Assembly (NCBI GenBank): GCA_020736575.1
Contig: JAGPYM010000024.1
Coordinates: 372,001-436,000, forward strand
Source of the DNA: Thelonectria olida
Taxonomy: Eukaryota > Ascomycota > Sordariomycetes > Hypocreales > Nectriaceae
Length of the DNA: 64,000 nucleotides
Direction: 5' to 3'
Part shown: positions 1 to 64,000 of the stretch, one piece after another
Numbering within the stretch: position 1 is the first letter of the stretch
Layout: each line of letters opens with the position of its first letter
The notes under the pieces: generated by a model
What the model saw: only the letters and a program-made list of their open reading frames with translations
Databases searched by the model: none
Told to the model about the DNA's origin: nothing
Made by a program: the position numbers and the translations under genes

Positions 1-1142
1 GAAGATAACAATAATTCAAACGGATAATCTATTCAATTGTTGCTACAGGAATTCGGGCTCTAATAAGCCCGCTGTGGGAGGCTTCCTTCCTCTTCAAGCT
101 GTTCTATTGATTGACTGTTTCCCTCATGGCCCGTTCCTAGCGCCGGTTGCATGCCGCGCCAGGTGAGGGGGCGATACTTCTCGTCTACCACTTGACGAAT
201 TAGTTGAAGTTTCATTACGTCGTAAAATGCGTCGTCAGGTGGTGGCGATCCTTGTCAAGCCTTACCCTATTATAGTATCAGGCGCGGTGGCTGAGCGATG
301 ATGTTCCGAGCCTCACTCCTGAAGGCCGCAAAGTCGATGCTGGTCAATGCGCATAGAACGAGAGTGTTGCTGTTGCGAGGCGGCGCTTGCTGGACGAGCG
401 CCAAGAACGAAAGGTGAAGCCAGCGAGATCGTTCTCGGCATCAAGGGGCTGTCTCTGAATATTCTTCTAGGCCCTATCTTGCTAGTAAGACTGCAGCCCA
501 TGAGGAAACAGAGACAGCATTGCATCCCGTGAGACAACACGCTGCGACAGACTTGGGCGGGGGCGTTAGGCACACTTGCCGCAGCCACAGCAATGAGAGT
601 AGGTCCCTTCCAAGGCCGTCACAGCAAATTAGAATGCAAGATTAAGCGCTGGTGGTGCGGTGTTGGCTAACAAGACGGTGACCATGAGATGCATTTGCGG
701 CTGAATGCTGGGAAGCAAAGCATGATACGAAATGGGAATGATAAATGATGAACGACCAATTGGGAAGCAGAGGTACACTACCAATCATATCGGAGGGCAG
801 GGATGGAAAAGACAAAGGACTTTCTGCCAATTAGAAAGCGAGAATGAGTTGAATCAATCAGAGCGAAGCTCTTACGTCGGGGGGGCAATGGCAGAAGACC
901 TTTCGTCTCTTCATTCCTCACAAGGTAATCCTAATTTGCCAATCTTTACAATACGCCGATTGGGTAGTGTCCTTTAAAATAATAATCACGCCTAAAAACA
1001 GCAATGCGAATACGTAATACGCTTTGCTATAATCACTTCTCTCATTCTCGGTTTTATACATAATATCTCATAAATAAATACAATCGCATAAGAACACACA
1101 ATTAGAATCTCTTTGGCATGAATGAGCACTTTATAGGGCTAA
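1..1142. other. Gene-poor left edge
   Basis: I see no convincing coding region here. The open frames are short, overlap each other on both strands and lack recognisable domains. The last ~200 bases before the ankyrin gene are AT-rich and could hold its promoter. Confidence 0.5.
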
Positions 1143-2039
1143 ATGAACTCTATGGGATTACCTCAAATTATACTCACCCGGCATATATCGACAATGGCAT
1201 TAACGGATTCGCCACCAAGGAGCCCAGAGCTCTTATTCATGCCGGAAGAGGATGGACATGAGAGTCCATGGTCTGGCAGCGACGAATCAACGCTCTTTGA
1301 CTTCCATGGCCCATCTGAGATTCCTGCATACGCCATCATCTCAGGCAATCGTGGGCAAGCCCGGGCACTTGCAGCTGCTGGGGCTTACAACCACCCAGCT
1401 GACGCTTGGGTGATCTATGAGGCGTGTCTGCAGGGCCCAGCTATGATTCAAGCGCTCTCCGTCAATCCAATTCTTGACCTAAGCCCGAGACTTCCAGGAC
1501 AAATGGGAGATACGGTCTTTCATCTCCTCCTGCGAACACATCCATCTCGGTTCCCACATACCAAAATAGCAACAATCATGGAGCTTCTACAGGCAGGCGT
1601 GGACCCTTTGCAGCCTGATCGATTTGGCAACACGGCTCTCCACATTTTAGCTGGCGTTCCTACCGATATGCAAGATGATGCATTCGAGCTCATGAAGCTT
1701 TTGTTTGGGAATCAGGCCACACCGCTAGTTCGTTTGTCTTGCATATCCAGCGTCAACCACCGCAGTGGAGTGGACTCTATCAACAATTCAGAAAGCTCTA
1801 GCACCCCATTGCAAATCGGCGTCATCCACAACCATATCTCGTGCGTGAAGCTACTCTTGGATAATGGGGCTAGTCCACATGTAAGAGGGCTGTTTAATAA
1901 AACCCCTCTTTACTTTGCTGTTATTAGAGATTTTGTTGATGTTGCTGACGTATTACTAAGACATGGGGCGGCTCTTGAAGGAGACATGCTTGCCCAATCA
2001 CCTGAGATGAGCTTGGTTTTAACCAGGAATACTTTATAG
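1143..2039 (+). CDS. Ankyrin-repeat protein
   Basis: Single open exon of 298 residues; an internal ATG at 1194 (start MALTDSP) is an equally likely start because the first 17 residues look unrelated to the rest. Ankyrin units are seen from about residue 120: GDTVFHLLL, then FGNTALHILAG near 160, then a better pair near 220-280 with STPLQIGVIHNHISCVKLLL and NKTPLYFAVIRDFVDVADVLL. Such repeats bind other proteins; no effector domain is visible. The last repeat is followed by only about 20 residues, so the protein is small for a fungal ankyrin protein and may be the remnant of a longer one. It is followed by a 700-base gap and then a decayed NLR gene on the opposite strand. Function is unknown beyond a protein-binding role. 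Confidence 0.75.
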   Translation: MNSMGLPQIILTRHISTMALTDSPPRSPELLFMPEEDGHESPWSGSDESTLFDFHGPSEIPAYAIISGNRGQARALAAAGAYNHPADAWVIYEACLQGPAMIQALSVNPILDLSPRLPGQMGDTVFHLLLRTHPSRFPHTKIATIMELLQAGVDPLQPDRFGNTALHILAGVPTDMQDDAFELMKLLFGNQATPLVRLSCISSVNHRSGVDSINNSESSSTPLQIGVIHNHISCVKLLLDNGASPHVRGLFNKTPLYFAVIRDFVDVADVLLRHGAALEGDMLAQSPEMSLVLTRNTL

Positions 2040-2700
2040 CTGCGTTTCTGCCTTGTTCTGTAGAATAACTAGTATGCTGTCAATATTAGGCTAAATGGAG
2101 AAATTTAGTACTCCATGGATTTAATTCCTTAATTGATCAGCTTTATCTGCTCTTTTGGCTCTGTGAATTCAATTGGAATAAGAGAACTAATGCATGTCGT
2201 GCACTTGGCACACGTAAAATGTGTCACAGCATATCCAAGAACCCTCTCCTCACCAGGTACCTCTATGAAAGAGATTTGGCCATCCTCTCTGGATTTCTGG
2301 CCACGCAATGAACTTGAACGTTGCACATCCATTTGCAAATCTACTATCAGTTGAAGAACTACTCTGTGTTAGAGCGACTATATTGAAGAATGCAGCCACA
2401 CATACGTAGATAGCCGGCAAATAGCACCAGGCTCAGTAAAAAGAGAACCAACATGGCCGGAAATATCGGCATCAAGTTGAGAGCATGTATAGTTAAGTTC
2501 CGCGTAATATACAAAACACGGAGGGCCCCAGTTCTCCTCACGGCAGAAGTAGACCTAAACTCATTATTAATGGATATTCATATGCATGCCGTGAGATCGG
2601 TATACCATTCCAGCATGACGCTGGCTTGACTTGTAGTCAATGGGCGATATTCCCAATCGATTCTGAAGCTCCATGGTGTCTATGCGCTCATAATGGGCCA
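2040..2700. other. Intergenic spacer
   Basis: No supported gene. Short open frames on both strands have no family features. The right end may contain further eroded C-terminal sequence of the minus-strand NLR relic, but I cannot align it with confidence. Confidence 0.4.
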
Positions 2701-2738
2701 TGTTATCCGCCAGGCAAAGCGACAGGAGACAGAGAATG

Positions 2739-3989
2739 CTAGGAGCCATGGGTGCCCCGTCCCGGAAAGAACACCTCAACGGAATCGGCGTTGTCGAGCA
2801 CCATCATCCATGGTCTATTCTCTTCGTCGCATAGCCAGGCATGCACCAGCTGGAGCACGTTGCGCTTCGGATCATCTCGTCCGGGAAGTTGGAGTTTATC
2901 GGCGATGTGTCGGTATGCCTCCTCGAAGCGGGGCTTGGAGCTCGCATGCACCTAGAAAACCCAGGTATCTGGTGACGCCTGTCGGACTTCGTGCGCGTAA
3001 TGAATCGCGACCTGTGATTTCCTTGGTTTGTCAGCAACGTCTTTGGATCATGGGGCACGCAGCATACCCGATGCCGCCGAGCCCGACGAGCGCAGCGCGG
3101 CTGCCCGGTCGCGCGGTTTGCTCTCGCAGCCAGAGTAAAATGTCCGTCCGCTCAACGAACATGGGATCCGGCGGGAAAGGGACGGTGGAGAAGGGCCGGA
3201 TAGATCGTGGCGGGGCATGGCTGGCAAAATTGAACTGTTCAACAAGGTTGCCGCCGAAGCTGTGACCAATAAAAATCAACGGTCTGCCGGTAGCCTGCTG
3301 AGGTAGGCGGTTATTCAACAATGCCTGACTGAAGCTAGAAACGTGAGGTCGGACGTACCTTCTCGCGCTTGTGCCTGAGACTGACTAACAATTTGTCCGA
3401 AATGTTAGAGAGCCTTTGTTGGGGGGCGTTCATGAACCATTTCGAGTCGTAGTTGAAGGTCATAACCCGACAAGATAATCGTGTGGAGCAATTCCCTCAA
3501 CCAGTTGAAATGCTTAGCCGGATACCCGGTGCGGCCCGGAGGGTTGTTCTTCGGTTGCCAAACCCAAGCATAATCCGGGTTCGCGGCAAGCCCATGCACA
3601 GCCACGATGCTGAGATAATTGTTAGGAATTTCAAAGCCATCCGAGGGTAAAGACGTACTCAATAGTTGCATTGCTGTCGTCATACAAAATCTGTATTGGA
3701 TATTCAGCGGGTGGTGGGACGCTCTTGTCGCGCGACGGGCCTCGTCGCCATGGAGAGAGTGGCAGAGGAAAAGCCAAGTACCGACTCCGGTCTCCGTCCC
3801 CCGACGTGACGTCTCCGTTCTCCGACGGGGCACTATCTTCGTCTCCTGAAGATCTGACTTTGCCGTCCGGTATATTCTCGCTGCCAGGTCCCGGTTGTGG
3901 TCTAGGACCGCGCAGGGGAAAGAGTTCGGAAATCCATCTCGACCAAGTAGGCACGCTGATGGATGGATGCAATGAGAAGGCCGCAGCAA
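2739..3989 (-). pseudogene. NLR relic: alpha/beta-hydrolase + NB-ARC, broken
   Basis: Reading 3989 down to 2739, pieces in different frames make a fungal NLR. First comes a DUF676/lipase-like domain: ILYDDSNATI is joined by a likely intron (GTACGT...CAG near 3640-3610) to IVAVHGLAANPDYAWVW, then RVMTFNYDS, and after a second intron (about 3360-3300) IFIGHSFGG. The NB-ARC start follows: RAALVGLGGIG joined by a third ~46-base intron (about 3054-3009) to KSQVAIHYAHEV, giving a complete P-loop, then FEEAYRHIADKLQL and a Walker B-like WMMVLDNADS. Two lesions are visible: a 1-base frameshift near 3470-3485 between NWLRELL and RVMTF, and an in-frame TAG near 2955 where the family has Trp. The rest of NB-ARC and any TPR or WD repeats are missing. 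Intact relatives act in non-self recognition and programmed cell death. I regard it as a dead, truncated gene. Confidence 0.75.
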
Positions 3990-4240
3990 ATCAAGAAAGC
4001 ATTCCGAGCTGCCCCGTGAGGCCCGATGAAAATCCCGGCGATAATCCTAGGGAGCGTAAAAGAAGACATTGCGGTAGTCGCTCTCCTGCCACAGAGCTCT
4101 CCAAAGAGGTGTTTCGCCGTGGTCCGGAACCAAGCAACAGTAACGATTTTCTTCTCTGCATCTATGAACTTTCTCTCTTTCACATGCTAAATCTTGGAAT
4201 CGATGACACCGCTGTCGACCCTTAGATCGTCCAATAGAGC

Positions 4241-6464
4241 CTAAGCACGCTATCGCCACTTAATAAACCCTGTAGCAGATACTATCATAACACTGGGGCA
4301 AATTCCTTCGCGGAGCCTTTCGACAATTGATGGGATAGGCTGGAAGACGTTCACGTTATTGCACGATGCTTATGTTTGCAGGACCGACGATTGGCCGCTG
4401 CTGGCTGCGGAAGTCAAGAGCAAGCTCTACGAGACGACCGTGGATAGGACCGGAGCCAGCCTTGATAAATGATGAGCCATGCAGATGTGATATCCCAATC
4501 GTCGCCCTATTATGCAGCTCTGTGTTGGCTCAAATTCCGCCCGCTTTGCAAAGAGGAGCTAAACGGGCTAAATGCTGGGATGGGGTGGTGGGGCGCAGAA
4601 AGATGATGACAAGCCGACGGAAAGGAGGCTTTGCATCCTCAGACTCCGGGACATCGGCTGCCGGATGTCGGCACCTACGGGGGACAAACATCTGATGAGG
4701 CCAGACCACCTCTACGACAATGTATGGTTGCATATCCCTAGATTGCCGTAGCCACTAATGATGTCTCCCTTCAGTTCACAGCTGCTCGACCTCGCTTAGT
4801 CTCAATAACGTCGGTTTTCTTCCCCTTCTATCCGTCAGATAAATTACCTGTCAATCCCCTACGCTTCCTCCGTCTCTCCCAAACTCATAGTCTCTACGTA
4901 CACATTTCAGCTCACAATTAACATTATAGCGAAGCATAGAATACATCCATACAGAATACCAATCACATATCCTCATTACTATAGAGAATTTAGGCGCTCA
5001 GACGCCAGAACCACTCGGTTTATATCTCTCGTCATATATTCCAGCTTGCCTTCCGTGAATCGTCTACCCCTAACCGATAGTTGCCGCAGGTCCCAAGCTC
5101 TATCGCCAGCTATAGGTAATGTGCATCCCATTCGAAGCGCAAACTTTCTTCTAAAGTAAATATTCTACTGGGTAGAGTTCTGCGGGTAGATGCTCTAACG
5201 GAACACCTTACCGACGGCCCCCTCTCTAGGTAGTGGCGGTCGCCACGATATTCTCCTTGCCAATGGGGACACTAGCGCCTAAGCTCTGCGTGATCACCAG
5301 TACTTCGGATGCGAGGTAGACGGCGAGAGAAGTGATTTATTTCCACGCTATGGAAACAGGACAATATTTGCACTGTTTGTAGCTCTGGCGATGACGCTAT
5401 GGAGCGCGGATCCCTACATGACTATATATTCGTTATTAATACGTATAATGGCTATGTGCACAACGGAACTTAAGACCGACGTGGAAACTTATGGCTCCCC
5501 ATAGCTGGCCGCTAGGAGGCGGAAATCGGCATAAGTAGTGCTCAACCGCCCAAGCGGATCTTGCCGTTGTCTCGAGCAGCACTTCTCTGGTTCTGATTGG
5601 ATCTGCCGATACGACTGGCCCCAAGAGTTAATTTAGCCCCCACCAAGAAGTGAGCCGCATTATGCACTCTGGGAAGCTAATTAAACCTTGGTCCTAAACA
5701 AAACATGCAGAAAATTATGATTTGTCTCTTAAGTTTGTGCAAGCCTAACCTAATACGAGTGATGTTACGAATATTCTATCATTTGCCTTCGCATATCAAC
5801 GGAACTAACCCTCTGCAATAAATAGTCACCTCTTTCGTCATGATGACTCCTAAAGTTGCGTGTATGCACTGTTTTTTTATGACGTGTGCCGCATAGATAT
5901 TACATTAGCCTAGCTTTGGTCGAGAATGAGCTGGAGGTTCCTTTACCACAATTTGAAGCTGTCATAATGACTGAGGCGAAAAGCCTGAAAATTCTATAGA
6001 TAGCAAGCCTCTGTATGCACAGGCAGTGATGGACGTTAGTTAAGAAACATAACCATGCTCCAACTTAGAAACTTTCTCGCCCCACCTACAAGAAGTTCAG
6101 ACTTGCAGCGAAACGTATTATGGCCTACTATGCATAAACTTTGCTCCGCCGATATGTTCTTGATTGTAGAACTTCAGCTTTCTGGTGGCTTAGACAAGAA
6201 AGCCTAGAGCAGGTCTAGCCTAGATTTGACGACGAAATGACGGAAACCATTTTCTTGGAAGGCCAGGGAGCATCATAAAGTGTTATACTAGAAGAAAGTA
6301 AATTTATATTTTTAGAGCGCCCGGTTGCTTATAAAAATGGCCTCCTCGACCGCTCTCCCTTGGAAGGTTTCCTTTTTTAAACAGCGATCATTAATTCTTC
6401 AGTTGCTGAAACTGAGCAATATTGACCGAGGCCGCATTTTGTTACCCCGAAATATTGTTGAAAA
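4241..6464. other. Long gene-free stretch
   Basis: About 2.2 kb with only short, domain-free open frames. Composition swings between AT-rich (4900-5000, 5700-5900) and mixed. I see no transposase remnant, RNA gene or tandem repeat. It ends in the promoter of the cysteine-rich gene. Confidence 0.5.
6329..6338 (+). promoter_or_regulatory. TATA box of the cysteine-rich secreted gene
   Basis: TTATAAAAAT lies about 130 bases before the ATG at 6465 and is the best core promoter motif in the region. Confidence 0.5.
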
Positions 6465-6815
6465 ATGCATTTTCAGAACTTCTTTGTCGTCCTTGCAGCT
6501 ATAACTGGGGCATTTGCTACTTGCCCGGGATCGCCAAGCTCAACCACAACCTGCGTCAAACAATGCTCTTGCCGTTGCCTAACCCAGACGTTGACCTTAA
6601 ACACCAACCAGCAGGGTTGTCCGTCGTCAGCCGGGAATCAGCCGATTTCTTGTCCTCCAGCCTCGGGACCCACATTCGTCGGCAACGTGGATTGTGACGC
6701 ACCCTGTCCTGAATGTCCCGCGTGCCCGAATACACCCAGCTGCCCCCCAAATGCTCCTCCTGCGTGTCAAAACGCCATCGACAGATGCCATCCCCAGTGT
6801 AGTTGTACTACATAA
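6465..6815 (+). CDS. Small secreted cysteine-rich protein
   Basis: Intronless gene for 116 residues. It starts with a clear signal peptide (hydrophobic FFVVLAAITGAFA, cleavage near residue 18-19) and the mature part carries 16 cysteines, several in CxC and PxCPxC clusters, with a Pro-rich linker (CPECPACPNTPSCPPNAPPAC). The even cysteine count suggests up to eight disulphides in the extracellular space. It fits the general profile of fungal effector-like or antifungal-like small secreted proteins, but I do not recognise a named family and the cysteine spacing is not that of a hydrophobin (no CC pairs). A TATA box lies about 130 bases upstream. It sits alone between a gene-free stretch and the decaying Ulp1-like gene. 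Confidence 0.75.
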   Translation: MHFQNFFVVLAAITGAFATCPGSPSSTTTCVKQCSCRCLTQTLTLNTNQQGCPSSAGNQPISCPPASGPTFVGNVDCDAPCPECPACPNTPSCPPNAPPACQNAIDRCHPQCSCTT

Positions 6816-7208
6816 CCGTGGTAGGTACTCCAGGATTTATACTCAGATCCCATTCTGAATATTACTAACATATTCAAGTCTTTCTTTTCAAACCATATCC
6901 TTCCCGGCCATGGGGAGTAACCGAAAATGAGGGGGGAAAAGGAGGAATGCAGGGAAGATTTGTTGCAGGTGGATATTGGGTGGAATTGGACAGGTTCGAG
7001 GCCTTGCAACCTGTGCAACTCTCCATTACTGTGTCAGGGGCCAAAGCCGCCTAACCGGCTTGGCCAAGGAGATCTAAATCGCAGTTCAACCTCGCGTTAA
7101 CAGTTATCAGTCATTATTCTAGCTATCAATTCAGTTTTTCAAGTCCTCCTAGCCAAGGACGTACCAATCAGTTATTTCTTCTATTTTGCAAATGCCCTGA
7201 GCCTTTAG

Positions 7209-8939
7209 TCATTTCTTCATTATAACCCCCTGATAGATGGAGCCTTCCCTCTCGTTGATCTGGAGAAGGCTGAAGTGGTTTTGGCGCTGGAAGAGCGGGT
7301 AAAAGCACACCAAGTGGCTCTGTGCTTCTGCCTGGCGGTGCCATTCTGTCATCTGCTTCGCAGCCCTCTCGAACGGGCGTGGTATTGCAGTATGGGCTCG
7401 AGTTTGCCGATGAATGGGAACTGAAAAGCCAACTCGAACGAAAGACAATTTGTCAGACAGGTGTAGGTAAGAGAGAATGATCTCCTCATTAAGCCAAGTT
7501 GTTGCGCTAAGCCTTCGGAGTGAGTGTTTTTGGAACCTAAAATCGATACCATTGACGAGGAGTATGTTGCCGGTGGTTGATTCCTGTACTTTCTCATAGA
7601 AGGCGTCAAGCTCTTCACATCTAGTAGATGAGCCTGGTTCCGAAATTAATAAGCCTTCGCTCTCCAAATCGTCGTGAAATTTGTCTTGGTTCGTCCTGCC
7701 TGTCTCTAGGAGCAGTGACATTTGTTCCGTGAGGAGTTTCAAGACAGTCATCTTCTCTGGGCTGCCTAGTAGCTTTCTAATCAGTGTGTTTAACACAGAC
7801 TCTGGTGACTTCGCGAGTCGCCTGCTTCAGGATTAACCAGCCATCTCGTCCCCCCAAAAGTTACTCACCACGCATTCTTGAGTAGGATGCCAGAACCGAG
7901 TTCCTCCATAAGCGAGACCACTTCCGCCCACGGGCTAAGTGCGTGCTGAGATTTTTGCGGCGTCGTTCCCATAATTCCTTCTTGGTCTTGTCAGCTTCGG
8001 GCTTGGGACCAAGAATTCTTCCCGACACTGCTTTTGCGGCTTTGTGGCCCGTCGCGCCCACTGCACCTTCCATCAGCTGTACTTGAGACGCGTGCCATCT
8101 GGCAAAGGCAGTGGCGGTCAGGGCATAGCGAATTGATCCCTTGGATCGCTCGGTGTGTCCTGCTTCCACAAGGGAAACCCACTCCGAGCCGTCAGACCAC
8201 TTCGTACCGTCCTTGCATGGCTCGTTGCCGAGCGAGGCGAAGAGAGCCTTGTACGTTTCTGGCGAGTTTTCCGACGAACTGAACTGCAGTACCTGCTGGC
8301 AACTCTCGTTGACAAACTCCTCGATTGATTGCTCAAGGAGATCCAAACCTGGCCCACAATCATCCGTTTGTCTAGGGCTGGTACCATCGAGGCACCTGGA
8401 TCAGGCGTTCTCTTCGGATGCATGGGCTCGATGCTGGGGATGGCGCTTTGCGAATTGCCCACGTGAGTTGTATCTGCCACGCTGTCCGCAAACTCTTCCT
8501 GGCTCGACCCCGAAACTGGATTGATCTCCTGGATTGCCGAATCTGCGGCTCTCCCGTGCAGCTCATCACAGTTACTGCGGAGGCTGCGAGCGAAACTCTG
8601 AATCCGATGTTGCTCCTGAGCAGACCGCGTGCTCAAGGCCAACCTGAGACCTTCGCTGAGTTGCTCGCTATCACCTGCAATCTGGAGAATAATGTCGATT
8701 ATGTTGTTAAGGCTGAGGGGAAGTCGAATGCGGTTCACTAGAGACTGGATTGCTGGTTCAGTCTCCACTGAACCGTCTGCATTGAGTGGCATGGGATTAT
8801 CGTCAAGACACTCAGGGGTGAGAGGCTCGACGGAAGGACGTTCAGGTGTAGCACCACTCCTTTCCAGCTGATTGGAGGCCATATGTGTTGTCTGTCGAGA
8901 AGGTTCCGAGACTTTAGTCAGCCGACTGCTGGGAGACAT
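7209..8939 (-). pseudogene. Ulp1-like cysteine protease gene, probably broken
   Basis: Starts at 8939 (MSPSSRLTK) and runs through three open segments: 8939 to about 8390, about 8395 to 7861, and about 7800 to 7209. The second junction is an intron starting GTGAGT at about 7869, which removes the stop after SRMR. The first junction needs a short intron or a 1-base shift near 8390. The N-terminal half is low-complexity and unrecognised. The last segment resembles the C48/Ulp1 SUMO-protease fold: TTWLNEEIILSYL matches the WLND/E motif and NHFSLLQIN matches the strand carrying the catalytic His. The frame is lost at a run of five G near 7228; the other frame continues plausibly (YNEEMTKGSG) for a short distance. 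I cannot find the catalytic Cys segment, so the protease is probably inactive. Confidence 0.55.
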
Positions 8940-9053
8940 GATGGAAACCTGAGGTTTCGTGGACCAAATTCTTCATATAGGGCGGCAAGTAGAGCAAAAA
9001 GGGGATGAGAAGGGAAGATGAATGAGTCCTCCTCAACTCGGGGGAGGACGCGA

Positions 9054-9060
9054 TATTTAT
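9054..9060 (-). promoter_or_regulatory. TATA-like box of the Ulp1-like gene
   Basis: ATAAATA on the minus strand, about 115 bases upstream of the start codon at 8939. Confidence 0.35.
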
Positions 9061-9318
9061 GTTTGAGCGCCTCATCTCATCGTCCCTTTAGCCCTCATCG
9101 CGGCCTGCATTTGGAAGGCAGTGAGTGGTTTGATAGAGCGGCACAGCAAACCAGTGCCATTTGTCTTGCCTCCTGACATCCCCAACCGACTTCCCAGGAA
9201 GTCGTTGATGCAGGCAGGGCAAAACCGTGATCACATCCTTGGCCTAGCCTGGTCCTGGCCATGGATCCCCGGCTGCCTCCCAGGACCAAGACGACCAACT
9301 CGAGATATCTGCGACCCC

Positions 9319-9525
9319 TCACCCGTACGCGGACATAGTTGTGATGAGGCTTCCCGCTCCAACCCGGTTTCCGGGTAGTGCGTTACCTAGAGATGCCATG
9401 TCGGCGGAGCCACTACTGTCTTGGGCCCTCTGAGGCTCGACTTGACCAACCTCGCTGGACTGACTGATAGTGCTGGGGGTGGTTGATGTAAGGCAGGACT
9501 GCTGACCACTACCAGTGAGCTTCAT
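9319..9525 (-). pseudogene. Fragment of a dispersed gene family (paralogue at 36.4 kb)
   Basis: The minus-strand frame reads GSGQQSCLTSTTPSTISQS then SEVGQVEPQRAQDSS. It matches GSQQSCPTSTASSATSQS and GEVGQLEPQRAQDGG of the two-exon gene at 36,444-37,353. Only this part of exon 1 is kept: the upstream residues and the whole chromodomain-like second exon are missing here. It is a relic of a copy of that family, in the opposite orientation. The rest of 8940-10,366 holds nothing I can support. Confidence 0.65.
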
Positions 9526-10366
9526 TTTTTCTTATAAATAGAGTAATTCGTTACCTCAAGGTATTAGACAACATATAATAGTGTCTTTTCAATACCTCGC
9601 AAACTCGATTTATCACTCATCCTTCGTTCCATTCTCTAAGTTCAATTTACGAGGCAATAACATATTTGTAATTCCATACGGCGAATCGGATTATTAGATT
9701 CCATGGAGTCAGATAGTGCGAAGTGCTTTCGTACGTTTATTGGGCATAGTGAAGCCAATCACAAGATGAGTACGCCTTCGGGCACAGCATCACAACGTAC
9801 ATTGTGGGCAGGCCAATCACGGTTCTCTTGGTCAGTTGCAAATCAGTTTCCAAGATTACCGGGGCAAACTGGCCGCAGTTCATGTAAACCAGCCTCGAGG
9901 AACAAACAGGGTAAGCGCAGGAACCAATAGGAAGTAGGAACAACGACCAATAAGAAGAGAGGTCAAGGGAAGGCGCGTCTATCCCACATTTGTTATAATT
10001 GGCCATTCTCTCTGCGATTGCGCATGAGCCACTAGACCTCGACATCACCAATAGCATTTTGTCATCGCTAACTCGAGCTAATTAGTGGTGGGTTGCATCC
10101 AATGCTTACAGGTCGATCACCGAGAGAATAGCTGGGCACGGATTCAACTTTTATGGTTGCCTCCTTCGGCTTGTTCATTGGCTTGTTGAGACCAGGTGAT
10201 CAGTGGTCAAGGCAAATGCGAAGGTATCTTGAGTCTGATAAGGAAAGAGCATTATATTGGGGTACGGCGTCTGAAGCGATGGATGATGATTGGACAAGCA
10301 ATCTGACCCGTCTGAATTCTGGTAGGACTAGCTTGCTCCCATTCTGCGCTACTGCTAGGTTACTTC
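9526..10366. other. Intergenic spacer
   Basis: No gene recognised. Short open frames have no domain features. Confidence 0.4.
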
Positions 10367-13165
10367 CTAGAAACTAATTGTTGTCATGCTGTCATCACTC
10401 TCAATGAACCCTTGCCAATCCGAAGGCAGCGGACACTGGCGGACTTCTCGCGTGTTACCCACAGTGCCTGACGCGGCTTGATGATTAGTGTACCAGTAAC
10501 CCTTTCCATGAGACGGGGTGGGGCAGGTAGACCGAGGTAATGAAGAGCTGCTTGCCATGGAAGGAGCCAGTCGAACCTCTCTCGATGGCTCAGAGGACCT
10601 ACCCGGGGGCCAGCGAAGCGCTTGTGAACTGATCGGAGATTGGTTGAATGGGGACGTTTCTGTGTTGCTTAGGCGGGAACTTCCTGTCGATGTGACGTGC
10701 AACCATTCCGGGGGCGTCGCAATGGTGGATCGAGGGGTCAAGGTCGTAACAGACTGACATGCGTTCGGGAAAACCTGAACCATGCCGTCATTACCCCATG
10801 TTCTTCTGGAATGAGGAGGTGGTGATGGGACGGTCGAGCGTGGGCCTGAAGAACTGCCCCTGGAGACTGGGTGAGTCTCATAGATCCGTAGTGGTTTTTC
10901 TCTTGTCTCAGAGTTATAGAGTATGTCTTTCGCGCGATGCTTGCGGCGTCGGTTGGTATGCCGGGGGGTTCCTTGTGGGGCATTGGATCTGGATGTTTGG
11001 TGCGATTGAACCATGTGCGGCGGCGTTGGCACCGTGGATCGAGGTAATTCAGAACAGCTACTTAAGAGATCACTCTTTTCGATGTCGTTCGATGGCGACT
11101 CTTGGAAAGAGAGTGTTGGGATACTGTCGCTCACTGAAATCGTTGTTCCGCTCAATTGATCAAGATTCTTGAGACTGCGAGGAATAGAAGCAGATAAATC
11201 TGGAGGCATTTGATCGCCACTCTCGCAGCTCTGGTCCCAAGATTCCAGCTCTTCATACTCCTGAATGAGATTTGCCACAGTGGAGGAATCATCATCTTCC
11301 ATAATGACATCTTCATCTGCAGGGCAGCTAGATAGAAGTTGGGAAGAGATTGGAGAATCAACGTCCATGTCCATTTGAGTTGAATCCATATGTTCTATAC
11401 TGGTATCCGGTATGTCGGTGTTCCACGTGACGGGGGCGCTTATGTGGGCATGGTCCATTTCAATATCTTGACCTGTTATCCTCTCAATTGCCCCAGGTGA
11501 TTGTACTGTTGGGCCCCATATTGCCGTCTCGGGCACTGCACAACCTTCATGGGCATGCTCGTTAATACTACAAGTGCGGGACGAGTCGAAATCGAATGTG
11601 CAAGGATTGAGAAATGTTTGTATCAGATCCCTTAAGACGAACGCCGTGTCAACTCCAGATCTATGCGAGTCATTGGCAAAAAGACAGGGAAGAAAAGCGA
11701 CCTGCTGGACTGTGGGAAATAGCCGCGCGTAAGGTCTGCCCCAGCGGCGTTCCGGTCGGCTGTAAAATGCCAACTCATCAATATCCTGAGCTGCGAATTC
11801 GCCTTCGAAATTGCAGATGAAACACTCAGATTCGGGGATCCATAGTGGAGATGAGGCTCCCTCGTCAATCAACGAGTTGTGAAAACCGAAAAGACTTGCC
11901 CGCCTCTGGAAGAGAATTCGAGATGAGGCTGCGTTATTGAATTTCGAAAAAGGCACTCCCTGTCCAGGTTCGAGCTTTGGTCGTGATTCACTAAGGTATG
12001 GGAATTGTCGAAATGCTGCCAAGAATAGTTGATTATACGAGAGATCAAAACATGGTGCGCCGCTGACTGCCCGAAATTCGCCTTCTTGCACTTCGACCCA
12101 AGACTCTGTAGGAGTCCAGCAATCCCTTAATACCGATTGTAGTGTATGATTGGCTTTAACCATATCCCTAATCTCGCTAGGGATCAAGTGAGACCATATG
12201 ACCTGGGCGGCGATCCCTAGGAATAACATGTTCGTTTGAAATGATCGAAGGCTTGGGATCATAAACGACGCATCCAAAACAGCCTTTTCAATTTCATGCC
12301 GCTTTTGAGGATCTATTACCCCTCGAAAAACTGTTTTATTTGCGAAGGCATGACGAATCCATTCGTGATCCGTTTGGCTGACCGCTGGGACACGTCCTTC
12401 CAGCTGCTTTACTGTTTCAAGATCGACGCACCGCTTGATTTCACTTCTACCGGCTGTGAATCTCGACCAAGCGGTATGTATGGGGTTGATACATTTGGGA
12501 GTTAATATGCGCCAGGCAAAATACCGTCGGTAGTTTCCCAGGTATAGTTGATCTATCAACCCTGGAAAATCTGTGAGTCGGTTCAACTCTGCAGCGATAT
12601 CGGGGCGTCTGTTAATCGCTTTAAAGGCCTGTTTCTTATGGGGACTCAGCCTCATATACCACTCGTAAAAGAATTCGCTGTTTCCATCATAACTGCGGAG
12701 CTTGGAATATATGTGCCCATTCGTATTTGGCTCTTCATGATGATACTGCTCGGTCTGTTTCTGTACAACCCAGCTTGTTCGGAGTATCGAGAGGTCAGCG
12801 CAGAAAAGTCTGACGGTCCACCATGACTTGCGATCGATTTGCTTGGCTGCGGTAATGCGATGCCGGCCTTGGGTAAATCCAATGAGTTGGTTGTTGAGGT
12901 TTGGAAAAAGTTTATTTGCATTCTTCTGTCGAAGGGCTGGAAGTCCCCCAAACTGGTCAAGAACCGAAGTAACATCCGAATTGTCAATGTAACCGTCGAC
13001 CCAGTGATTTTCGTTTTGGTGGTCAATGGTAGTTTTACTGAATAGAGCTTGGAGGCGATCAGTATGGGCTTCGCTGTATAGTCGTTCTCCCATATCCGTA
13101 ATAAACTCCAAGTTTGAGATGGGGACCTGAACGATCCCCAAAAGAGCAATCGCTTCATTTGCCAT
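10367..13165 (-). CDS. DUF3723-type protein
   Basis: Uninterrupted 932-residue frame starting at the ATG at 13,165. The N-terminal two thirds match the fungal DUF3723 architecture as I know it: a GRHRI motif at residues 100-104 (FTQGRHRITAAK), a WWTVRLFCADLS stretch at 115-126, and the later FFYEWYMRLS and FPGLIDQLYLGNYRRYFAWRIL blocks. Residues ~560-932 are a low-complexity Ser/Pro/Thr tail rich in short repeats such as PRSTV.TPP (several copies), probably disordered. The biochemical role of the family is unknown. DUF3723 genes are one of the recurring accessory classes of Starship transposons, and FRE, PLP and an NLR relic lie within 13 kb on either side. The ORF shows no lesions, so it is probably expressed or was recently. 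Confidence 0.8.
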   Translation of the reverse strand: MANEAIALLGIVQVPISNLEFITDMGERLYSEAHTDRLQALFSKTTIDHQNENHWVDGYIDNSDVTSVLDQFGGLPALRQKNANKLFPNLNNQLIGFTQGRHRITAAKQIDRKSWWTVRLFCADLSILRTSWVVQKQTEQYHHEEPNTNGHIYSKLRSYDGNSEFFYEWYMRLSPHKKQAFKAINRRPDIAAELNRLTDFPGLIDQLYLGNYRRYFAWRILTPKCINPIHTAWSRFTAGRSEIKRCVDLETVKQLEGRVPAVSQTDHEWIRHAFANKTVFRGVIDPQKRHEIEKAVLDASFMIPSLRSFQTNMLFLGIAAQVIWSHLIPSEIRDMVKANHTLQSVLRDCWTPTESWVEVQEGEFRAVSGAPCFDLSYNQLFLAAFRQFPYLSESRPKLEPGQGVPFSKFNNAASSRILFQRRASLFGFHNSLIDEGASSPLWIPESECFICNFEGEFAAQDIDELAFYSRPERRWGRPYARLFPTVQQVAFLPCLFANDSHRSGVDTAFVLRDLIQTFLNPCTFDFDSSRTCSINEHAHEGCAVPETAIWGPTVQSPGAIERITGQDIEMDHAHISAPVTWNTDIPDTSIEHMDSTQMDMDVDSPISSQLLSSCPADEDVIMEDDDSSTVANLIQEYEELESWDQSCESGDQMPPDLSASIPRSLKNLDQLSGTTISVSDSIPTLSFQESPSNDIEKSDLLSSCSELPRSTVPTPPHMVQSHQTSRSNAPQGTPRHTNRRRKHRAKDILYNSETREKPLRIYETHPVSRGSSSGPRSTVPSPPPHSRRTWGNDGMVQVFPNACQSVTTLTPRSTIATPPEWLHVTSTGSSRLSNTETSPFNQSPISSQALRWPPGRSSEPSREVRLAPSMASSSSLPRSTCPTPSHGKGYWYTNHQAASGTVGNTREVRQCPLPSDWQGFIESDDSMTTISF

Positions 13166-13455
13166 AGTTTAGAGAAGAAGAAGAAGAAGGATTGTAAGAA
13201 GAGCAAAAGCATAGGGTATTAATCAATATGCGCTGGCAGATGAACATTGACAGATAGCGGAATTGCTATTTCTGTTTCTTGAAGACAAAATCCTACAAAT
13301 GCAAAATAAAATCGCATTCAGGATATAAGGAAACATAAAATGTAAATTCAGAAACGGAAGTCCAGTTTCACCACCCTTGCCAATAATAATCATAAAATGA
13401 AGACGTTGCCTCTTTCTTTGCCTTAAAACATTCTTTCTTTGCCTTAAATCTCAAA

Positions 13456-14096
13456 ATGCTGCGACGCATCCTCACCGCAATTGCAATGCTAAGCGTGTTA
13501 GGACATACTGGTCTGGGAATAACCTTTCTGACTAAGCAAAGCCTCCGCGATGCTGGGTTCATTACGGTTTATGTTTGTACTCAATCGCAGGATCATCCCG
13601 TCTGTGCTGACCATCGCAGTTCAATGGTACCACTATTCCGGATGCACCCATTAACTTCACACTGGGAGTATGGGATAGTTGTGTTGGTTTTGAGAATCAC
13701 ACACAGTGTATCCAAGCCTATGACATCGTATTTGGTCTATGGAACGAATCTGACATAAGTGCTTTAAGAAATCTCACAGAAGTAATGGTTATACGGCCTG
13801 GATCCCTAATGGGCATTGGAATAGTTCTGGTCATAGGGCTTCTATTCTTGCCACTCTTCACTCGATTCCTCGGATGGTTTTTGCTCCGAACGACAGTCAA
13901 TATGTTGTTACTCCTTGTCTGCCTAGTTTTCTTGGCACCTTCCGCCACCCCGCTTTTTATGGGTCTGTTGCTTCAGGCGAAGGCATCTGCTCTCAACTTC
14001 CAATTTAAGGGGGGGGAAGCCACAGCTTACAGTACGGGAACTTTGGTTTGTGCAATCATTGCGTCAGCCTTGAGTTTTTGTCTTTGCATTTTGTGA
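13456..14096 (+). CDS. Small four-helix membrane protein (SUR7/PalI-like layout)
   Basis: Two exons, 13,456-13,566 and 13,620-14,096, with a 53-base phase-0 intron (GTTTAT...CGCAG, branch TGCTGACC). The spliced protein has 195 residues. It begins with a signal-anchor helix (ILTAIAMLSVLGHTGLGI), then an extracellular loop with GVWDSCVGFENHTQC, which holds the W-x2-C plus second Cys and N-glycosylation sites (NFT, NHT, NES, NLT). Three further hydrophobic helices follow, near residues 105-125, 130-155 and 170-193. One short first helix, a cysteine loop and three helices is the layout of the SUR7/PalI-like and claudin-like families in fungal plasma membranes. The link is by topology and the GxWxxC loop, not by close sequence, so it is only a family-level guess. 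It lies head-to-head with the DUF3723 gene, with a 290-base gap. Confidence 0.65.
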
Positions 14097-15108
14097 TTGG
14101 TAGTAAGAAGAGATTGTTCCACCTACTACCAAGAGTGTTGTACTAGAACCAACTGGTTTAATCAAAGTCACATGCCTGTCTATAGCCAAAATGTTAAGTG
14201 ACGCGTGTCCTGCGGAATTTGATAACAGCCGCCTCGGATCATACGGCAATAAGAGTCATGCGCATTTTTCAGTTTTTAGGTTCATTGCTCTTGTTTGTTG
14301 GTTCTAAGAAACTTGATAAGCACTATTAAAAGTTGTGATTTATAGTGGTGTGGCGAGCTGTCAGCTTATTCGGTGGTCCTGAGTCTCAGGGACACGCTAG
14401 TCCGGGGCGTCCCGCTGGGTCAACAATCAGATGATGAACTGTTCATGCAAGCAAAGGATCCTTCGCTAATAAGGTGGCTACCTCAAACCATGCAATCTTC
14501 ACTGGATACGTCTTAGCGGAAGCCTGAAACAATAGCAGTGAACATAAGGTAAAGGCATAGCAATTCGCCTGCGAAACAAAAGAAAGGCTCAAGTAAGGTC
14601 GAGGCGGCTAACCTTAATAACCGCCGAGTTTTTGAAGAAGTGCCCATTAGGCCTCTAATAACAGATCTGCACACCTCTCTTCGTCCTCGGCTGAAATCCG
14701 CGTCTACGCTAAGCTAGGCAGCCAAGTTAAAAATAAATAATGCACGTTAACCAACCAACATCACTTCATATCACAAAAATTCATATCACCAACAACAAGT
14801 TGGTGAGCAGGCAAGCCTATTGGATGCCTCTTTAGCTCGACGATTGGCTACGTCTCAGCGTGTTGGCCAGCAAGCAAGTCAAAGTGGGTAAACAGCGCTT
14901 CGTCAGTCCGACTGGCACCTTCCTCATTGGATGCCTCTCCAGCTCGGTTATTGGCTGCAGGAGAATCAGGCGATTGGTGGTAGTGGTCCAGGTGGTACCA
15001 AGGAAACGATTCCATGAACCCGTTTACCGCAATTGGAGAGCATATCTCAGGAATCACACTTTCATAAGTAAGGTGGCAAACACAAGTAGCATCTTATCAT
15101 TGAATACC
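14097..15108. other. Intergenic spacer
   Basis: About 1 kb with no recognisable gene, tandem repeat or RNA gene. The short open frames on each strand are antisense to each other and have no features. Confidence 0.45.
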
Positions 15109-15549
15109 TCAAATAAACTGGGGCTCAGTATTTGAAGCGAACGACGGTTGGACAAATGATGTGCGCCCGTTAGAACCCAGTTCCTGCTCCCATTCGTCCC
15201 GCTTCTGCCGTACTTGCGTATTACATTCCGTTGCGGTGATGAACATGTAGCTCATGACGTCTTTCAATGCCTTCTTCTGGAGGACGGTGACCTCCTGGTA
15301 ATGCTGTGATTCTTTTTCGGCATGTGCTTGCTTCTCCTGTAGGCGGCTGTTCTCGATGGTGAGGTGCTGAATCTGCTGAGCAAGCCGTTGGTTTGCCCTT
15401 CGTAATTCTTCGTTTTGGCGTTTCAGCGTACCGAGATAAGATGAAGTCACTTCATCTGCCTGTAAGAGATCATTTGGACTGGCGTGATCCGGTCGGCGAG
15501 GACGAAGCGGCTTGGGTAGTGGGGGCAGTTGTTTATCGAGTGTGTTCAT
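15109..15549 (-). CDS. Short coiled-coil protein (146 aa)
   Basis: Intronless, ATG at 15,549. The first 30 residues are Pro-rich (KQLPPLPKPLRPRRP). Residues ~35-100 form a strong coiled coil (heptads in LGTLKRQNEELRRANQRLA and IQHLTIENSRLQEK), followed by a charged region. There is no basic DNA-contact region of the bZIP type, so it is likely a dimerising structural or adaptor protein. Family not recognised. It sits just downstream of, and on the same strand as, another coiled-coil gene that also encodes 146 residues; the two do not look like close paralogues. Confidence 0.65.
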   Translation of the reverse strand: MNTLDKQLPPLPKPLRPRRPDHASPNDLLQADEVTSSYLGTLKRQNEELRRANQRLAQQIQHLTIENSRLQEKQAHAEKESQHYQEVTVLQKKALKDVMSYMFITATECNTQVRQKRDEWEQELGSNGRTSFVQPSFASNTEPQFI

Positions 15550-15739
15550 AATTTGGGTTGGTGAATTGTCATGGCTTACCCAAGGGGCAAGGGGAGTGGC
15601 ACCTGTATAAGAAGTAGGAACAGAGATTGCTAAATAGGAATGGAAGTGATAAATTTAGCAACTACTACGTACAGACTAGGTAACCAGACCCATTTGTGCG
15701 TCCGTCTTGTTCACCAATGCCGAGTGATTCAAGCGATAT

Positions 15740-16226
15740 CTACATGAACTCCCCCAAATCAAGCGTCTCAACAAATCTGTCAACCGAACTAGCCGCCTCG
15801 CTGTACTCAGACTCAGTATAGCTAAGATGGTCCCCATGAGACCTCTCAAACATGTCAAGACAGTCGCCTAGTCTCTCCATTACCATTTTTGTTCGCTCAG
15901 ACATAACGGTTTCCTGCTTCTTCAGCTCATTTTGCAGCTCGGTCATTTGCTGACTCAATTTAATCTGGTTCTCAACAACCCATTTGAGCATTGCATGCAA
16001 GACGTCCAGTCCAGAGCCTCCATCTTGACTAGTCGCTTTTAGTCCAACACCTCTTATAATTCAGCTAGACTTACCCTTGAACTTTGCCCTCGCCCGAAAC
16101 TTGAGTATCCTGTTTTGGCTCTTGTTCAAATATGAGAGGGTACGTGTCATCTGTAGCAGCAATAGGCTGCTCCTCAAGCTCCATTAAGGTATTGTCGAGC
16201 CAGTCTTGAGTGAACGTGTTGTCCAT
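15740..16226 (-). CDS. Short coiled-coil protein, two exons (146 aa)
   Basis: Exon 1 is 16,226-16,075 and exon 2 is 16,028-15,740. The 46-base intron (GTAAGT...GACTAG) keeps frame, giving 146 residues. Exon 1 encodes an acidic head (MDNTFTQDWLDNTLMELEE). Exon 2 begins GGSGLDVLHAMLKWVVENQ, continues in a coiled coil (QQMTELQNELKKQETVMSE) and ends in an acidic tail (ETLDLGEFM). The family is unknown. A TATAAAA lies 111-117 bases upstream of the ATG. It is in tandem with the other 146-residue coiled-coil gene 190 bases downstream. Confidence 0.65.
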
Positions 16227-16336
16227 GGTGAGAGTGGTGGGAAGATAGAAGCTATTAGATATTTTGGACTGGAGGGAAAGTAGAAAAGTGGAAGTTATGA
16301 GTAGGAGTGCATGGCCGGGATGGGTTTAAAGAGGAG

Positions 16337-16343
16337 TTTTATA
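16337..16343 (-). promoter_or_regulatory. TATA box of the two-exon coiled-coil gene
   Basis: TATAAAA on the minus strand, just over 110 bases upstream of the ATG at 16,226. Confidence 0.5.
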
Positions 16344-16494
16344 CCTGACCATGCAATACTGTTCGCAAAAAATTAGATCAAGACATCTGTTGTCGGATCA
16401 CATAAAACAGAAAACTAGTCGAATCAAATACTTAACCGCTACCAGTCCCCTCTTTCATAACCAACAGTTTTTTCCAAGTTCAGTCATTTCAATC

Positions 16495-17531
16495 ATGGCT
16501 TACATTCGATTTCATCTCGCATTCTGGCTGGCGGTGGGCGTCTCTGCTCTGAATCAAGCCCCGGATATTTGCGCCTGGGAACCCTCGCCTGTGACCGCGG
16601 GATCCGTTCGGACGGCCGGGATCCTTAATCCGTTCGCAGCACGCTGTGAAGCAGTGCTTGATTTCGATAACCCTAATTACCTTCCAATTACGTGGTCGTT
16701 TGATGCAGTAGATTGTGAGGATGTTCAAATCGCACAGTTCACGCTACCTCTTGCGGTCCCCAACGGGGGTGCCTACATCACATGGTTCGTTCTTCATGCC
16801 GTCATACGTTAGCCTCGGGGTTAATACCAACTAGGGATTGCGAGGGTGATATCACGACTTGCAATCATATCGTTATCACCAATGGAAACGGCAATCCTGA
16901 CTCCGTACCCCTCCAGCAGGTGGGAGTCGTCGGTTGCGTACCGCAGTCGATGGCGGCAACGGCCACAACGCTGACCACGCGCACACTACCATTGATCCGG
17001 GGACAATCTTCCAACCTCCCTACTGAGTGGACGTCTGCCATAACAAGCATTTCAAGTCTTACCCCGCCCTCTTCTCCGACGTCTACCACACCCTTTATTC
17101 CGAGGTATCCCACCCAGTCGTCATCGAGCGCTTCAGGGGTTACTTCTACACCCTCCACTCCGACGTCGACCACCCGATCATCGAGCGCTTCAGGGATTGC
17201 TTCTACACCCTCCACTCCGACGTCGACCACCCGATCATCGAGCGCTTCAGGGGTTACTTCTACACCCTCCACTCCGAGGTCGACCACCCGATCATCGAGC
17301 GCTTCCACCGCCAGTCAGGTTATAGAAACGCCCAGTACTAGCTTGGTTTCTGAACTCGCCTTTTCTAACAGCAAGTCGACCTCATTGGCAGGCAAAGGCA
17401 CTCCGACAGCTGGCCATACAGGTCCAAGAAGCACGACTGTGAACCAGGGTATGTTATGGATTACCCTAACGACCACCATCTCAACATGCGTAGCGCCAAC
17501 ATGCGAAACGCAAACGGCAAAGAGGCAGTAA
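16495..17531 (+). CDS. Secreted Ser/Thr-rich repeat protein
   Basis: Exons 16,495-16,784 and 16,835-17,531, with a 50-base intron (GTTCGT...ACTAG) restoring a Trp codon. A signal peptide (FHLAFWLAVGVSA) is followed by a ~120-residue cysteine-containing domain with paired DCE motifs (AVDCEDVQIAQF; WDCEGDITTC). A long Ser/Thr/Pro stalk contains three copies of a 19-residue unit (SSSASGVTSTPSTPTSTT) encoded by a 57-base tandem repeat at about 17,120-17,300. It ends with a hydrophobic stretch (MLWITLTTTISTCVA) close to the C-terminus, which may be a GPI-signal-like tail, although the last residues are polar. This is the layout of O-glycosylated fungal cell-wall or surface proteins. The globular domain is not recognised. 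Confidence 0.7.
17120..17300 (+). repeat. 57-base in-frame tandem repeat (3 copies)
   Basis: Three near-identical 57-base units lie inside the Ser/Thr-rich stalk of the secreted protein. As 57 is a multiple of 3, the antisense frame also stays open, which explains a spurious minus-strand frame here. Confidence 0.85.
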
Positions 17532-17727
17532 TTATCAGCTCACATGCCCCAGTAAGATTTTCTGTGTGAGTGGGTATACGAAAGGCTTGTTGGTTGCTCT
17601 ACCTCGGACAAACTGACCCCTGCTGGACGGAGGTCAGTCAGTATTTTATTACTTCACAAATAAATACAGATCGTTTGCCTGAAAATTTGAATATTCCCAA
17701 TTTCGCCTTGTTCACTGTAACTTGACA

Positions 17728-18276
17728 ATGTCTTCTCAAAACAAATGGCAACCCACTCAGTGGCCTTCCGCACAGCATCGTCCGCTGGCTCCGAAACCCA
17801 GCGGGTCTACAACTGGCGAGCAGGGCTGGCCGTTGCAGCAACAAACTTCACGACCTATATTCCCAAGTCCCGCAGGTTCTATGGGAGTTTTGCCTCGATC
17901 ACGAACAAGTCAAAGTCTCCCAGAGCCTACTCCTTCCAAAGAGGTGTCACGACCATCCACTCCAAGGCCTCTCGCACAGGCTCATTCCTTGGGGACTCCT
18001 CGGTCAGAGCTTCTTTCTTCCCGTCCGGGCTCCTCCATTTCACAGTCCATGGACTCCATACCACTTCCCAGCTCCATCGTGCCCCCAATGCTCGAATCCG
18101 ACCAAAAGACAACTAAGGAGCTGGCAGATCGAGCCTGGGCGGCCGTGACAAGAGCAGCCATTCGCATAAAGACATTAGAGGATAACAACGACGAGATGGC
18201 TAAAACGGTCGAAGACTTGAATAATCGCATCGCGCAGATGGAGAAAGCCATGGGCCTTTACTTTGGTATGAATTAA
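17728..18276 (+). CDS. Ser/Pro-rich protein with C-terminal coiled coil
   Basis: Intronless. The likely start is the ATG at 17,728 (MSSQNKWQPTQW), giving 182 residues. The first ~120 residues are disordered and rich in Ser, Pro and Gln. The last 60 form a coiled coil (AAIRIKTLEDNNDEMAKTVE then DLNNRIAQMEKAMGLYFG). No domain is recognised. It is the third short coiled-coil gene within 3 kb, and others occur at 29.8 and 31.0 kb, which suggests a set of interacting small adaptors. The spacer 18,277-18,644 after it is empty. Confidence 0.65.
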   Translation: MSSQNKWQPTQWPSAQHRPLAPKPSGSTTGEQGWPLQQQTSRPIFPSPAGSMGVLPRSRTSQSLPEPTPSKEVSRPSTPRPLAQAHSLGTPRSELLSSRPGSSISQSMDSIPLPSSIVPPMLESDQKTTKELADRAWAAVTRAAIRIKTLEDNNDEMAKTVEDLNNRIAQMEKAMGLYFGMN

Positions 18277-18644
18277 CTCATTCACACTATGCATCCTCTA
18301 TACTTGGTATTTTTTCGGCCTGTGTGTATATAGTATCATCAAACAAGTAGCTCAATGTGAGACGCAGCATGGCGATACCAACTCAGCTCGCGAAATAAAC
18401 GGTGGCCGTTAGAGTTATGCTAACTATTTATTACGAACACTACGTATTTGCTGATCTTCAGCCATAACTTTCTAGCCGTCGAAGAGTAGGTCTTACGCGG
18501 ATGTAGTCAATACCCTTCTCGCGAACAACGTCAGTGTTCGCCAACGAGCAGATGGACTTTCGGCCATCGAGCTTGCATGGGTGAATTATTGGATCAACAA
18601 CAGAGAGCTAACCAAAGTTCGCGCGCACGAACCACAAGCTAAAG

Positions 18645-19149
18645 GGGGCTAAATCTGTTTTCCGAGTGTCCCAGCACACTCACAGGGGCTAAATCTGTTT
18701 TCTGAGTGTCTCAGCACACTCACAGGGGCTAAATCTGTTTTCCGAGTGTCCCAGCACACTCACAGGGGCTAAATCTGTTTTCCGAGTGTCTCAGCACACT
18801 CACAGGGGCTAAATCTGTTTTCCGAGTGTCCCAGCACACTCACAGGGGCTAAATCTGTTTTCTGAGTGTCCCAGCACACTTACAGGGGCTAAATCTGTTT
18901 TCCGAGTGTCCCAGCACACTTACAGGGGCTAAATCTGTTTTCTGAGTGTCTCAGCACACTCACAGGGGCTAAATCTGTTTTCCGAGTGTCCCAGCACACT
19001 CACAGGGGCTAAATCTGTTTTCTGAGTGTCCCAGCACACTTACAGGGGCTAAATCTGTTTTCCGAGTGTCCCAGCACACTTACAGGGGTTAAATCTGTTT
19101 TCTGAGTGTCCCAGCACACTTACAGGGGCTAAATCTGTTTTCTGAGTGT
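18645..19149 (+). repeat. 40-base minisatellite, 12 full copies plus a partial one
   Basis: Units begin every 40 bases from 18,645 to 19,125 with GGGGCTAAATCTGTTTTC. Each full unit contains GAGTGT, a 6-base spacer and ACACTC, a perfect 6-bp hairpin arm. Copies differ at a few positions (CCGAG/CTGAG, CCC/CTC, CTCACA/CTTACA), and two higher-order types alternate. It lies in front of the PLP gene. It is not a CRISPR array because there are no unique spacers. Confidence 0.95.
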
Positions 19150-19491
19150 GGGCTGGGAGACTGACAGAGCTCTTTATTGGTTGGCCGGCTTTGTTCTGTC
19201 AGGCCACACGAGAATCAGTTTCTATTAAAGGCAGCCCGTTTCTAATGACCCATCAATTGACCCTGAATGAAGCTTGCCTTCTATTGGTCCTCACTGAAGC
19301 ATGCTCTTCGATTGGTCCTGCTCCCTTGAGTTCCTCCTTTAATTCTGAGACCAATCAAGCAACTACATGTCAAGAGCCTGGTCATCCCAAGAGCGCGACT
19401 TCACATGGCGAGCGCAACGAGATCCAACTCGCCCTAACAGTGTCTGAAAGTTCAACCTCACCCACTACTCAAACAAAAAACGAAAACAAAA
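19150..19491 (+). promoter_or_regulatory. CCAAT-rich upstream region of the PLP gene
   Basis: Between the minisatellite and the PLP start codon there are at least three ATTGG motifs in the sense of the gene (about 19,171, 19,281 and 19,309) and one CCAAT near 19,348. The motif is the binding site of the fungal HapB/C/E complex. Function here is inferred. Confidence 0.4.
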
Positions 19492-21880
19492 ATGGCTTTG
19501 CCATGGCTGCATATTCAAAGAAACATCATCAACAATCAACCGTATCCAGTATTATATGAGAACACGAGTCTATTTTATGCCTTCCAGAAGACTCGACGCT
19601 TATTATTGGAAGTAGGTGAATCATCACCAATTGATACTTTAGGTTCGAGCAAGCTCCCTGGTGTTTGGCTAAAAAGATTGGATGACTTGACTACTATTGC
19701 TAAATACCGTCCTCACTACAATGGGGAAGAGCGGTGGAGCCCAGCGCCGGAAGGCTTCACCTCACATCAACTTGCACATCACCTAGGGCAAGACCATGAC
19801 CAAATTATGAGTCAAATATGTGGCAAGATCCTGGTGCCCTTCAGCATTGCGATTATTCTGTTCGCAGATAGTCTTGGTGGACTACAGCCGACGGTGGAAC
19901 TTCTTGCTCGCCTGCTGAAGCCCGACCCTGTCGCCCATTTTCAATCTTGTCCACGTCTGCTAGTTGTTCTTCGAGGAACGCCATGCGATGAAAGAGTGCT
20001 CGAACGTCTTATTACTGCTGAGATCTCATGTGTCTTTCGTAAATGCCACCCAGAAAGCCCACTCAGTGAGAGCGACGCTCTTCAGATGTGGTCGAGTCGA
20101 GTGGATCGTCTGCAGGTCATCAGCGACGAACCCTCAGAGATTGCCATTGCTATGAAGGAAATATCTCTCTCATGGAAAAAGCAGGGTTCCGACTACTCGG
20201 CAGTCAATTTTCACAAATTGATGCAGAGAGCCATCAATTGGTTTTGCCAAGGCCAAGGAGAAGCCTTTAACATTCTCGATGGTCTATGCATTCGCGACCC
20301 AGTTACGAAGCATGCCAAGGCTTATCTAGAGGAGTTCCTGAACAGAAAAGCACGCGATGGGTTTGATTACCTTGCAATTGCCGTTTCTTGCTTAGCCTAC
20401 CATATATACACTCTAAACGTCAGCGGTTTGTAGCCTGGCCTGTTAGAAGCGAGCACAATCACTAACAGGTTAGGATTTCACCCCAAGCTAGCATTCCAAA
20501 GCCTGAGTCGGGAGCTCTTTACGGGAACGCATTGGACGCCTCAAGAATATGAAAAATTAAGGCATCGCTTCTCTCAGATTACCTACCAGAAAAGCTCCCA
20601 GCAAATCGTCACATTTCATCTCAATTTTATTAGAAGCTTACCTATCGCCATGCCTGGATGTAGCATTTGTTTGCTAGGAGTTCCTATCCATGCTCTAGCA
20701 TGTCCTCATCGACTTTGCAACAATTGTGCGAGGATTTGGATGCGAGGTGCTCCTTTGAAATGCCCATTATGCTATGGGAGGGACGCAAAGACTCTTAACA
20801 TCAAACCTCTCACCGCGGTCCCCCGAGTTCTCCAACTCTCAGGTTCCGTTTCATCTTCACTCAAGTTTCTCCATGAGATCCGAAACCTGCTCTTCGGTCA
20901 TCTGGAAGATTACGTAGATTTGGTGATAGGCTCAGAGACTGGTTCGTCGTTCTTTCAGGTCCTAAAGTCATACAATAACAAGCTGACCAATGCTAGTTGC
21001 TGAGGTAGTTACAGGCTGCTTTTGTTATCATTTGTCCGTTCAAGAATGCGCAAGAGAGATTAAAAGGAGAGCCAAGAAACAATGTGTCTTGCGGTCCTCG
21101 CCAGTCATGATTCAAGGCCGTGTTTGTATTGCTATACATAACGGTCATCATTTCCGATGCAATTATCATCGAGAATCCTCAGTTAACAATCGCTTCAAGT
21201 TCTCACGCTTGTTTGAGGGTCTTTGTTTCAGTCATAGGCTAATTGAGGATTCAGGGCAGGTGGATGATGAATGCAAAGCTATTTGGGGCTCTAAAGCCCA
21301 ACTAAGGGTCCAAAAAGATGCGGAAACCGCTAAAGCCGCGGCTGGAAAGCTTTTTGCTTCACTATTCTATCTCGAGCTATGCCGATTTCCCGACTTCCGT
21401 TCGGTACCCGTCATGTGTGACGTGGATGTCAAATGCCGCTTAAACCCAGGCCAACATCTCAACGCTGTTGTTCACGAGATCCAACGGCAAAGGTTGAAAA
21501 TTCATTACAAGGGGTCCGGAACCTGGTTTCGAGACGACTTTTGCTCGACTAACTGGGAATTGATCAAAAGTCAGTCCCTTGATGGGTTCTCCAGACGATT
21601 AAGAATTCAAGTTCTATCACCACAAACTATCTTGCAGGTAGAAATTGACAGTCCCGTCCAAAAAAGATATCAAGAGAGAATCAGCATGGCCCCGACGCTA
21701 ATGGAGTTAATGGATGACCTGGCTTTGAGAAGATATCAAGTTGACCAGTTTAAGGTTCAGGGAGAGAGAATTGAAACTGATCTGAGTTGTATGAAAGATT
21801 CAGAGGTGCAATCACAACGGCGATCAAGTTTTAGGAATGAGATTGATCAACTCGAATGTTTGCTAAAGGAATGGAAATAA
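19492..21880 (+). CDS. Patatin-like (PLP) family protein with RING finger and dead active site
   Basis: Three exons, 19,492-20,425, 20,474-20,941 and 20,997-21,880, with introns of 48 and 55 bases that both keep frame; 761 residues. The order matches fungal PLP proteins: an N-terminal regulatory part (FADSLGGLQPTVELLARLL, CPRLLVVLRGTP), then a C3HC4 RING-like finger (C374, C377, C388, H390, C393, C396, C408, C411), then the patatin region and the conserved C-terminal extension (FPDFRSVPVMCDVDVKCRL, LEWK end). The patatin catalytic motifs are lost: the GGGxRG oxyanion loop reads SGSVSSS (434-440), the GTSSG nucleophile motif reads GSETV (464-468), and no DGG motif is seen. The frame itself is undamaged, so the loss of catalysis may be old and tolerated. 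Active PLPs hydrolyse acyl lipids and are frequent Starship cargo and incompatibility genes. Confidence 0.8.
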
Positions 21881-21980
21881 CAACATAGTCTTGAGAACCA
21901 GCTCTGCGTCCAGCGTCTATTTACACTAATATTGACAAAACACTTCAATCAAAAACGGTTGACCCCTTGTGAGCGAGTGA

Positions 21981-22643
21981 TCATCTTCCGACGATGGCCC
22001 TCTGCCCCATGGTCAGGGGGGCCTTTCTCTTCCTCGTGTAGTGTGCAATGTCGCGTGGGCGGGTAAATTCGTGGCTAGCAGCCCGCATTTTCTGATCGCG
22101 GCTAATAGCATTGCCATTGCGGGCCTGCGATCCAGCCTTGCCGTCACCGGTCAAGGAATCAGTGTGAGACGACTTTGGAAGATGAAATACTGGCTCCGAG
22201 ATGCTGGGGTTGGGAAGAATCGGCGGCATGTCAGGAAACGGAGTTCCCTGGCGTGGCTCAGGGGACTGCCTTTCAGAAGTGGAAGCTGCCAGGGCCAGAA
22301 GCCGCTCATCGGACTGACTGCTCTCAGAGCTTGCCATTCTTGGTGGGGTGACTGAAGACCCGGAGCAGGTTGACTGCTCACTCAGACGGTCGGCGACTGT
22401 ATCAAAGTGATCAGGCCCCACAGCCCTGATGCCAGCATTTTCTAGGAATGCGTGGAGCTCCGGCCATTCCCTCTCGTTATGGGAGGCGTAGGCGCGAGTG
22501 TTCCCAACGTCCATACCGCAATCAGGTTGGACAATAATAGCAACTCGAGGGTGCAATAAATTGAAAAGGGTATTTCCTTTTTTGAACAGACCGACAGTTC
22601 GGATGTTGAATGTGCGACTGGGTGTATTCGGAATGCGAGACAT
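21981..22643 (-). CDS. MADS-box-like protein
   Basis: Intronless 220-residue frame from the ATG at 22,643. Residues 1-55 resemble a MADS (SRF-type) DNA-binding domain: IRTVGLFKKGNTLFNLL parallels the usual xRxxGLFKKAxELSxLC helix and HPRVAIIVQPDCG parallels the following strand, with a later RAYAS where MADS boxes have YxFxS. The basic N-terminal residues that touch the DNA backbone are poorly kept (SRIPNTPSRTFN). The rest is Ser/Pro-rich, ending in a basic stretch (HYTRKRKAPLTMGQRAIVGR) that may be a nuclear signal. It is convergent with the PLP gene (100-base gap). A divergent MADS transcription factor is the best guess. Confidence 0.5.
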   Translation of the reverse strand: MSRIPNTPSRTFNIRTVGLFKKGNTLFNLLHPRVAIIVQPDCGMDVGNTRAYASHNEREWPELHAFLENAGIRAVGPDHFDTVADRLSEQSTCSGSSVTPPRMASSESSQSDERLLALAASTSERQSPEPRQGTPFPDMPPILPNPSISEPVFHLPKSSHTDSLTGDGKAGSQARNGNAISRDQKMRAASHEFTRPRDIAHYTRKRKAPLTMGQRAIVGR

Positions 22644-22739
22644 GATGCTTGCCAGAAAGGGGTAAAGACAAAAATCTGTGTTTGTTCTTGGTCTTCTTTG
22701 TGTACAAGATCCTGTCCTGATGCTTCTAGACTCTATTTA

Positions 22740-23062
22740 TCTTGAAACAAAAAACCAACTTATATCTTATAAAGTAGAGTTGATCGTAACCGCATTCAGA
22801 TGATTGGGTAGACTCGGAATGTCCTGATTGGCCCAGACGTTTGTTCCTAAACTTATGCTAAACTTAGAACTGCTATCAGCCTACTGTGATCTAGTATTTG
22901 ATTTGAGTATTTAGCACTGAAAACCAATCATAATCGCTGCTCCGTTTGGCCAATTAAATGCCGAGCACAACCGCGGTTGTGTTGGCCCAAATATAGTAGA
23001 CGCAGACAATATGCTGCTCCAATGAGGATCTTCTGGGCGCTCACACCGCGGGGTCAGGAAGA
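22740..23062. promoter_or_regulatory. Divergent promoter between the MADS-like and FRE genes
   Basis: About 320 bases between two head-to-head starts. It contains ATTGG near 22,805 and 22,827 and CCAAT near 22,923 and 22,950, so it is CCAAT-rich on both strands. The TTTAT/ATAAATA near 22,733 may be the minus-strand TATA element. Confidence 0.35.
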
Positions 23063-25102
23063 ATGAGCCGATTGTGTCATTTGGGCCTGAAAACCAAAGA
23101 CAACTGTCGGAAGTCGTCGGTGTTAACCTGTGTCACGCTCTTTGCTCAGGACAATAACGCATCGAACCAGTATCAAGCCCGGGCACAAACACCAGAAATG
23201 CTGTCATACTGGAGCCGTCGCGTTGTATTTTTGTACCTTTTGCGACCCTGGAGACTTCCCAGGTTGATCATCGACAGTCTGTCCCGCCCAGCGTACATAT
23301 GGGATCACAAGAGGATAACAGCGGCCCAATTTACCCTTCTTTTGGCGTGGTTCGGGCTCAATGTGGCGTTTCTTACTGTTCGCTGGGAATTCCCACGAGA
23401 GAAAAGAGCTGCGCTCGCGGCCGCTATCAACCTCACTCCCGTGATCCTGGGTGGAAGAACCTGCTTGGTTGCTGATGCCATAGGCATATCGCTTCAGTCG
23501 TATTATTTACTTCATCATTGGCTAGCAAGACTCTCATTTGTCGAAATGGGGCTACACGCCATCATCCACACCAAGCAGCAGAAGACCTGGACAGCCTCAT
23601 CTGCGATGGGCCTGACGGTATCCCCCCACAGTCCTCATATGTATTTGAACTGACAGTATCTAGGCGATGATTTTGTGTGTTATTATTACGGCCTCGTCTA
23701 CCAGATTTACTAGGAACCGCTCTATTGCCTTCGCATGGTCTCACAGGGCACTAGCAACTGCGATGCTTTGTGCACTCTTAGCGCATTTATGGCTTATGCG
23801 ATTCCGCGATGGTTTAGTGGCTAAGTTGTTGATCTCTGGAGTCGTTTTCATTTGGCCTTTGTCGCTCTTGCGTCGTTGGAGACGACGCCGGGAAGCTCGT
23901 GCCACCATTCACAAGCTGTGGGTTGGAGGGTTTAACAACGAAAATTCCCAGTACACCAGAGCAGCTTTACTGAAGATTCCGCTGGCAAGGGATATCCTCG
24001 TATACCCCGGCGCGTACTTCTACGTGATGTTCGACCGCCAACCATTCTGGAGGCGATATCATGGGCCACCGATGATGGTGTATGACTGGAAGACACCACC
24101 AGAGCCATTGGCGTGGAATGAGAGCAAGCTATCGACGTCTGAGCTGACGTTTTTAGTTGAAGATAGGCCCTCCGTGTCCTCCACACTCTCCCAGCTGGAG
24201 GCTTCCGTTACTCTCGATGGACCGTACGGCCAAAATCCGAACCTCGAAAGTTTCGACAGTGTGATTCTAATTGCCCAAGGTATTGGGATTGCTGGAATTA
24301 TGCCGTTAGCGTTCGCAATAGCGGAACGAAGAAACTACGACCGCATCAAAAAGGAAGAAATGAGGTCTGAAGATTCAACCCCAGAGCTCAATGCACGGCT
24401 GCATCTTGACCGGACAAGGCGGCTCACGCTTATCTGGACGATGGAAGATAACAACCAGCTAGAATGGGCTGTTGAGCAGATCGATCGGCTCTTTGACCTA
24501 GATCCAAAATCTGTGAGACGCTGTCTACCAGATTCACAGCTTCTGCTAATGATCCTCAGGGACTTCTTCATGCCTGGATCTACGAGCCTGACAAGCCCGA
24601 CGACAGCAAAATCCAAGATCCTAGAACCCCTCTAAAGGCGGCCCAGGCATTTAAAGACCATTGTCGGCTCGTACATGTGCCCAAAGCGAGGCGTAACGCA
24701 GCGCTGGAACAACAGACAGATTCGCTGCTAATGACGTCGCCAGGCGACGTTGCGATTGCCGGTAAGTCAGAATCAAATCCAAGTGATATATTAGCTCAAT
24801 TTCCTATAGTTTGTGGTACGGCCGACTTCAGACAAACCGTTAGAGATATTACTTGGGTGTACCCACGGCAGGCTCGCTTCTTCGAACTGGAGCACCAGCC
24901 TCACTCCACCTCAGCCAACCGCGAGAATAGTTCACCTACCCGCCCCCATAGTGAGGGTCTACGTTCCTTCGCATCCAGCTTAGAGGATGAAGTGAGACTT
25001 TCACGATTGCCCCGCAAGGAAGTGAGGCAACAACGGGTCCAGGTTCAGCATGTACACATTCATCAGGAGACAAGCCTTGCGGGATCAATTAGAATGTCAT
25101 GA
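23063..25102 (+). CDS. Ferric reductase-like transmembrane protein (FRE)
   Basis: Four exons, 23,063-23,617, 23,664-24,512, 24,560-24,761 and 24,810-25,102, with introns of 46-48 bases keeping frame; 632 residues. The membrane part has the bis-haem His pairs spaced 13-14 residues apart in two helices (His152/His165 in YYLLHHWLARLSFVEMGLHA; His212/His226 in WSHRALATAMLCALLAH), preceded by the family motif INLTPVILGGRT. The cytosolic part has an FAD-binding barrel (VYPGAYFYVMF, 298-308), GPYG at 371-374, the NAD(P)H-binding GIGIAG at 391-396 and the closing VCGTADFRQTVRD near 537. The usual HPF flavin motif reads HGPP, a deviation. It would pass electrons from NAD(P)H to extracellular Fe3+ for iron uptake. 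The start is uncertain, as an upstream exon is possible. FRE genes are typical Starship cargo. Confidence 0.82.
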
Positions 25103-25253
25103 AATGCACAAAGCAAGTTTGCTGTGCAGCTCATTTTCTATAGTCAATACAGAGAGGCTCGAGCCGGCTCGAGATTTACAAAAAATAAAACATTCCTCTT
25201 TAGCCACCGCAGCGCAGGGGGGCCACTCTAGCAATGTGAAAGCACTCAAGGTC

Positions 25254-25856
25254 TTATATTCCACCTGAGTGACTGTGAAACGGATCATGCAAAAATTCTC
25301 CCAGATACTTGAGGTTAGGGATTAGAACTTCTAGGAGCAACAAACGCCTGGCCTGTGATTCTGGATTAGGATCACGTGCTCCATTCCGGAATGAGATTAT
25401 ATCGACGAGAAGGTGTTGTAATGTGTCTGCAATGCGTCGAATGAGGCACCAAGTATGGGTAATATCGGCCACAAGATTGCCGTCCCGAATCAGTTGTTGT
25501 AAATGGAGTTCATTGACATGAAGTGGGTTGGTAAGGGTAGCTCGGGCTATATTATCTGACCCCAGTATGCCAAGCACACTCCACTGTTGGTTTTGAAGAG
25601 CTTCCTTGACCGATTCTTCGAAGGATGGGGCAAACAAGTAATAGGAGTCTGAGGTATCCCTGTTGGTTTGTGAACTGATGAAGTTCATCACCCGTGAATT
25701 CAGGTTCTGGCCATTTTCAAAGGCAGATGGGTCGCGGTTTTCGTTATCGGAGTCAATGAATGTCCCAGCGTCATTGCTATCGACGCCGTTGGCGACATCT
25801 TCATGGTACATCCCATTAGGGGTTCTATCATGATATTCGTCAACGCCGTTCTCCAT
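25254..25856 (-). CDS. Unknown acidic protein (200 aa)
   Basis: Intronless, ATG at 25,856. The N-terminal 60 residues are acidic and Asn-rich (MENGVDEYHDRTPNG; DNENRDPSAFENGQN). The C-terminal 130 residues look helical and globular (SFEESVKEALQNQQWSVLG, LHLQQLIRDGNLVADITHT, TLQHLLVDIISFRNG, ending in a Leu-rich helix). No family recognised. It shares a 304-base divergent promoter with the giant proline-rich gene, and each side has its own TATA box, so the two are likely co-expressed. Confidence 0.6.
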   Translation of the reverse strand: MENGVDEYHDRTPNGMYHEDVANGVDSNDAGTFIDSDNENRDPSAFENGQNLNSRVMNFISSQTNRDTSDSYYLFAPSFEESVKEALQNQQWSVLGILGSDNIARATLTNPLHVNELHLQQLIRDGNLVADITHTWCLIRRIADTLQHLLVDIISFRNGARDPNPESQARRLLLLEVLIPNLKYLGEFLHDPFHSHSGGI

Positions 25857-25900
25857 GGTTGTGATTTGTGGTGATCATAGGCTCAGCGCGGCCGCATTCC

Positions 25901-25910
25901 TATACTTATA
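25901..25910 (-). promoter_or_regulatory. TATA box of the 200-residue acidic gene
   Basis: TATAAGTATA on the minus strand, about 45-55 bases upstream of the ATG at 25,856. Confidence 0.5.
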
Positions 25911-26095
25911 GGGGAGGGTGTGGGGAATACCTATGCATATAAGCTGGAAACCATTTCTAGTGAGCAGAGTTTAAATCCCAATAACCATAAGACAGAAAGA
26001 TGATTTTGGTAATCGTGTTAGTGTTTGGTGAAGACAGGCTTCAACATCCAGTTCTCGGTAACGATAAAAAGGGAAGAAAGAGTGGGCCTCAAAGG

Positions 26096-26105
26096 TATAT
26101 AAATA
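26096..26105 (+). promoter_or_regulatory. TATA box of the proline-rich giant gene
   Basis: TATATAAATA, 56-65 bases upstream of the ATG at 26,161; the strongest TATA match in the window. Confidence 0.6.
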
Positions 26106-26160
26106 AGCCCCCTATCCAGTTCTCTCGAATTCTCATCAACGGCAACGACGACACAACAAC

Positions 26161-29100
26161 ATGGATCGAGAGAGGTTGGAAAGGCTTGCGCGGCAGTTGC
26201 TGCGGCTCAAAGCGTCAACTCATGAACATCAGCATCTCATTACTGAAGAAGATGTGAATCGGGCCAACCATCTTGGTGTAAACCCAGAGCAGAAAACATC
26301 GGCGAGGGAAGCAGACTTTCTCAAAACTTGGGAGACCACATCGAACTTAGAAAGAGACTTGGAGAAATGGCGTACTGATGTTGACCAAGTCTTACTCCCG
26401 GAAAGGTTGAAAGTCATTGGACGGCAGTTGATGCGCTACTACAAAAACAAAGGTCTGGTCGGCAGCGACGTCGAGAACGACACCATCTTTGCAACACATC
26501 TCGAGGCATATCCAGAAACAAAGGCCACCAAAGACGAGGCAGACTTCCCAGACACTTGGGTCAACGACGAGATGTTCAATCGCGACTTGGAAAACTGGCG
26601 CAGTCGGGTCAAAGATTTCTTGCCAAACAAAGAGGTCCAATCCAGCCTCCTTAAACGAGTTCAAGGATATCTTGGCTGGCCTGCTCAGGCTGGGTCTAGT
26701 GAACGAACCTCAGAGGGTGATGATCAATCCTTGCAGAATAAGACACCGCCTCATACTCAAGGACCCACCGTATCCATACTTTCTAAACCGCCACAAGTAA
26801 CATCTAAAGATCCTATGCGACAAGACGACTCAGACAAAGAGTCAGACACCTGGCTCACCTCGACATCCAGTTCACCGAAAAATCCTATTCCACAAGGAGA
26901 CAAAGAGTCAGACATCTCGACATCCAGTTCACCGAAGGGTGCAGAGCATAATCCTATTTCTATTTCTTCTACTGCAGAAAGCTCTCCAGACCCCCTGGCA
27001 TCCGAGTCACCGAAAGGCACGGAGTATAATCCTATTTCTATTCCTTCCACCGCAAGAAACACCTCGTCTCCGCAAGCACAAGGGGAAATTCGGGACCGAA
27101 GCGAGCAGTCATCTGTTCGTAATTCGCCGAAAGAAGCTAGTGCGAAAGCTCTTGGTAAAAGACCTGCTACAAGTCCGTCACCATCTTCGCCAGAACCCCA
27201 GGGCCACGGTTCTAGTGCAAACACCAGCCACAGTGAATCAAATGCGAGTACAGTTAAACCAGCGGCCAGTAAGGAGAATACTTATATCTATCGAGCATTG
27301 AAGTCCAAATTGGAACGCCAGTCAGAAGAGGGCGTACTCGAAATCATCATTTCATTTATCACAGAGGCGTTGCAGCTTGATGATACGGTGGCTACGATGC
27401 GGATCGCGATCGGCAGCAGCGTGAGACGTGTCGGAGAATTGGTCTTTCGTTTAGCCTCATTGAGGCGCTTAGACGAAATGATCACCAGAGATTTTTCACA
27501 TTTCTTTGTAGGAGGGTTTGATGAGAATGATACAGACAGAGTCAGTGAACTGAGAAGTATTCTTGATCGGACCAGTCTTATGGAGATTCTTGGCCTCGCA
27601 TTAGACTTGTCAAATCTTATTACCGGCAACGATAGATATGCTGCAGTAGCAGTTATCGACTACTTCGATTTGCCACATCCTCGCAGCAAAAGCGGTAGTA
27701 CACCTCCTCCTCCACCTCCTCCCGGTGGTCCTCCACCTCCCCCTCCTGGTGGTCCTCCCCCTCCTGGTGGTCCTCCCCCTCCTGGTGGTCCTCCACCTCC
27801 CACTCCTAGTGGTCCTCCCCCTAATGGTCCTCCCCCTAGTGGTCCTCCACCTCCTGGTGGTCCTCCACCTCCTGGTGGTCCTCCACCTCCTGGTGGTCCT
27901 CCACCTCCTGGTGGTCCTCCACCTCCTGGTGGTCCTCCACCTCCTGGTGATCCTCCACCTCCCCCTCCTGGTGGTCCTCCACCTCCCCCTCCTGGTGGCC
28001 CTCCCCCTGGTGGTCCTCCCCCTAGTGGTCCTCCTCCTGGTGGTCCTCCACCTCCTAGTGGTCCTCCACCTCCTGGTGATCCTCCACCTCCCCCTCCTGG
28101 TGGTCCTCCCCCTCCCCCTCCTGGTGGTCCACCACCTCAAGAAGGATGTATTGTGCTTTCATTCGACCCTAGAATATGGGAGCTGAGTCATCCAGCTGAC
28201 GATCAAGGGTTTATGGAAAGGCCGCCATGCCTCTTTCGAGGAAAGCCCCTTAAAGAAGATCGCATTGAAGCGCCATCTCAGTTTTCTAACTTATGGTGGG
28301 AAGTGGAAGATCCTGCCAATGAGTGTACGAAACTATGGGGCCTCTTGAAGGGGCAAACTAAGGGAGGATCATATCGATTCCAAATTCCTGGAAACGGAAA
28401 AGCAAGAAATGTAATTCATTCAAAGAATGAGTACCCTGAGGTCGAGTTCACTTTTGGGTCAAAAACTAACATTCCCTTCCTCAACTACGGAAACATCCGT
28501 CAGCTCAAAACTGATATAGTGGAGAACATGCCCCGTGAAGTTGCCTATGAAGTTTCAAAGTCAACATCCCGAAAGGGAGACGCGCTACTCATTTGGGATG
28601 GCGATATCCACTTCAGCAGAAGTGATGTTCAGAAGCGATGTGGAAGAAATAAAACAGAAAGCGCCTTAGAATCTTTTGGAAGGCCATACTGGAATTATGC
28701 TAAGCCTCTTGAAGATATACCCGATCAGCTTGTGGAAGAGAAGCGAGCAGCACGAAGTCAGTCCGAAGCCCGGGAGCAGTCTCTTCTTGACAGATCTGGG
28801 CAAAGGGCACAATCTGAACCAATTCAAAGTCAACAACATTGGCAGGTTCATCCGGATCCAAGAGCACAGTCTGAGCCACTTCCAAATCGACGATATGATC
28901 TGAACCCGAGGGCACAACCTCCACCGGTTCATAGTCAGCAGCTTCACCAGGTTCGTTCGGATCCAAGGGCACAGTCCCAACCGCTTCCAAGTGGCCCAAC
29001 CTCGAGGCCACAGTTTCAATCGAGTTCAAGCCAACAGCGGGGTTATGTGAATCAAATGCCACAGCCTCCACCGGTTCATAGTCAGCAGCTTCACCAGGTT

Positions 29101-29736
29101 CGTTGGGATCCAAGGGCACAGTCCCAACCGCTTCCAAGTGGCCCAACCTCGAGGCCACAGTTTCAATCGAGTTCAAGCCAACAGCGGGGTTATGTGAATC
29201 AAATGCCACAACTATTCCAAGTTTCTCAACAGCCTACTCGAGCTCCTCAACCCCCCAGGCACCAGCAAGACTGGCGTTCGGGTGGATATTCCGGGACGTT
29301 TCAAGGCCAATTCGATCCCCAATTCCAGGAAGAAGATGCTGGTATTTTACCATCAAGGGAACAAGGAAGTAGACCTCCAGACCCGAGACTCCAATCTCAC
29401 TCACGTCACGGTTACGGCAATCCAGGACTGAGGTTCTCGGCTGGGGCACCAGAGCCGCGAGCTCCATCTCAGCGCCAATATCCCACTAGAAGTTACGAAC
29501 CTCAGCCGGAAGAGATGTTCTCACAGCAAGCAGGTCCCAGCTCTCAATTTTACCGACAAGACATAGCGAATATGCCCAATAGGCAGATAAGGGAGGCCAG
29601 ACTTAAGCATTTTGAAGGAGATGGTTTTATTAGGCCTCCTAGATGGCACCAAACGGGGCAGATTCAGGAGCCTACACCTCCCTGGGACGGTGAATATGAG
29701 GACGGAGATGATAGATATTTCAGTTACGGTTCATAG
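26161..29736 (+). CDS. Proline-rich scaffold-like protein (1191 aa)
   Basis: A single exon of 3.6 kb. Residues 1-160 contain two tandem ~75-residue helical repeats (LERLARQLLRLKAS...ERDLEKWRTDVDQVLLPE and LKVIGRQLMRYYKN...NRDLENWRSRVKDFLPNK). A Ser-rich acidic region follows with short repeats (SPKGAEHNPISIS; SPKGTEYNPISIP). Residues ~375-510 are a helical domain (IYRALKSKLERQSEEGVLE). Residues ~513-660 are a formin-like polyproline tract of PPPPGG units. Residues ~662-860 are an unrecognised globular domain (SFDPRIWELSHP, FSNLWWEVEDP). The tail is Gln/Pro-rich with two copies of a 49-residue unit. No FH2 domain is present, so it is not a formin. The design suggests a multivalent scaffold that could bind profilin, SH3 or WW domains. 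Family unknown. Confidence 0.7.
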   Translation: MDRERLERLARQLLRLKASTHEHQHLITEEDVNRANHLGVNPEQKTSAREADFLKTWETTSNLERDLEKWRTDVDQVLLPERLKVIGRQLMRYYKNKGLVGSDVENDTIFATHLEAYPETKATKDEADFPDTWVNDEMFNRDLENWRSRVKDFLPNKEVQSSLLKRVQGYLGWPAQAGSSERTSEGDDQSLQNKTPPHTQGPTVSILSKPPQVTSKDPMRQDDSDKESDTWLTSTSSSPKNPIPQGDKESDISTSSSPKGAEHNPISISSTAESSPDPLASESPKGTEYNPISIPSTARNTSSPQAQGEIRDRSEQSSVRNSPKEASAKALGKRPATSPSPSSPEPQGHGSSANTSHSESNASTVKPAASKENTYIYRALKSKLERQSEEGVLEIIISFITEALQLDDTVATMRIAIGSSVRRVGELVFRLASLRRLDEMITRDFSHFFVGGFDENDTDRVSELRSILDRTSLMEILGLALDLSNLITGNDRYAAVAVIDYFDLPHPRSKSGSTPPPPPPPGGPPPPPPGGPPPPGGPPPPGGPPPPTPSGPPPNGPPPSGPPPPGGPPPPGGPPPPGGPPPPGGPPPPGGPPPPGDPPPPPPGGPPPPPPGGPPPGGPPPSGPPPGGPPPPSGPPPPGDPPPPPPGGPPPPPPGGPPPQEGCIVLSFDPRIWELSHPADDQGFMERPPCLFRGKPLKEDRIEAPSQFSNLWWEVEDPANECTKLWGLLKGQTKGGSYRFQIPGNGKARNVIHSKNEYPEVEFTFGSKTNIPFLNYGNIRQLKTDIVENMPREVAYEVSKSTSRKGDALLIWDGDIHFSRSDVQKRCGRNKTESALESFGRPYWNYAKPLEDIPDQLVEEKRAARSQSEAREQSLLDRSGQRAQSEPIQSQQHWQVHPDPRAQSEPLPNRRYDLNPRAQPPPVHSQQLHQVRSDPRAQSQPLPSGPTSRPQFQSSSSQQRGYVNQMPQPPPVHSQQLHQVRWDPRAQSQPLPSGPTSRPQFQSSSSQQRGYVNQMPQLFQVSQQPTRAPQPPRHQQDWRSGGYSGTFQGQFDPQFQEEDAGILPSREQGSRPPDPRLQSHSRHGYGNPGLRFSAGAPEPRAPSQRQYPTRSYEPQPEEMFSQQAGPSSQFYRQDIANMPNRQIREARLKHFEGDGFIRPPRWHQTGQIQEPTPPWDGEYEDGDDRYFSYGS
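27705..28135 (+). repeat. Polyproline-encoding minisatellite
   Basis: CCTCCTGGTGGT-type units (mostly 12 and 15-18 bases) repeat for about 430 bases inside the proline-rich gene. The strong strand bias (C/T on plus) keeps all other frames open and produces Leu/Val-rich and Arg/Trp-rich artefact frames on both strands. Confidence 0.9.
28918..29211 (+). repeat. 147-base tandem duplication inside the coding region
   Basis: Two nearly identical units start at 28,918 and 29,065 (CCTCCACCGGTTCATAGTCA), encoding two copies of a 49-residue Gln/Pro-rich segment. Very few differences (for example TCGG/TGGG near the start) point to a recent in-frame duplication. Confidence 0.9.
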
Positions 29737-29848
29737 ATGAATTTAGATAGTTTGCTAATCAAAGAGCTGGTCTCCATATTTTCTCAAACTAGCTCTCATT
29801 CTGGGACAACCGACGTTTCTTCACCAGTCGCTCTTCAACCAAGGCTTC

Positions 29849-30286
29849 CTACAATTGATGAGCTCGAGTCATGGAATTCAAAAGGGGACATACAATGTCG
29901 AGTTGGAGAGCGCCCAGCTGTTCTGCATCTTCAGAAGCCCTCCTCTTGCAGAGCTGCCGTGCCCTCTCTTTGGAATCTTTGGCATGCGCTTCCTTCAAAG
30001 CAGCGGCTTCGTCATGGATTTCCCGGAGCCGTCTTTCTTGATCTTCCAAAATCTTATAGTCGGCCAGCAACTCATGTTGTCGCCTGAGAACATCCTCCAT
30101 CAATTTCCTATGGTCGCCGTCCAATTGTTCGAATTCCTCAAAACATGTTTCGTCGATATCTCTCAGGTGGAATGAAAGGAGTGCTTCAGCTTCATGGTCT
30201 TGTTCAACGCGTCTCTTAAGCTTTGTTTCGGCACTCGTTGCGAAGCGGAATAACAAATCGGAAAGAGTTTGCGTCCAAGTCTCCAT
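29849..30286 (-). CDS. Short coiled-coil protein (145 aa)
   Basis: The likely start is the ATG at 30,286 (METWTQTLSDLLFRF), although the frame is open for another 59 codons upstream. Most of the protein is a charged helix and coiled coil (HLRDIDETCFEEFEQL, DHRKLMEDVLRRQHELLADY, DQERRLREIHDEAAALKEAH). No family recognised. It is tail-to-tail with the proline-rich gene (112-base gap) and head-to-head with another coiled-coil gene across the 21-copy ATTGG array, so all three may form one regulated unit. Confidence 0.6.
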   Translation of the reverse strand: METWTQTLSDLLFRFATSAETKLKRRVEQDHEAEALLSFHLRDIDETCFEEFEQLDGDHRKLMEDVLRRQHELLADYKILEDQERRLREIHDEAAALKEAHAKDSKERARQLCKRRASEDAEQLGALQLDIVCPLLNSMTRAHQL

Positions 30287-30461
30287 AGTGTCTTGCCTGT
30301 GACCTAGATTTGACGTGTAGCGAGACGCCTTTCGCAATATGTGATTGCATCTAGATAGTAAAAATAGGTGCAGGATTGGTCTTTTAGCAATAAGTTGCCA
30401 TTGGTTAATCACAAACGAAGCCGTATTATCCGCGTAATAAAAGAGTAGTAAGGGTTTACTC

Positions 30462-30789
30462 ATTGGTTTTTTTGCTTATTGGTTATTCTGCTTATTGGTT
30501 GTTCTGCTTATTGGTTGTTCTGCTTATTGGTTGTTCTGCTTATTGGTTGTTCTGCTCATTGGTTGTTCTGCTTATTGGTTGTTCTGCTTATTGGTTGTTC
30601 TGCTTATTGGTTATTTTACTCATTGGTTGTTCTGCTTATTGGTTGTTCTGCTTATTGGTTGTTTTGCTTATTGGTTGTTCTGCTTATTGGTTGTTCTGCT
30701 TATTGGTTGTTCTGCTCATTGGTTGTTCTGCTCATTGGTTGTTCTGCTTATTGGTTATTTTGCTTATTGGTTGTTCTGCTCATTGGTTG
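30462..30789 (+). repeat. 16-base minisatellite, 21 ATTGG (CCAAT) boxes
   Basis: Twenty-one units of ATTGGTTGTTCTGCTT, spaced exactly 16 bases apart from 30,462 to 30,782, with small variants (CTCATTGG, TTATTTTG). Each unit holds one ATTGG, the reverse complement of the CCAAT box. The array sits in the shared promoter space of two divergent coiled-coil genes (starts at 30,286 minus and 30,994 plus). Open frames in all three plus-strand phases are artefacts of the repeat. Confidence 0.95.
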
Positions 30790-30993
30790 CCTTAATAATA
30801 AGCGCTTAATCTTATATTTTTAGCATTTTAATTAATAGTCAGTCTATATAGCCAATAGGATTTATGAATAAGCGCGCTGAGACCGAACAGCTCTTTGCTC
30901 CAGGCTGACCATACTGTGAAGGTTATTTTATAAGTTAGCAGATGTGAAAATGAACTCCCACCGTTAGAGAAATCACCACCTCATTCGCTTACA

Positions 30994-31432
30994 ATGGAAG
31001 CCCCAGAAGATTTTAGCACCCTCTGCGCCCAGCTTTTCCAAGCCCAATGCGATTTTTTTTTTATGAGAAACGCATTTGAGGTAGAGCAGAAAAACAACCA
31101 ACAGCTTTCTGCAAAGGTGTATCAGCTCCAGGCGTTACTTGCTGCGGCGGAAACACGCATTGGAGTCGTAACAGCAGAGAATCAACGGCTAAACCTGCTA
31201 GTGGGTCACCTTGTACTTCTCCCGCATCCATCTAACAGTTTCGTGCGCTTACAACTCACAGATGCCTCGAGACCTCGGCCCCTTAACTTTACCTCAGGGC
31301 TCAACCGATAGAGCCGAGATGGAGCCGGAACATGAAGGAGGCATCGAGAAGGAGGAGGCGCAAATGGAATTATGTGGGGATCTCAGTTCCAAGGCCGAAA
31401 CATCCGAGACAATATCAGATACAGGAGCTTGA
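30994..31432 (+). CDS. Short coiled-coil protein, two exons
   Basis: Exon 1 starts at 30,994 (MEAPEDFSTLCAQL). It ends at 31,212, or at 31,200 if the GTGGGT donor is used; both keep phase. Exon 2 is 31,262-31,432. The acceptor follows CTCACAG. Exon 1 encodes a coiled coil (EVEQKNNQQLSAKVYQLQA, ETRIGVVTAENQRLNLL) and exon 2 an acidic tail rich in Glu (EMEPEHEGGIEKEEAQ). About 130 residues. It has the same plan as the coiled-coil proteins at 15-18 and 29.8 kb: a short heptad segment plus an acidic or disordered part. Function unknown. Its upstream region is the ATTGG array. Confidence 0.6.
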
Positions 31433-31520
31433 TCTCGACCGTTTTCTGGATCCCTAAGTTGCCAGATGAATCTAGAGTCTCTTATCTCAGTACGGGAGTT
31501 TATTAGTATAATGACTTCAT

Positions 31521-33102
31521 CTATCTAGACATTATTGCAGCAAAATCGTCACAATCTCCAAGATACTCAAAGCTAATGAGAGACTGGAAGGCCTCTCCAA
31601 GCGTTGGTGACTCCTTACTCACCCATATGACTAAACTATCCGCACTATTTGCCCTGACCACTTTGCAGAGACGCTTAGCGAAATCCGCTAGCGGAGGAAT
31701 TGATAACTTCGTCCCAACGATCAGGACGGCATCAATAGGCTGCGCTAGGTCGGAGTTAAATGCGGCCGTAATCTCAGCTTCAGCAGGGCAATCTTCTCCG
31801 TAAAGAAGAACATTTGGTCGGAGAAATCCCTCATCTCGCCTTCGCTTGAGTGCTATAGCCCGCTCCCCCTGCTCTTCCTCGCACAAGGGGCAGGAAGCCA
31901 TGACCCATCGTGGAAAGGACTGCGAAGTAACCCGTTTGGTGTGTGAGGGTCGTATGTGGCAGACTAATGTGTCTGCCCGGCCATGGAGCCACATTGTCTT
32001 CTGAGAGAGGTAAGGGAGCCTGGTGTGGCGACAGTCGATGTTTTGAGTGTAATGGTATCGAAGATGGCCAGACTTAGCCAGGCCCTCGGCGAAGACGTCA
32101 AATGGGGTGAACGGGGCTTCTTGGCCAGACTGCAACTTGTGCAAGACATCAGCGTGTAGCTCATCGGCCGCCTCCGGTGTAGAATAAGCCGACGCGTCGT
32201 ATACGATACGGCTAGATTTCTTGGAGCGGGAAGAGCTCCGATAGTCGGGGACTATTGATTTCAATTAGGTGTTGATGACGGTAAAACGGGAGGCGGGACT
32301 TACTTCCTGCGTTGGTAGAGACGCCAGCGCCGCTGATAATGATGATGTTTCTCTTAGTGCTAAGCCTCTTTTTCAAGAGTTCGAGGTCTCCCGGGCAGGA
32401 AAGGCTGGAGGCGGAAACATCCAGAGCACCGTCCGGGAGTCTCACGTTAGGGACGTCGGGCGGGAACACAAAAGAGGGCTCCTGTGCGGGCTGTGCCAAG
32501 TCGTGGGTGAGACCGTTTTCAGAATGTCGGCGATGTTGCCAGAGAGTTTGAGGGCGGTGATCGAAGGTTGACAGTGGATGTCCCCTTTCCAGCCAGCTCA
32601 AAGCCGCTGGGCTAAGGTCACCGATCGTGACCTGGGCCTTCTCCCAATATCGATGGAGGTACTCAGTGCGGAGGATATTAAAAGAGCACTCGACGGCACA
32701 GTGGCGTGCGATGCAAGAGGCACAAGCGAAACCCCAGTAGGTCGGGAGAAAGACGCAATCTGGGAAGGGCATGGCGCTACCGTCACGATCGTAGCTCGCG
32801 TGGCAGTTAGTGCACGGTACAAGGGCAAGTTGGCCTTTCGAGTATGCGAGGAAGGCGTTAACAACATCGGTGCGCTTGGCGAGCCTTCCCAAGAGGTCGG
32901 TGGAAGAGTGAAAGCAGGTAAGACGCCGAATTGGGAGGACCGATGCATTATCCTGGACGTTGGTGGTGATGTAAGTCCGGAGCTGGTCGTTTTCGATGGG
33001 GACTTGAAGCCATCCGCATCCGAGGTCGATATGGTCAAGCTGAGTTGTCAGCACCAGGCTCCCCTAAGTCACGACGGTGCGTACCTGGCATTCGGAGGCC
33101 AT
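31521..33102 (-). CDS. DUF3716 zinc finger fused to a sirtuin (SIR2) domain
   Basis: Exons 33,102-33,085, 33,039-32,304 and 32,251-31,521, with introns of 45 and 52 bases; the first exon encodes only six residues (MASECQ). 494 residues. The N-terminal part has a DUF3716-like Cys cluster (CTNC 82-85, PFPDC to 101, CASC 112-115, then C120 and C124). The C-terminal part is a sirtuin: GAGVSTNAGIPDYRSS at 243-258 is rebuilt exactly across intron 2, TQNID at 320-324, the catalytic His341 in LHGRA, a reduced zinc site (Cys349, CPLC 372-375), and VLIVGTKLSIPP. Sirtuins use NAD+ to remove acyl groups from lysines, and some NAD-binding SIR2 domains act as NAD-depleting defence enzymes; which applies here is not decided by sequence. 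The zinc finger may target it to chromatin or protein partners. Confidence 0.8.
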
Positions 33103-33890
33103 GATGGTCGGGATGCGTGTTGGCTAGGGTGAGTGGTCTGTGGTCGGTCGTTGCTTGTCAAGGGTGGCTCAGTCGGGTAGTGAGGGCAGTAGTTGGGCGA
33201 GGTTGAGGCGAGCCGAGGATCGATAAATAAGGACGAGAAAGGAGGAGAGGAGGGGAGGGGGCGGGAAGGGGTTTAAATACTTCGGACAGTGGTCCGCCCA
33301 TGTTGCGATGGCCTTGGGCTACGGCACAGCGACATTGATTTCTAATCGTAGTGTGATAGCTGTGGCCGATGAGTGTGGCCCTCTGTTAGAGCGACACTGA
33401 GAAGGTGCCTGTGAGCCTCAGGATGCGCTTGAAAGTCGTAAGCTTCGAGGCAATGCATTCTTAGGAGATGCAAGTTAACGTTGGGGGCCAATGCTGCAGC
33501 GTGAGAGCTGGCGAGGCGTCTATTGTTGATGGGTGCTTTTGACTTGGAGGAAGGAGATATCGCTCCCACATGTTTTGGGCATCTGATAAATGACGCATTA
33601 TAAAAAGAGCGTGCCAAACGAAAACGCGTCGGGAAAGCAGCATCTAACGTGTTCGATGATGTCTCCAATGGCTCCAGTGGGAATGACTCTGTGGCCAAAT
33701 CTTCACTCCCACCTGTGTGGAAGAGATGGAGAAAGAATAAGGGTTGGGGCGATAAGGACAAGATGAGGTGGTGAGGATAATGAGGATCCTTGATTAACTG
33801 TATACATTGCAGAATTAGGTATGCCTTTATAAGAAGAACTAGTTTGATCCTTCTCCTCCTTCAGTATCAATAAAGAGACCAACTCAGTGT
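33103..33890. other. Intergenic spacer
   Basis: Contains the promoter side of the sirtuin gene (GA-rich near 33,230-33,270) and no supported gene. Short minus-strand frames near 33,340-33,890 have no features. Confidence 0.4.
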
Positions 33891-34469
33891 TCAATCGACT
33901 TGGTTCTCTGTCCTGTGTTTGAACCCATCGTTGAGGGACCAGCGAAGAAGACGTAGAAATACTTCAACAGCCTCTTCTCGTTTGGTCTTGAGACCTGCCT
34001 CCAACTCTAGTACGGCGCCTGGTGCTTTTTTCATTGCGAGCCCCAAAGCTTGGAAAGAACCTTGTAAATGGTTCGACACTCGTACGTAGCCCCCGTTGAC
34101 TAGGTTGACCCAATTGATCTCGCCTCTTTGATAACACATTGTCCCATAAGCCCCCTTCTCGTTCATCAAAAGTAAGGTATTTAGAAGCCCTTTGTCCTCA
34201 TCCTGGGGCTCGTTTCCAGATCGGTCTCGTTCGTGGACGACAGTGGGCGATTCGATCTCGTCCCGGGGCCCGTCTTCCAAATCGGTCTCGTAGGCGGTTG
34301 TGGGCGGAGTCATATTGCATTTGTGGATAACGGTGAACGGTTTCGGTTTGTTTGACAATGTATTCATCGTGATTACATCGCCTGTCTCGCTTTGAGATAT
34401 GGCTTTCGACGTATTAGAATCATATTGCGTAAGAAGCAAGGAACACTTACCATGCAAAGAGACAGACAT
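33891..34469 (-). CDS. Unknown small protein (169 aa), two exons
   Basis: Exon 1 is 34,469-34,451 and exon 2 is 34,381-33,891; the 69-base intron begins GTAAGT and ends GACAG, and splicing keeps frame (MSVSLHG|DVITMNTL). A Ser/Pro/acidic head is followed by a compact C-terminal half (GEINWVNLVNGGYVRVSNH, ALGLAMKKAPGAVLELEAG, AVEVFLRLLRWSLNDG). A CATAAAAAG element lies about 80 bases upstream. No family recognised. It is on the same strand as the C2H2 array gene and the sirtuin. Confidence 0.55.
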   Translation of the reverse strand: MSVSLHGKCSLLLTQYDSNTSKAISQSETGDVITMNTLSNKPKPFTVIHKCNMTPPTTAYETDLEDGPRDEIESPTVVHERDRSGNEPQDEDKGLLNTLLLMNEKGAYGTMCYQRGEINWVNLVNGGYVRVSNHLQGSFQALGLAMKKAPGAVLELEAGLKTKREEAVEVFLRLLRWSLNDGFKHRTENQVD

Positions 34470-34601
34470 TTTGGATGAGTCGATGAGATTCCAGTAGGTA
34501 AAACTAGACTGTTAGGACGCCGAGATAACGTCCCCTCTATGGGTCTTTTTATGTCTGGATAGACCGCATGTTGATACAAACGGCTGATCGTTTATGACCC
34601 C

Positions 34602-35246
34602 TTAGATGGCCTTTTGAGAAAATCGTTTGCCGCAAGTATCGCATGCATATGGCTTCTCTCCTGTATGCGTTCGATAATGAACCTTTAGCTCGTATGATTG
34701 AATAAATTCTCTGCTGCAAGTATCGCATGCATATGGCTTCTCTCCTGTATGCGTTCGTTTATGAACGTTTAGATTGTATAGTCGAGTAAATCGCTTGCCG
34801 CAAGTATCGCATGCATATGGCTTCTCTCCTGTATGCGTTCGATAATGAACCCTTAGCTCGTATGGTTGAGTATATCGCTTGCCGCAAGTATTGCATACAT
34901 GTGGCTTCGCTGGTGTGGCGTCTGGGCCATCTCTACCTGCATTTCTGGTAGGAAGATGAAGCGTTTGTAAGCTTGGAAGCGTAAAGTTGGTGCTTGCAAA
35001 TTCCCCGCCGCCCCTCACCGCCTGCCCCCTCGGGTAAAGCGCCCCACTTTCGGCTCCCGCTGCTTTTGACAACTCTATAAGAACCTCCCCCCCGACCTCT
35101 CTTGAACTCTCTTCCCATCTCTCCTCCTCCTCAACCGATAAAATCCACTTTGACCACCTTGCGTCATGTGGCAGGACCGGCCGCACCCCTCCCTGACACA
35201 GCTGAAGCACCATCTCGGGATCCGCCTGCCCGAGCGCTATGCGCAC
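34602..35246 (-). CDS. C2H2 zinc-finger array protein, last finger frameshifted
   Basis: The frame from 35,246 (start uncertain) encodes about 214 residues. The C-terminal part has three complete TGEKPY-linked fingers of 28 residues (CNTCGKRYTQPYELRVH, CDTCGKRFTRLYNLNVH, CDTCSREFIQSYELKVH) and a fourth that starts CDTCGKRFSQ and then ends early. The other frame continues GHLRGHKRSA right after the break, so one A appears missing from an A run near 34,612. The fingers share 84-base, nearly identical units. It is probably a sequence-specific DNA-binding protein; the low-complexity N-terminus (VEEEERWEESSREVGGE) has no domain. Either the fourth finger is lost or the base call is wrong. Confidence 0.65.
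   Translation of the reverse strand: MRIALGQADPEMVLQLCQGGVRPVLPHDARWSKWILSVEEEERWEESSREVGGEVLIELSKAAGAESGALYPRGQAVRGGGEFASTNFTLPSLQTLHLPTRNAGRDGPDATPAKPHVCNTCGKRYTQPYELRVHYRTHTGEKPYACDTCGKRFTRLYNLNVHKRTHTGEKPYACDTCSREFIQSYELKVHYRTHTGEKPYACDTCGKRFSQKAI
34625..34905 (-). repeat. 84-base zinc-finger tandem repeat
   Basis: Finger-linker units of 84 bases (ACTGGAGAGAAGCCATATGC-like linker) recur about every 84 bases and are close to identical at the DNA level, which points to recent homogenisation. Confidence 0.75.
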
Positions 35247-36443
35247 CCACCTCTGATTTTTCCCTCTCCCTTCATGCTCGAGCTCTGACTGTCAGTCTCA
35301 GTCTGCGGGTCGCTCTCTGTTCCGCACGCTTGCCATTCAATCGCGTGGTTTACGACTGTGTACGCCCCTAGAACGTAATCTCCCATTCTCACGATCTTTT
35401 TTTTCGCTGACCTCGGGCAATGATACAAGGCTATGATCTAGGACAATGTCGCCCAGTACTGGGCCTGGGTCAACCACATCCGTCTTGGCTGATCACTCCT
35501 CATTCTGCCATGGCGTGAGGCAATCACGCCTATCTAATCTCTCCTCGCAAGCTCTACTGTGTTTGGAATCTGCCCCAGAGGCCACGTCATTGTCTCACCT
35601 TCCATGGATCGGCGCCTCTTCCTGATGACCTATGGGGATGGGCTCGCCGGCACAAGGACAGCCGAAGCCCCTGCTTCTGCATACGAGCGCCTGACTCTTT
35701 CGCCCTAATATCGCCGACATGGGCCCTTACTCTGCGACCCGATTCACAGCTACGCTACATGCGAACGGGCTAGCGGGCTGACGTGGCCAGCTGAAGTTCC
35801 TTTTGGCTCGGAGATCGCCGTATTCCTGACATGGTGGTCCACGCGTACACGGCCCAAATTCATGCCGAAGGGCCTATCTCAGGGGCTACCGCGGGCAGAG
35901 TGAAATCGCTCGATTCTCGGATCCAGAGCTTCCCGCGCCACGAGTCGCTCTACGTGATATATATATCTATATATCTGGCGATTGGTTCCTCCGAGATCCT
36001 GTGACCCATCCCGGTAGCATTACGGCTAGCCCGGATTCTCGCGGCCAGGTTGGCTCATGGCCGAGGCAAGGTCCGATTGGGCAGACGCAAATGCTGGCTT
36101 GGAATACGTGCGTTGGATGATGTTGGGTCTAGTCTGCGAAAACGGGCCCAAGGCAGACCGCGGAGAGGCGGGGGAGAGGGAAAGAAGGACAGGCAGCGGC
36201 CAGCGGCCTCCACCCCCTCCCCTCCCAGAAGGATTGAGTGAAGAGGTGATATGATCGGAAAAAGGGGGAGGGCATCGCGTCGCAGTGATGGGGCTCGCCA
36301 GGGCGACTTCCTGTCTCCTTCTTGGTCTCAGCGTCGCAGGAGCGTCTACTTAATCCTACCATGCCGCCATCCTTCGCTCGCGGTCTGATCACTTATGCTC
36401 ATTGCGTTCTGCTTCCTCAAATTGACAAGTAAGCATCGTCCAG
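35247..36443. other. GC-rich spacer without recognised gene
   Basis: 1.2 kb, GC-rich with CT-rich runs. A short TATATATCTATATATC stretch near 35,960 is the only simple-sequence feature. I support no gene here. Confidence 0.4.
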
Positions 36444-37353
36444 ATGAATTCTTCCCAATCAGCCCTATCTACCGGCATTTCCGCTGGACAGTCAGTGTAC
36501 CGCTGGCCATCATCCATTGTCGGTCCCTCAATATCGCCTGGCGCATCACGGGAGAGCAGCTCCTCAGACAGAGAGCTCTCGCGCGGAAGTCAGCAGTCCT
36601 GCCCTACCTCGACCGCCTCCAGCGCCACCAGTCAGTCCGGCGAGGTCGGTCAACTCGAACCTCAGAGGGCCCAAGATGGTGGCTCCGCCCGCATGGCATC
36701 GCTAACCCACTGCTCGGAAACCGGGTCAGGACGGGAAGCCTCGGAAGCGACAGCGGCCAACACTGATGGTGTCAAAGACATCCTCTCCAGGTACGAAGCG
36801 TACATGGCAGGACAACGTGAACGGCATGGCCAGGGTCATCTCGTCCCAGGTGGACCTCCCCCCTTCTAGGTTTTTGCATGATAGTCGGCCCTAACAGCAT
36901 CTCATAGACGACGGAGATACATCCCCACCCTCTCAGCCTAATGACCGAGATTCTCAACCACCCGTCCACGACGACTCTGTAGCAGGCCGGAACCCGTCTG
37001 ACGGTCAACCCCAGGAAACATTACCGAGCAACAAGACCTTGGGTGGCAAGAGGCACGGTCAGGCCGCTGCGGGCCGCGTCCGAAAGAAGCGGGCATCGAC
37101 CCGTAGGGGTCAGGAGTATGAGTTTTTGCGTCTAGGAGGAGTCCGACGCCAGGGCAGGAAGACACAATACAAGGTATTTTGGGCTCCAACATGGATGACA
37201 CTCGCAGATCTTCGGGGCCAGCGGGCATTTGAGGAAGCGGGGGATCTCGTAACAAAAGAATTTGGACGAGACGAGTGGGAGAAGGAGGCACGGGCAGCGG
37301 GGTTTCGAGAGGCTTTTAACATGGATAGTGAGATTGAATACGCGTCGGAGTAG
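36444..37353 (+). CDS. Dispersed-family protein with chromodomain-like C-terminus
   Basis: Exons 36,444-36,849 and 36,908-37,353 with a 58-base intron (GTGGAC...TCATAG; weak donor, branch CCCTAAC), giving 283 residues. Exon 1 is Ser-rich (GSQQSCPTSTASSATSQS, GEVGQLEPQRAQDGG, DILSRYEAYMAGQRERHG). Exon 2 has a basic segment (GRVRKKRASTRRGQ) and then YEFLRLGGVRRQGRKTQYK and VFWAPTWMTLADL, which resembles the first strands and aromatic positions of a chromodomain. A fragment of exon 1 lies at 9,319-9,525 in the opposite orientation, so this is a multi-copy family. A link to mobile elements is inferred from copy number, as no transposase is visible. Confidence 0.6.
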
Positions 37354-38078
37354 CGATGGGATTGCCTGTACCTATAACAGTATCTCCCATTCATGAAAGG
37401 TTGATGCTCCTCATTTCGTGAACTAATTCTTCTTCGGCCTTTGTACTGTCACATTCATACTTTTCAATCCCCAAGGATTGGCAACTTATTTGGAATGGAT
37501 TGCTTGACTTCAAATTACCCCCAGGCATCGTTCACTCCCACCCCCTAGACATCTCTCGTCTCCCACATCCCCGTACATCTTCCATCCCCTTTCACGTCCG
37601 ACATCCATGAAGAGACTAATCCGTAGCGTGGTCCTTCGCCACTTCACGATACCACCGCTGATAGGCATCCCTCCATTGACTACGGGAGATATTAGAGGAG
37701 ACTCCGCCACATGCCTTCATCAAGTGGCGGAGGATGTACTAACTTCACGTATAGGTCCAGGGGCTGAAGATATGAATCAAGTGCATTGGACGACAAGAGA
37801 GATTAGTGGATTTAGGCTCCGTGGAATGCTCCGTGGAATGCTCCGTGGAATGCTCTGTGGAACATTCTGCGGAAGGTTTAGTGGGGGTTTGGTTGGGTAC
37901 TGCGTCTTGTAGCTGGACTTGACCATCCTTGATTGGTTGTCCATTTGACACCGAGTCCTCACGTATGCTCGTTTGCATTTTCTAGTACTATTTTAGAAAT
38001 AACTATAATTAAATAAATACACTTCTAATCATGCGCTCGGCTGCAATTTACACAATCCATTCCAAAATTCCTCTACAA
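37354..38078. other. Spacer with a 12-base microrepeat
   Basis: No supported gene. GGAATGCTCCGT-like units repeat about four times at about 37,825-37,865. The resulting Thr/Glu/His minus-strand frame is probably not a gene. Confidence 0.4.
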
Positions 38079-39052
38079 TCAGCGCCGACTGCTCCTCTTC
38101 TTGGTTTCCTTTGGCAACTCCGTTGCCCAGAACGTCTGTCCTGACTCTGAGTCTTCCCAGGAGAAACATTCAAGCCCATCGACTATTTGCTCCGTCCAGT
38201 CTTTCAACTCCGTCTTGACTTCGAAGCCTTTGAGATCCCTGAAACACACCTTACCCCTGCGCCCGTATGTCCCCACCCAATGGGTGCCACTTGGACCTGA
38301 TTGCACCGATCCTGTAGCGGAGGTGGACGACTCCGCAGTTCGTCGAGCTGCGCTTGGTCTTGTCCGACTCTTCGAGATATGACTCCCGCTAGATTTGGAA
38401 CGCGGACTGAGTGATCGTCTCGAACGCTTGGAACGACTCGGGTCAGCGCTGAAGCCCGATGTAAGGCTCGAGGCAAAACTCATTGAGGGGTCATCACCCG
38501 AGGCCGCGGGTTCTTGGCTCGCCTCTTGAGAATCGTCTTCTGTATAGAGATAGTGGGAAACAAGAGGTGCCTCGCCATCGTCTTCGAAGTCATAGAAGCT
38601 GGTTCCAGCAATGTGTTGCTGGAGTTCGCCATCAGCATCCTGCAAAGCAATGTGGTGCGCAGGATCCACAGGTTCGTGGAGTTCGTGAGGTTCGTGAGGA
38701 GTCGAGATCTCGTCTTCATGTGGCTCGGTCGCACCTGCTTGAGCAGCGGCTACACTCGCTTGAGAGGCTCTGGCGTTCGCAGCTTGGATGAAATTGTCCC
38801 GGTGTTGTTTCGCTATATCTCGGGCGTATCTGAATGCGGTGGCTCCTTGAACGAAGGTATCTCGATCGCTGGTCATGGCGTAACCCTTCACCTGAGTCAT
38901 GTGGTACTCGGGCTGGCCCTCTGGGGTCGTCGGCGCTGTGACATGGTGGGCGTACAATATCTCATGCTGTTGGTAGAGGGGGATGCAGGTGGCTCAGCAG
39001 TTGGGGGCGGAGATGAAGGAAGACAAGGGATACAAACCCCTATATCGACCAT
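38079..39052 (-). CDS. Unknown protein (300 aa), two exons
   Basis: Exon 1 is 39,052-39,038 (only MVDIG) and exon 2 is 38,966-38,079. The 71-base intron (GTTTGT...CAACAG) is in phase 0. It begins HEILYAHHVTAPTTPEGQPE, followed by a helix (YARDIAKQHRDNFIQAANA), an acidic and Ser-rich middle (SKRSRRSLSPRSKSSGSH) and a compact C-terminal module (WVGTYGRRGKVCFRDLKGF, ELKDWTEQIVDGLECFSW, TFWATELPKETKK). No family assigned. The short first exon is supported only by splice signals. Confidence 0.55.
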
Positions 39053-39356
39053 GTGACGCTTGCCCGAGGAAGGCCGGCGGTCTATCTCATAGCTGACGCC
39101 ATGGTCAAGTTGCGTATGTGAGGCAAGTTGCAGCAAAGGGTCGTGGGTTTCTCAGGAGAAAAGTGAGAGCTTTGTTGACGCACACTGTCTTAATGGATGG
39201 ACGCTGCACGCTTTAGATGCGCAGATTGATATCGAGAATGCCAGTCACCCACGGGCAGCTAGCTCAGCCTCCCAGAGGCGATGGCGAATGGTTGACAACT
39301 CGCCTTCGCCAATGCTCTCGGCTTATGAAGCACGTCAAAGCCGCTTCTACAAGGGT

Positions 39357-40138
39357 TCAAGGTTCAGTGTGCTCGGGTGTTGGTCGCTGTTGGAGCCAGA
39401 TAAGTGCTGGCCTGGGGTTGCCTTCCCGTGGGGACATTGTTCGGCGCTTTCTAAAACAAGTATCTTGATCCTTGCGCGCTGACAATACTTGCCCTTCTGG
39501 GCAGCTACCCGTGTTCGAGTGCGGGCCATGAGGATGAGAATGCTGGTAAGAGACGAAGCGTTTGATATGTCGGTGCGGCCGCTTTGTCACGCCAGAGCCG
39601 GTCAAAAGCATCTCAACATTCTCCAGCCGCCCACATAGCGCTGCCTCCATAATATGGTGGATGGAACGTTATGTTGGTTGTATCTCACACACACACATCG
39701 TACGCCAGGTGTTCAGATTGTTGCATTCGCATGGCGCCGGATGTGGACGGTCATCCCTAGGAGCAGTATGTGGCAGGGCTTGGGTTGCAGCATAAGCAGC
39801 ACATCTTTCAGGTGGTCGGCATGCGGTCTGGCAATCATCAATGCTCGTGTTCGGAGTTAGAGGAGTGGAGATGGACAGGATGATTGATTGGGCGATGAGC
39901 CAGCCTGTTTCCTGTACCAACGCTCAACCATGCGCGGGATAATGTGGTCGGCGATTTCCGAATTTGGCTGTATGTTCTGCGATAGAGACTTAATGCATGC
40001 ACTATGAAGATGCGCTAGTCCGGCCTGCTTCTTGTGGATCCATGATAAAGGACGGAAAATCAAGGTTCCCCGGATTAACTTTCGGACCACCCCAACCAGT
40101 CGCAGAAAGGTGCGGCCGAATCCGAGCCAAGGCGTCAC
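39357..40138 (-). pseudogene. Decayed ankyrin-like or repeat-family region
   Basis: Several minus-strand open pieces are interrupted by stops and frame changes. MEAALCGRLENVEMLL (start near 39,650) looks like an ankyrin helix pair, and a segment around 39,811-39,968 is shared with 62,656-62,784. No intact gene can be built. Low confidence in the ankyrin label. Confidence 0.3.
39811..39968 (-). repeat. Dispersed repeat, copy 1
   Basis: On the minus strand this reads GAAATCGCCGAC, then GGCTC/TTCATCGCCCAATCAATCAT, then CTCCGAACACGAGCATTG and CCAGACCGCATGCCGACCAC. The same blocks occur in order on the plus strand at 62,656-62,784. This copy has about 30 more bases in the left part. Confidence 0.8.
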
Positions 40139-40448
40139 AAGCGAGGCAGTACTATTGCTTCTCCCTTAATCAACCGGTCTGCGAATATCCCAACTTTCAC
40201 TTAAAATCCTCCAGTACCCGAGGCCACTTTGTGAGCACCTGAGACGAAGCTAAAGGCACACGCGGATGTGCATTATCGTTATTTCCGACCTGGGTCCTTG
40301 TTGCGATTGACGAGACGGTCAGCGATATCCCCCGAAAGGTCCGTGGAAACACCATCGAAGCGATGAAGACAACCATGGTCGAGCACATGATTGACTTTAA
40401 AGTCTAGGCAACGGCAGTCATACTCTTCAGAAGGATCAGTCCTTCCCA

Positions 40449-41200
40449 ATGGCCGACCGTCCAGTCAGAGAGTCGATCCGGGAAATAGACGGTAATTCCT
40501 GGCTTATCGGGAACAAACTCCTGCTTTCACGCGCTTCTCTTTCAGAGTGTACCTGGGGAGACGGAAATGGCGGAGGATACTCGATCTCCGACGCACCACT
40601 TCCACTGCCAGAGAGTCGACCTCTATCGGACACGAGCGATATCAAGTTGGTATACGATGGTAACGATGCTAGGGGGTCTCTGCCGTCTTCAGCATTGGCG
40701 ATGCCTTCTGTAAAATCAGGATTCTGGATGTGCCAGACGTGACGAGAGAGCACGTCACGCTGGCATGGCTCCACAAACGCACTTGGAGCTTTGCTATTCC
40801 TGATGTTATCCACCACGCCGAATACGATGGCCGCTACTATATTGTACTGAGCCGGACTCCCGGAGAAACTATCGACAGCTTGTGGGCAACTTTGGATGAG
40901 TCTATGAAACAACACTATGCGGAGAGGATTGTTGATATCTGTACGGAACTGGCGGTCCCTGCTGACGGGAGCAGCAGCATCAGCGGCGTGGACGGAGATG
41001 CTCTGTCGGAACGATATTTGTGTGGGCGAAAGGTGGACTGCAGTCCACAGAATCTACGCAAGACCTGCTTGCTGCTCGGCATGGACTGCTCGACTCTTGT
41101 ATTCTACGGTAGCAGCCATGTCGAGTGGTTGAGCCAGAGTGGAAGGTGCCATCGTGTGTGCAAGTAGCCGTTGTAGAAGGGTTTAATATTCAATGTCGTT
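40449..41200 (+). pseudogene. Protein-kinase-like (APH family) pseudogene
   Basis: Pieces of a fungal phosphotransferase/APH-like kinase lie in two frames. SDIKLVYDGNDA in one frame is followed, after a shift at the G run near 40,675, by AVFSIGDAFCKIRIL, then TREHVTLAWLHKR, IPDVIHHAEYDGRYYIVLSR, PGETIDSLW and GMDCSTLVFYG. Intact relatives continue with an HxDxxxxN catalytic loop; here the frame is wrong at that place, and VEPEWKVPS-like sequence is found only in another frame before it ends. At least two frame breaks and the missing catalytic loop mean it is inactive. Intact family members phosphorylate small molecules or remain uncharacterised in fungi. Confidence 0.6.
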
Positions 41201-41339
41201 TTCGTAGAGAGTTACTACAGTACCATACATGAAAAGGGGAAACTATACAGTTTATGTTCACTGGCATCGCTCTTTGTCCCTGCACCACTCTTTCAAGCTC
41301 GCTTAAACTGGATGGGTGGCTGCCTAAAATGCCAGAATG

Positions 41340-41530
41340 GGGTGTGTGGGCTCATTGGCTCATCATTTACAATCTGATTGGCTCACTTCCAAGCTCATTG
41401 GCTCATTTTCAGGCTCAGTCCCATGTCAGACTCGTTGGCTCATGCGGGGCTCGTTGGTCCAAAAATGGCGCATTGGCTCATTTGGCGAAAAATGGCTCAT
41501 TTGGCGAAAAAGGGCTCATCATGGGCGCAC
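41340..41530 (+). repeat. TTGGCTCATT-rich array, left copy
   Basis: Five TTGGCTCA motifs at irregular spacing, four of them as ATTGGCTCA, plus several GGCTCAT half units. The reverse complement (AATGAGCCAA) forms a denser array at 44,262-44,415. It lies upstream of the C2H2 gene at 42,088, in sense orientation. Confidence 0.7.
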
Positions 41531-41850
41531 TGAGCTCATCTGCCTCCGTTCTTGCTGACTCTGGATTCCCCCACCCTCCCTGTCCATCACTTTTTCCCCC
41601 CACAAATGGTACAGGTGAAACCACCGTTTTCCCCTGTACCACCACACATAGTACAAGTGCTCATGATGGCTTTCGTCGCAAGTTTCTTGTGCCTTAGGAT
41701 TGAGACATCTCCTGAGTTAATGAGTAATACACGGGTATGTGAGGAAGGATCCACGGACCTGACGGTGGAAAGTAGTACACGACAAGATAATTGAGCTTGG
41801 GTCTGCAACGATGGTGCAAGTTAGGTAAGAGTTCCGGGTCAAACACGACG

Positions 41851-41858
41851 TATAAATA
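41851..41858 (+). promoter_or_regulatory. TATA box for the four-exon C2H2 gene
   Basis: TATAAATA about 235 bases upstream of the ATG at 42,088. The spacing implies a 5' leader of about 200 bases. No other gene is visible in 41,200-42,087. Confidence 0.45.
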
Positions 41859-42087
41859 GCCAAATTACTGCGCATTCATGAGTTCATGTGGCGACAGGAG
41901 CCCATGTGATAAGTTATCCACTCTGTCCATCTTTCCCAATCCAGCATGGCTGATCTCATTAGTTCCACTCTGCCTCCTGGGCGCATTGATTGGCATTTTG
42001 GGCGGAGCAAAGAGATGCTTTTGCAACCAAGCCTCCACGTCCGAGTCGCCCTCTTGTTTCCCATTCTTGCTCTCAAGAAACCTCGCG

Positions 42088-43258
42088 ATGCCTGTGATAG
42101 AATGCAGCGCTTGTCTGAGGAATTTTGAGAACGAAGACACGTATCGAAGTCACCTTCAATATCACGAGGTATGCACACTCCGTCTTCCAAGGGAGACGAT
42201 TAGCCCCTAACCTTCGGCAGCATCGTGCTACAGAGCTGCTGCAAGAGCTTCAGGAATGCCTGCACCACATTTCGGCCCAACCGCGCCTGATCAACGCCCA
42301 TTCGAGTCCTACCTCGCGATCTTCTCCAACCAGTCAGCCCATTTCCGGAACGCATTCTTGGGTATGCCCCCATCCAGATTGCGCGGGAAAGCTTAAGAAG
42401 GCATCCTTCAAGCGACGAAAGGATCTCGTGCGACATGTCGAGGCCCGTACGTTGTTGCCCTCAATTGGTCTTATAGAGCAAGCATGGTGACCCCAATCAA
42501 GATCAGGAGTGCGAAGAAGAATGCGTATTCTGCGGGACTGAGATATTGCGAGTTCGGAAGTACTTCACGCATTACGACATATGCTCCATTCGGCTTGAAC
42601 AACGACGGACTGGGATCATGTCGGAGGAAAAAGACAAGGAGATGCGGGACAAGCGACGAGTTCTACATGAAGCCACCGATCTTTGGCTGGAAAAGATGCT
42701 TCGTCCGGCTGCGCCCAACAAAGTGACTAGGCGGAAGCGAAAGGTAGCGGCTAACGCGGTCGAACTCAGAATCACGAGCAATGATGCTGCTCACGCCCAT
42801 GGCCATTCGCGACTGAGCCCAGATCATGGGCCACCGCGATTGGATGCAAACATAATACAAACAGGTCAGTATCCCACCGAGTCGCCCATTGCTATCCTTA
42901 CCCTGTGTCAGATATGACGTACTTGAACGACTCCCGAGCAACTGAACTTGAAGCGAACGTTGATGGAAACACAATGATGACCATCTCAACATTTTCTTCG
43001 ATGAATAACCTCTTACAAGAGATGGATGTTGGGCGCATGGCAACCCTTCCTGCATTCGATTTGTCGACAATCCCTGACTCCTCCCTTCTACCCCGAGCTC
43101 CCGTTGTTACATCCTATACCATGGATGAGCCGTACCACATCAATTCTGGTTACCAACTCACAGGGTCGGGCGTCAACCATCTTGCTAATGGAGCCGAGTC
43201 TGACCCGTATCTACCACTAGGCAATCACCCCAGCGCCGGGCCGGAGTTTCAGACTTAG
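42088..43258 (+). CDS. C2H2 zinc-finger protein, four exons (338 aa)
   Basis: Exons 42,088-42,168, 42,221-42,446, 42,502-42,864 and 42,912-43,258; introns of 47-55 bases all keep frame, and the third exon boundary was chosen because it rebuilds a finger. Finger 1 is CSACLRNFENEDTYRSHLQYH. Finger 2 is CPHPDCAGKLKKASFKRR then KDLVRHVEAH, completed across intron 2. A third, CVFCGTEILRVRKYFTHYD, resembles a C2H2-type module. The rest is a basic helix (NKVTRRKRKVAANAVELR) and an acidic, Ser/Thr-rich C-terminus that may be an activation region. Likely a nuclear DNA-binding regulator. It ends 20 bases from the end of the convergent gene. Confidence 0.7.
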
Positions 43259-43278
43259 ATGGTTTGCCTAGAATGAAT

Positions 43279-44045
43279 CTATTGTGGTATGTCGCTGCCT
43301 TTTGGTGCTTGGAACTCGAAATTAGCACCGATGTGGTCGCTTGTCTCCTGCATCTGCTGGACAATCCCTTCGAGCTCAGAGCTCTTTGGTAGCACCATCT
43401 TCGCCCAGTGTTGTAGCTCGTCGGGTACGACAAGTGCGAAAAAGATGGCTCGGCCGCTCACGATCCTAAAGCCAGTCCTCCCGTCTAGGATGGACCTCCA
43501 ATCCGTTAGTAAAAATGTCAATGGGTGGAAATAGATACATACAAGCCACCCTTCTTCATCGGTACTGTCTTGCTTATGATCCCGGGAAGCCCGAGTCTCT
43601 CAGGGGGGATTTTCAACAAGCCATTTGGGGCGCGATAGGCGTTCAGCAAGTGTTTGTGTGAGCCCAAGTGGAATATGGCAACTGAATCACTCGTCCACAG
43701 GTTGACCATCAGGACCCTTAGCTCCGGATGTAGTCGGTTCAGGATGCAGTAGTCGTCAACATTTGGCCCGTACGATTTGAAGAGGCCCAGGGAGCATTCT
43801 GGGAAAAAGGATTCGATAACACACCGAACTTGCTTCTATTTGTCAGTATTGACGAGAGCGGGGGAGGGGTCTCGCACCTCATTCTCTAAGATGTTGACCT
43901 TGGCGAATGTCAAGCCACGCGTGTTCTTGAAGTAATAGCCAACTTCATCCAAGATCGCATCGACTGTCTGTCCTAGTTCGGAATCCTCTTGATAAAAGCA
44001 GCCAAGCTCTTCGATCAGCTTCTTCGGATCGTCTGGTGAGGCCAT
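43279..44045 (-). CDS. Unknown protein (225 aa), three exons
   Basis: Exons 44,045-43,878, 43,835-43,543 and 43,495-43,279, with introns of 42 and 47 bases, all in frame. The start is MASPDDPKKLIEELG; the frame is open further upstream but without ATG support. Globular sequence throughout: VDAILDEVGYYFKNTRGLTF, KQVRCVIESFFPECSLGLF, VDDYCILNRLHPELRVL, NLWTSDSVAIFHLG, AIFFALVVPDELQHWAKM. No motif assigns a reaction. It is tail-to-tail with the C2H2 gene, and both have a TTGGCTCATT array upstream in their own sense, which suggests joint regulation. Confidence 0.65.
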
Positions 44046-44261
44046 CGTGGTATTGGGTGCCCAAGGTTCAACGAGGGATTTGGAGAATTTCTCGTACCAG
44101 CGGGCGGTCAAGGCTGGCAGAAAGTCGCAAGCCTTGTCCACGAATGAATGAATTGCTTTATTTTACGCCCGGGGCTAAGCCTAAAAGGGTCCACAAGGCC
44201 TGCCACCGAAGGTCTGTTAGGACCCAGATGATGTGGCGTAGCTCCGGCCGCCCCAGTCGAA

Positions 44262-44415
44262 GAGACAATGAGCCCAATGATCCCAATGAGCCAAATGAGC
44301 CCAATGAGCCAAATGAGCCAAATGAGCCAAATGAGCCAAATGAGCCAAATGAGCCCAATGAACCAAAATGAGCCCAATGAGCCCAAATGAGCCAAATGAG
44401 CCAATTGAGCCAATT
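44262..44415 (-). repeat. TTGGCTCATT array, right copy (9-base units)
   Basis: On the plus strand the unit is AATGAGCCA with 9-base periodicity over about 150 bases and CCCAATGAG variants. Read on the minus strand it is TTGGCTCATT, the same motif as at 41,340-41,530, placed about 215 bases upstream of the minus-strand gene start. The Asn-Glu-Pro plus-strand frame is a by-product. Confidence 0.85.
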
Positions 44416-44419
44416 TGCC

Positions 44420-45200
44420 ACCATTAGCGAGCGGCTAGGTTACTTTGCACGCAGATGTCTAGTTTAGCCGTGCTCGTATGGAACTACGGAGGAATCCACT
44501 TCGAGGGCCAATCTCTCAATGAACAAGGTGTATATGCTAGCGACGTCTTTGTCTTCCCTCTGTGAGAAGGCGCGAAGGCTCATAGTTATTCTCAACCTTC
44601 TAGCGCAAATTAGCAGTAATCTGAGGAAAGCATTTCATACTTCACTACAATCAACTTAACCATGGAGAGAACTGTCCAGATTCAGAGGCGCCCGGAACAC
44701 CCAGCCGGAAGTAACTTAACGTCAAGTCTAATGCAAGACATGGCCGGCGGTGGGAAGGCCCGCTCATCACGGACCGGCGTTCGTCTGATGGTTGGAGACA
44801 CGTAGGACAGTGAATCTGCATGTTGAAGAGCCGTGATTATCATTCGTGTTAGGTCTAACCAATTACTAGCTTGTGTGGGTGCCATGAACATGCATGATAC
44901 GGGTTGCGTAGCTGTCGACAACGCTTCAGTGTGGGGGGTAATCGAAGTCGGCCTGATGCACAACACCCGGTTTGAAGGCCTGTCAGCTCGTCGGATGGAG
45001 CGTGGGGAGTTTGGCTGGATTATGATAAACGGTGATCCGTTTGGTACACTGTAGGTCCAAAACGGATCCGGAGCTGGTTCCTTGAAAAGTATAAGAAGGC
45101 CAGATGCTCTCTCCTTGAAGGAAGGTCATTTTCACTTTCACATCCAACCTACAGCCCCAAGCTTTCAATCTTGTGCTTTGCTTTCTAAATCAACTTCATC
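44420..45200. other. Spacer and promoter of the AAA gene
   Basis: No other gene supported. AGTATAAGAAGG near 45,085 could serve as the TATA element of the AAA gene at 45,201. Confidence 0.4.
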
Positions 45201-47719
45201 ATGGCTACATTGAACACTGACGCATGGGCTGTGCGAGCTCCTACCTTCAAGGCGCACACACTTGACGGGTCTGCCGTACCAGAGTCTGCTTGCACGTCTC
45301 TGTCTTCTCCTCTTCACCAGACAACCCCGCCTACCAGTCCCGTTGATTCGGACTCGTTCACCTCTGAAGGCGAGAACCAAGAAATTACTCTTGCCCAACG
45401 CCTCGTGTCTGCTGTCGAAAACCTTATAACTGCAAAGCTTGCCGATGATTCTTCATCTGGTGGCAAGGACACCGATGCAGAGTGCAAGAAGCCTCAGCCC
45501 AGCCGCGCATCGACTTTGGCATACAAGCGCGTGGAAGAAGCGTGAGTAGACGAGTTGGCTATTCTAAACCCATATCTAACAGCATTGTAGTTGGGATGAC
45601 AAGACCTACAAGTACAAGATTGTGGAGGCAACTAAGTCTGGTGTTGGAGACCTTGACCAATACGTGTTTGTTGTGCGGGATAGGATCGGTAAGTTGCCTT
45701 AGGTTTGCCCGCGAGCTTTGCTAACAAAAGAATTATAGATAGAAGAACGCAGGATACGACATCATTCGTCGACATCAAGTCTACATCATTGCGAGATATT
45801 GTAAGGGGGGCGTGTTGCAACATTCGTGGTGTCTCCCTTGCAAAGGACACCCCTTCAGTACGAGTCCTGATATGCCATGATAATCGGAAACTAATGTTTC
45901 ACAGGTTGAACAAAATGTCCTTTTCCATGTCCGGCATGTCCTGAAGTCTCGTCACTCCAAAGCTATCGAGGATGAAGACGGGGAAATCCACAATCATTTG
46001 GGTCTTTTGGTGGACTATCTCGAAATCACATTTCGCTCTACCGAGGAGCACTTGTCTGCCCTCCTTGCAAAGCACGAGATCACTTACGACCTTCTCTGGG
46101 CCCTTTTCGAACCAAACACGGAGGTGTACACTACCTGCCGGGGTACTGACGCTCCCAGATGTGTGCTGTACAACCACTGCGAGGAGAGAGAGGAAATGGA
46201 TGGGTCCAAGTTCATGCATCTTGAGACTCGCTTTCTGAGCTCGGATGGAAAGTGTCTCGGCGAGGCCACCAGCAACAGTAAGATCCCTTTTTTCCGGGGG
46301 GGCAAGAAAATTGAGTTTCTCCCGGCGTATCCTTTGCAATACCATCCTAGCCGCGAAAGGGTTGCGCAGGAGCTAATTGGCTGCGGCCGCCGATTTGCCT
46401 CTTTGATTGGTATTCACCATCAGCAGTACGAGGGGAAAGCTTTTTCCTACGACGACAAAGGAGAAATCGTCAAACGGCACGTCAAGGGTCGGATTATGAT
46501 TGATGCTATCTGTTTTGAGGAACAGAACCCTGATCACCCGTTCCCACGAGTCCGAAAGACAGAACCAAGAGATCCGATTACGGACCCGATTGGTTCCCTC
46601 GGCCTGACAAATCTCGACCCGAGTCAGCTTGAGGAGAGCGATTTCATCATTTGCGGCCCTACTGTATTTGGGTTTTGCCTCAGTAGCAAAGCATTTTGTG
46701 AGTAGGCTTCGATCTAAGAGATACGGTTGACTAAGAATCTATCACAGTGGAGTTTGCTGTTGCCAACATCACCGAAATACCTTGGAGCCCTTCATCCTTT
46801 AAGGATGTTAAGATCCCAGAGAGTCAAAAGAAACCAATTTGGGCTCTGACCAAGGCATATCTTGATCGGGATGAGAGCGATGGCTTTAGGGACCTTGTTC
46901 AAGGGAAAGGACGGGGAATTAACTTTTTACTCTAGTATGATGCACTGCGAATGTCTACCAGACAAGAAGCTGATGTGATACTATAGTGGGCCTCCTGGTG
47001 TCGGGAAAACCCTGACAGCAGAAACAATTGCAGAGACCTACCGGATTCCACTCTACACAGTAAGGATTTCGCTACTATGCTTCGAAATGCCCTTTGCTGA
47101 CCAGTCAGGTGCCGGCTGGCCAGATCGGTGTGGATCCAGTCAAGGTGGAGCGGATCCTGACGAGTATCTTCAAGATCGCAAGCCGGTGGAAAGCCATCCT
47201 GCTTCTGGACGAGGCGGATGTATTTCTAGCTCAACGTTCGAACGATCCACATCTCAATGCACTCGTATCGGTCTTCTTGCGCGAACTGGAGCAGTACGAT
47301 GGCATTCTATTCCTGACGACAAACCGAGTGCAGTCGTTCGACGAAGCAGTGATTAGTAGGATTCATCTTGCTCTACAATATAATCCACTCGGACGAGATG
47401 CGCGCGAGGCCGTGTGGAAGTTCTTTTTGGGGCAGGCCAACACTAGGCACGGAAGTCCTGACTGTCCCCAGGATGCAGTTGACAAGCTAGCGGAGAAGGA
47501 ACTGAACGGCCGAGAGGTGTGTCACCACCCGTGTGGTAGAGCGAATTCTAACCACGAGTACAGATTAGGAATGCCGTTTTCGTAGCAAGATCAATGGCTC
47601 AGTACGAGGGGACAGTCGTGTGCGCGACGCATCTCAAAGAGTCCATTTCTGCAAGGGAACAGTTCCAGCGGGACTTTCAAGGAGCAGGAGCGGTCGACAA
47701 CCTTAACTCATACTTTTAG
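45201..47719 (+). CDS. AAA+ ATPase, fungal DUF7025-type, eight exons (724 aa)
   Basis: Exons 45,201-45,541, 45,591-45,688, 45,739-45,857, 45,905-46,697, 46,748-46,934, 46,987-47,059, 47,109-47,516 and 47,564-47,719; all seven introns are 47-52 bases with GT-AG ends, and the sum is an exact 724-residue frame. The N-terminal ~450 residues form the DUF7025-like region (LLVDYLEITFRSTEEHLSAL, RRFASLIGIHHQQYEGKAF). The AAA module has Walker A GPPGVGKT at 514-521 (the Tyr codon before it is split by intron 5), Walker B ILLLDEADVF with Asp572 and Glu573, sensor LFLTTNRV, and the arginine-finger region FDEAVISRIHLAL. Such ATPases remodel protein or membrane substrates; the substrate is unknown. No lesion is seen. 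Confidence 0.85.
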
Positions 47720-48136
47720 TGCTGGTGGGATGCCCCACAACGAGTATTGATTCTCAGAAAGGATATGCAATTGTCCATAGTCAGCCCGGAGGAGTTGCGT
47801 CATTGCTCGCGCCATGTTATCAAGATTGTCATAGCTCGAATGCAAATGTTCTACTCTTTTAGCTTTATTCACTGATGTGCAAGGGCGGCTACTAGTAACC
47901 CTGATGACTCGCTGAGTAGAGGCTGGAGACGCTGCGGGAAATGTGCAGAGTATGTGAGCAAACTCTCCCAAGAGCTCCAAGCCGAGAAATAGAGTCTTCT
48001 ATGTCATCTAGGACGAAGTTACACTTCTACCTAGTAGCCCACTTCACGTACAGCTGTGTGATACTTTTGATGCTTAAAAATAAAGAGAACCAATTCGCCT
48101 TCTCTTAGCTTTCTTTCAATAACAGCTCTTTTCACC

Positions 48137-48866
48137 ATGATTGACTCCGCAACCGAAGACCTGCAGGAACTCCGAGTCATGCAAGCTCGGTTGGACTCTG
48201 GCTGGTCATCACTTTCGGCTGCCGACGAACCTTCTCTGGACGAGCTTCGACCATCTTGGATACAATTTCCCGCTGGCAGCCCATCAATTGTATTCACTTC
48301 TGAGGCCCCAGCAATTAACTTTGACCCCAATGACCATATCCTTTACTTAAATATGGACCCAAAAGAAGGATACGAAACATTCAAACTCATCTATACGGAG
48401 CAAATGAAACAAATAAGGTTCATAGCTGTCCCCGTTGGAGAACCCGACCACTCATCACCGCTTGGCACCCCGTTCCAGAATCCAACACTTCTATAGGCGA
48501 TGGTTCCACGACAATCTCATTCCACTCTGCCCAAAACTCGAACGACTGTTTCTTGTACTGCCAGAAGGAGACCAGTTCCACCAAGCTTTGAGGTTTAAAA
48601 GCAATGAGCTGTGTAAGCAAATGGATAAGGGTGTACGGATAGGGGATACGCAATTGAAGGTCACCTGTGTGAAGCCGCAGGGGTCTCTGGCATGCCACGG
48701 CGGTAGCGCGGATGCATGTGAGTTGGTGAAGCTCATGTGTCGCTGGTTTCAGTGTATTAAGCTGGCACAGAGCTCGTTGAAGAGCCTCCAGCTCGATAAG
48801 CAGAGACTGGTACTCGGGAGCGGCCTCGCCATTCTGACTCAGTATATTAGATGGAATCGTCCTTGA
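48137..48866 (+). pseudogene. Fungal 2EXR-like remnant, frame-broken
   Basis: The first frame (48,137-48,496) contains INFDPNDHILYLNMDPKEG and MKQIRFIAVPVG, a pattern seen in the middle of fungal 2EXR-type proteins. It then changes frame near 48,440-48,490, and the second frame continues with WFHDNLIPLCPKLERLFLVL, LKVTCVKPQGSLACHGG and a helical tail. No GT-AG pair restores the frame by my reading. The N-terminal F/PRLP motif is absent. It could be a pseudogene, or a gene whose intron I have misread. Confidence 0.4.
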
Positions 48867-49310
48867 TGGAAGCCCAACGACGTTTCAAGCCCAACTGTAG
48901 CCGGGACACATGACGTACCTCGGGGAGTTCGCAGACGACCTGTCCTATTAATTTTCCGACTGCGAGGAAGTCACCGACAGAGAAGCCGAATGATGCCATC
49001 GCGTTGAGGACTGGCCGATGACGGACGGCTCGCCAGCGCGGTTTGGGTGAAGATGCCTGAGAAACGTTAAGTTCCGAAGGAGACGCAACGGACTTAACAA
49101 CTGCTTATTTAGAGGTCTACGTCCACGACGCTTGGAGCAGTTAGAACCACTAGCCTCAGATTCTGTACTTAAATACTTAGAGTACCTACCAGAGGCGGCC
49201 GTCGCCTGCATTAGATCCCTCTTGCTCATCCGACCGGACAAGCCAGTCCCCAACAAACAGAGCCAAAACTTCTCTATAATAACTCTTATTCATCCTTTGC
49301 GTCTATGTCC
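48867..49310. other. Spacer, possible boundary of the accessory block
   Basis: No gene. To the right the first gene is an intact, conserved housekeeping-type peptidase, so this interval is a candidate transition zone. No target-site duplication or terminal repeat is recognisable by eye. Confidence 0.35.
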
Positions 49311-52300
49311 TCATACTCGGTCAAGTACTTCGGGGCGTGCTCCTAAGCTCGCGACCAGACCCGACTTGAAGGAACGTACGTTCGTGATTTCCGTACCAAG
49401 GTCGGCTGCTGTTGTACCGAAAACAGCCAGCAGGTGACCTTGCTTCGCCTGCTCAACTCCGAGCGTCCTTGCTTGCTCCAGCAGCACCGAAATTGCCTTC
49501 TCCGACACCTTGAGACCCTCTCGGAGATGAGAGCCAAGGGACTCGACACTCTGCCAGATTGCTGGAACAGGATCCTTCGAGCCCAAGCCCTCCAGAAGGC
49601 CCCGCATTGTAGTATCGATGTTCGAGTCCTCAGTAAAGTACTTGGCGTATTCCTCCTTCAACTTTTGCTTCTCCTCCTGTGCAGACTCATGTGCCTTCTT
49701 CTCTGCCTCCTCTTGTCGCTCCTCAACACCATCAGCTTTTCCTAGGGCGTGAAGCTTGATAGACAACCTGGCTCGCTGGATCGAGGATGGGTGGAATTTC
49801 TTATTGTAAAAGTCCAAAATTTGCTGCTTCGTCAAGAGTTTGACGTTAGCCGCATCATGCTGAGCTATTACTGGTTAGCCCATTGCCTCCCCAACTCGAA
49901 TAGGAAGCACGTTCTGCACATACCAAGTTCGAAATCATAGAATTCGTTGGAAATCTGTTTCCAGTGTTGAGCTGACTCTTGGGCCAGGTTCGTCGGCTTT
50001 TCCAAGCATAGAGTAATCAAGCTTCGCTTGTGGCCCTCGAATTCGGCATCAGTCATATTGTGCAATGTCTCTGCGAACCTAGTCAAGAAAGCCTCAATTC
50101 GAGAGTCTAGATAATCGGGCGTCATCTCGCTCTGAATCAGAAAGTGGAGTCCGCAGGTCGTCCACATGGGTCGGTACCCACTGAAAACAATGTAGCCAAG
50201 CTGTTCCTTGGTTCTGAGCTGGTCGAAAGCTGGCTCGCGAAGAAGTTGGTCGAGAAGAAGTGTCTTAGCACGAAGCTCTCGGTCGCCCCTCTCTCCAACA
50301 GAAAGCCACGTCCCAATGCAGTGGTTGGCATTAGCAGGGTCCTTCAAAGTCTTATTGAAGACGTAATTAGAGCCAGGGGGTAAGACGAGTGACCTGAAAA
50401 TGGGCCATTGGGCCTGAGGTAGCACACGAGGCTTAAAGATAGACTCCACCATGTGCGTCAACTTCAATGCATCCTCCCGATACATATTTCCATGCACATA
50501 AACCTCAATATACAGTTGAGCTAGCAGTTGCTTCTGGAAATGTCGAACTCCATCAGCGGTAATATTGGGCAACGCTGCTTCGAGCTCCTCCACATTGAAA
50601 TACCTCTCCTCAGCATTCAGCCAGTTCATGTATTCGTCGACTTGTTGATAGGAGGGCTGTAGTTGCCAGTTGTTATACCCTCGAGTGAGTTGCTCCTTGA
50701 CGATTTCGAAGCGCTCCTCTTTAATATCAAGGTCCCGCATGGTTATCGCAACTTGTTCCAAAAGGACTGAAAGCTTATCGTTGTACCCGCTAATGTGCAG
50801 AAGGATGCCACGCGTGTCGAGGCGAACGTTGTACTGCAACCCAGCCAACTTTGCAGCATAAGAATACTCTTCCAGGGCATCACAAACCAATTGCAAGAAC
50901 ATGAGAGCTTTGACATTATTCTCGGCTGAAGCCAGGATAATTGGTGACTTCAAGCTAACAATAACGCTCGCAAGGGGGACCCAGAAGGTGTCATCCTTCT
51001 TCCACCAAGTACAAGCGATAGGATCGTTCCGAAGAACACAAGGAGCCAGAGCTGTTTTTTCAACATCCTTCTTCTCAACTTCGAGCTGGCTGGGAATGAA
51101 GTTGTTCTTGTGTGGTAGGTGTAGAGCAGAGAGGCGCTCTTCAGGGGTGGCCCATACAGCCTTCTCGAGTTCGGTCACCAACTTCATGGGGATCTTCTCG
51201 TACCGATACTCAGTTCCGTACCACTCCTCCTTCTGATCCCAGTTACCAGGAGAACTGCGAGACACAATCGTCATCCAGAAGTTGCCAGGGCGAAGGGTGT
51301 CCAAGGCCTTCTTGATTTCCTGAGGCTCGAATGTTCGCAGGCGATCGCTCAGAAGCCACTTGCGAGGTAAAGGCTTCTGCATGACAGAGCTAATCTTGCT
51401 CGTGAAACGGCTGGCTGGCGCCTTCGGCTGAAATTTAAAGTCGACATCCGCCATTCCCTTTTGCTCATCAAATATCCATTCCTGGGGCTCTGTCTCACGT
51501 AGAAGACTGACATACTGGAAGAAGATCTTGACGATTTCGGTATAGTTCTTCAGGCCCTATATCATCACATTAGCAATTCCATAATCCTAGTCGCGGCGAA
51601 AAGAAGCCATATTACCTCTTCTGTCAGGTAAAACCGCACGCTAAAGACACCTGGAGTGCCAGGGCAAATGGGATCGGCGCTGGCACTCAGGCCATTTGCC
51701 CATCCCTTGGTCTTGATGCATGCTATGATACTGCCGGGACCTTCATGTGCAATGAGGTGGCGAATGTAGCTACTAGGTTGCGAAGTATGCATGAACTCCT
51801 CATCGATAAAGGTGAAATGCAAGAAAAGCTCCCTAAAGTCTTTAACGGGCTTTGCAAAGCATTGCATGCCCATTTCAGATTTCCGGAAAGGAAGCTCCTC
51901 GGGCCAACGGTTAGGCTTGAGATTCTTATTGACCACAGGCGAGAACAGTTCTGCGACCCATTTCTGGAGGACGTCAAGGGACTCCCGACCAAGAACGACC
52001 AACTTCATCCGATTGGCTGAATAGTGCTTGGCATAGAAGTCGATGAATTTGTCCCGCACGTTAACGCCACGGGCTTCAGGAAGAGTCTTCAGAACCTCGA
52101 AGTTACCGGTATTGAAGTTATGGTATGGGTGTTTAGGGTTTGAGAGAGACTTTTCAAGCTGATGAAGTCGCCAGATGTCATCTCGCAAGTTCTTCTTATT
52201 CTCCGAGTCAACAGCCTTGAGCTCCCTGTCTAGGGTGCTAGGTAGAAAGAGAGGATCAATGAAGAACTGGGCAAAACGATTGAGAGCCCCAAGTAAAGGC

Positions 52301-52798
52301 GAGGGGTTGCTGTCAGAGGGGTCCTCGTCATTCGTCGGCTTTGCACCCACGTCGAAAAAGTAATTAGTCGATGTAGAGCCGGTATATGCATTAGAACTTC
52401 CCGACTGAGCAGACAAATACTGATGGTATTCGTTCTCGACGGGGAACTTCTTGGTACCCATGAAGAGGAGCTACAAGGGGCGGCAGGGTCAATTAACTTG
52501 TCCAGGACTCAATTGACGTGAATGAATGTTCAGGGCTTACATGTTCAACGGCGTGAGCCGTACCGGGCATATCCGTCTCATCGCTAAAATTGCCAACGTT
52601 GATATCGAGAGCAGCGCTGGCCTTATCCGTCTCGGGGTCGTGGACTAGCAGAGCCTCGAGATCGTTGTGCAGGCGAATAAGTCGATATTCACGGTCATCG
52701 AGTGATGGCTTCTCCAGGTCGTCGGCAAGCAATGCCACAATAGACGTAGGCCCGCCGTGTCCGGCGGAGATCTCTTCCTCATGCTGCGAGTGAGACAT
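49311..52798 (-). CDS. STE23: M16 metallopeptidase, Ste23/insulysin type (1099 aa)
   Basis: Exons 52,798-52,541, 52,470-51,616, 51,556-49,924 and 49,864-49,311; introns of 59-70 bases restore one frame of 1099 residues, about the usual length in Eurotiales. The inverted zinc motif HAVEH (82-86) is split from LLFMGTKKFPVENEYHQYL by intron 1. The third zinc ligand is Glu176 in ELKAVDSENKKN. All four M16 half-domains are present, including the C-terminal FYPSF-like region (KKFHPSSIQRARLSI). The start MSHSQHEEE was chosen over an upstream in-frame Met because the extra 41 residues are atypical. The enzyme degrades short peptides in the cytosol; the yeast relative helps mature a-factor. It looks intact and conserved, unlike its left neighbours, and probably belongs to the core genome. 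Confidence 0.92.
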
Positions 52799-54380
52799 AG
52801 TGGGAGCAAGTGACGAAATATAACAGCTCAGCCCTGGCGTCAAAGCGATACAGAAAATCCAGATATGTCTGATAGAGATAATAGGAGAGTTAATAAAAGC
52901 CGCGGCTTGGAGCTGTGCCATGAGGTGAGGTAATATATACCTGGCAGCTAGTCGACCAAGCGCGGCGATATCAGTTCAGGCGGCCGTGCGACACCACGGC
53001 GACACGAACGTGACTCCGCCGGCGATGTGCAGCTGGTTGCCATTCGAGCAAGGCAGACGAGTCACGCGTATTTCTTTCAAGCTTATTGGATCGATGTGAG
53101 CTGATGCAGTGACGCGCCACGCCTTGCTCACGCGCTGAACTACGGAGACGTGTTGGATCGTCGTGTTTAAGGCTTGCCTTATGGGACGCGTTCTGACGGC
53201 AACGGCACAGAGGGCCGATGCGGAGAACTGGGTGGGCAAGGCATCGAAGCGATACTGGCAAATAGAAGCCGAGATGTTTAGTAGGGGAGCTCTACGAGGA
53301 GTTTCTAAGGGGCCTTGTTCACAAGAGTCGAGCTCCCTAGCCGTGCGAGCGGCCGGCGGGTGAGCTCGCTGTGCCTCGGCGTCGCGACAGCTTCAGTGTC
53401 TGTTTCTTTGTTTGACGGTAGCACACAATTGGCCGGAAGGATACCGATGGAGCCTGGTATTCAAACTCCAGAGTGAGGCCGGGGCTCGCGTATAGTTGGG
53501 ACGCGCCTTTCTCAATCCCTACCAATTTTATTATTAAAATCATCACTCCATGAACGGGGCTTAACTATAGAAATTTTGAAGTATTGAGGTTAGAAACCCT
53601 CATTCTGCCTCCGGTTGGCTCCACGCCCGTTTCCAACTGTGTCAGTGTCGATACAGCTGCAGAGCTCATGGATCCCACACCACTATGTCCAAGGGCGATC
53701 AGTGTGTTGTCGTTCACGCGTGCAACGCGCTACGTAATCAAGCAGACATGCATGGACGCGATATGTAGCAAGGCAGCCGCTCAATGGCTTCGAGGCCCTT
53801 GGTCTTCAGCACTCTCCTACCGCGGCATAGAGTGCGTTGGCTCACCTGTCGATGCTATTCGCTCAACTACAGCGACAACAGACGTCATGCGGTCGGCGAT
53901 TTCCCTATTTGGAATACGGTAGTAGATGTGTGCACGTCTGAAGCGTTTGCTGCTTGCCTATGGCAACCTCCATGTCATGAATCGCGTATCACCATGGGAC
54001 GAACACGCAACGTGTGAAAAGGCGAATCGCAGACATAACGCGGATTCCTTAACACGCGTGACCTGGCCGGCGCTCAATAAGTGTCTAGCTGTGTGAAAGA
54101 GCCCAAGCGGAGCCGACCTGAGCTCAATAGATGGCCACCCAACTTAGAACGCGCCGGCGCGTCTTATGAAGTAAGCCCAAAGTACTCCTCTCCCGAGGTT
54201 TCTTTCTGCTGGAACTTGACAACTCCTCTCTCAGGTATCCCGTCTCTTCGCAACCCGACACGTCTCTTCTCTCGCCCCTCTCTGCTTCCGGCCTTATTCC
54301 CAACCGACTCTCCTAATATCTGCAAGATAACCAGCCTCGTCCTGGCTCTTGTGATTTTGCTCCTCCCCAGGTTGGCGCCT
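52799..54380. other. Long intergenic region
   Basis: No gene supported in about 1.6 kb. A GTCGGCGATTTCC block near 53,893 also occurs inside the dispersed repeat at 39,811-39,968, so a small repeat fragment may be present. The right end is CT-rich, as is common in fungal promoters and leaders of constitutive genes. Confidence 0.45.
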
Positions 54381-54385
54381 CCGAT

Positions 54386-55728
54386 TTGCCCCGTCTCATC
54401 CAGCTTGTCTTATCTCTGCCTTGTCCTACTATCTCAAGCACGAGACTCTTGGGTACCTCTCATACCACCGAACCCGGTACGAGTCGCCGGGCTGGCCCAA
54501 CTCAAGTCCAAGACTCCGCTCTGCCTCCTGCGGGCAGATCGGGCGCACCGGCTGTCACCGTGGATATCGCCGCTCTGCTTAAGGCTCAGGACTCTGATGA
54601 GTCTTCTGTTTCTCCGCCTAGACACCTGTTTCGCTAGCTCTGCTCCTCTTCCTCCGGCCCACGCATCTATGCCAACCGCAGTTTCCGCACCAGCTCCTCC
54701 ACCAGTCTCCCTATCCCACCCACCCCCACAAAGCCTTCTTCCGCTCCAACTCGGCCAGCTATGCATATTGTACCGCCTGTATCCCCTGCAGGAAGGCGCA
54801 GCATGCTTCCTCACACCTCAGATCAGCCCGTGAAGAAGCAGAATAAGTGGTGTCCGGAAGAAGATGCCCTCATCATCGAGCTCCGGGGAGGGAGAATGAA
54901 ATGGGAAGACATTTCGAAGCGTCTTCCAGGGCGGAGTGCCATCAGTTGTCGGCTTCACTACCAGAACTACCTGGAACGCAGAAGTGAATGGGACGAGGAG
55001 CGCAAGAACAAACTTGCAAGACTGTACGAGAGGTAAGAACTACAAATCAAAGCTTCAGAGACCCCGAATCACAATAGAGCCCGCCTTCTAAATTAATTCC
55101 CCAGCCCAAGAGACCAGCTAATATTAGCAATAGATTCAAGCCAGAAATGTGGGCAAAGGTTGCGGGTGAAATGGCTGTCCCCTGGCGAGCAGCAGAGGCC
55201 ATGCACTGGCAACTTGGTGAATCTGATATGGCACGTCGAGCTGGTGTGATTCCTTTCTCCCTGGTTTCAGTCAATATGGACAATAACGCCAACCACCGAA
55301 ACTCTCCCTCTCGCAGCCACGCTCACTCGCAGTCTCAGGGGAGCTCTGTAGCACCGTCTCGAGCTCTCTGTAACCAACCCATGCTCATGGCTGATCCCAA
55401 CGGAGTCCACGGATCGCAGCCACCTCCACGAGGAGGCCCACTCCCTGGAGTCGCCGAACTCACTACAGGGATCAGCCCCTACAGCAGCCCCGCAGGGGCT
55501 GCTATTGTCCCTATGACTGCTCAACTGACCCAAACGTCTCCGACCCTCGCTGGCTACTCAATGAAAACGACTAGATCGAAGCGACGAGCCAGCCCTGACC
55601 GCCTCCAACGGGAGTCGAGCCGACGACGCATGGCACAGGTTGTCACCCCCTCTCCTAACATTACAGGATCAGGGGGGAGCGAGTTTACGGGCGAACGAGG
55701 AGCTGGACTTGATTTTGTTTTGGTATGA
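54386..55728 (+). CDS. Myb/SANT-like protein
   Basis: The clear part starts at the ATG at 54,761 or upstream. A SANT/Myb repeat KKQNKWCPEEDALIIELRGG, then MKWEDISKRLPGRSAISCRL and HYQNYLERRSEW, ends at an intron (GTAAGA...CAATAG, about 55,035-55,132). Exon 2 continues FKPEMWAKVAGEMAVPWRAA, then LGESDMARRAGV, and a Ser/Pro-rich tail with a basic patch (RSKRRASPDRLQRESSRRR). The same frame is open from 54,386 (VTVDIAALLKAQDSDESS) but crosses a TAG at 54,635-54,637, so either a short intron removes it, the allele is truncated, or translation starts downstream. Probably a nuclear DNA-binding regulator. A position next to the peptidase suggests core genome. Confidence 0.7.
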
Positions 55729-56044
55729 TCAGCTAGGGCTAGGAACTGAGGTTTGTTTTAGGATAGCAGGCGACTATGAAATGGCGACGTATGGTACTGG
55801 GTATATCAAGAGGAAATAAACTTAAAGGGTGGGGATAATGGGATAGTCTTACTTAATACACTCAACTTGATACCACTATAGATCATATACCTAGCTAGCA
55901 GGGATACAAACCTGGACTCGGCGGCCAAGAAACAAGACCAACGAGTCCGGTTCTGCACCACTGTCTAGGGCTTACTAGGGAATGAGGATAAATTCTTCTA
56001 AACTACATCATACACACTTCATCCAGTCCCGGGTGTGCGGCCTG

Positions 56045-57041
56045 CATATGTCGATTGAAGTTGTGCCTTCGACTGAAGACATGGCTTTCCGCGCGGACTT
56101 AGGACAGCCCTTCGCTATACATCGGAAGCCATTACCATTTATGTGAATGCTGGCGTGTCGTTTTAGGTTCCTTTCTGTTGCAAAGGTCTTAGTGCAGCCT
56201 GGGAATAGACATATCTTGTTTTTAATATGACACTTTTGGTGTTTTCTGTGTAATGCGTGTTAATGGGCAACTCTACCTTTTAGGTTCGTCTTCGACTTAC
56301 CTACCTTAGGTCTGATTCGTAATAAACTGCTTCATGTCCGTCACTTCCACTGTCTTTCGAACCATCTAGCGAAACCCTAGGAGTTGCGGTAATTTCGTCT
56401 GACTGTGATGCGCTGTCTTTTCTCCCACCGCCGCTCAAAGGCATGGGGGGACGAATTGCGCGGCTTTGCGGCAGTAGTGGTCGGAACGGTGGCTTGAACT
56501 GGTTGGTCTGTCGTCTAGGTGAAGGGCTATGTGGTAGGAGGAGCCTGAGCTGGAGCGGATGGGGTGAAGGTAGATGGCTGTGTGCGGGAGTTGCGGCAAT
56601 TCCGCCTTCATAGCCATCCTGGAACTCGCGTGCGGGCCGATAAACAACCTCGCGCGAGTCTGGATGTGTCTTTTGTAAGGTGTCTGGATACAAGTCTATC
56701 CATTGGTCGAGAAGGGGTCGAGTGAGGTTTTCGTCTGTGTCTGGAGCGGGCATTGACTTGACGATCGCCTTGCGGCTACTTGCCTGGTCGTCTGGGACTT
56801 CTGTCTTACGCTTTCGGTCGTTTGAAGTATTGGAAGTATCGGGAGCGTGCCTTTTTCTTAGGTGGGAATCGAAGTTACGCTGACGTTTGAATCCACGGCC
56901 AGGAACAGCGCGATTACAGCCAGCATAAGTGCAAAAGATGGATATATCACTGTGAGCCTCTCGCTCATGACGGGTGACGGCGATAGCGGAACCGAACCGG
57001 ATATCCATGCAAGACTCAGCCTTACAGCGGTAAGGCTTCAT
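56045..57041 (-). CDS. C2H2 zinc-finger protein with a possible frame break
   Basis: Exon 1 (57,041-about 56,305) encodes CKAESCMDIRFGSAIAVTRH and CTYAGCNRAVPGRGFKRQRN then FDSHLRKRH, two C2H2-like fingers, and then a Pro/Ser-rich linker (LPSPHPLQLRLLLPHSPSPR). A donor (AAG|GTAGGT near 56,303) could lead to a second exon encoding ICLFPGCTKTFATERNLKRH and CIAKGCPKSAR, where a 1-base change is needed to continue as VFSRRHNFNRHMQAAHPGL to a stop near 56,045. Four fingers would be present if both joins are right. The extended 3' half is less certain than exon 1. The ATG at 57,041 follows a probable upstream intron end, so a further 5' exon is possible. Confidence 0.5.
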
Positions 57042-58718
57042 TCAGGTGGCTATCCACAAATGTTCTTCGCAGGTTAGTACATTTAAGTAAAATGAGTAGA
57101 TATTAAGAATCAAACTAGTCTTACTTGTGCATATATATATACATACTGGGCTTATATCTGCAGCGGGCGTCAGCCTCCCATGGGCAATAGTAGAATCCAT
57201 CTTCTGCCTTATGCGGTTCATTGACTTCGCAGTCAATACTGAGCAGGTTAAAGTTAATAATAGAACTATAACGATCTCTACAGCTGGGAAATACATCCTA
57301 GGTAACTGGCAGCCAATCTCGGGAGAAGAGCTCGTCTTGTGTTGCGACAGTTGATCTGTGGTGGTGGGGGAGTGACACTGCTTTCTTGTGAGATATGTAT
57401 ATTAAAATAATTCTCAATCTGCCTACCTGATTGGCATCTGTGAACCAATCCGAACCTTTCTAGTTCAACTCCTCTTCCTGGTGCGCACTATACTGATTGT
57501 ATAGTTCATTAGGTAGTTGTCGGAGATTACCAGGCGTAAAGGAGCTATATATTTAAAAAGGCTAAGGATTATTATTAGTAGCCGTAAGAACTTTATTAGG
57601 GATAAGCCCTCTAATAGCGAGGTCAATGGGGGGAGTAGCCTCGTCAAAAGATTCCATGAGCATACTTACGAATAACTGGTTGCTCCAGTCTGAGTAGTTC
57701 CCAAAAGCATCCATAAGGACAGAGAGCTTGTCGATAAGAAAGGATGTAGTAATGGGGTTGTAGAAAGTAGTAGCTAAAGATAGCTTAAATGTACGGTATG
57801 CTGTAAGATGGTATAACAGTTAAGAGGCCAGCAGCTCTGGGATTTGAGGTAAAAGTGACATGTTAGGAGTAGCAGGTTGGCTATTGCAATTTATCTAGAT
57901 TCTCACATCTTAGGGGGCAGAAGGCAAACATTATGTTCCTCTGACAGAATGGTTCGCAAGTTGGTTTGCAAACTGGTAAAGGGGATTGTTTGAATCAACA
58001 AGGCAAATTCACTGTGTGAGCCAGTTCTAAGTACCCAAGCACAGTAACCAGGGCTGCCTTAATGTTTCAGAGGAATCAAGGAGGGGAGCATTAACCCACC
58101 CTGAGTGAGTTCATGCTTGCCAGCCACACTACCAGTCTTTTGTTTTTCTCTTTAACCAATCGGACATGCCAATTTCTAATGGTCGCAGATGGCGCTGGCT
58201 CACCCGATCAACAACAACACGAGCTCCATGAAGCCCACGTAGGTGTTAAAACACAAGGATGCGAAACCCTTGTCCGTGAGAAACGCATACATCCGCACCA
58301 TGGATGATTATAAACTAACCATCCCAAGAGATCTCGATCACCCTTAACACGTGTTTCGAAGGCCTTGGTACGTAAATGGCGAAGCGGACCTGGAGCTGAG
58401 GGCGCATGCGATTACGCAAGGGGTGGCTAGGCTGGCCTGGCAACGAAGATGCTGTGGGAGTGACCTTTGGTTGGATATGGTTCACTCCCTTGCAGATGTC
58501 AGCTCGGCGATTGGACAAAATCCAAGGCCGGCGGGTTGGACAAGGGGTACGATCACAATTTACCAGCTCAAGCCTAAGCAATGGACAAGTGAATTTGTCG
58601 CGGCGGGCCATACAGCTTCCGCCCAGTCTGCATCGAGATGCGAAATTGATTCCCAAGTTGAGTGTCACACGTGCTCGATTAAGATATATCCACAACCGCA
58701 TGAAATTGATATAATAAA
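57042..58718. other. AT-rich spacer
   Basis: About 1.7 kb, AT-rich from 57,370 to 57,900. No coding potential I can support. Overlapping open frames at 58,113-58,720 on both strands have no domain features. Confidence 0.45.
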
Positions 58719-59680
58719 TCACATTTCTCTCAGATAGAGTCTTTGCTTCCTATTGCTCCGTCTCCTCCTATGCAACTCCGTTGCTAAGATAGTTAGCCGG
58801 TTCGCGCAGACTTTGCAAATGCCATTCGAATGACGATGTTGAGTGGGTTGAATGCAGCTACTGTAGTGGAGCTTTTTGCATTTATCACTATTGAATATAT
58901 TAGTAAGAACTTCTGGGATACTAACATCAGGCTGCTTGGGGGAGGTAGTACAAACCATTGAATCATGTAGTCGTCCTTGATGTTAAATCCCATTTTTGAG
59001 CAGAGACACCGCATCTTCCCTATCTCAACTGCCGCATCTCTATTGTATTGGGGCCTTGTTGTTACCGTCGACAAGTCATGTTCTAGGAGACCTCCCCGAC
59101 TCTTTGGTCCAGAAGACCTTTGGATACAAGCTCTCCCACCCACAGGTTGGATTCCTAAGGCCTCTTTTCTCCCCTTGCGACTCGTCCGGCTGCGGCTTTG
59201 GATGAGCTCCGGCCTGTTGCATCCCGTAGAGGGCAGTCTGGTGCCCCCAGGATTCGGTGAGAGAGGTTTGTCTTCAATTGGAGTTCCCACCTCTAATCTC
59301 GGGGTTATTGCTTCGGCCGACTCTGGCGTGTGTTCTCGCAGGGCCGGCTGAACATCTCGCTGATCTGCTGGTCGAGATATTGCGATCGGTCCCCGAAGGT
59401 CATGCTTGTTCGGTGTACACGGGGCAGCGTCCGCTGCTACCGTTATTGAGTTCATAAGTGATTTGGGAGGGACGTATTCTTGTTGTGGCCAGATATCTTG
59501 CTGATTCACTAATGGCAGCAGCGTATTCGATTCGATCAAGTTGAGATCGAAGGGAATTGAACTTAAGGCATGGCCTGATAAGAACGTGTCCCAATCGCTA
59601 GTAAGGGCATCCATTGGTGTCGGCACTGAATACCAAGATAGGTCAGCTTGACAGTCCAACTGGCCCAAACTGTGGTCCAT
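58719..59680 (-). CDS. PHD-finger-like protein (297 aa), two exons
   Basis: Exon 1 is 59,680-58,956 and exon 2 is 58,887-58,719, with a 68-base intron (GTTTGT...CAATAG) that completes a Cys codon; 297 residues from MDHSLGQLDCQADLSW. The N-terminal 230 residues are low-complexity. The C-terminus has a Cys4-His-Cys3 arrangement: RCLCSKMGFNIKDDYMIQ, then CDKCKKLHYSSC, then GICKVC, as in PHD fingers (note IQCDKC and the LHYSSC step). PHD fingers read histone tails, often methylated H3K4. The spacing of the last pair is compatible but the finger is short. It ends with a basic tail (HRRRRSNRKQRLYLREM). A longer open frame upstream is membrane-like and probably not translated. Confidence 0.65.
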
Positions 59681-60097
59681 TTGAGAAGGAGGACAGATGG
59701 TGAGTAGTAGAAGTAACGAAAGGAGGCAAACAATCAGAATGTAATAGAAAAGAAAATTCAATTTCCAAATGATGTTCAATACAATGGGAGTGTTCGTGGT
59801 AGACAAGGAGGGTTATTGTGGCAATTAGCACGTCCGACCGGACAGACGAATGGTAAACAAAAGTGGTAGGCCGAAGAATACCTCAACCTGCAGCCAGCAT
59901 TCAGACGTGTGTCTTGACAAAATCCCAACTATCTGCGCTCTCTAACAACCATCCACATAACCATTCGGAAAGCGTGCTCCTGCATGATGCCGGGCCTAAA
60001 TTGTGCGACGCACTGTTTTGAGCTCAACGCAGGGGTGCGAATAGGGGTAGGGCTGCTCAAAACCCCGCTGAAAGGTGGGTCTTCGGTACAGTGCACA

Positions 60098-60182
60098 GAG
60101 GGAAGGCGGGAGAGGGAGGGAGAGAGGGAGGGAGAGAGGGAGAGAGGGAGGGAGAGAGGGAGAGAGGGAGGGAGAGAGAGGG
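60098..60182 (+). repeat. GGGA/GA-rich microsatellite, left
   Basis: A purine tract of GGGAGAGA-type units, about 85 bases. A similar tract lies at 61,726-61,800. The two flank the small genes at 60,433 and 61,304. Confidence 0.85.
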
Positions 60183-60432
60183 AAGGCGGTATTTCACGTG
60201 ATACAGATGGGCGGGTCGACCCACTGAGCCCCGCTTGAGTAATTACTGCCTTTTGCGGCCTAAGGCACTATCTAAGTCATATTCGCAAGCGCATTCGTTT
60301 CACAAAAAATAAAAAATAAATTTCAAATAACCCGCAATGTCTTGCCATTTTCTACCCTAAAGGCCATTTTACAAATAGCTACAAGCTTCTTCCTGCGCCA
60401 TCAGCTCAGTGTTCGCATCGCATACCAGGGTA

Positions 60433-60797
60433 ATGAGACGTGTTACCATCGCAAAGCCTTGTTCAGACGATGAACTCGTTCAAAAATGCAAAGACGAGGT
60501 ATTATTAGCGCCTCCATGACTCTACCCACGCAATGCTGATTCTGTTTGTAGACAGGGAAGGACTGTTCAGTCATCACGTGGTCACGCCCCGGCGATCTTG
60601 ACGAGTCAAATCCTGATGATACTCTCGTAGCTATCATTGTCGAGTTAGATCAATCAACACAGGGTAGTGTACGAGTTTACGAAGGGAAGGAGTTTATTGG
60701 TCTGGTTGGTATGACGAAGGACTTGGTTCTGGTCCCATGGGAGAAGGGGTGGAGCTACATGTGTTTTCAGCGACAACATATTGGCGAAGTCAGATGA
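60433..60797 (+). CDS. Novel small protein (103 aa), two exons
   Basis: Exons 60,433-60,498 (22 codons) and 60,552-60,797 (82 codons), joined in phase 0 by a 53-base intron (GTATTA...TTTGTAG, branch TGCTGATT). It reads MRRVTIAKPCSDDELVQK, then TGKDCSVITWSRPGDLDE, DDTLVAIIVELDQ, GSVRVYEGKEFIGLVG and VLVPWEKGWSYMCFQRQ. The beta-rich pattern looks like a small folded domain. No family recognised. Exon 2 has no internal Met near its start, so a simple ATG-to-stop scan misses the gene. Confidence 0.5.
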
Positions 60798-61039
60798 ACA
60801 TATCGCGCTACATTATCCGCCTCCGATTTTTCAATATTTCCCTGGCCATTGTTTCACTACACTGAAATGTGATGAAAGGGCGAAGATCGTGATCAGGCAT
60901 CGTAAGCTTGACGTGTGGCTGCGGCTCGTTAACGAGAGCGCTGATTGCATCTAAGCGTTTAAGCACGTAAACAGATCCTCCCATCGGGGCTTAGAAGGGT
61001 CAGCGTAGACACTCAGGAGCTTTTCGTATACGCACTGTC

Positions 61040-61699
61040 TGTTGGCAGAGGTTCCGCTTCCGCCTCTTCAAGCTCTTCACTTTCATTGTCCGATATTATT
61101 GCCTCGCTCGCTCTTTCGTTTCGCGATTCATTCTCAGGGCGAACGGTCGGTATATCAGAATCGTCGGTTGAGGTACGGCAACGTTTCGACGGGGTTGACC
61201 CTAATGTGTCTTCGTTTCGGCGTCGCTTTAGAGAGCGGCTTGTTGAGGATTGAGAAGCATCGACAAAAGATTAGCCTTAAGCATAATAGGTGAGACGAGT
61301 TTGCTAACCTGATTTGAGGGCGGCATTCTGTAAGTCCGTGGCATAAACAACGAAATGTTCGGGGATCTCTGTGACATTCAACCACTCTCTGTAGTCCTTT
61401 ACGAAAGCATCGACTGATTGCAGAGCACTTGACGACAATGCGTGAATGGCAAAGAAAAATTCCGTGTGTCCAAAGTGCTTGTTGATGGAATTGAGAATAC
61501 TTTGCCCGGTTTTGTGCCTGTATGTTGCAGAACTCGAGAGTGATTCCCAATCGTCGGGTGTTTCGTTTAGTAGCTTGAGGTTCCGGTCCCGTAAATCGGA
61601 CTGTTTCGTCGCTGGATATGTCGCAGTCTGAAAGTGTTGATACACCTCCTGTAAAGATTTCTTTAAATGAGGTTTCATAGCGAAGGGGGCGTCGATCAA
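61040..61699 (-). CDS. Unknown helical protein with acidic tail, join uncertain
   Basis: The first frame (61,699-61,304) encodes 131 residues, mostly helical (MKPHLKKSLQEVYQHFQTAT, TPDDWESLSSSATYRHKTG, NSINKHFGHTEFFFAIHALS, AFVKDYREWLNVTEIPEHF). It ends at a GTTAGC donor. Downstream, one frame reads like a natural acidic nuclear tail (SKRCRTSTDDSDIPTV, ASEAIISDNESEELEEAEAE) to a stop near 61,023. However, no GT-AG pair I tried joins it in frame; the phase-correct AAAG acceptor gives a shorter basic tail instead. Either the gene has a frameshift or I misplaced the junction. No family recognised. Confidence 0.45.
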
Positions 61700-61725
61700 A
61701 ATGTAGTAGAAAACACAAGAGGTAA

Positions 61726-61800
61726 GGAAGGAGAGAGGGAGGGAGAGGGAGAGGGAGAGGGAGAGAGGGAGGGAGAGGGAGGGAGAGGGAGAGAGGGGAG
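61726..61800 (+). repeat. GGGA/GA-rich microsatellite, right
   Basis: GGGAGGGAGAGGGAGA-type purine repeat directly upstream of the minus-strand gene starting at 61,699; probably promoter-proximal. Confidence 0.85.
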
Positions 61801-62072
61801 AGAAGATTAGGTTGGCCTCTTACGGACTAGGGGCTGCATCTGGTGGGGGCTGAAATTGGTCCAATAGGAACCTATCTGGATACTCCATATCACTCACATC
61901 ACATCACCAACAACTTCGGAGGTCGTTGGAACAGAGATGCAATACCCAGGCGCAATGGATGTGTACAATGATGTATTAAAAGAATTGATCTCTTATCCCT
62001 TTTGGTACAAGAAAGCCCATTGCCAACCGTTTACATCTTTGCATCTTTGGACACCAGAACCAGTAGCATGAC

Positions 62073-62352
62073 ATGGAGTTCACGAGAGCGGAACTTGCCG
62101 AGCTTTCAGAAATAAGGCGGCACAGTCAGTAGCACTATTCCTTGGCTTTCTATTACTAACATCATGATAGACGCCAACCGTCGGGAAAAAATGTTCGAAG
62201 AAGTACGCCGCCTCACAAGGTCACCACAACCTTTGAATCCAAGAACGAAAGAGCGTCGACTACCATGGAGCAAAGACATGAAACACCTGTATTGGAGGCT
62301 GGAAGAAGCACTCAAATCATTCATGGGGACCAGGCGCCCCGTTACGCAATGA
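62073..62352 (+). CDS. Novel small basic protein (77 aa), two exons
   Basis: Exons 62,073-62,124 and 62,171-62,352 with a 46-base intron (GTCAGT...TGATAG, branch TTACTAAC) in frame. It reads MEFTRAELAELSEIRRH, then NANRREKMFEEVRRLTR, KERRLPWSKDMKHLYWRLEE and ALKSFMGTRRP. A short, highly charged helical protein without a recognised domain. Support is only splice signals and composition. The spacer 61,801-62,072 has nothing else. Confidence 0.4.
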
Positions 62353-62655
62353 TGGATGAGATTTCCCCTCGGACTTAGCTAGCTCATCGACAGCCCGGAG
62401 CGCAAGCGTATTGAATTCATGCGTCTAAGCGATGCACTGCCACCTTTCAGATTTGTCATTCCGAGGTTTGGCGCAAGAAAATACGGGGATGAATGTTCTG
62501 TCACAGTCAATTATCTTCATTCCCTAGCAAGTCTTAAACAGGGGAGCAGAACTGGATAAATCCGTACCTGTATCATCATAGCCGCTGCAGTGGATAACGC
62601 GGAAACGGTCCCAGAAAAAGTCTAGACGTGTGATTGGCTGTACAAATCATATCCC

Positions 62656-62784
62656 CAAATTTGGAAATCGCCGACTGACCCGCACAACAGGCTGGTTCAT
62701 AGCCCAATCAATCATCCCCTCTATCTCCACTTCTCTAACTCCGAACACGAGCATTGCTGATGGCCAGACCGCATGCCGACCACC
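62656..62784 (+). repeat. Dispersed repeat, copy 2
   Basis: Shares GAAATCGCCGAC, then CCCAATCAATCATCC, then CTCTAACTCCGAACACGAGC and the GACCGCATGCCGACCACC end with 39,811-39,968, which is on the other strand. About 85-90 percent identical by eye over the common blocks. Confidence 0.8.
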
Positions 62785-63054
62785 CTCCTCTTTCATCAAC
62801 CAACAACGGGCATGACCAGTCTGCACACCATCATGGCCTAACTTGAGCGGTTAACCATTGGCTCGCACCACACCGAGGGAATGAGCTATTGCGCCAGCAT
62901 GGATGCACGACACGCTCCCAGTCGACGATTTCCCCACACATTCGGCGACAGAATCTTGCCGCGCCCGCTCCAACGCGACCGTGAATAGTGACCGCCGCGG
63001 CCTCCTAATTTCCCTGAATTCTCTCTTGATTTCATCTCCTAGCAATGGTCGCTC

Positions 63055-63555
63055 ATGGCGAGACCATACAACCAAAAGCGACACCGCGCCGACGAGCCCT
63101 CGCATCAAGACGATCCTACGAACGGTCGAAAGAGACAACGCACCGACGAGTCTTCGCATCAGGACAACCACCCGACAAAGGAACCGAGTTGGCAATATCC
63201 GCCTGAGTTTTGGGACAGACTGTCCAAGATTCCCCTCATCCACAGCGCCGTAGAAGAACTCGAAAAGCGCACCTATACTCGACCGTCCCGTCCTTCGCCT
63301 CCAACAGAGCTTGCGCAAAACTCTAGTGGCAGCGGGTGTAAGGAGCTTGCTCGATTTGCTGGAAGAACCAGTGGTATCTCTATATGGTCATGGTTGGCGC
63401 TTACTGTCGACCATGAAGTCCGACTACGCGACAAGGGCGACGCGGAATGGACGTGGAATGGACGCGGACACGATGACCCTCCGGCATATGTGACGCTGGG
63501 TCGAGATGGGCAGGCAGATAACTGTAGCCAATCATTTGTACTGCCAACTCAATGA
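63055..63555 (+). CDS. Member of a repeated fungal gene family (QYPPEFWDRLSKI type)
   Basis: Intronless 166-residue frame. Two tandem basic/hydrophilic units (RADEPSHQDDPTNGRK, RTDESSHQDNHPTKEP) precede WQYPPEFWDRLSKIPLIHSA and VEELEKRTYTRPSRPS, then KELARFAGRTSGIS and a C-terminal part with poorly conserved sequence. From memory the PPEFWDxLSKI plus LARFAR signature belongs to a multi-copy family in Eurotiales and dermatophytes of unknown function, often in repeat-rich regions. Here LARFAG is a variant, so this copy is diverged. It lies just downstream of the dispersed repeat copy at 62.7 kb. Confidence 0.5.
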   Translation: MARPYNQKRHRADEPSHQDDPTNGRKRQRTDESSHQDNHPTKEPSWQYPPEFWDRLSKIPLIHSAVEELEKRTYTRPSRPSPPTELAQNSSGSGCKELARFAGRTSGISIWSWLALTVDHEVRLRDKGDAEWTWNGRGHDDPPAYVTLGRDGQADNCSQSFVLPTQ

Positions 63556-64000
63556 TGGCTTATCGATGAGATGTCTTACTCTACGTGTCGATTTATCAAG
63601 GGTATTGTCTTCGTGGGGCTGACATGCGCATAAAGGAGCAAGGAAGGGGGCTTCGTGTAACAATGGGGAATCGTGGAGCACCCATAAGGATCATCCGACA
63701 TCCGAGCATCGCCAAAATCAATCCGGCTTTAGACTTAATGAGGCACTGCTGATTATCCGTTGAGTGGTCATTTTGGAGTATGTCTCCTGCGGGGTGAGGC
63801 TCCTTTGCCACAGACAATCGAAGAACTCTCCCGTCACTACGAGGAGGGTATAAAGATGACAGCCAGAATGAATCAGAGTAGACCCCTTGAGGCTGCTTAA
63901 TAACGTAGCACAGTCGCGTCGTCGACAAATGGGGTAAAGTCTACACAGCCACACCATTACTAAGCCGCACAGTCATGCACCGGAATTCCATTTATCGTAG
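63556..64000. other. Right edge without supported gene
   Basis: Short minus-strand frames at 63,596-63,957 have no recognisable features. Confidence 0.4.

Follow-up and report, generated by a model that had tools for sequence, protein, structure and literature searches.

Starships of the Pezizomycotina are described as elements in which a DUF3435 captain is the first gene and which carry direct repeats, inverted repeats, and DUF3723 and ferric reductase (FRE) cargo (PMC12134995, PMC12153272, PMC12506042). According to the same accounts, they range from ~15 to 700 kb, terminal inverted repeats are frequent without being universal, and the NLR, DUF3723, PLP and FRE cargo classes are common and not required. 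Derelict, RIP-mutated copies have been described for the Starships Pegasus and Limos (PMC11623301, PMC12257634), and Gaeumannomyces Starships carry an alpha-galactosidase (CBM35 and GH27; PMC12134995); the defining features, derelict copies and alpha-galactosidase cargo are covered by a literature that also includes PMC12289983.

The window analysed here, i.e. the whole 64,000 bp stretch (1..64000, +), corresponds to C83:372001–436000 (C83 coordinate = window coordinate + 372000) and lies entirely inside one element. A first-pass annotation had examined a 22-kb region, less than one-fifth of the 121.5-kb element, and proposed that the window covered either the inside of a Starship-like element or a decayed portion of one, with its ends lying outside or lost. 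The interior placement held, as both ends, their repeats and the captain were found; the suggestion of decay did not, the captain being undecayed in appearance. In its inward-reading DUF3435 captain in first position, its direct and inverted repeats, its length and its DUF3723 and FRE cargo, the element resembles Starships as published; it departs from the typical set in that the NLR is a remnant recognised by eye and the PLP is unconfirmed. We put the probability that the window is part of one complete Starship, transposed with its cargo by its own tyrosine recombinase, at about 0.95 from the sequence.

Ends, target site and captain

The junctions were located by comparison within a single genome (52.5 Mb, 165 contigs). 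C83:363814–364188 aligns with C77:554310–554683 (88.8 % identity) and C83:485690–486081 with C77:554677–555068 (89.5 % identity), and the two C77 matches share 7 bases. This mapping places the element at C83:364182–485696 (121,515 bp), or −7818 to 113696 in window numbering, with both ends, the captain and the alpha-galactoside genes outside the window. The direct repeat GAGTCCC is present twice in C83 (364182–364188 and 485690–485696) and once in C77, and terminal inverted repeats just inside it match at 25 of 29 positions. An earlier guess of a right end near window position 30.5 kb, derived from a match to C114, was dropped after the C77 comparison.

The interrupted target in C83 is a BCS1-type AAA-ATPase gene. 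Its paralog on C77 is BCS1-like (BCS1_N, 69.9 bits; AAA, 74.2 bits) and has an open frame that is continuous across the insertion point, and the same 7-base overlap on C132, seen in search coordinates only, suggests a second uninterrupted copy. The empty site by which Starships are recognised is therefore represented here by the C77 paralog (and, in coordinates, by C132) rather than by an allelic site, as these are paralogous gene copies and not alleles of the C83 locus from another isolate. The left flank of the element is a repeat mosaic. Just past the right end, the same BCS1 gene copy holds a 3.1-kb insertion (C83:486081–489181) with an 8-bp direct repeat, CCTCCAGC, and ends CAGCGCTG, which we take to be hAT-like.

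The first-pass annotation was correct that no captain is visible in the window and had proposed searching the flanks for a DUF3435 gene and target-site duplications, treating the lack of such a gene within several hundred kilobases as evidence against a Starship. A genome-wide profile search returned 35 DUF3435 matches, merged by hand into 17 loci, among them an above-cut-off match at C83:365849–366205 (+), 5.8 kb left of the window. The corresponding gene occupies the interval 7.5–4.4 kb left of the window, is the first gene of the element and reads inward from a start codon 306 bp in from the left end. Its spliced frame begins at C83:364494, closes with a stop codon whose last base is C83:367642 and contains five short GT-AG introns. 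Fitting used a distant Fusarium homologue (51 % identity) with frameshifts forbidden; as a prediction from sequence, the resulting splice model shows the existence of an open spliced captain frame, not protein production. A sixth intron proposed by the fit is unnecessary because the frame is open at that point, and an earlier reading of the frame as interrupted was dropped, the spliced alignment placing a short intron at that spot.

The longest frame of the captain scores 30.8 bits against DUF3435 (cut-off 25.8), while other DUF3435 genes of the genome score up to 201 bits. Hypothetical proteins of Fusarium sp. Ph1 (51 % identity to the longest frame) and Dactylonectria estremocensis (52 %) were the sole two hits at E≤0.001 among 7997 scored candidates. 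The captain and these homologues have an alignable zinc-finger-like C-terminal part, and some captain residues resemble, by eye, what we take to be the recombinase catalytic arginines and tyrosine; structure prediction for the homologue gave a model of too low confidence for use (mean pLDDT 34.9). When the genome was searched for homologues of the Fusarium protein, it yielded this captain, a C4 copy broken by 47 stops over three pieces, a single weak C77 match and nothing else.

A 27-base pattern representing the element's ends, allowing up to three mismatches, matched the genome 15 times, and its reversed control not at all. Sorted by the sequence beyond the pattern, six matches look like captain-side ends (C83, C114, C4, C80:263k, C115:152.9k and C84) and eight like far-side ends (C83, C114, C79, C115:154.6k, C144, C94, C25 and C131, with C94 the least sure), and one is atypical (C80:551k). 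GAGTCC stands before four of the six captain-side ends, and the other two have a different sequence there. Ends could be paired in C83 (121.5 kb), in C114:17860–31047 (13.2 kb) and, by orientation, between C79:620082 to the contig end (C79:620082–713306) and C4:1–5512. We infer that the last pair represents a single RIP-ruined sister element split between two contigs, with ~14 kb of the expected distance missing between them; no C79 match to the far end of the element was listed, with 39 of 122 candidates scored. The C114 interval was considered as a working captain-less form, an idea that was dropped since RIP has mutated its captain-side end and the homology breaks off close to the captain start.

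DUF3435 and DUF3723 genes also occur near each other elsewhere in the genome: four of nine DUF3723 loci, including that of the window, have a DUF3435 locus no more than 100 kb away (probability by chance 0.0007, assuming uniform placement and the 17 hand-merged loci). Pieces of the window recur on C131, C77, C81 and C2 (the last over 45 bases only), and each of these contigs has a DUF3723 gene ~27 kb or less from the matching piece. At C131:18384–22407, ~1.2 kb from a far-side end of the family, lies a different DUF3435 gene with a higher score. Separately, the DUF3435 matches at C98:285945–287210 and C81:515477–516742 have equal extent, near-equal score and one stop each, and are possibly copies of one element.

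Two other accounts of the locus need to be weighed. DUF3435 sequence is common in this genome, with its 35 fragments in 17 hand-merged loci, and other transposons lie in and around the element, including the MULE frame at C83:470775–472073 and a stretch with 96–97 % copies on three contigs; an accessory compartment rich in transposons might thus have brought a solo DUF3435 gene and resident cargo-like genes together by chance, with no single element present. We regard this as very improbable, as it is contradicted by the mapping of two distant C83 junctions to adjacent bases of one C77 gene copy and by the shared 7-bp repeat and paired inverted repeats at those junctions. Alternatively, the BCS1 gene could have received a segment by insertion or rearrangement, with the DUF3435 gene as a passenger rather than as the mover, and the flanks are indeed otherwise damaged by the hAT-like insertion on one side and the repeat mosaic on the other. 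The recurrence of the same two end types (6 captain-side, 8 far-side and 1 atypical of 15) and captain-side homology that begins at the identical base on C4 and C114 make this account slightly less credible still.

The transposed Starship thus remains the preferred reading. Under it, the captain would recognise both ends of the element, excise the 121.5-kb unit and recombine it into a GAGTCC-containing target, here the BCS1-type AAA-ATPase gene, leaving GAGTCCC on each side, and the cargo (DUF3723, FRE, M16 peptidase, alpha-galactosidases, sugar transporter and others) would travel along. We infer an active captain and an element that may excise or move between strains.

Cargo genes and their origins

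The first-pass annotation had reported four Starship accessory classes in the window, of which DUF3723 and FRE were borne out and the NLR and PLP proved weak. The DUF3723 gene (10367..13168, −) is one 933-aa open frame with a strong match to PF12520 (208.4 bits, cut-off 22). The ferric reductase-like gene (23000..25102, +), first placed at 23.1–25.1 kb, is supported by two domains in two frames at 23000–24635 (+): Ferric_reduct (PF01794) falls just below its cut-off (26.7 bits against 28), while NAD_binding_6 (PF08030) exceeds its own (24.9 against 22.2); the frame at 24497–25102 returned no Pfam match. At the position of the broken NLR (2739..4046, −), a remnant can be recognised by eye as hydrolase-like and nucleotide-binding-like pieces spread over three frames with stops, but none of the three stop-free minus-strand pieces scanned matched Pfam at E up to 10. 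The gene originally called a patatin-like protein (19438..21880, +) is better described as a RING-containing orphan (PF00097, 23.4 bits, cut-off 21): no patatin match was found in Pfam at E up to 10, nor any relative at E≤0.001 among 7998 scored candidates. Its patatin-like stretch is a likeness recognised by eye, and the nucleophile motif of patatins is missing from it.

The remaining contents of the window are varied. An ankyrin-repeat open frame (1143..2039, +; PF00023, 51.1 bits) precedes the NLR remnant, part of which (2743–3234) recurs in five places near full length (81–94 %) and in two over ~215 bases (79–82 %). Genes common to DUF3723-bearing contigs follow at 7212..9521 (−), with DNA matches on C131 (7231–9358, 95 %), on C77 (7237–8200, 77 %) and, over short stretches, on C81 and C2; domain scans assigned these genes to no family. 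Further frames encode DUF3716 and Sir2 domains (31521..33063, −; PF12511, 32.7 bits; PF02146, 45 bits), a C2H2 zinc finger (34605..35291, −; zf-H2C2_2, 108.2 bits) and DUF7025 and AAA ATPase domains (45884..47585, +; PF22942, 93.9 bits; PF00004, 35.5 bits). The minisatellites reported at first pass are present as 15 partly overlapping rows at a score of at least 80, and a 16-bp minisatellite of 20.5 copies occupies 30462–30789. Also observed, at 26107–29736, was an open frame of 1209 aa that contains a long PPG repeat and has no Pfam match. NCBIfam searches of seven proteins returned nothing useful.

An M16 peptidase of the insulysin/Ste23 type (49311..52975, −; PF16187, 317.4 bits) has a resident counterpart on the 3.07-Mb contig C89, of which it is a cargo copy; DNA identity is 82 %, and the aligned residues agree at 910 of 1091 positions. 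A 30-row tree, for which 28 rows were hand-chosen from the best 120 of 2745 hits, groups the cargo and resident copies with a single metagenome protein in a clade (support 100/99) adjoining Mariannaea, with the branching order inside the clade unsettled; the cargo branch measures 0.21 and the resident branch 0.017. By this clade and these branch lengths, the host is probably a member of the Nectriaceae close to Mariannaea, and the element probably took the M16 gene from the host lineage or a near relative, the gene evolving fast afterwards. Long-branch M16 paralogs are seen in the same tree in several Fusarium species and in Dactylonectria, and may be recurrent captures. A further segment (54200..55795) is 82–86 % identical, over longer pieces, to C1:1827146–1829377; with its paralog on that large contig, it is possibly another captured core gene.

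To the right of the window, a Pfam scan of 20 frames over C83:438.6k–482.3k identified a protein kinase (153.8 bits), two frames of a GH27-like alpha-galactosidase (21.7 and 17.6 bits, each below the cut-off of 23), a Fungal_trans factor (37 bits), a GH36 melibiase (481.8 bits), a sugar transporter (158.1 bits), OrsD and OrsD-helicase proteins and the MULE transposase frame. The GH27-like gene, the regulator, the GH36 enzyme and the transporter all lie within 9.3 kb and, judged by their predicted domains, are a probable alpha-galactoside cluster. Gaeumannomyces Starships are likewise described with alpha-galactosidase cargo, but unlike those accounts the present element groups a GH36 enzyme and a GH27-like gene with a transcription factor and a sugar transporter. 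Elsewhere in the genome, GH36 is represented by two full matches (C2 and C99) and one fragment. The C99 gene (C99:38972–40036) has a 522-aa frame, equal in length to the GH36 of the element.

RIP-mutated relatives within the genome

A second copy of window block 15879..25120 (+) is found at C79:700603–709367 (−), where GC content is 21 % and no ORF of 100 aa is listed. Over 8039 aligned columns, C>T or G>A changes at sites where the window has C or G account for 2126 of the 2327 substitutions, against 55 reverse changes and 146 transversions. The C4 copy of the captain end shows the same bias (687 RIP-type changes, 26 reverse changes and 42 transversions in 2522 columns), with GC at 20–24 % through most of the part read. 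Outside RIP-type changes, C79 and C4 differ from C83 by 2.5 and 2.7 %, respectively, values consistent with both belonging to one element. Apart from that of C83, four captain-side ends could be compared beyond ~40 bases and carry mostly RIP-type changes; these are C4, C114 (100 of 109 substitutions over 334 columns), C115 (6 RIP-type against 2 other changes) and C84 (7 against 1 over 60 bases), whereas C80 diverges from the C83 end after ~38 bases. In C83 itself, the RIP product index is below the substrate index in 66 of 66 4-kb windows. That relatives ruined by RIP stand beside a RIP-free C83 copy suggests that the latter was probably not present when RIP struck them. Duplicates of 96–97 % identity standing elsewhere in the genome, known from search matches alone on three contigs, suggest that RIP is inactive now.

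How the contrast arose is less certain than the identity of the element. It could be local, with a long shared history of all copies in this genome and RIP that was one-sided or that the window copy escaped, a view to which we give close to even odds. RIP can be uneven; moreover, arrival from outside cannot be shown where one genome was examined, and most of the other ends were compared over 60–100 bases only. Against it, RIP normally strikes both members of a duplicate, and the window copy is RIP-free in 66 of 66 4-kb windows, while C79 has a GC content of 21 % and C4 one of 20–24 % through most of the part read. What we consider the strongest open reading, tentative and somewhat short of even odds as a full scenario, is re-invasion after RIP: an earlier wave (C79 with C4, C114 and probably C115 and C84) would have been destroyed by RIP, and a close relative, ~2.5–2.7 % different outside RIP-type changes, would have arrived afterwards from another strain or species, either once RIP had ended or without a RIP-competent cross, and stayed intact to this day.

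The C79, C4 and C114 copies recall the Pegasus and Limos derelicts, in that element copies are ruined by RIP and one is broken by contig ends. Ruined and clean copies of Pegasus and Limos are described from different species, whereas here both stand in one genome. The element thus adds to a known kind, the Starships, and what is instructive is how differently RIP has marked its copies within a single genome: a Starship with both boundaries defined and a captain that can be read lies beside relatives killed by RIP, in a fungus of the Nectriaceae probably near Mariannaea. Its cargo offers a candidate alpha-galactoside metabolic cluster on a mobile element and, in the M16 peptidase, a core gene of the host lineage copied and since diverged, which gives a direct look at gene capture. 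RIP can moreover serve as a clock, making it testable from sequence whether the clean copy was resident when its relatives were destroyed.
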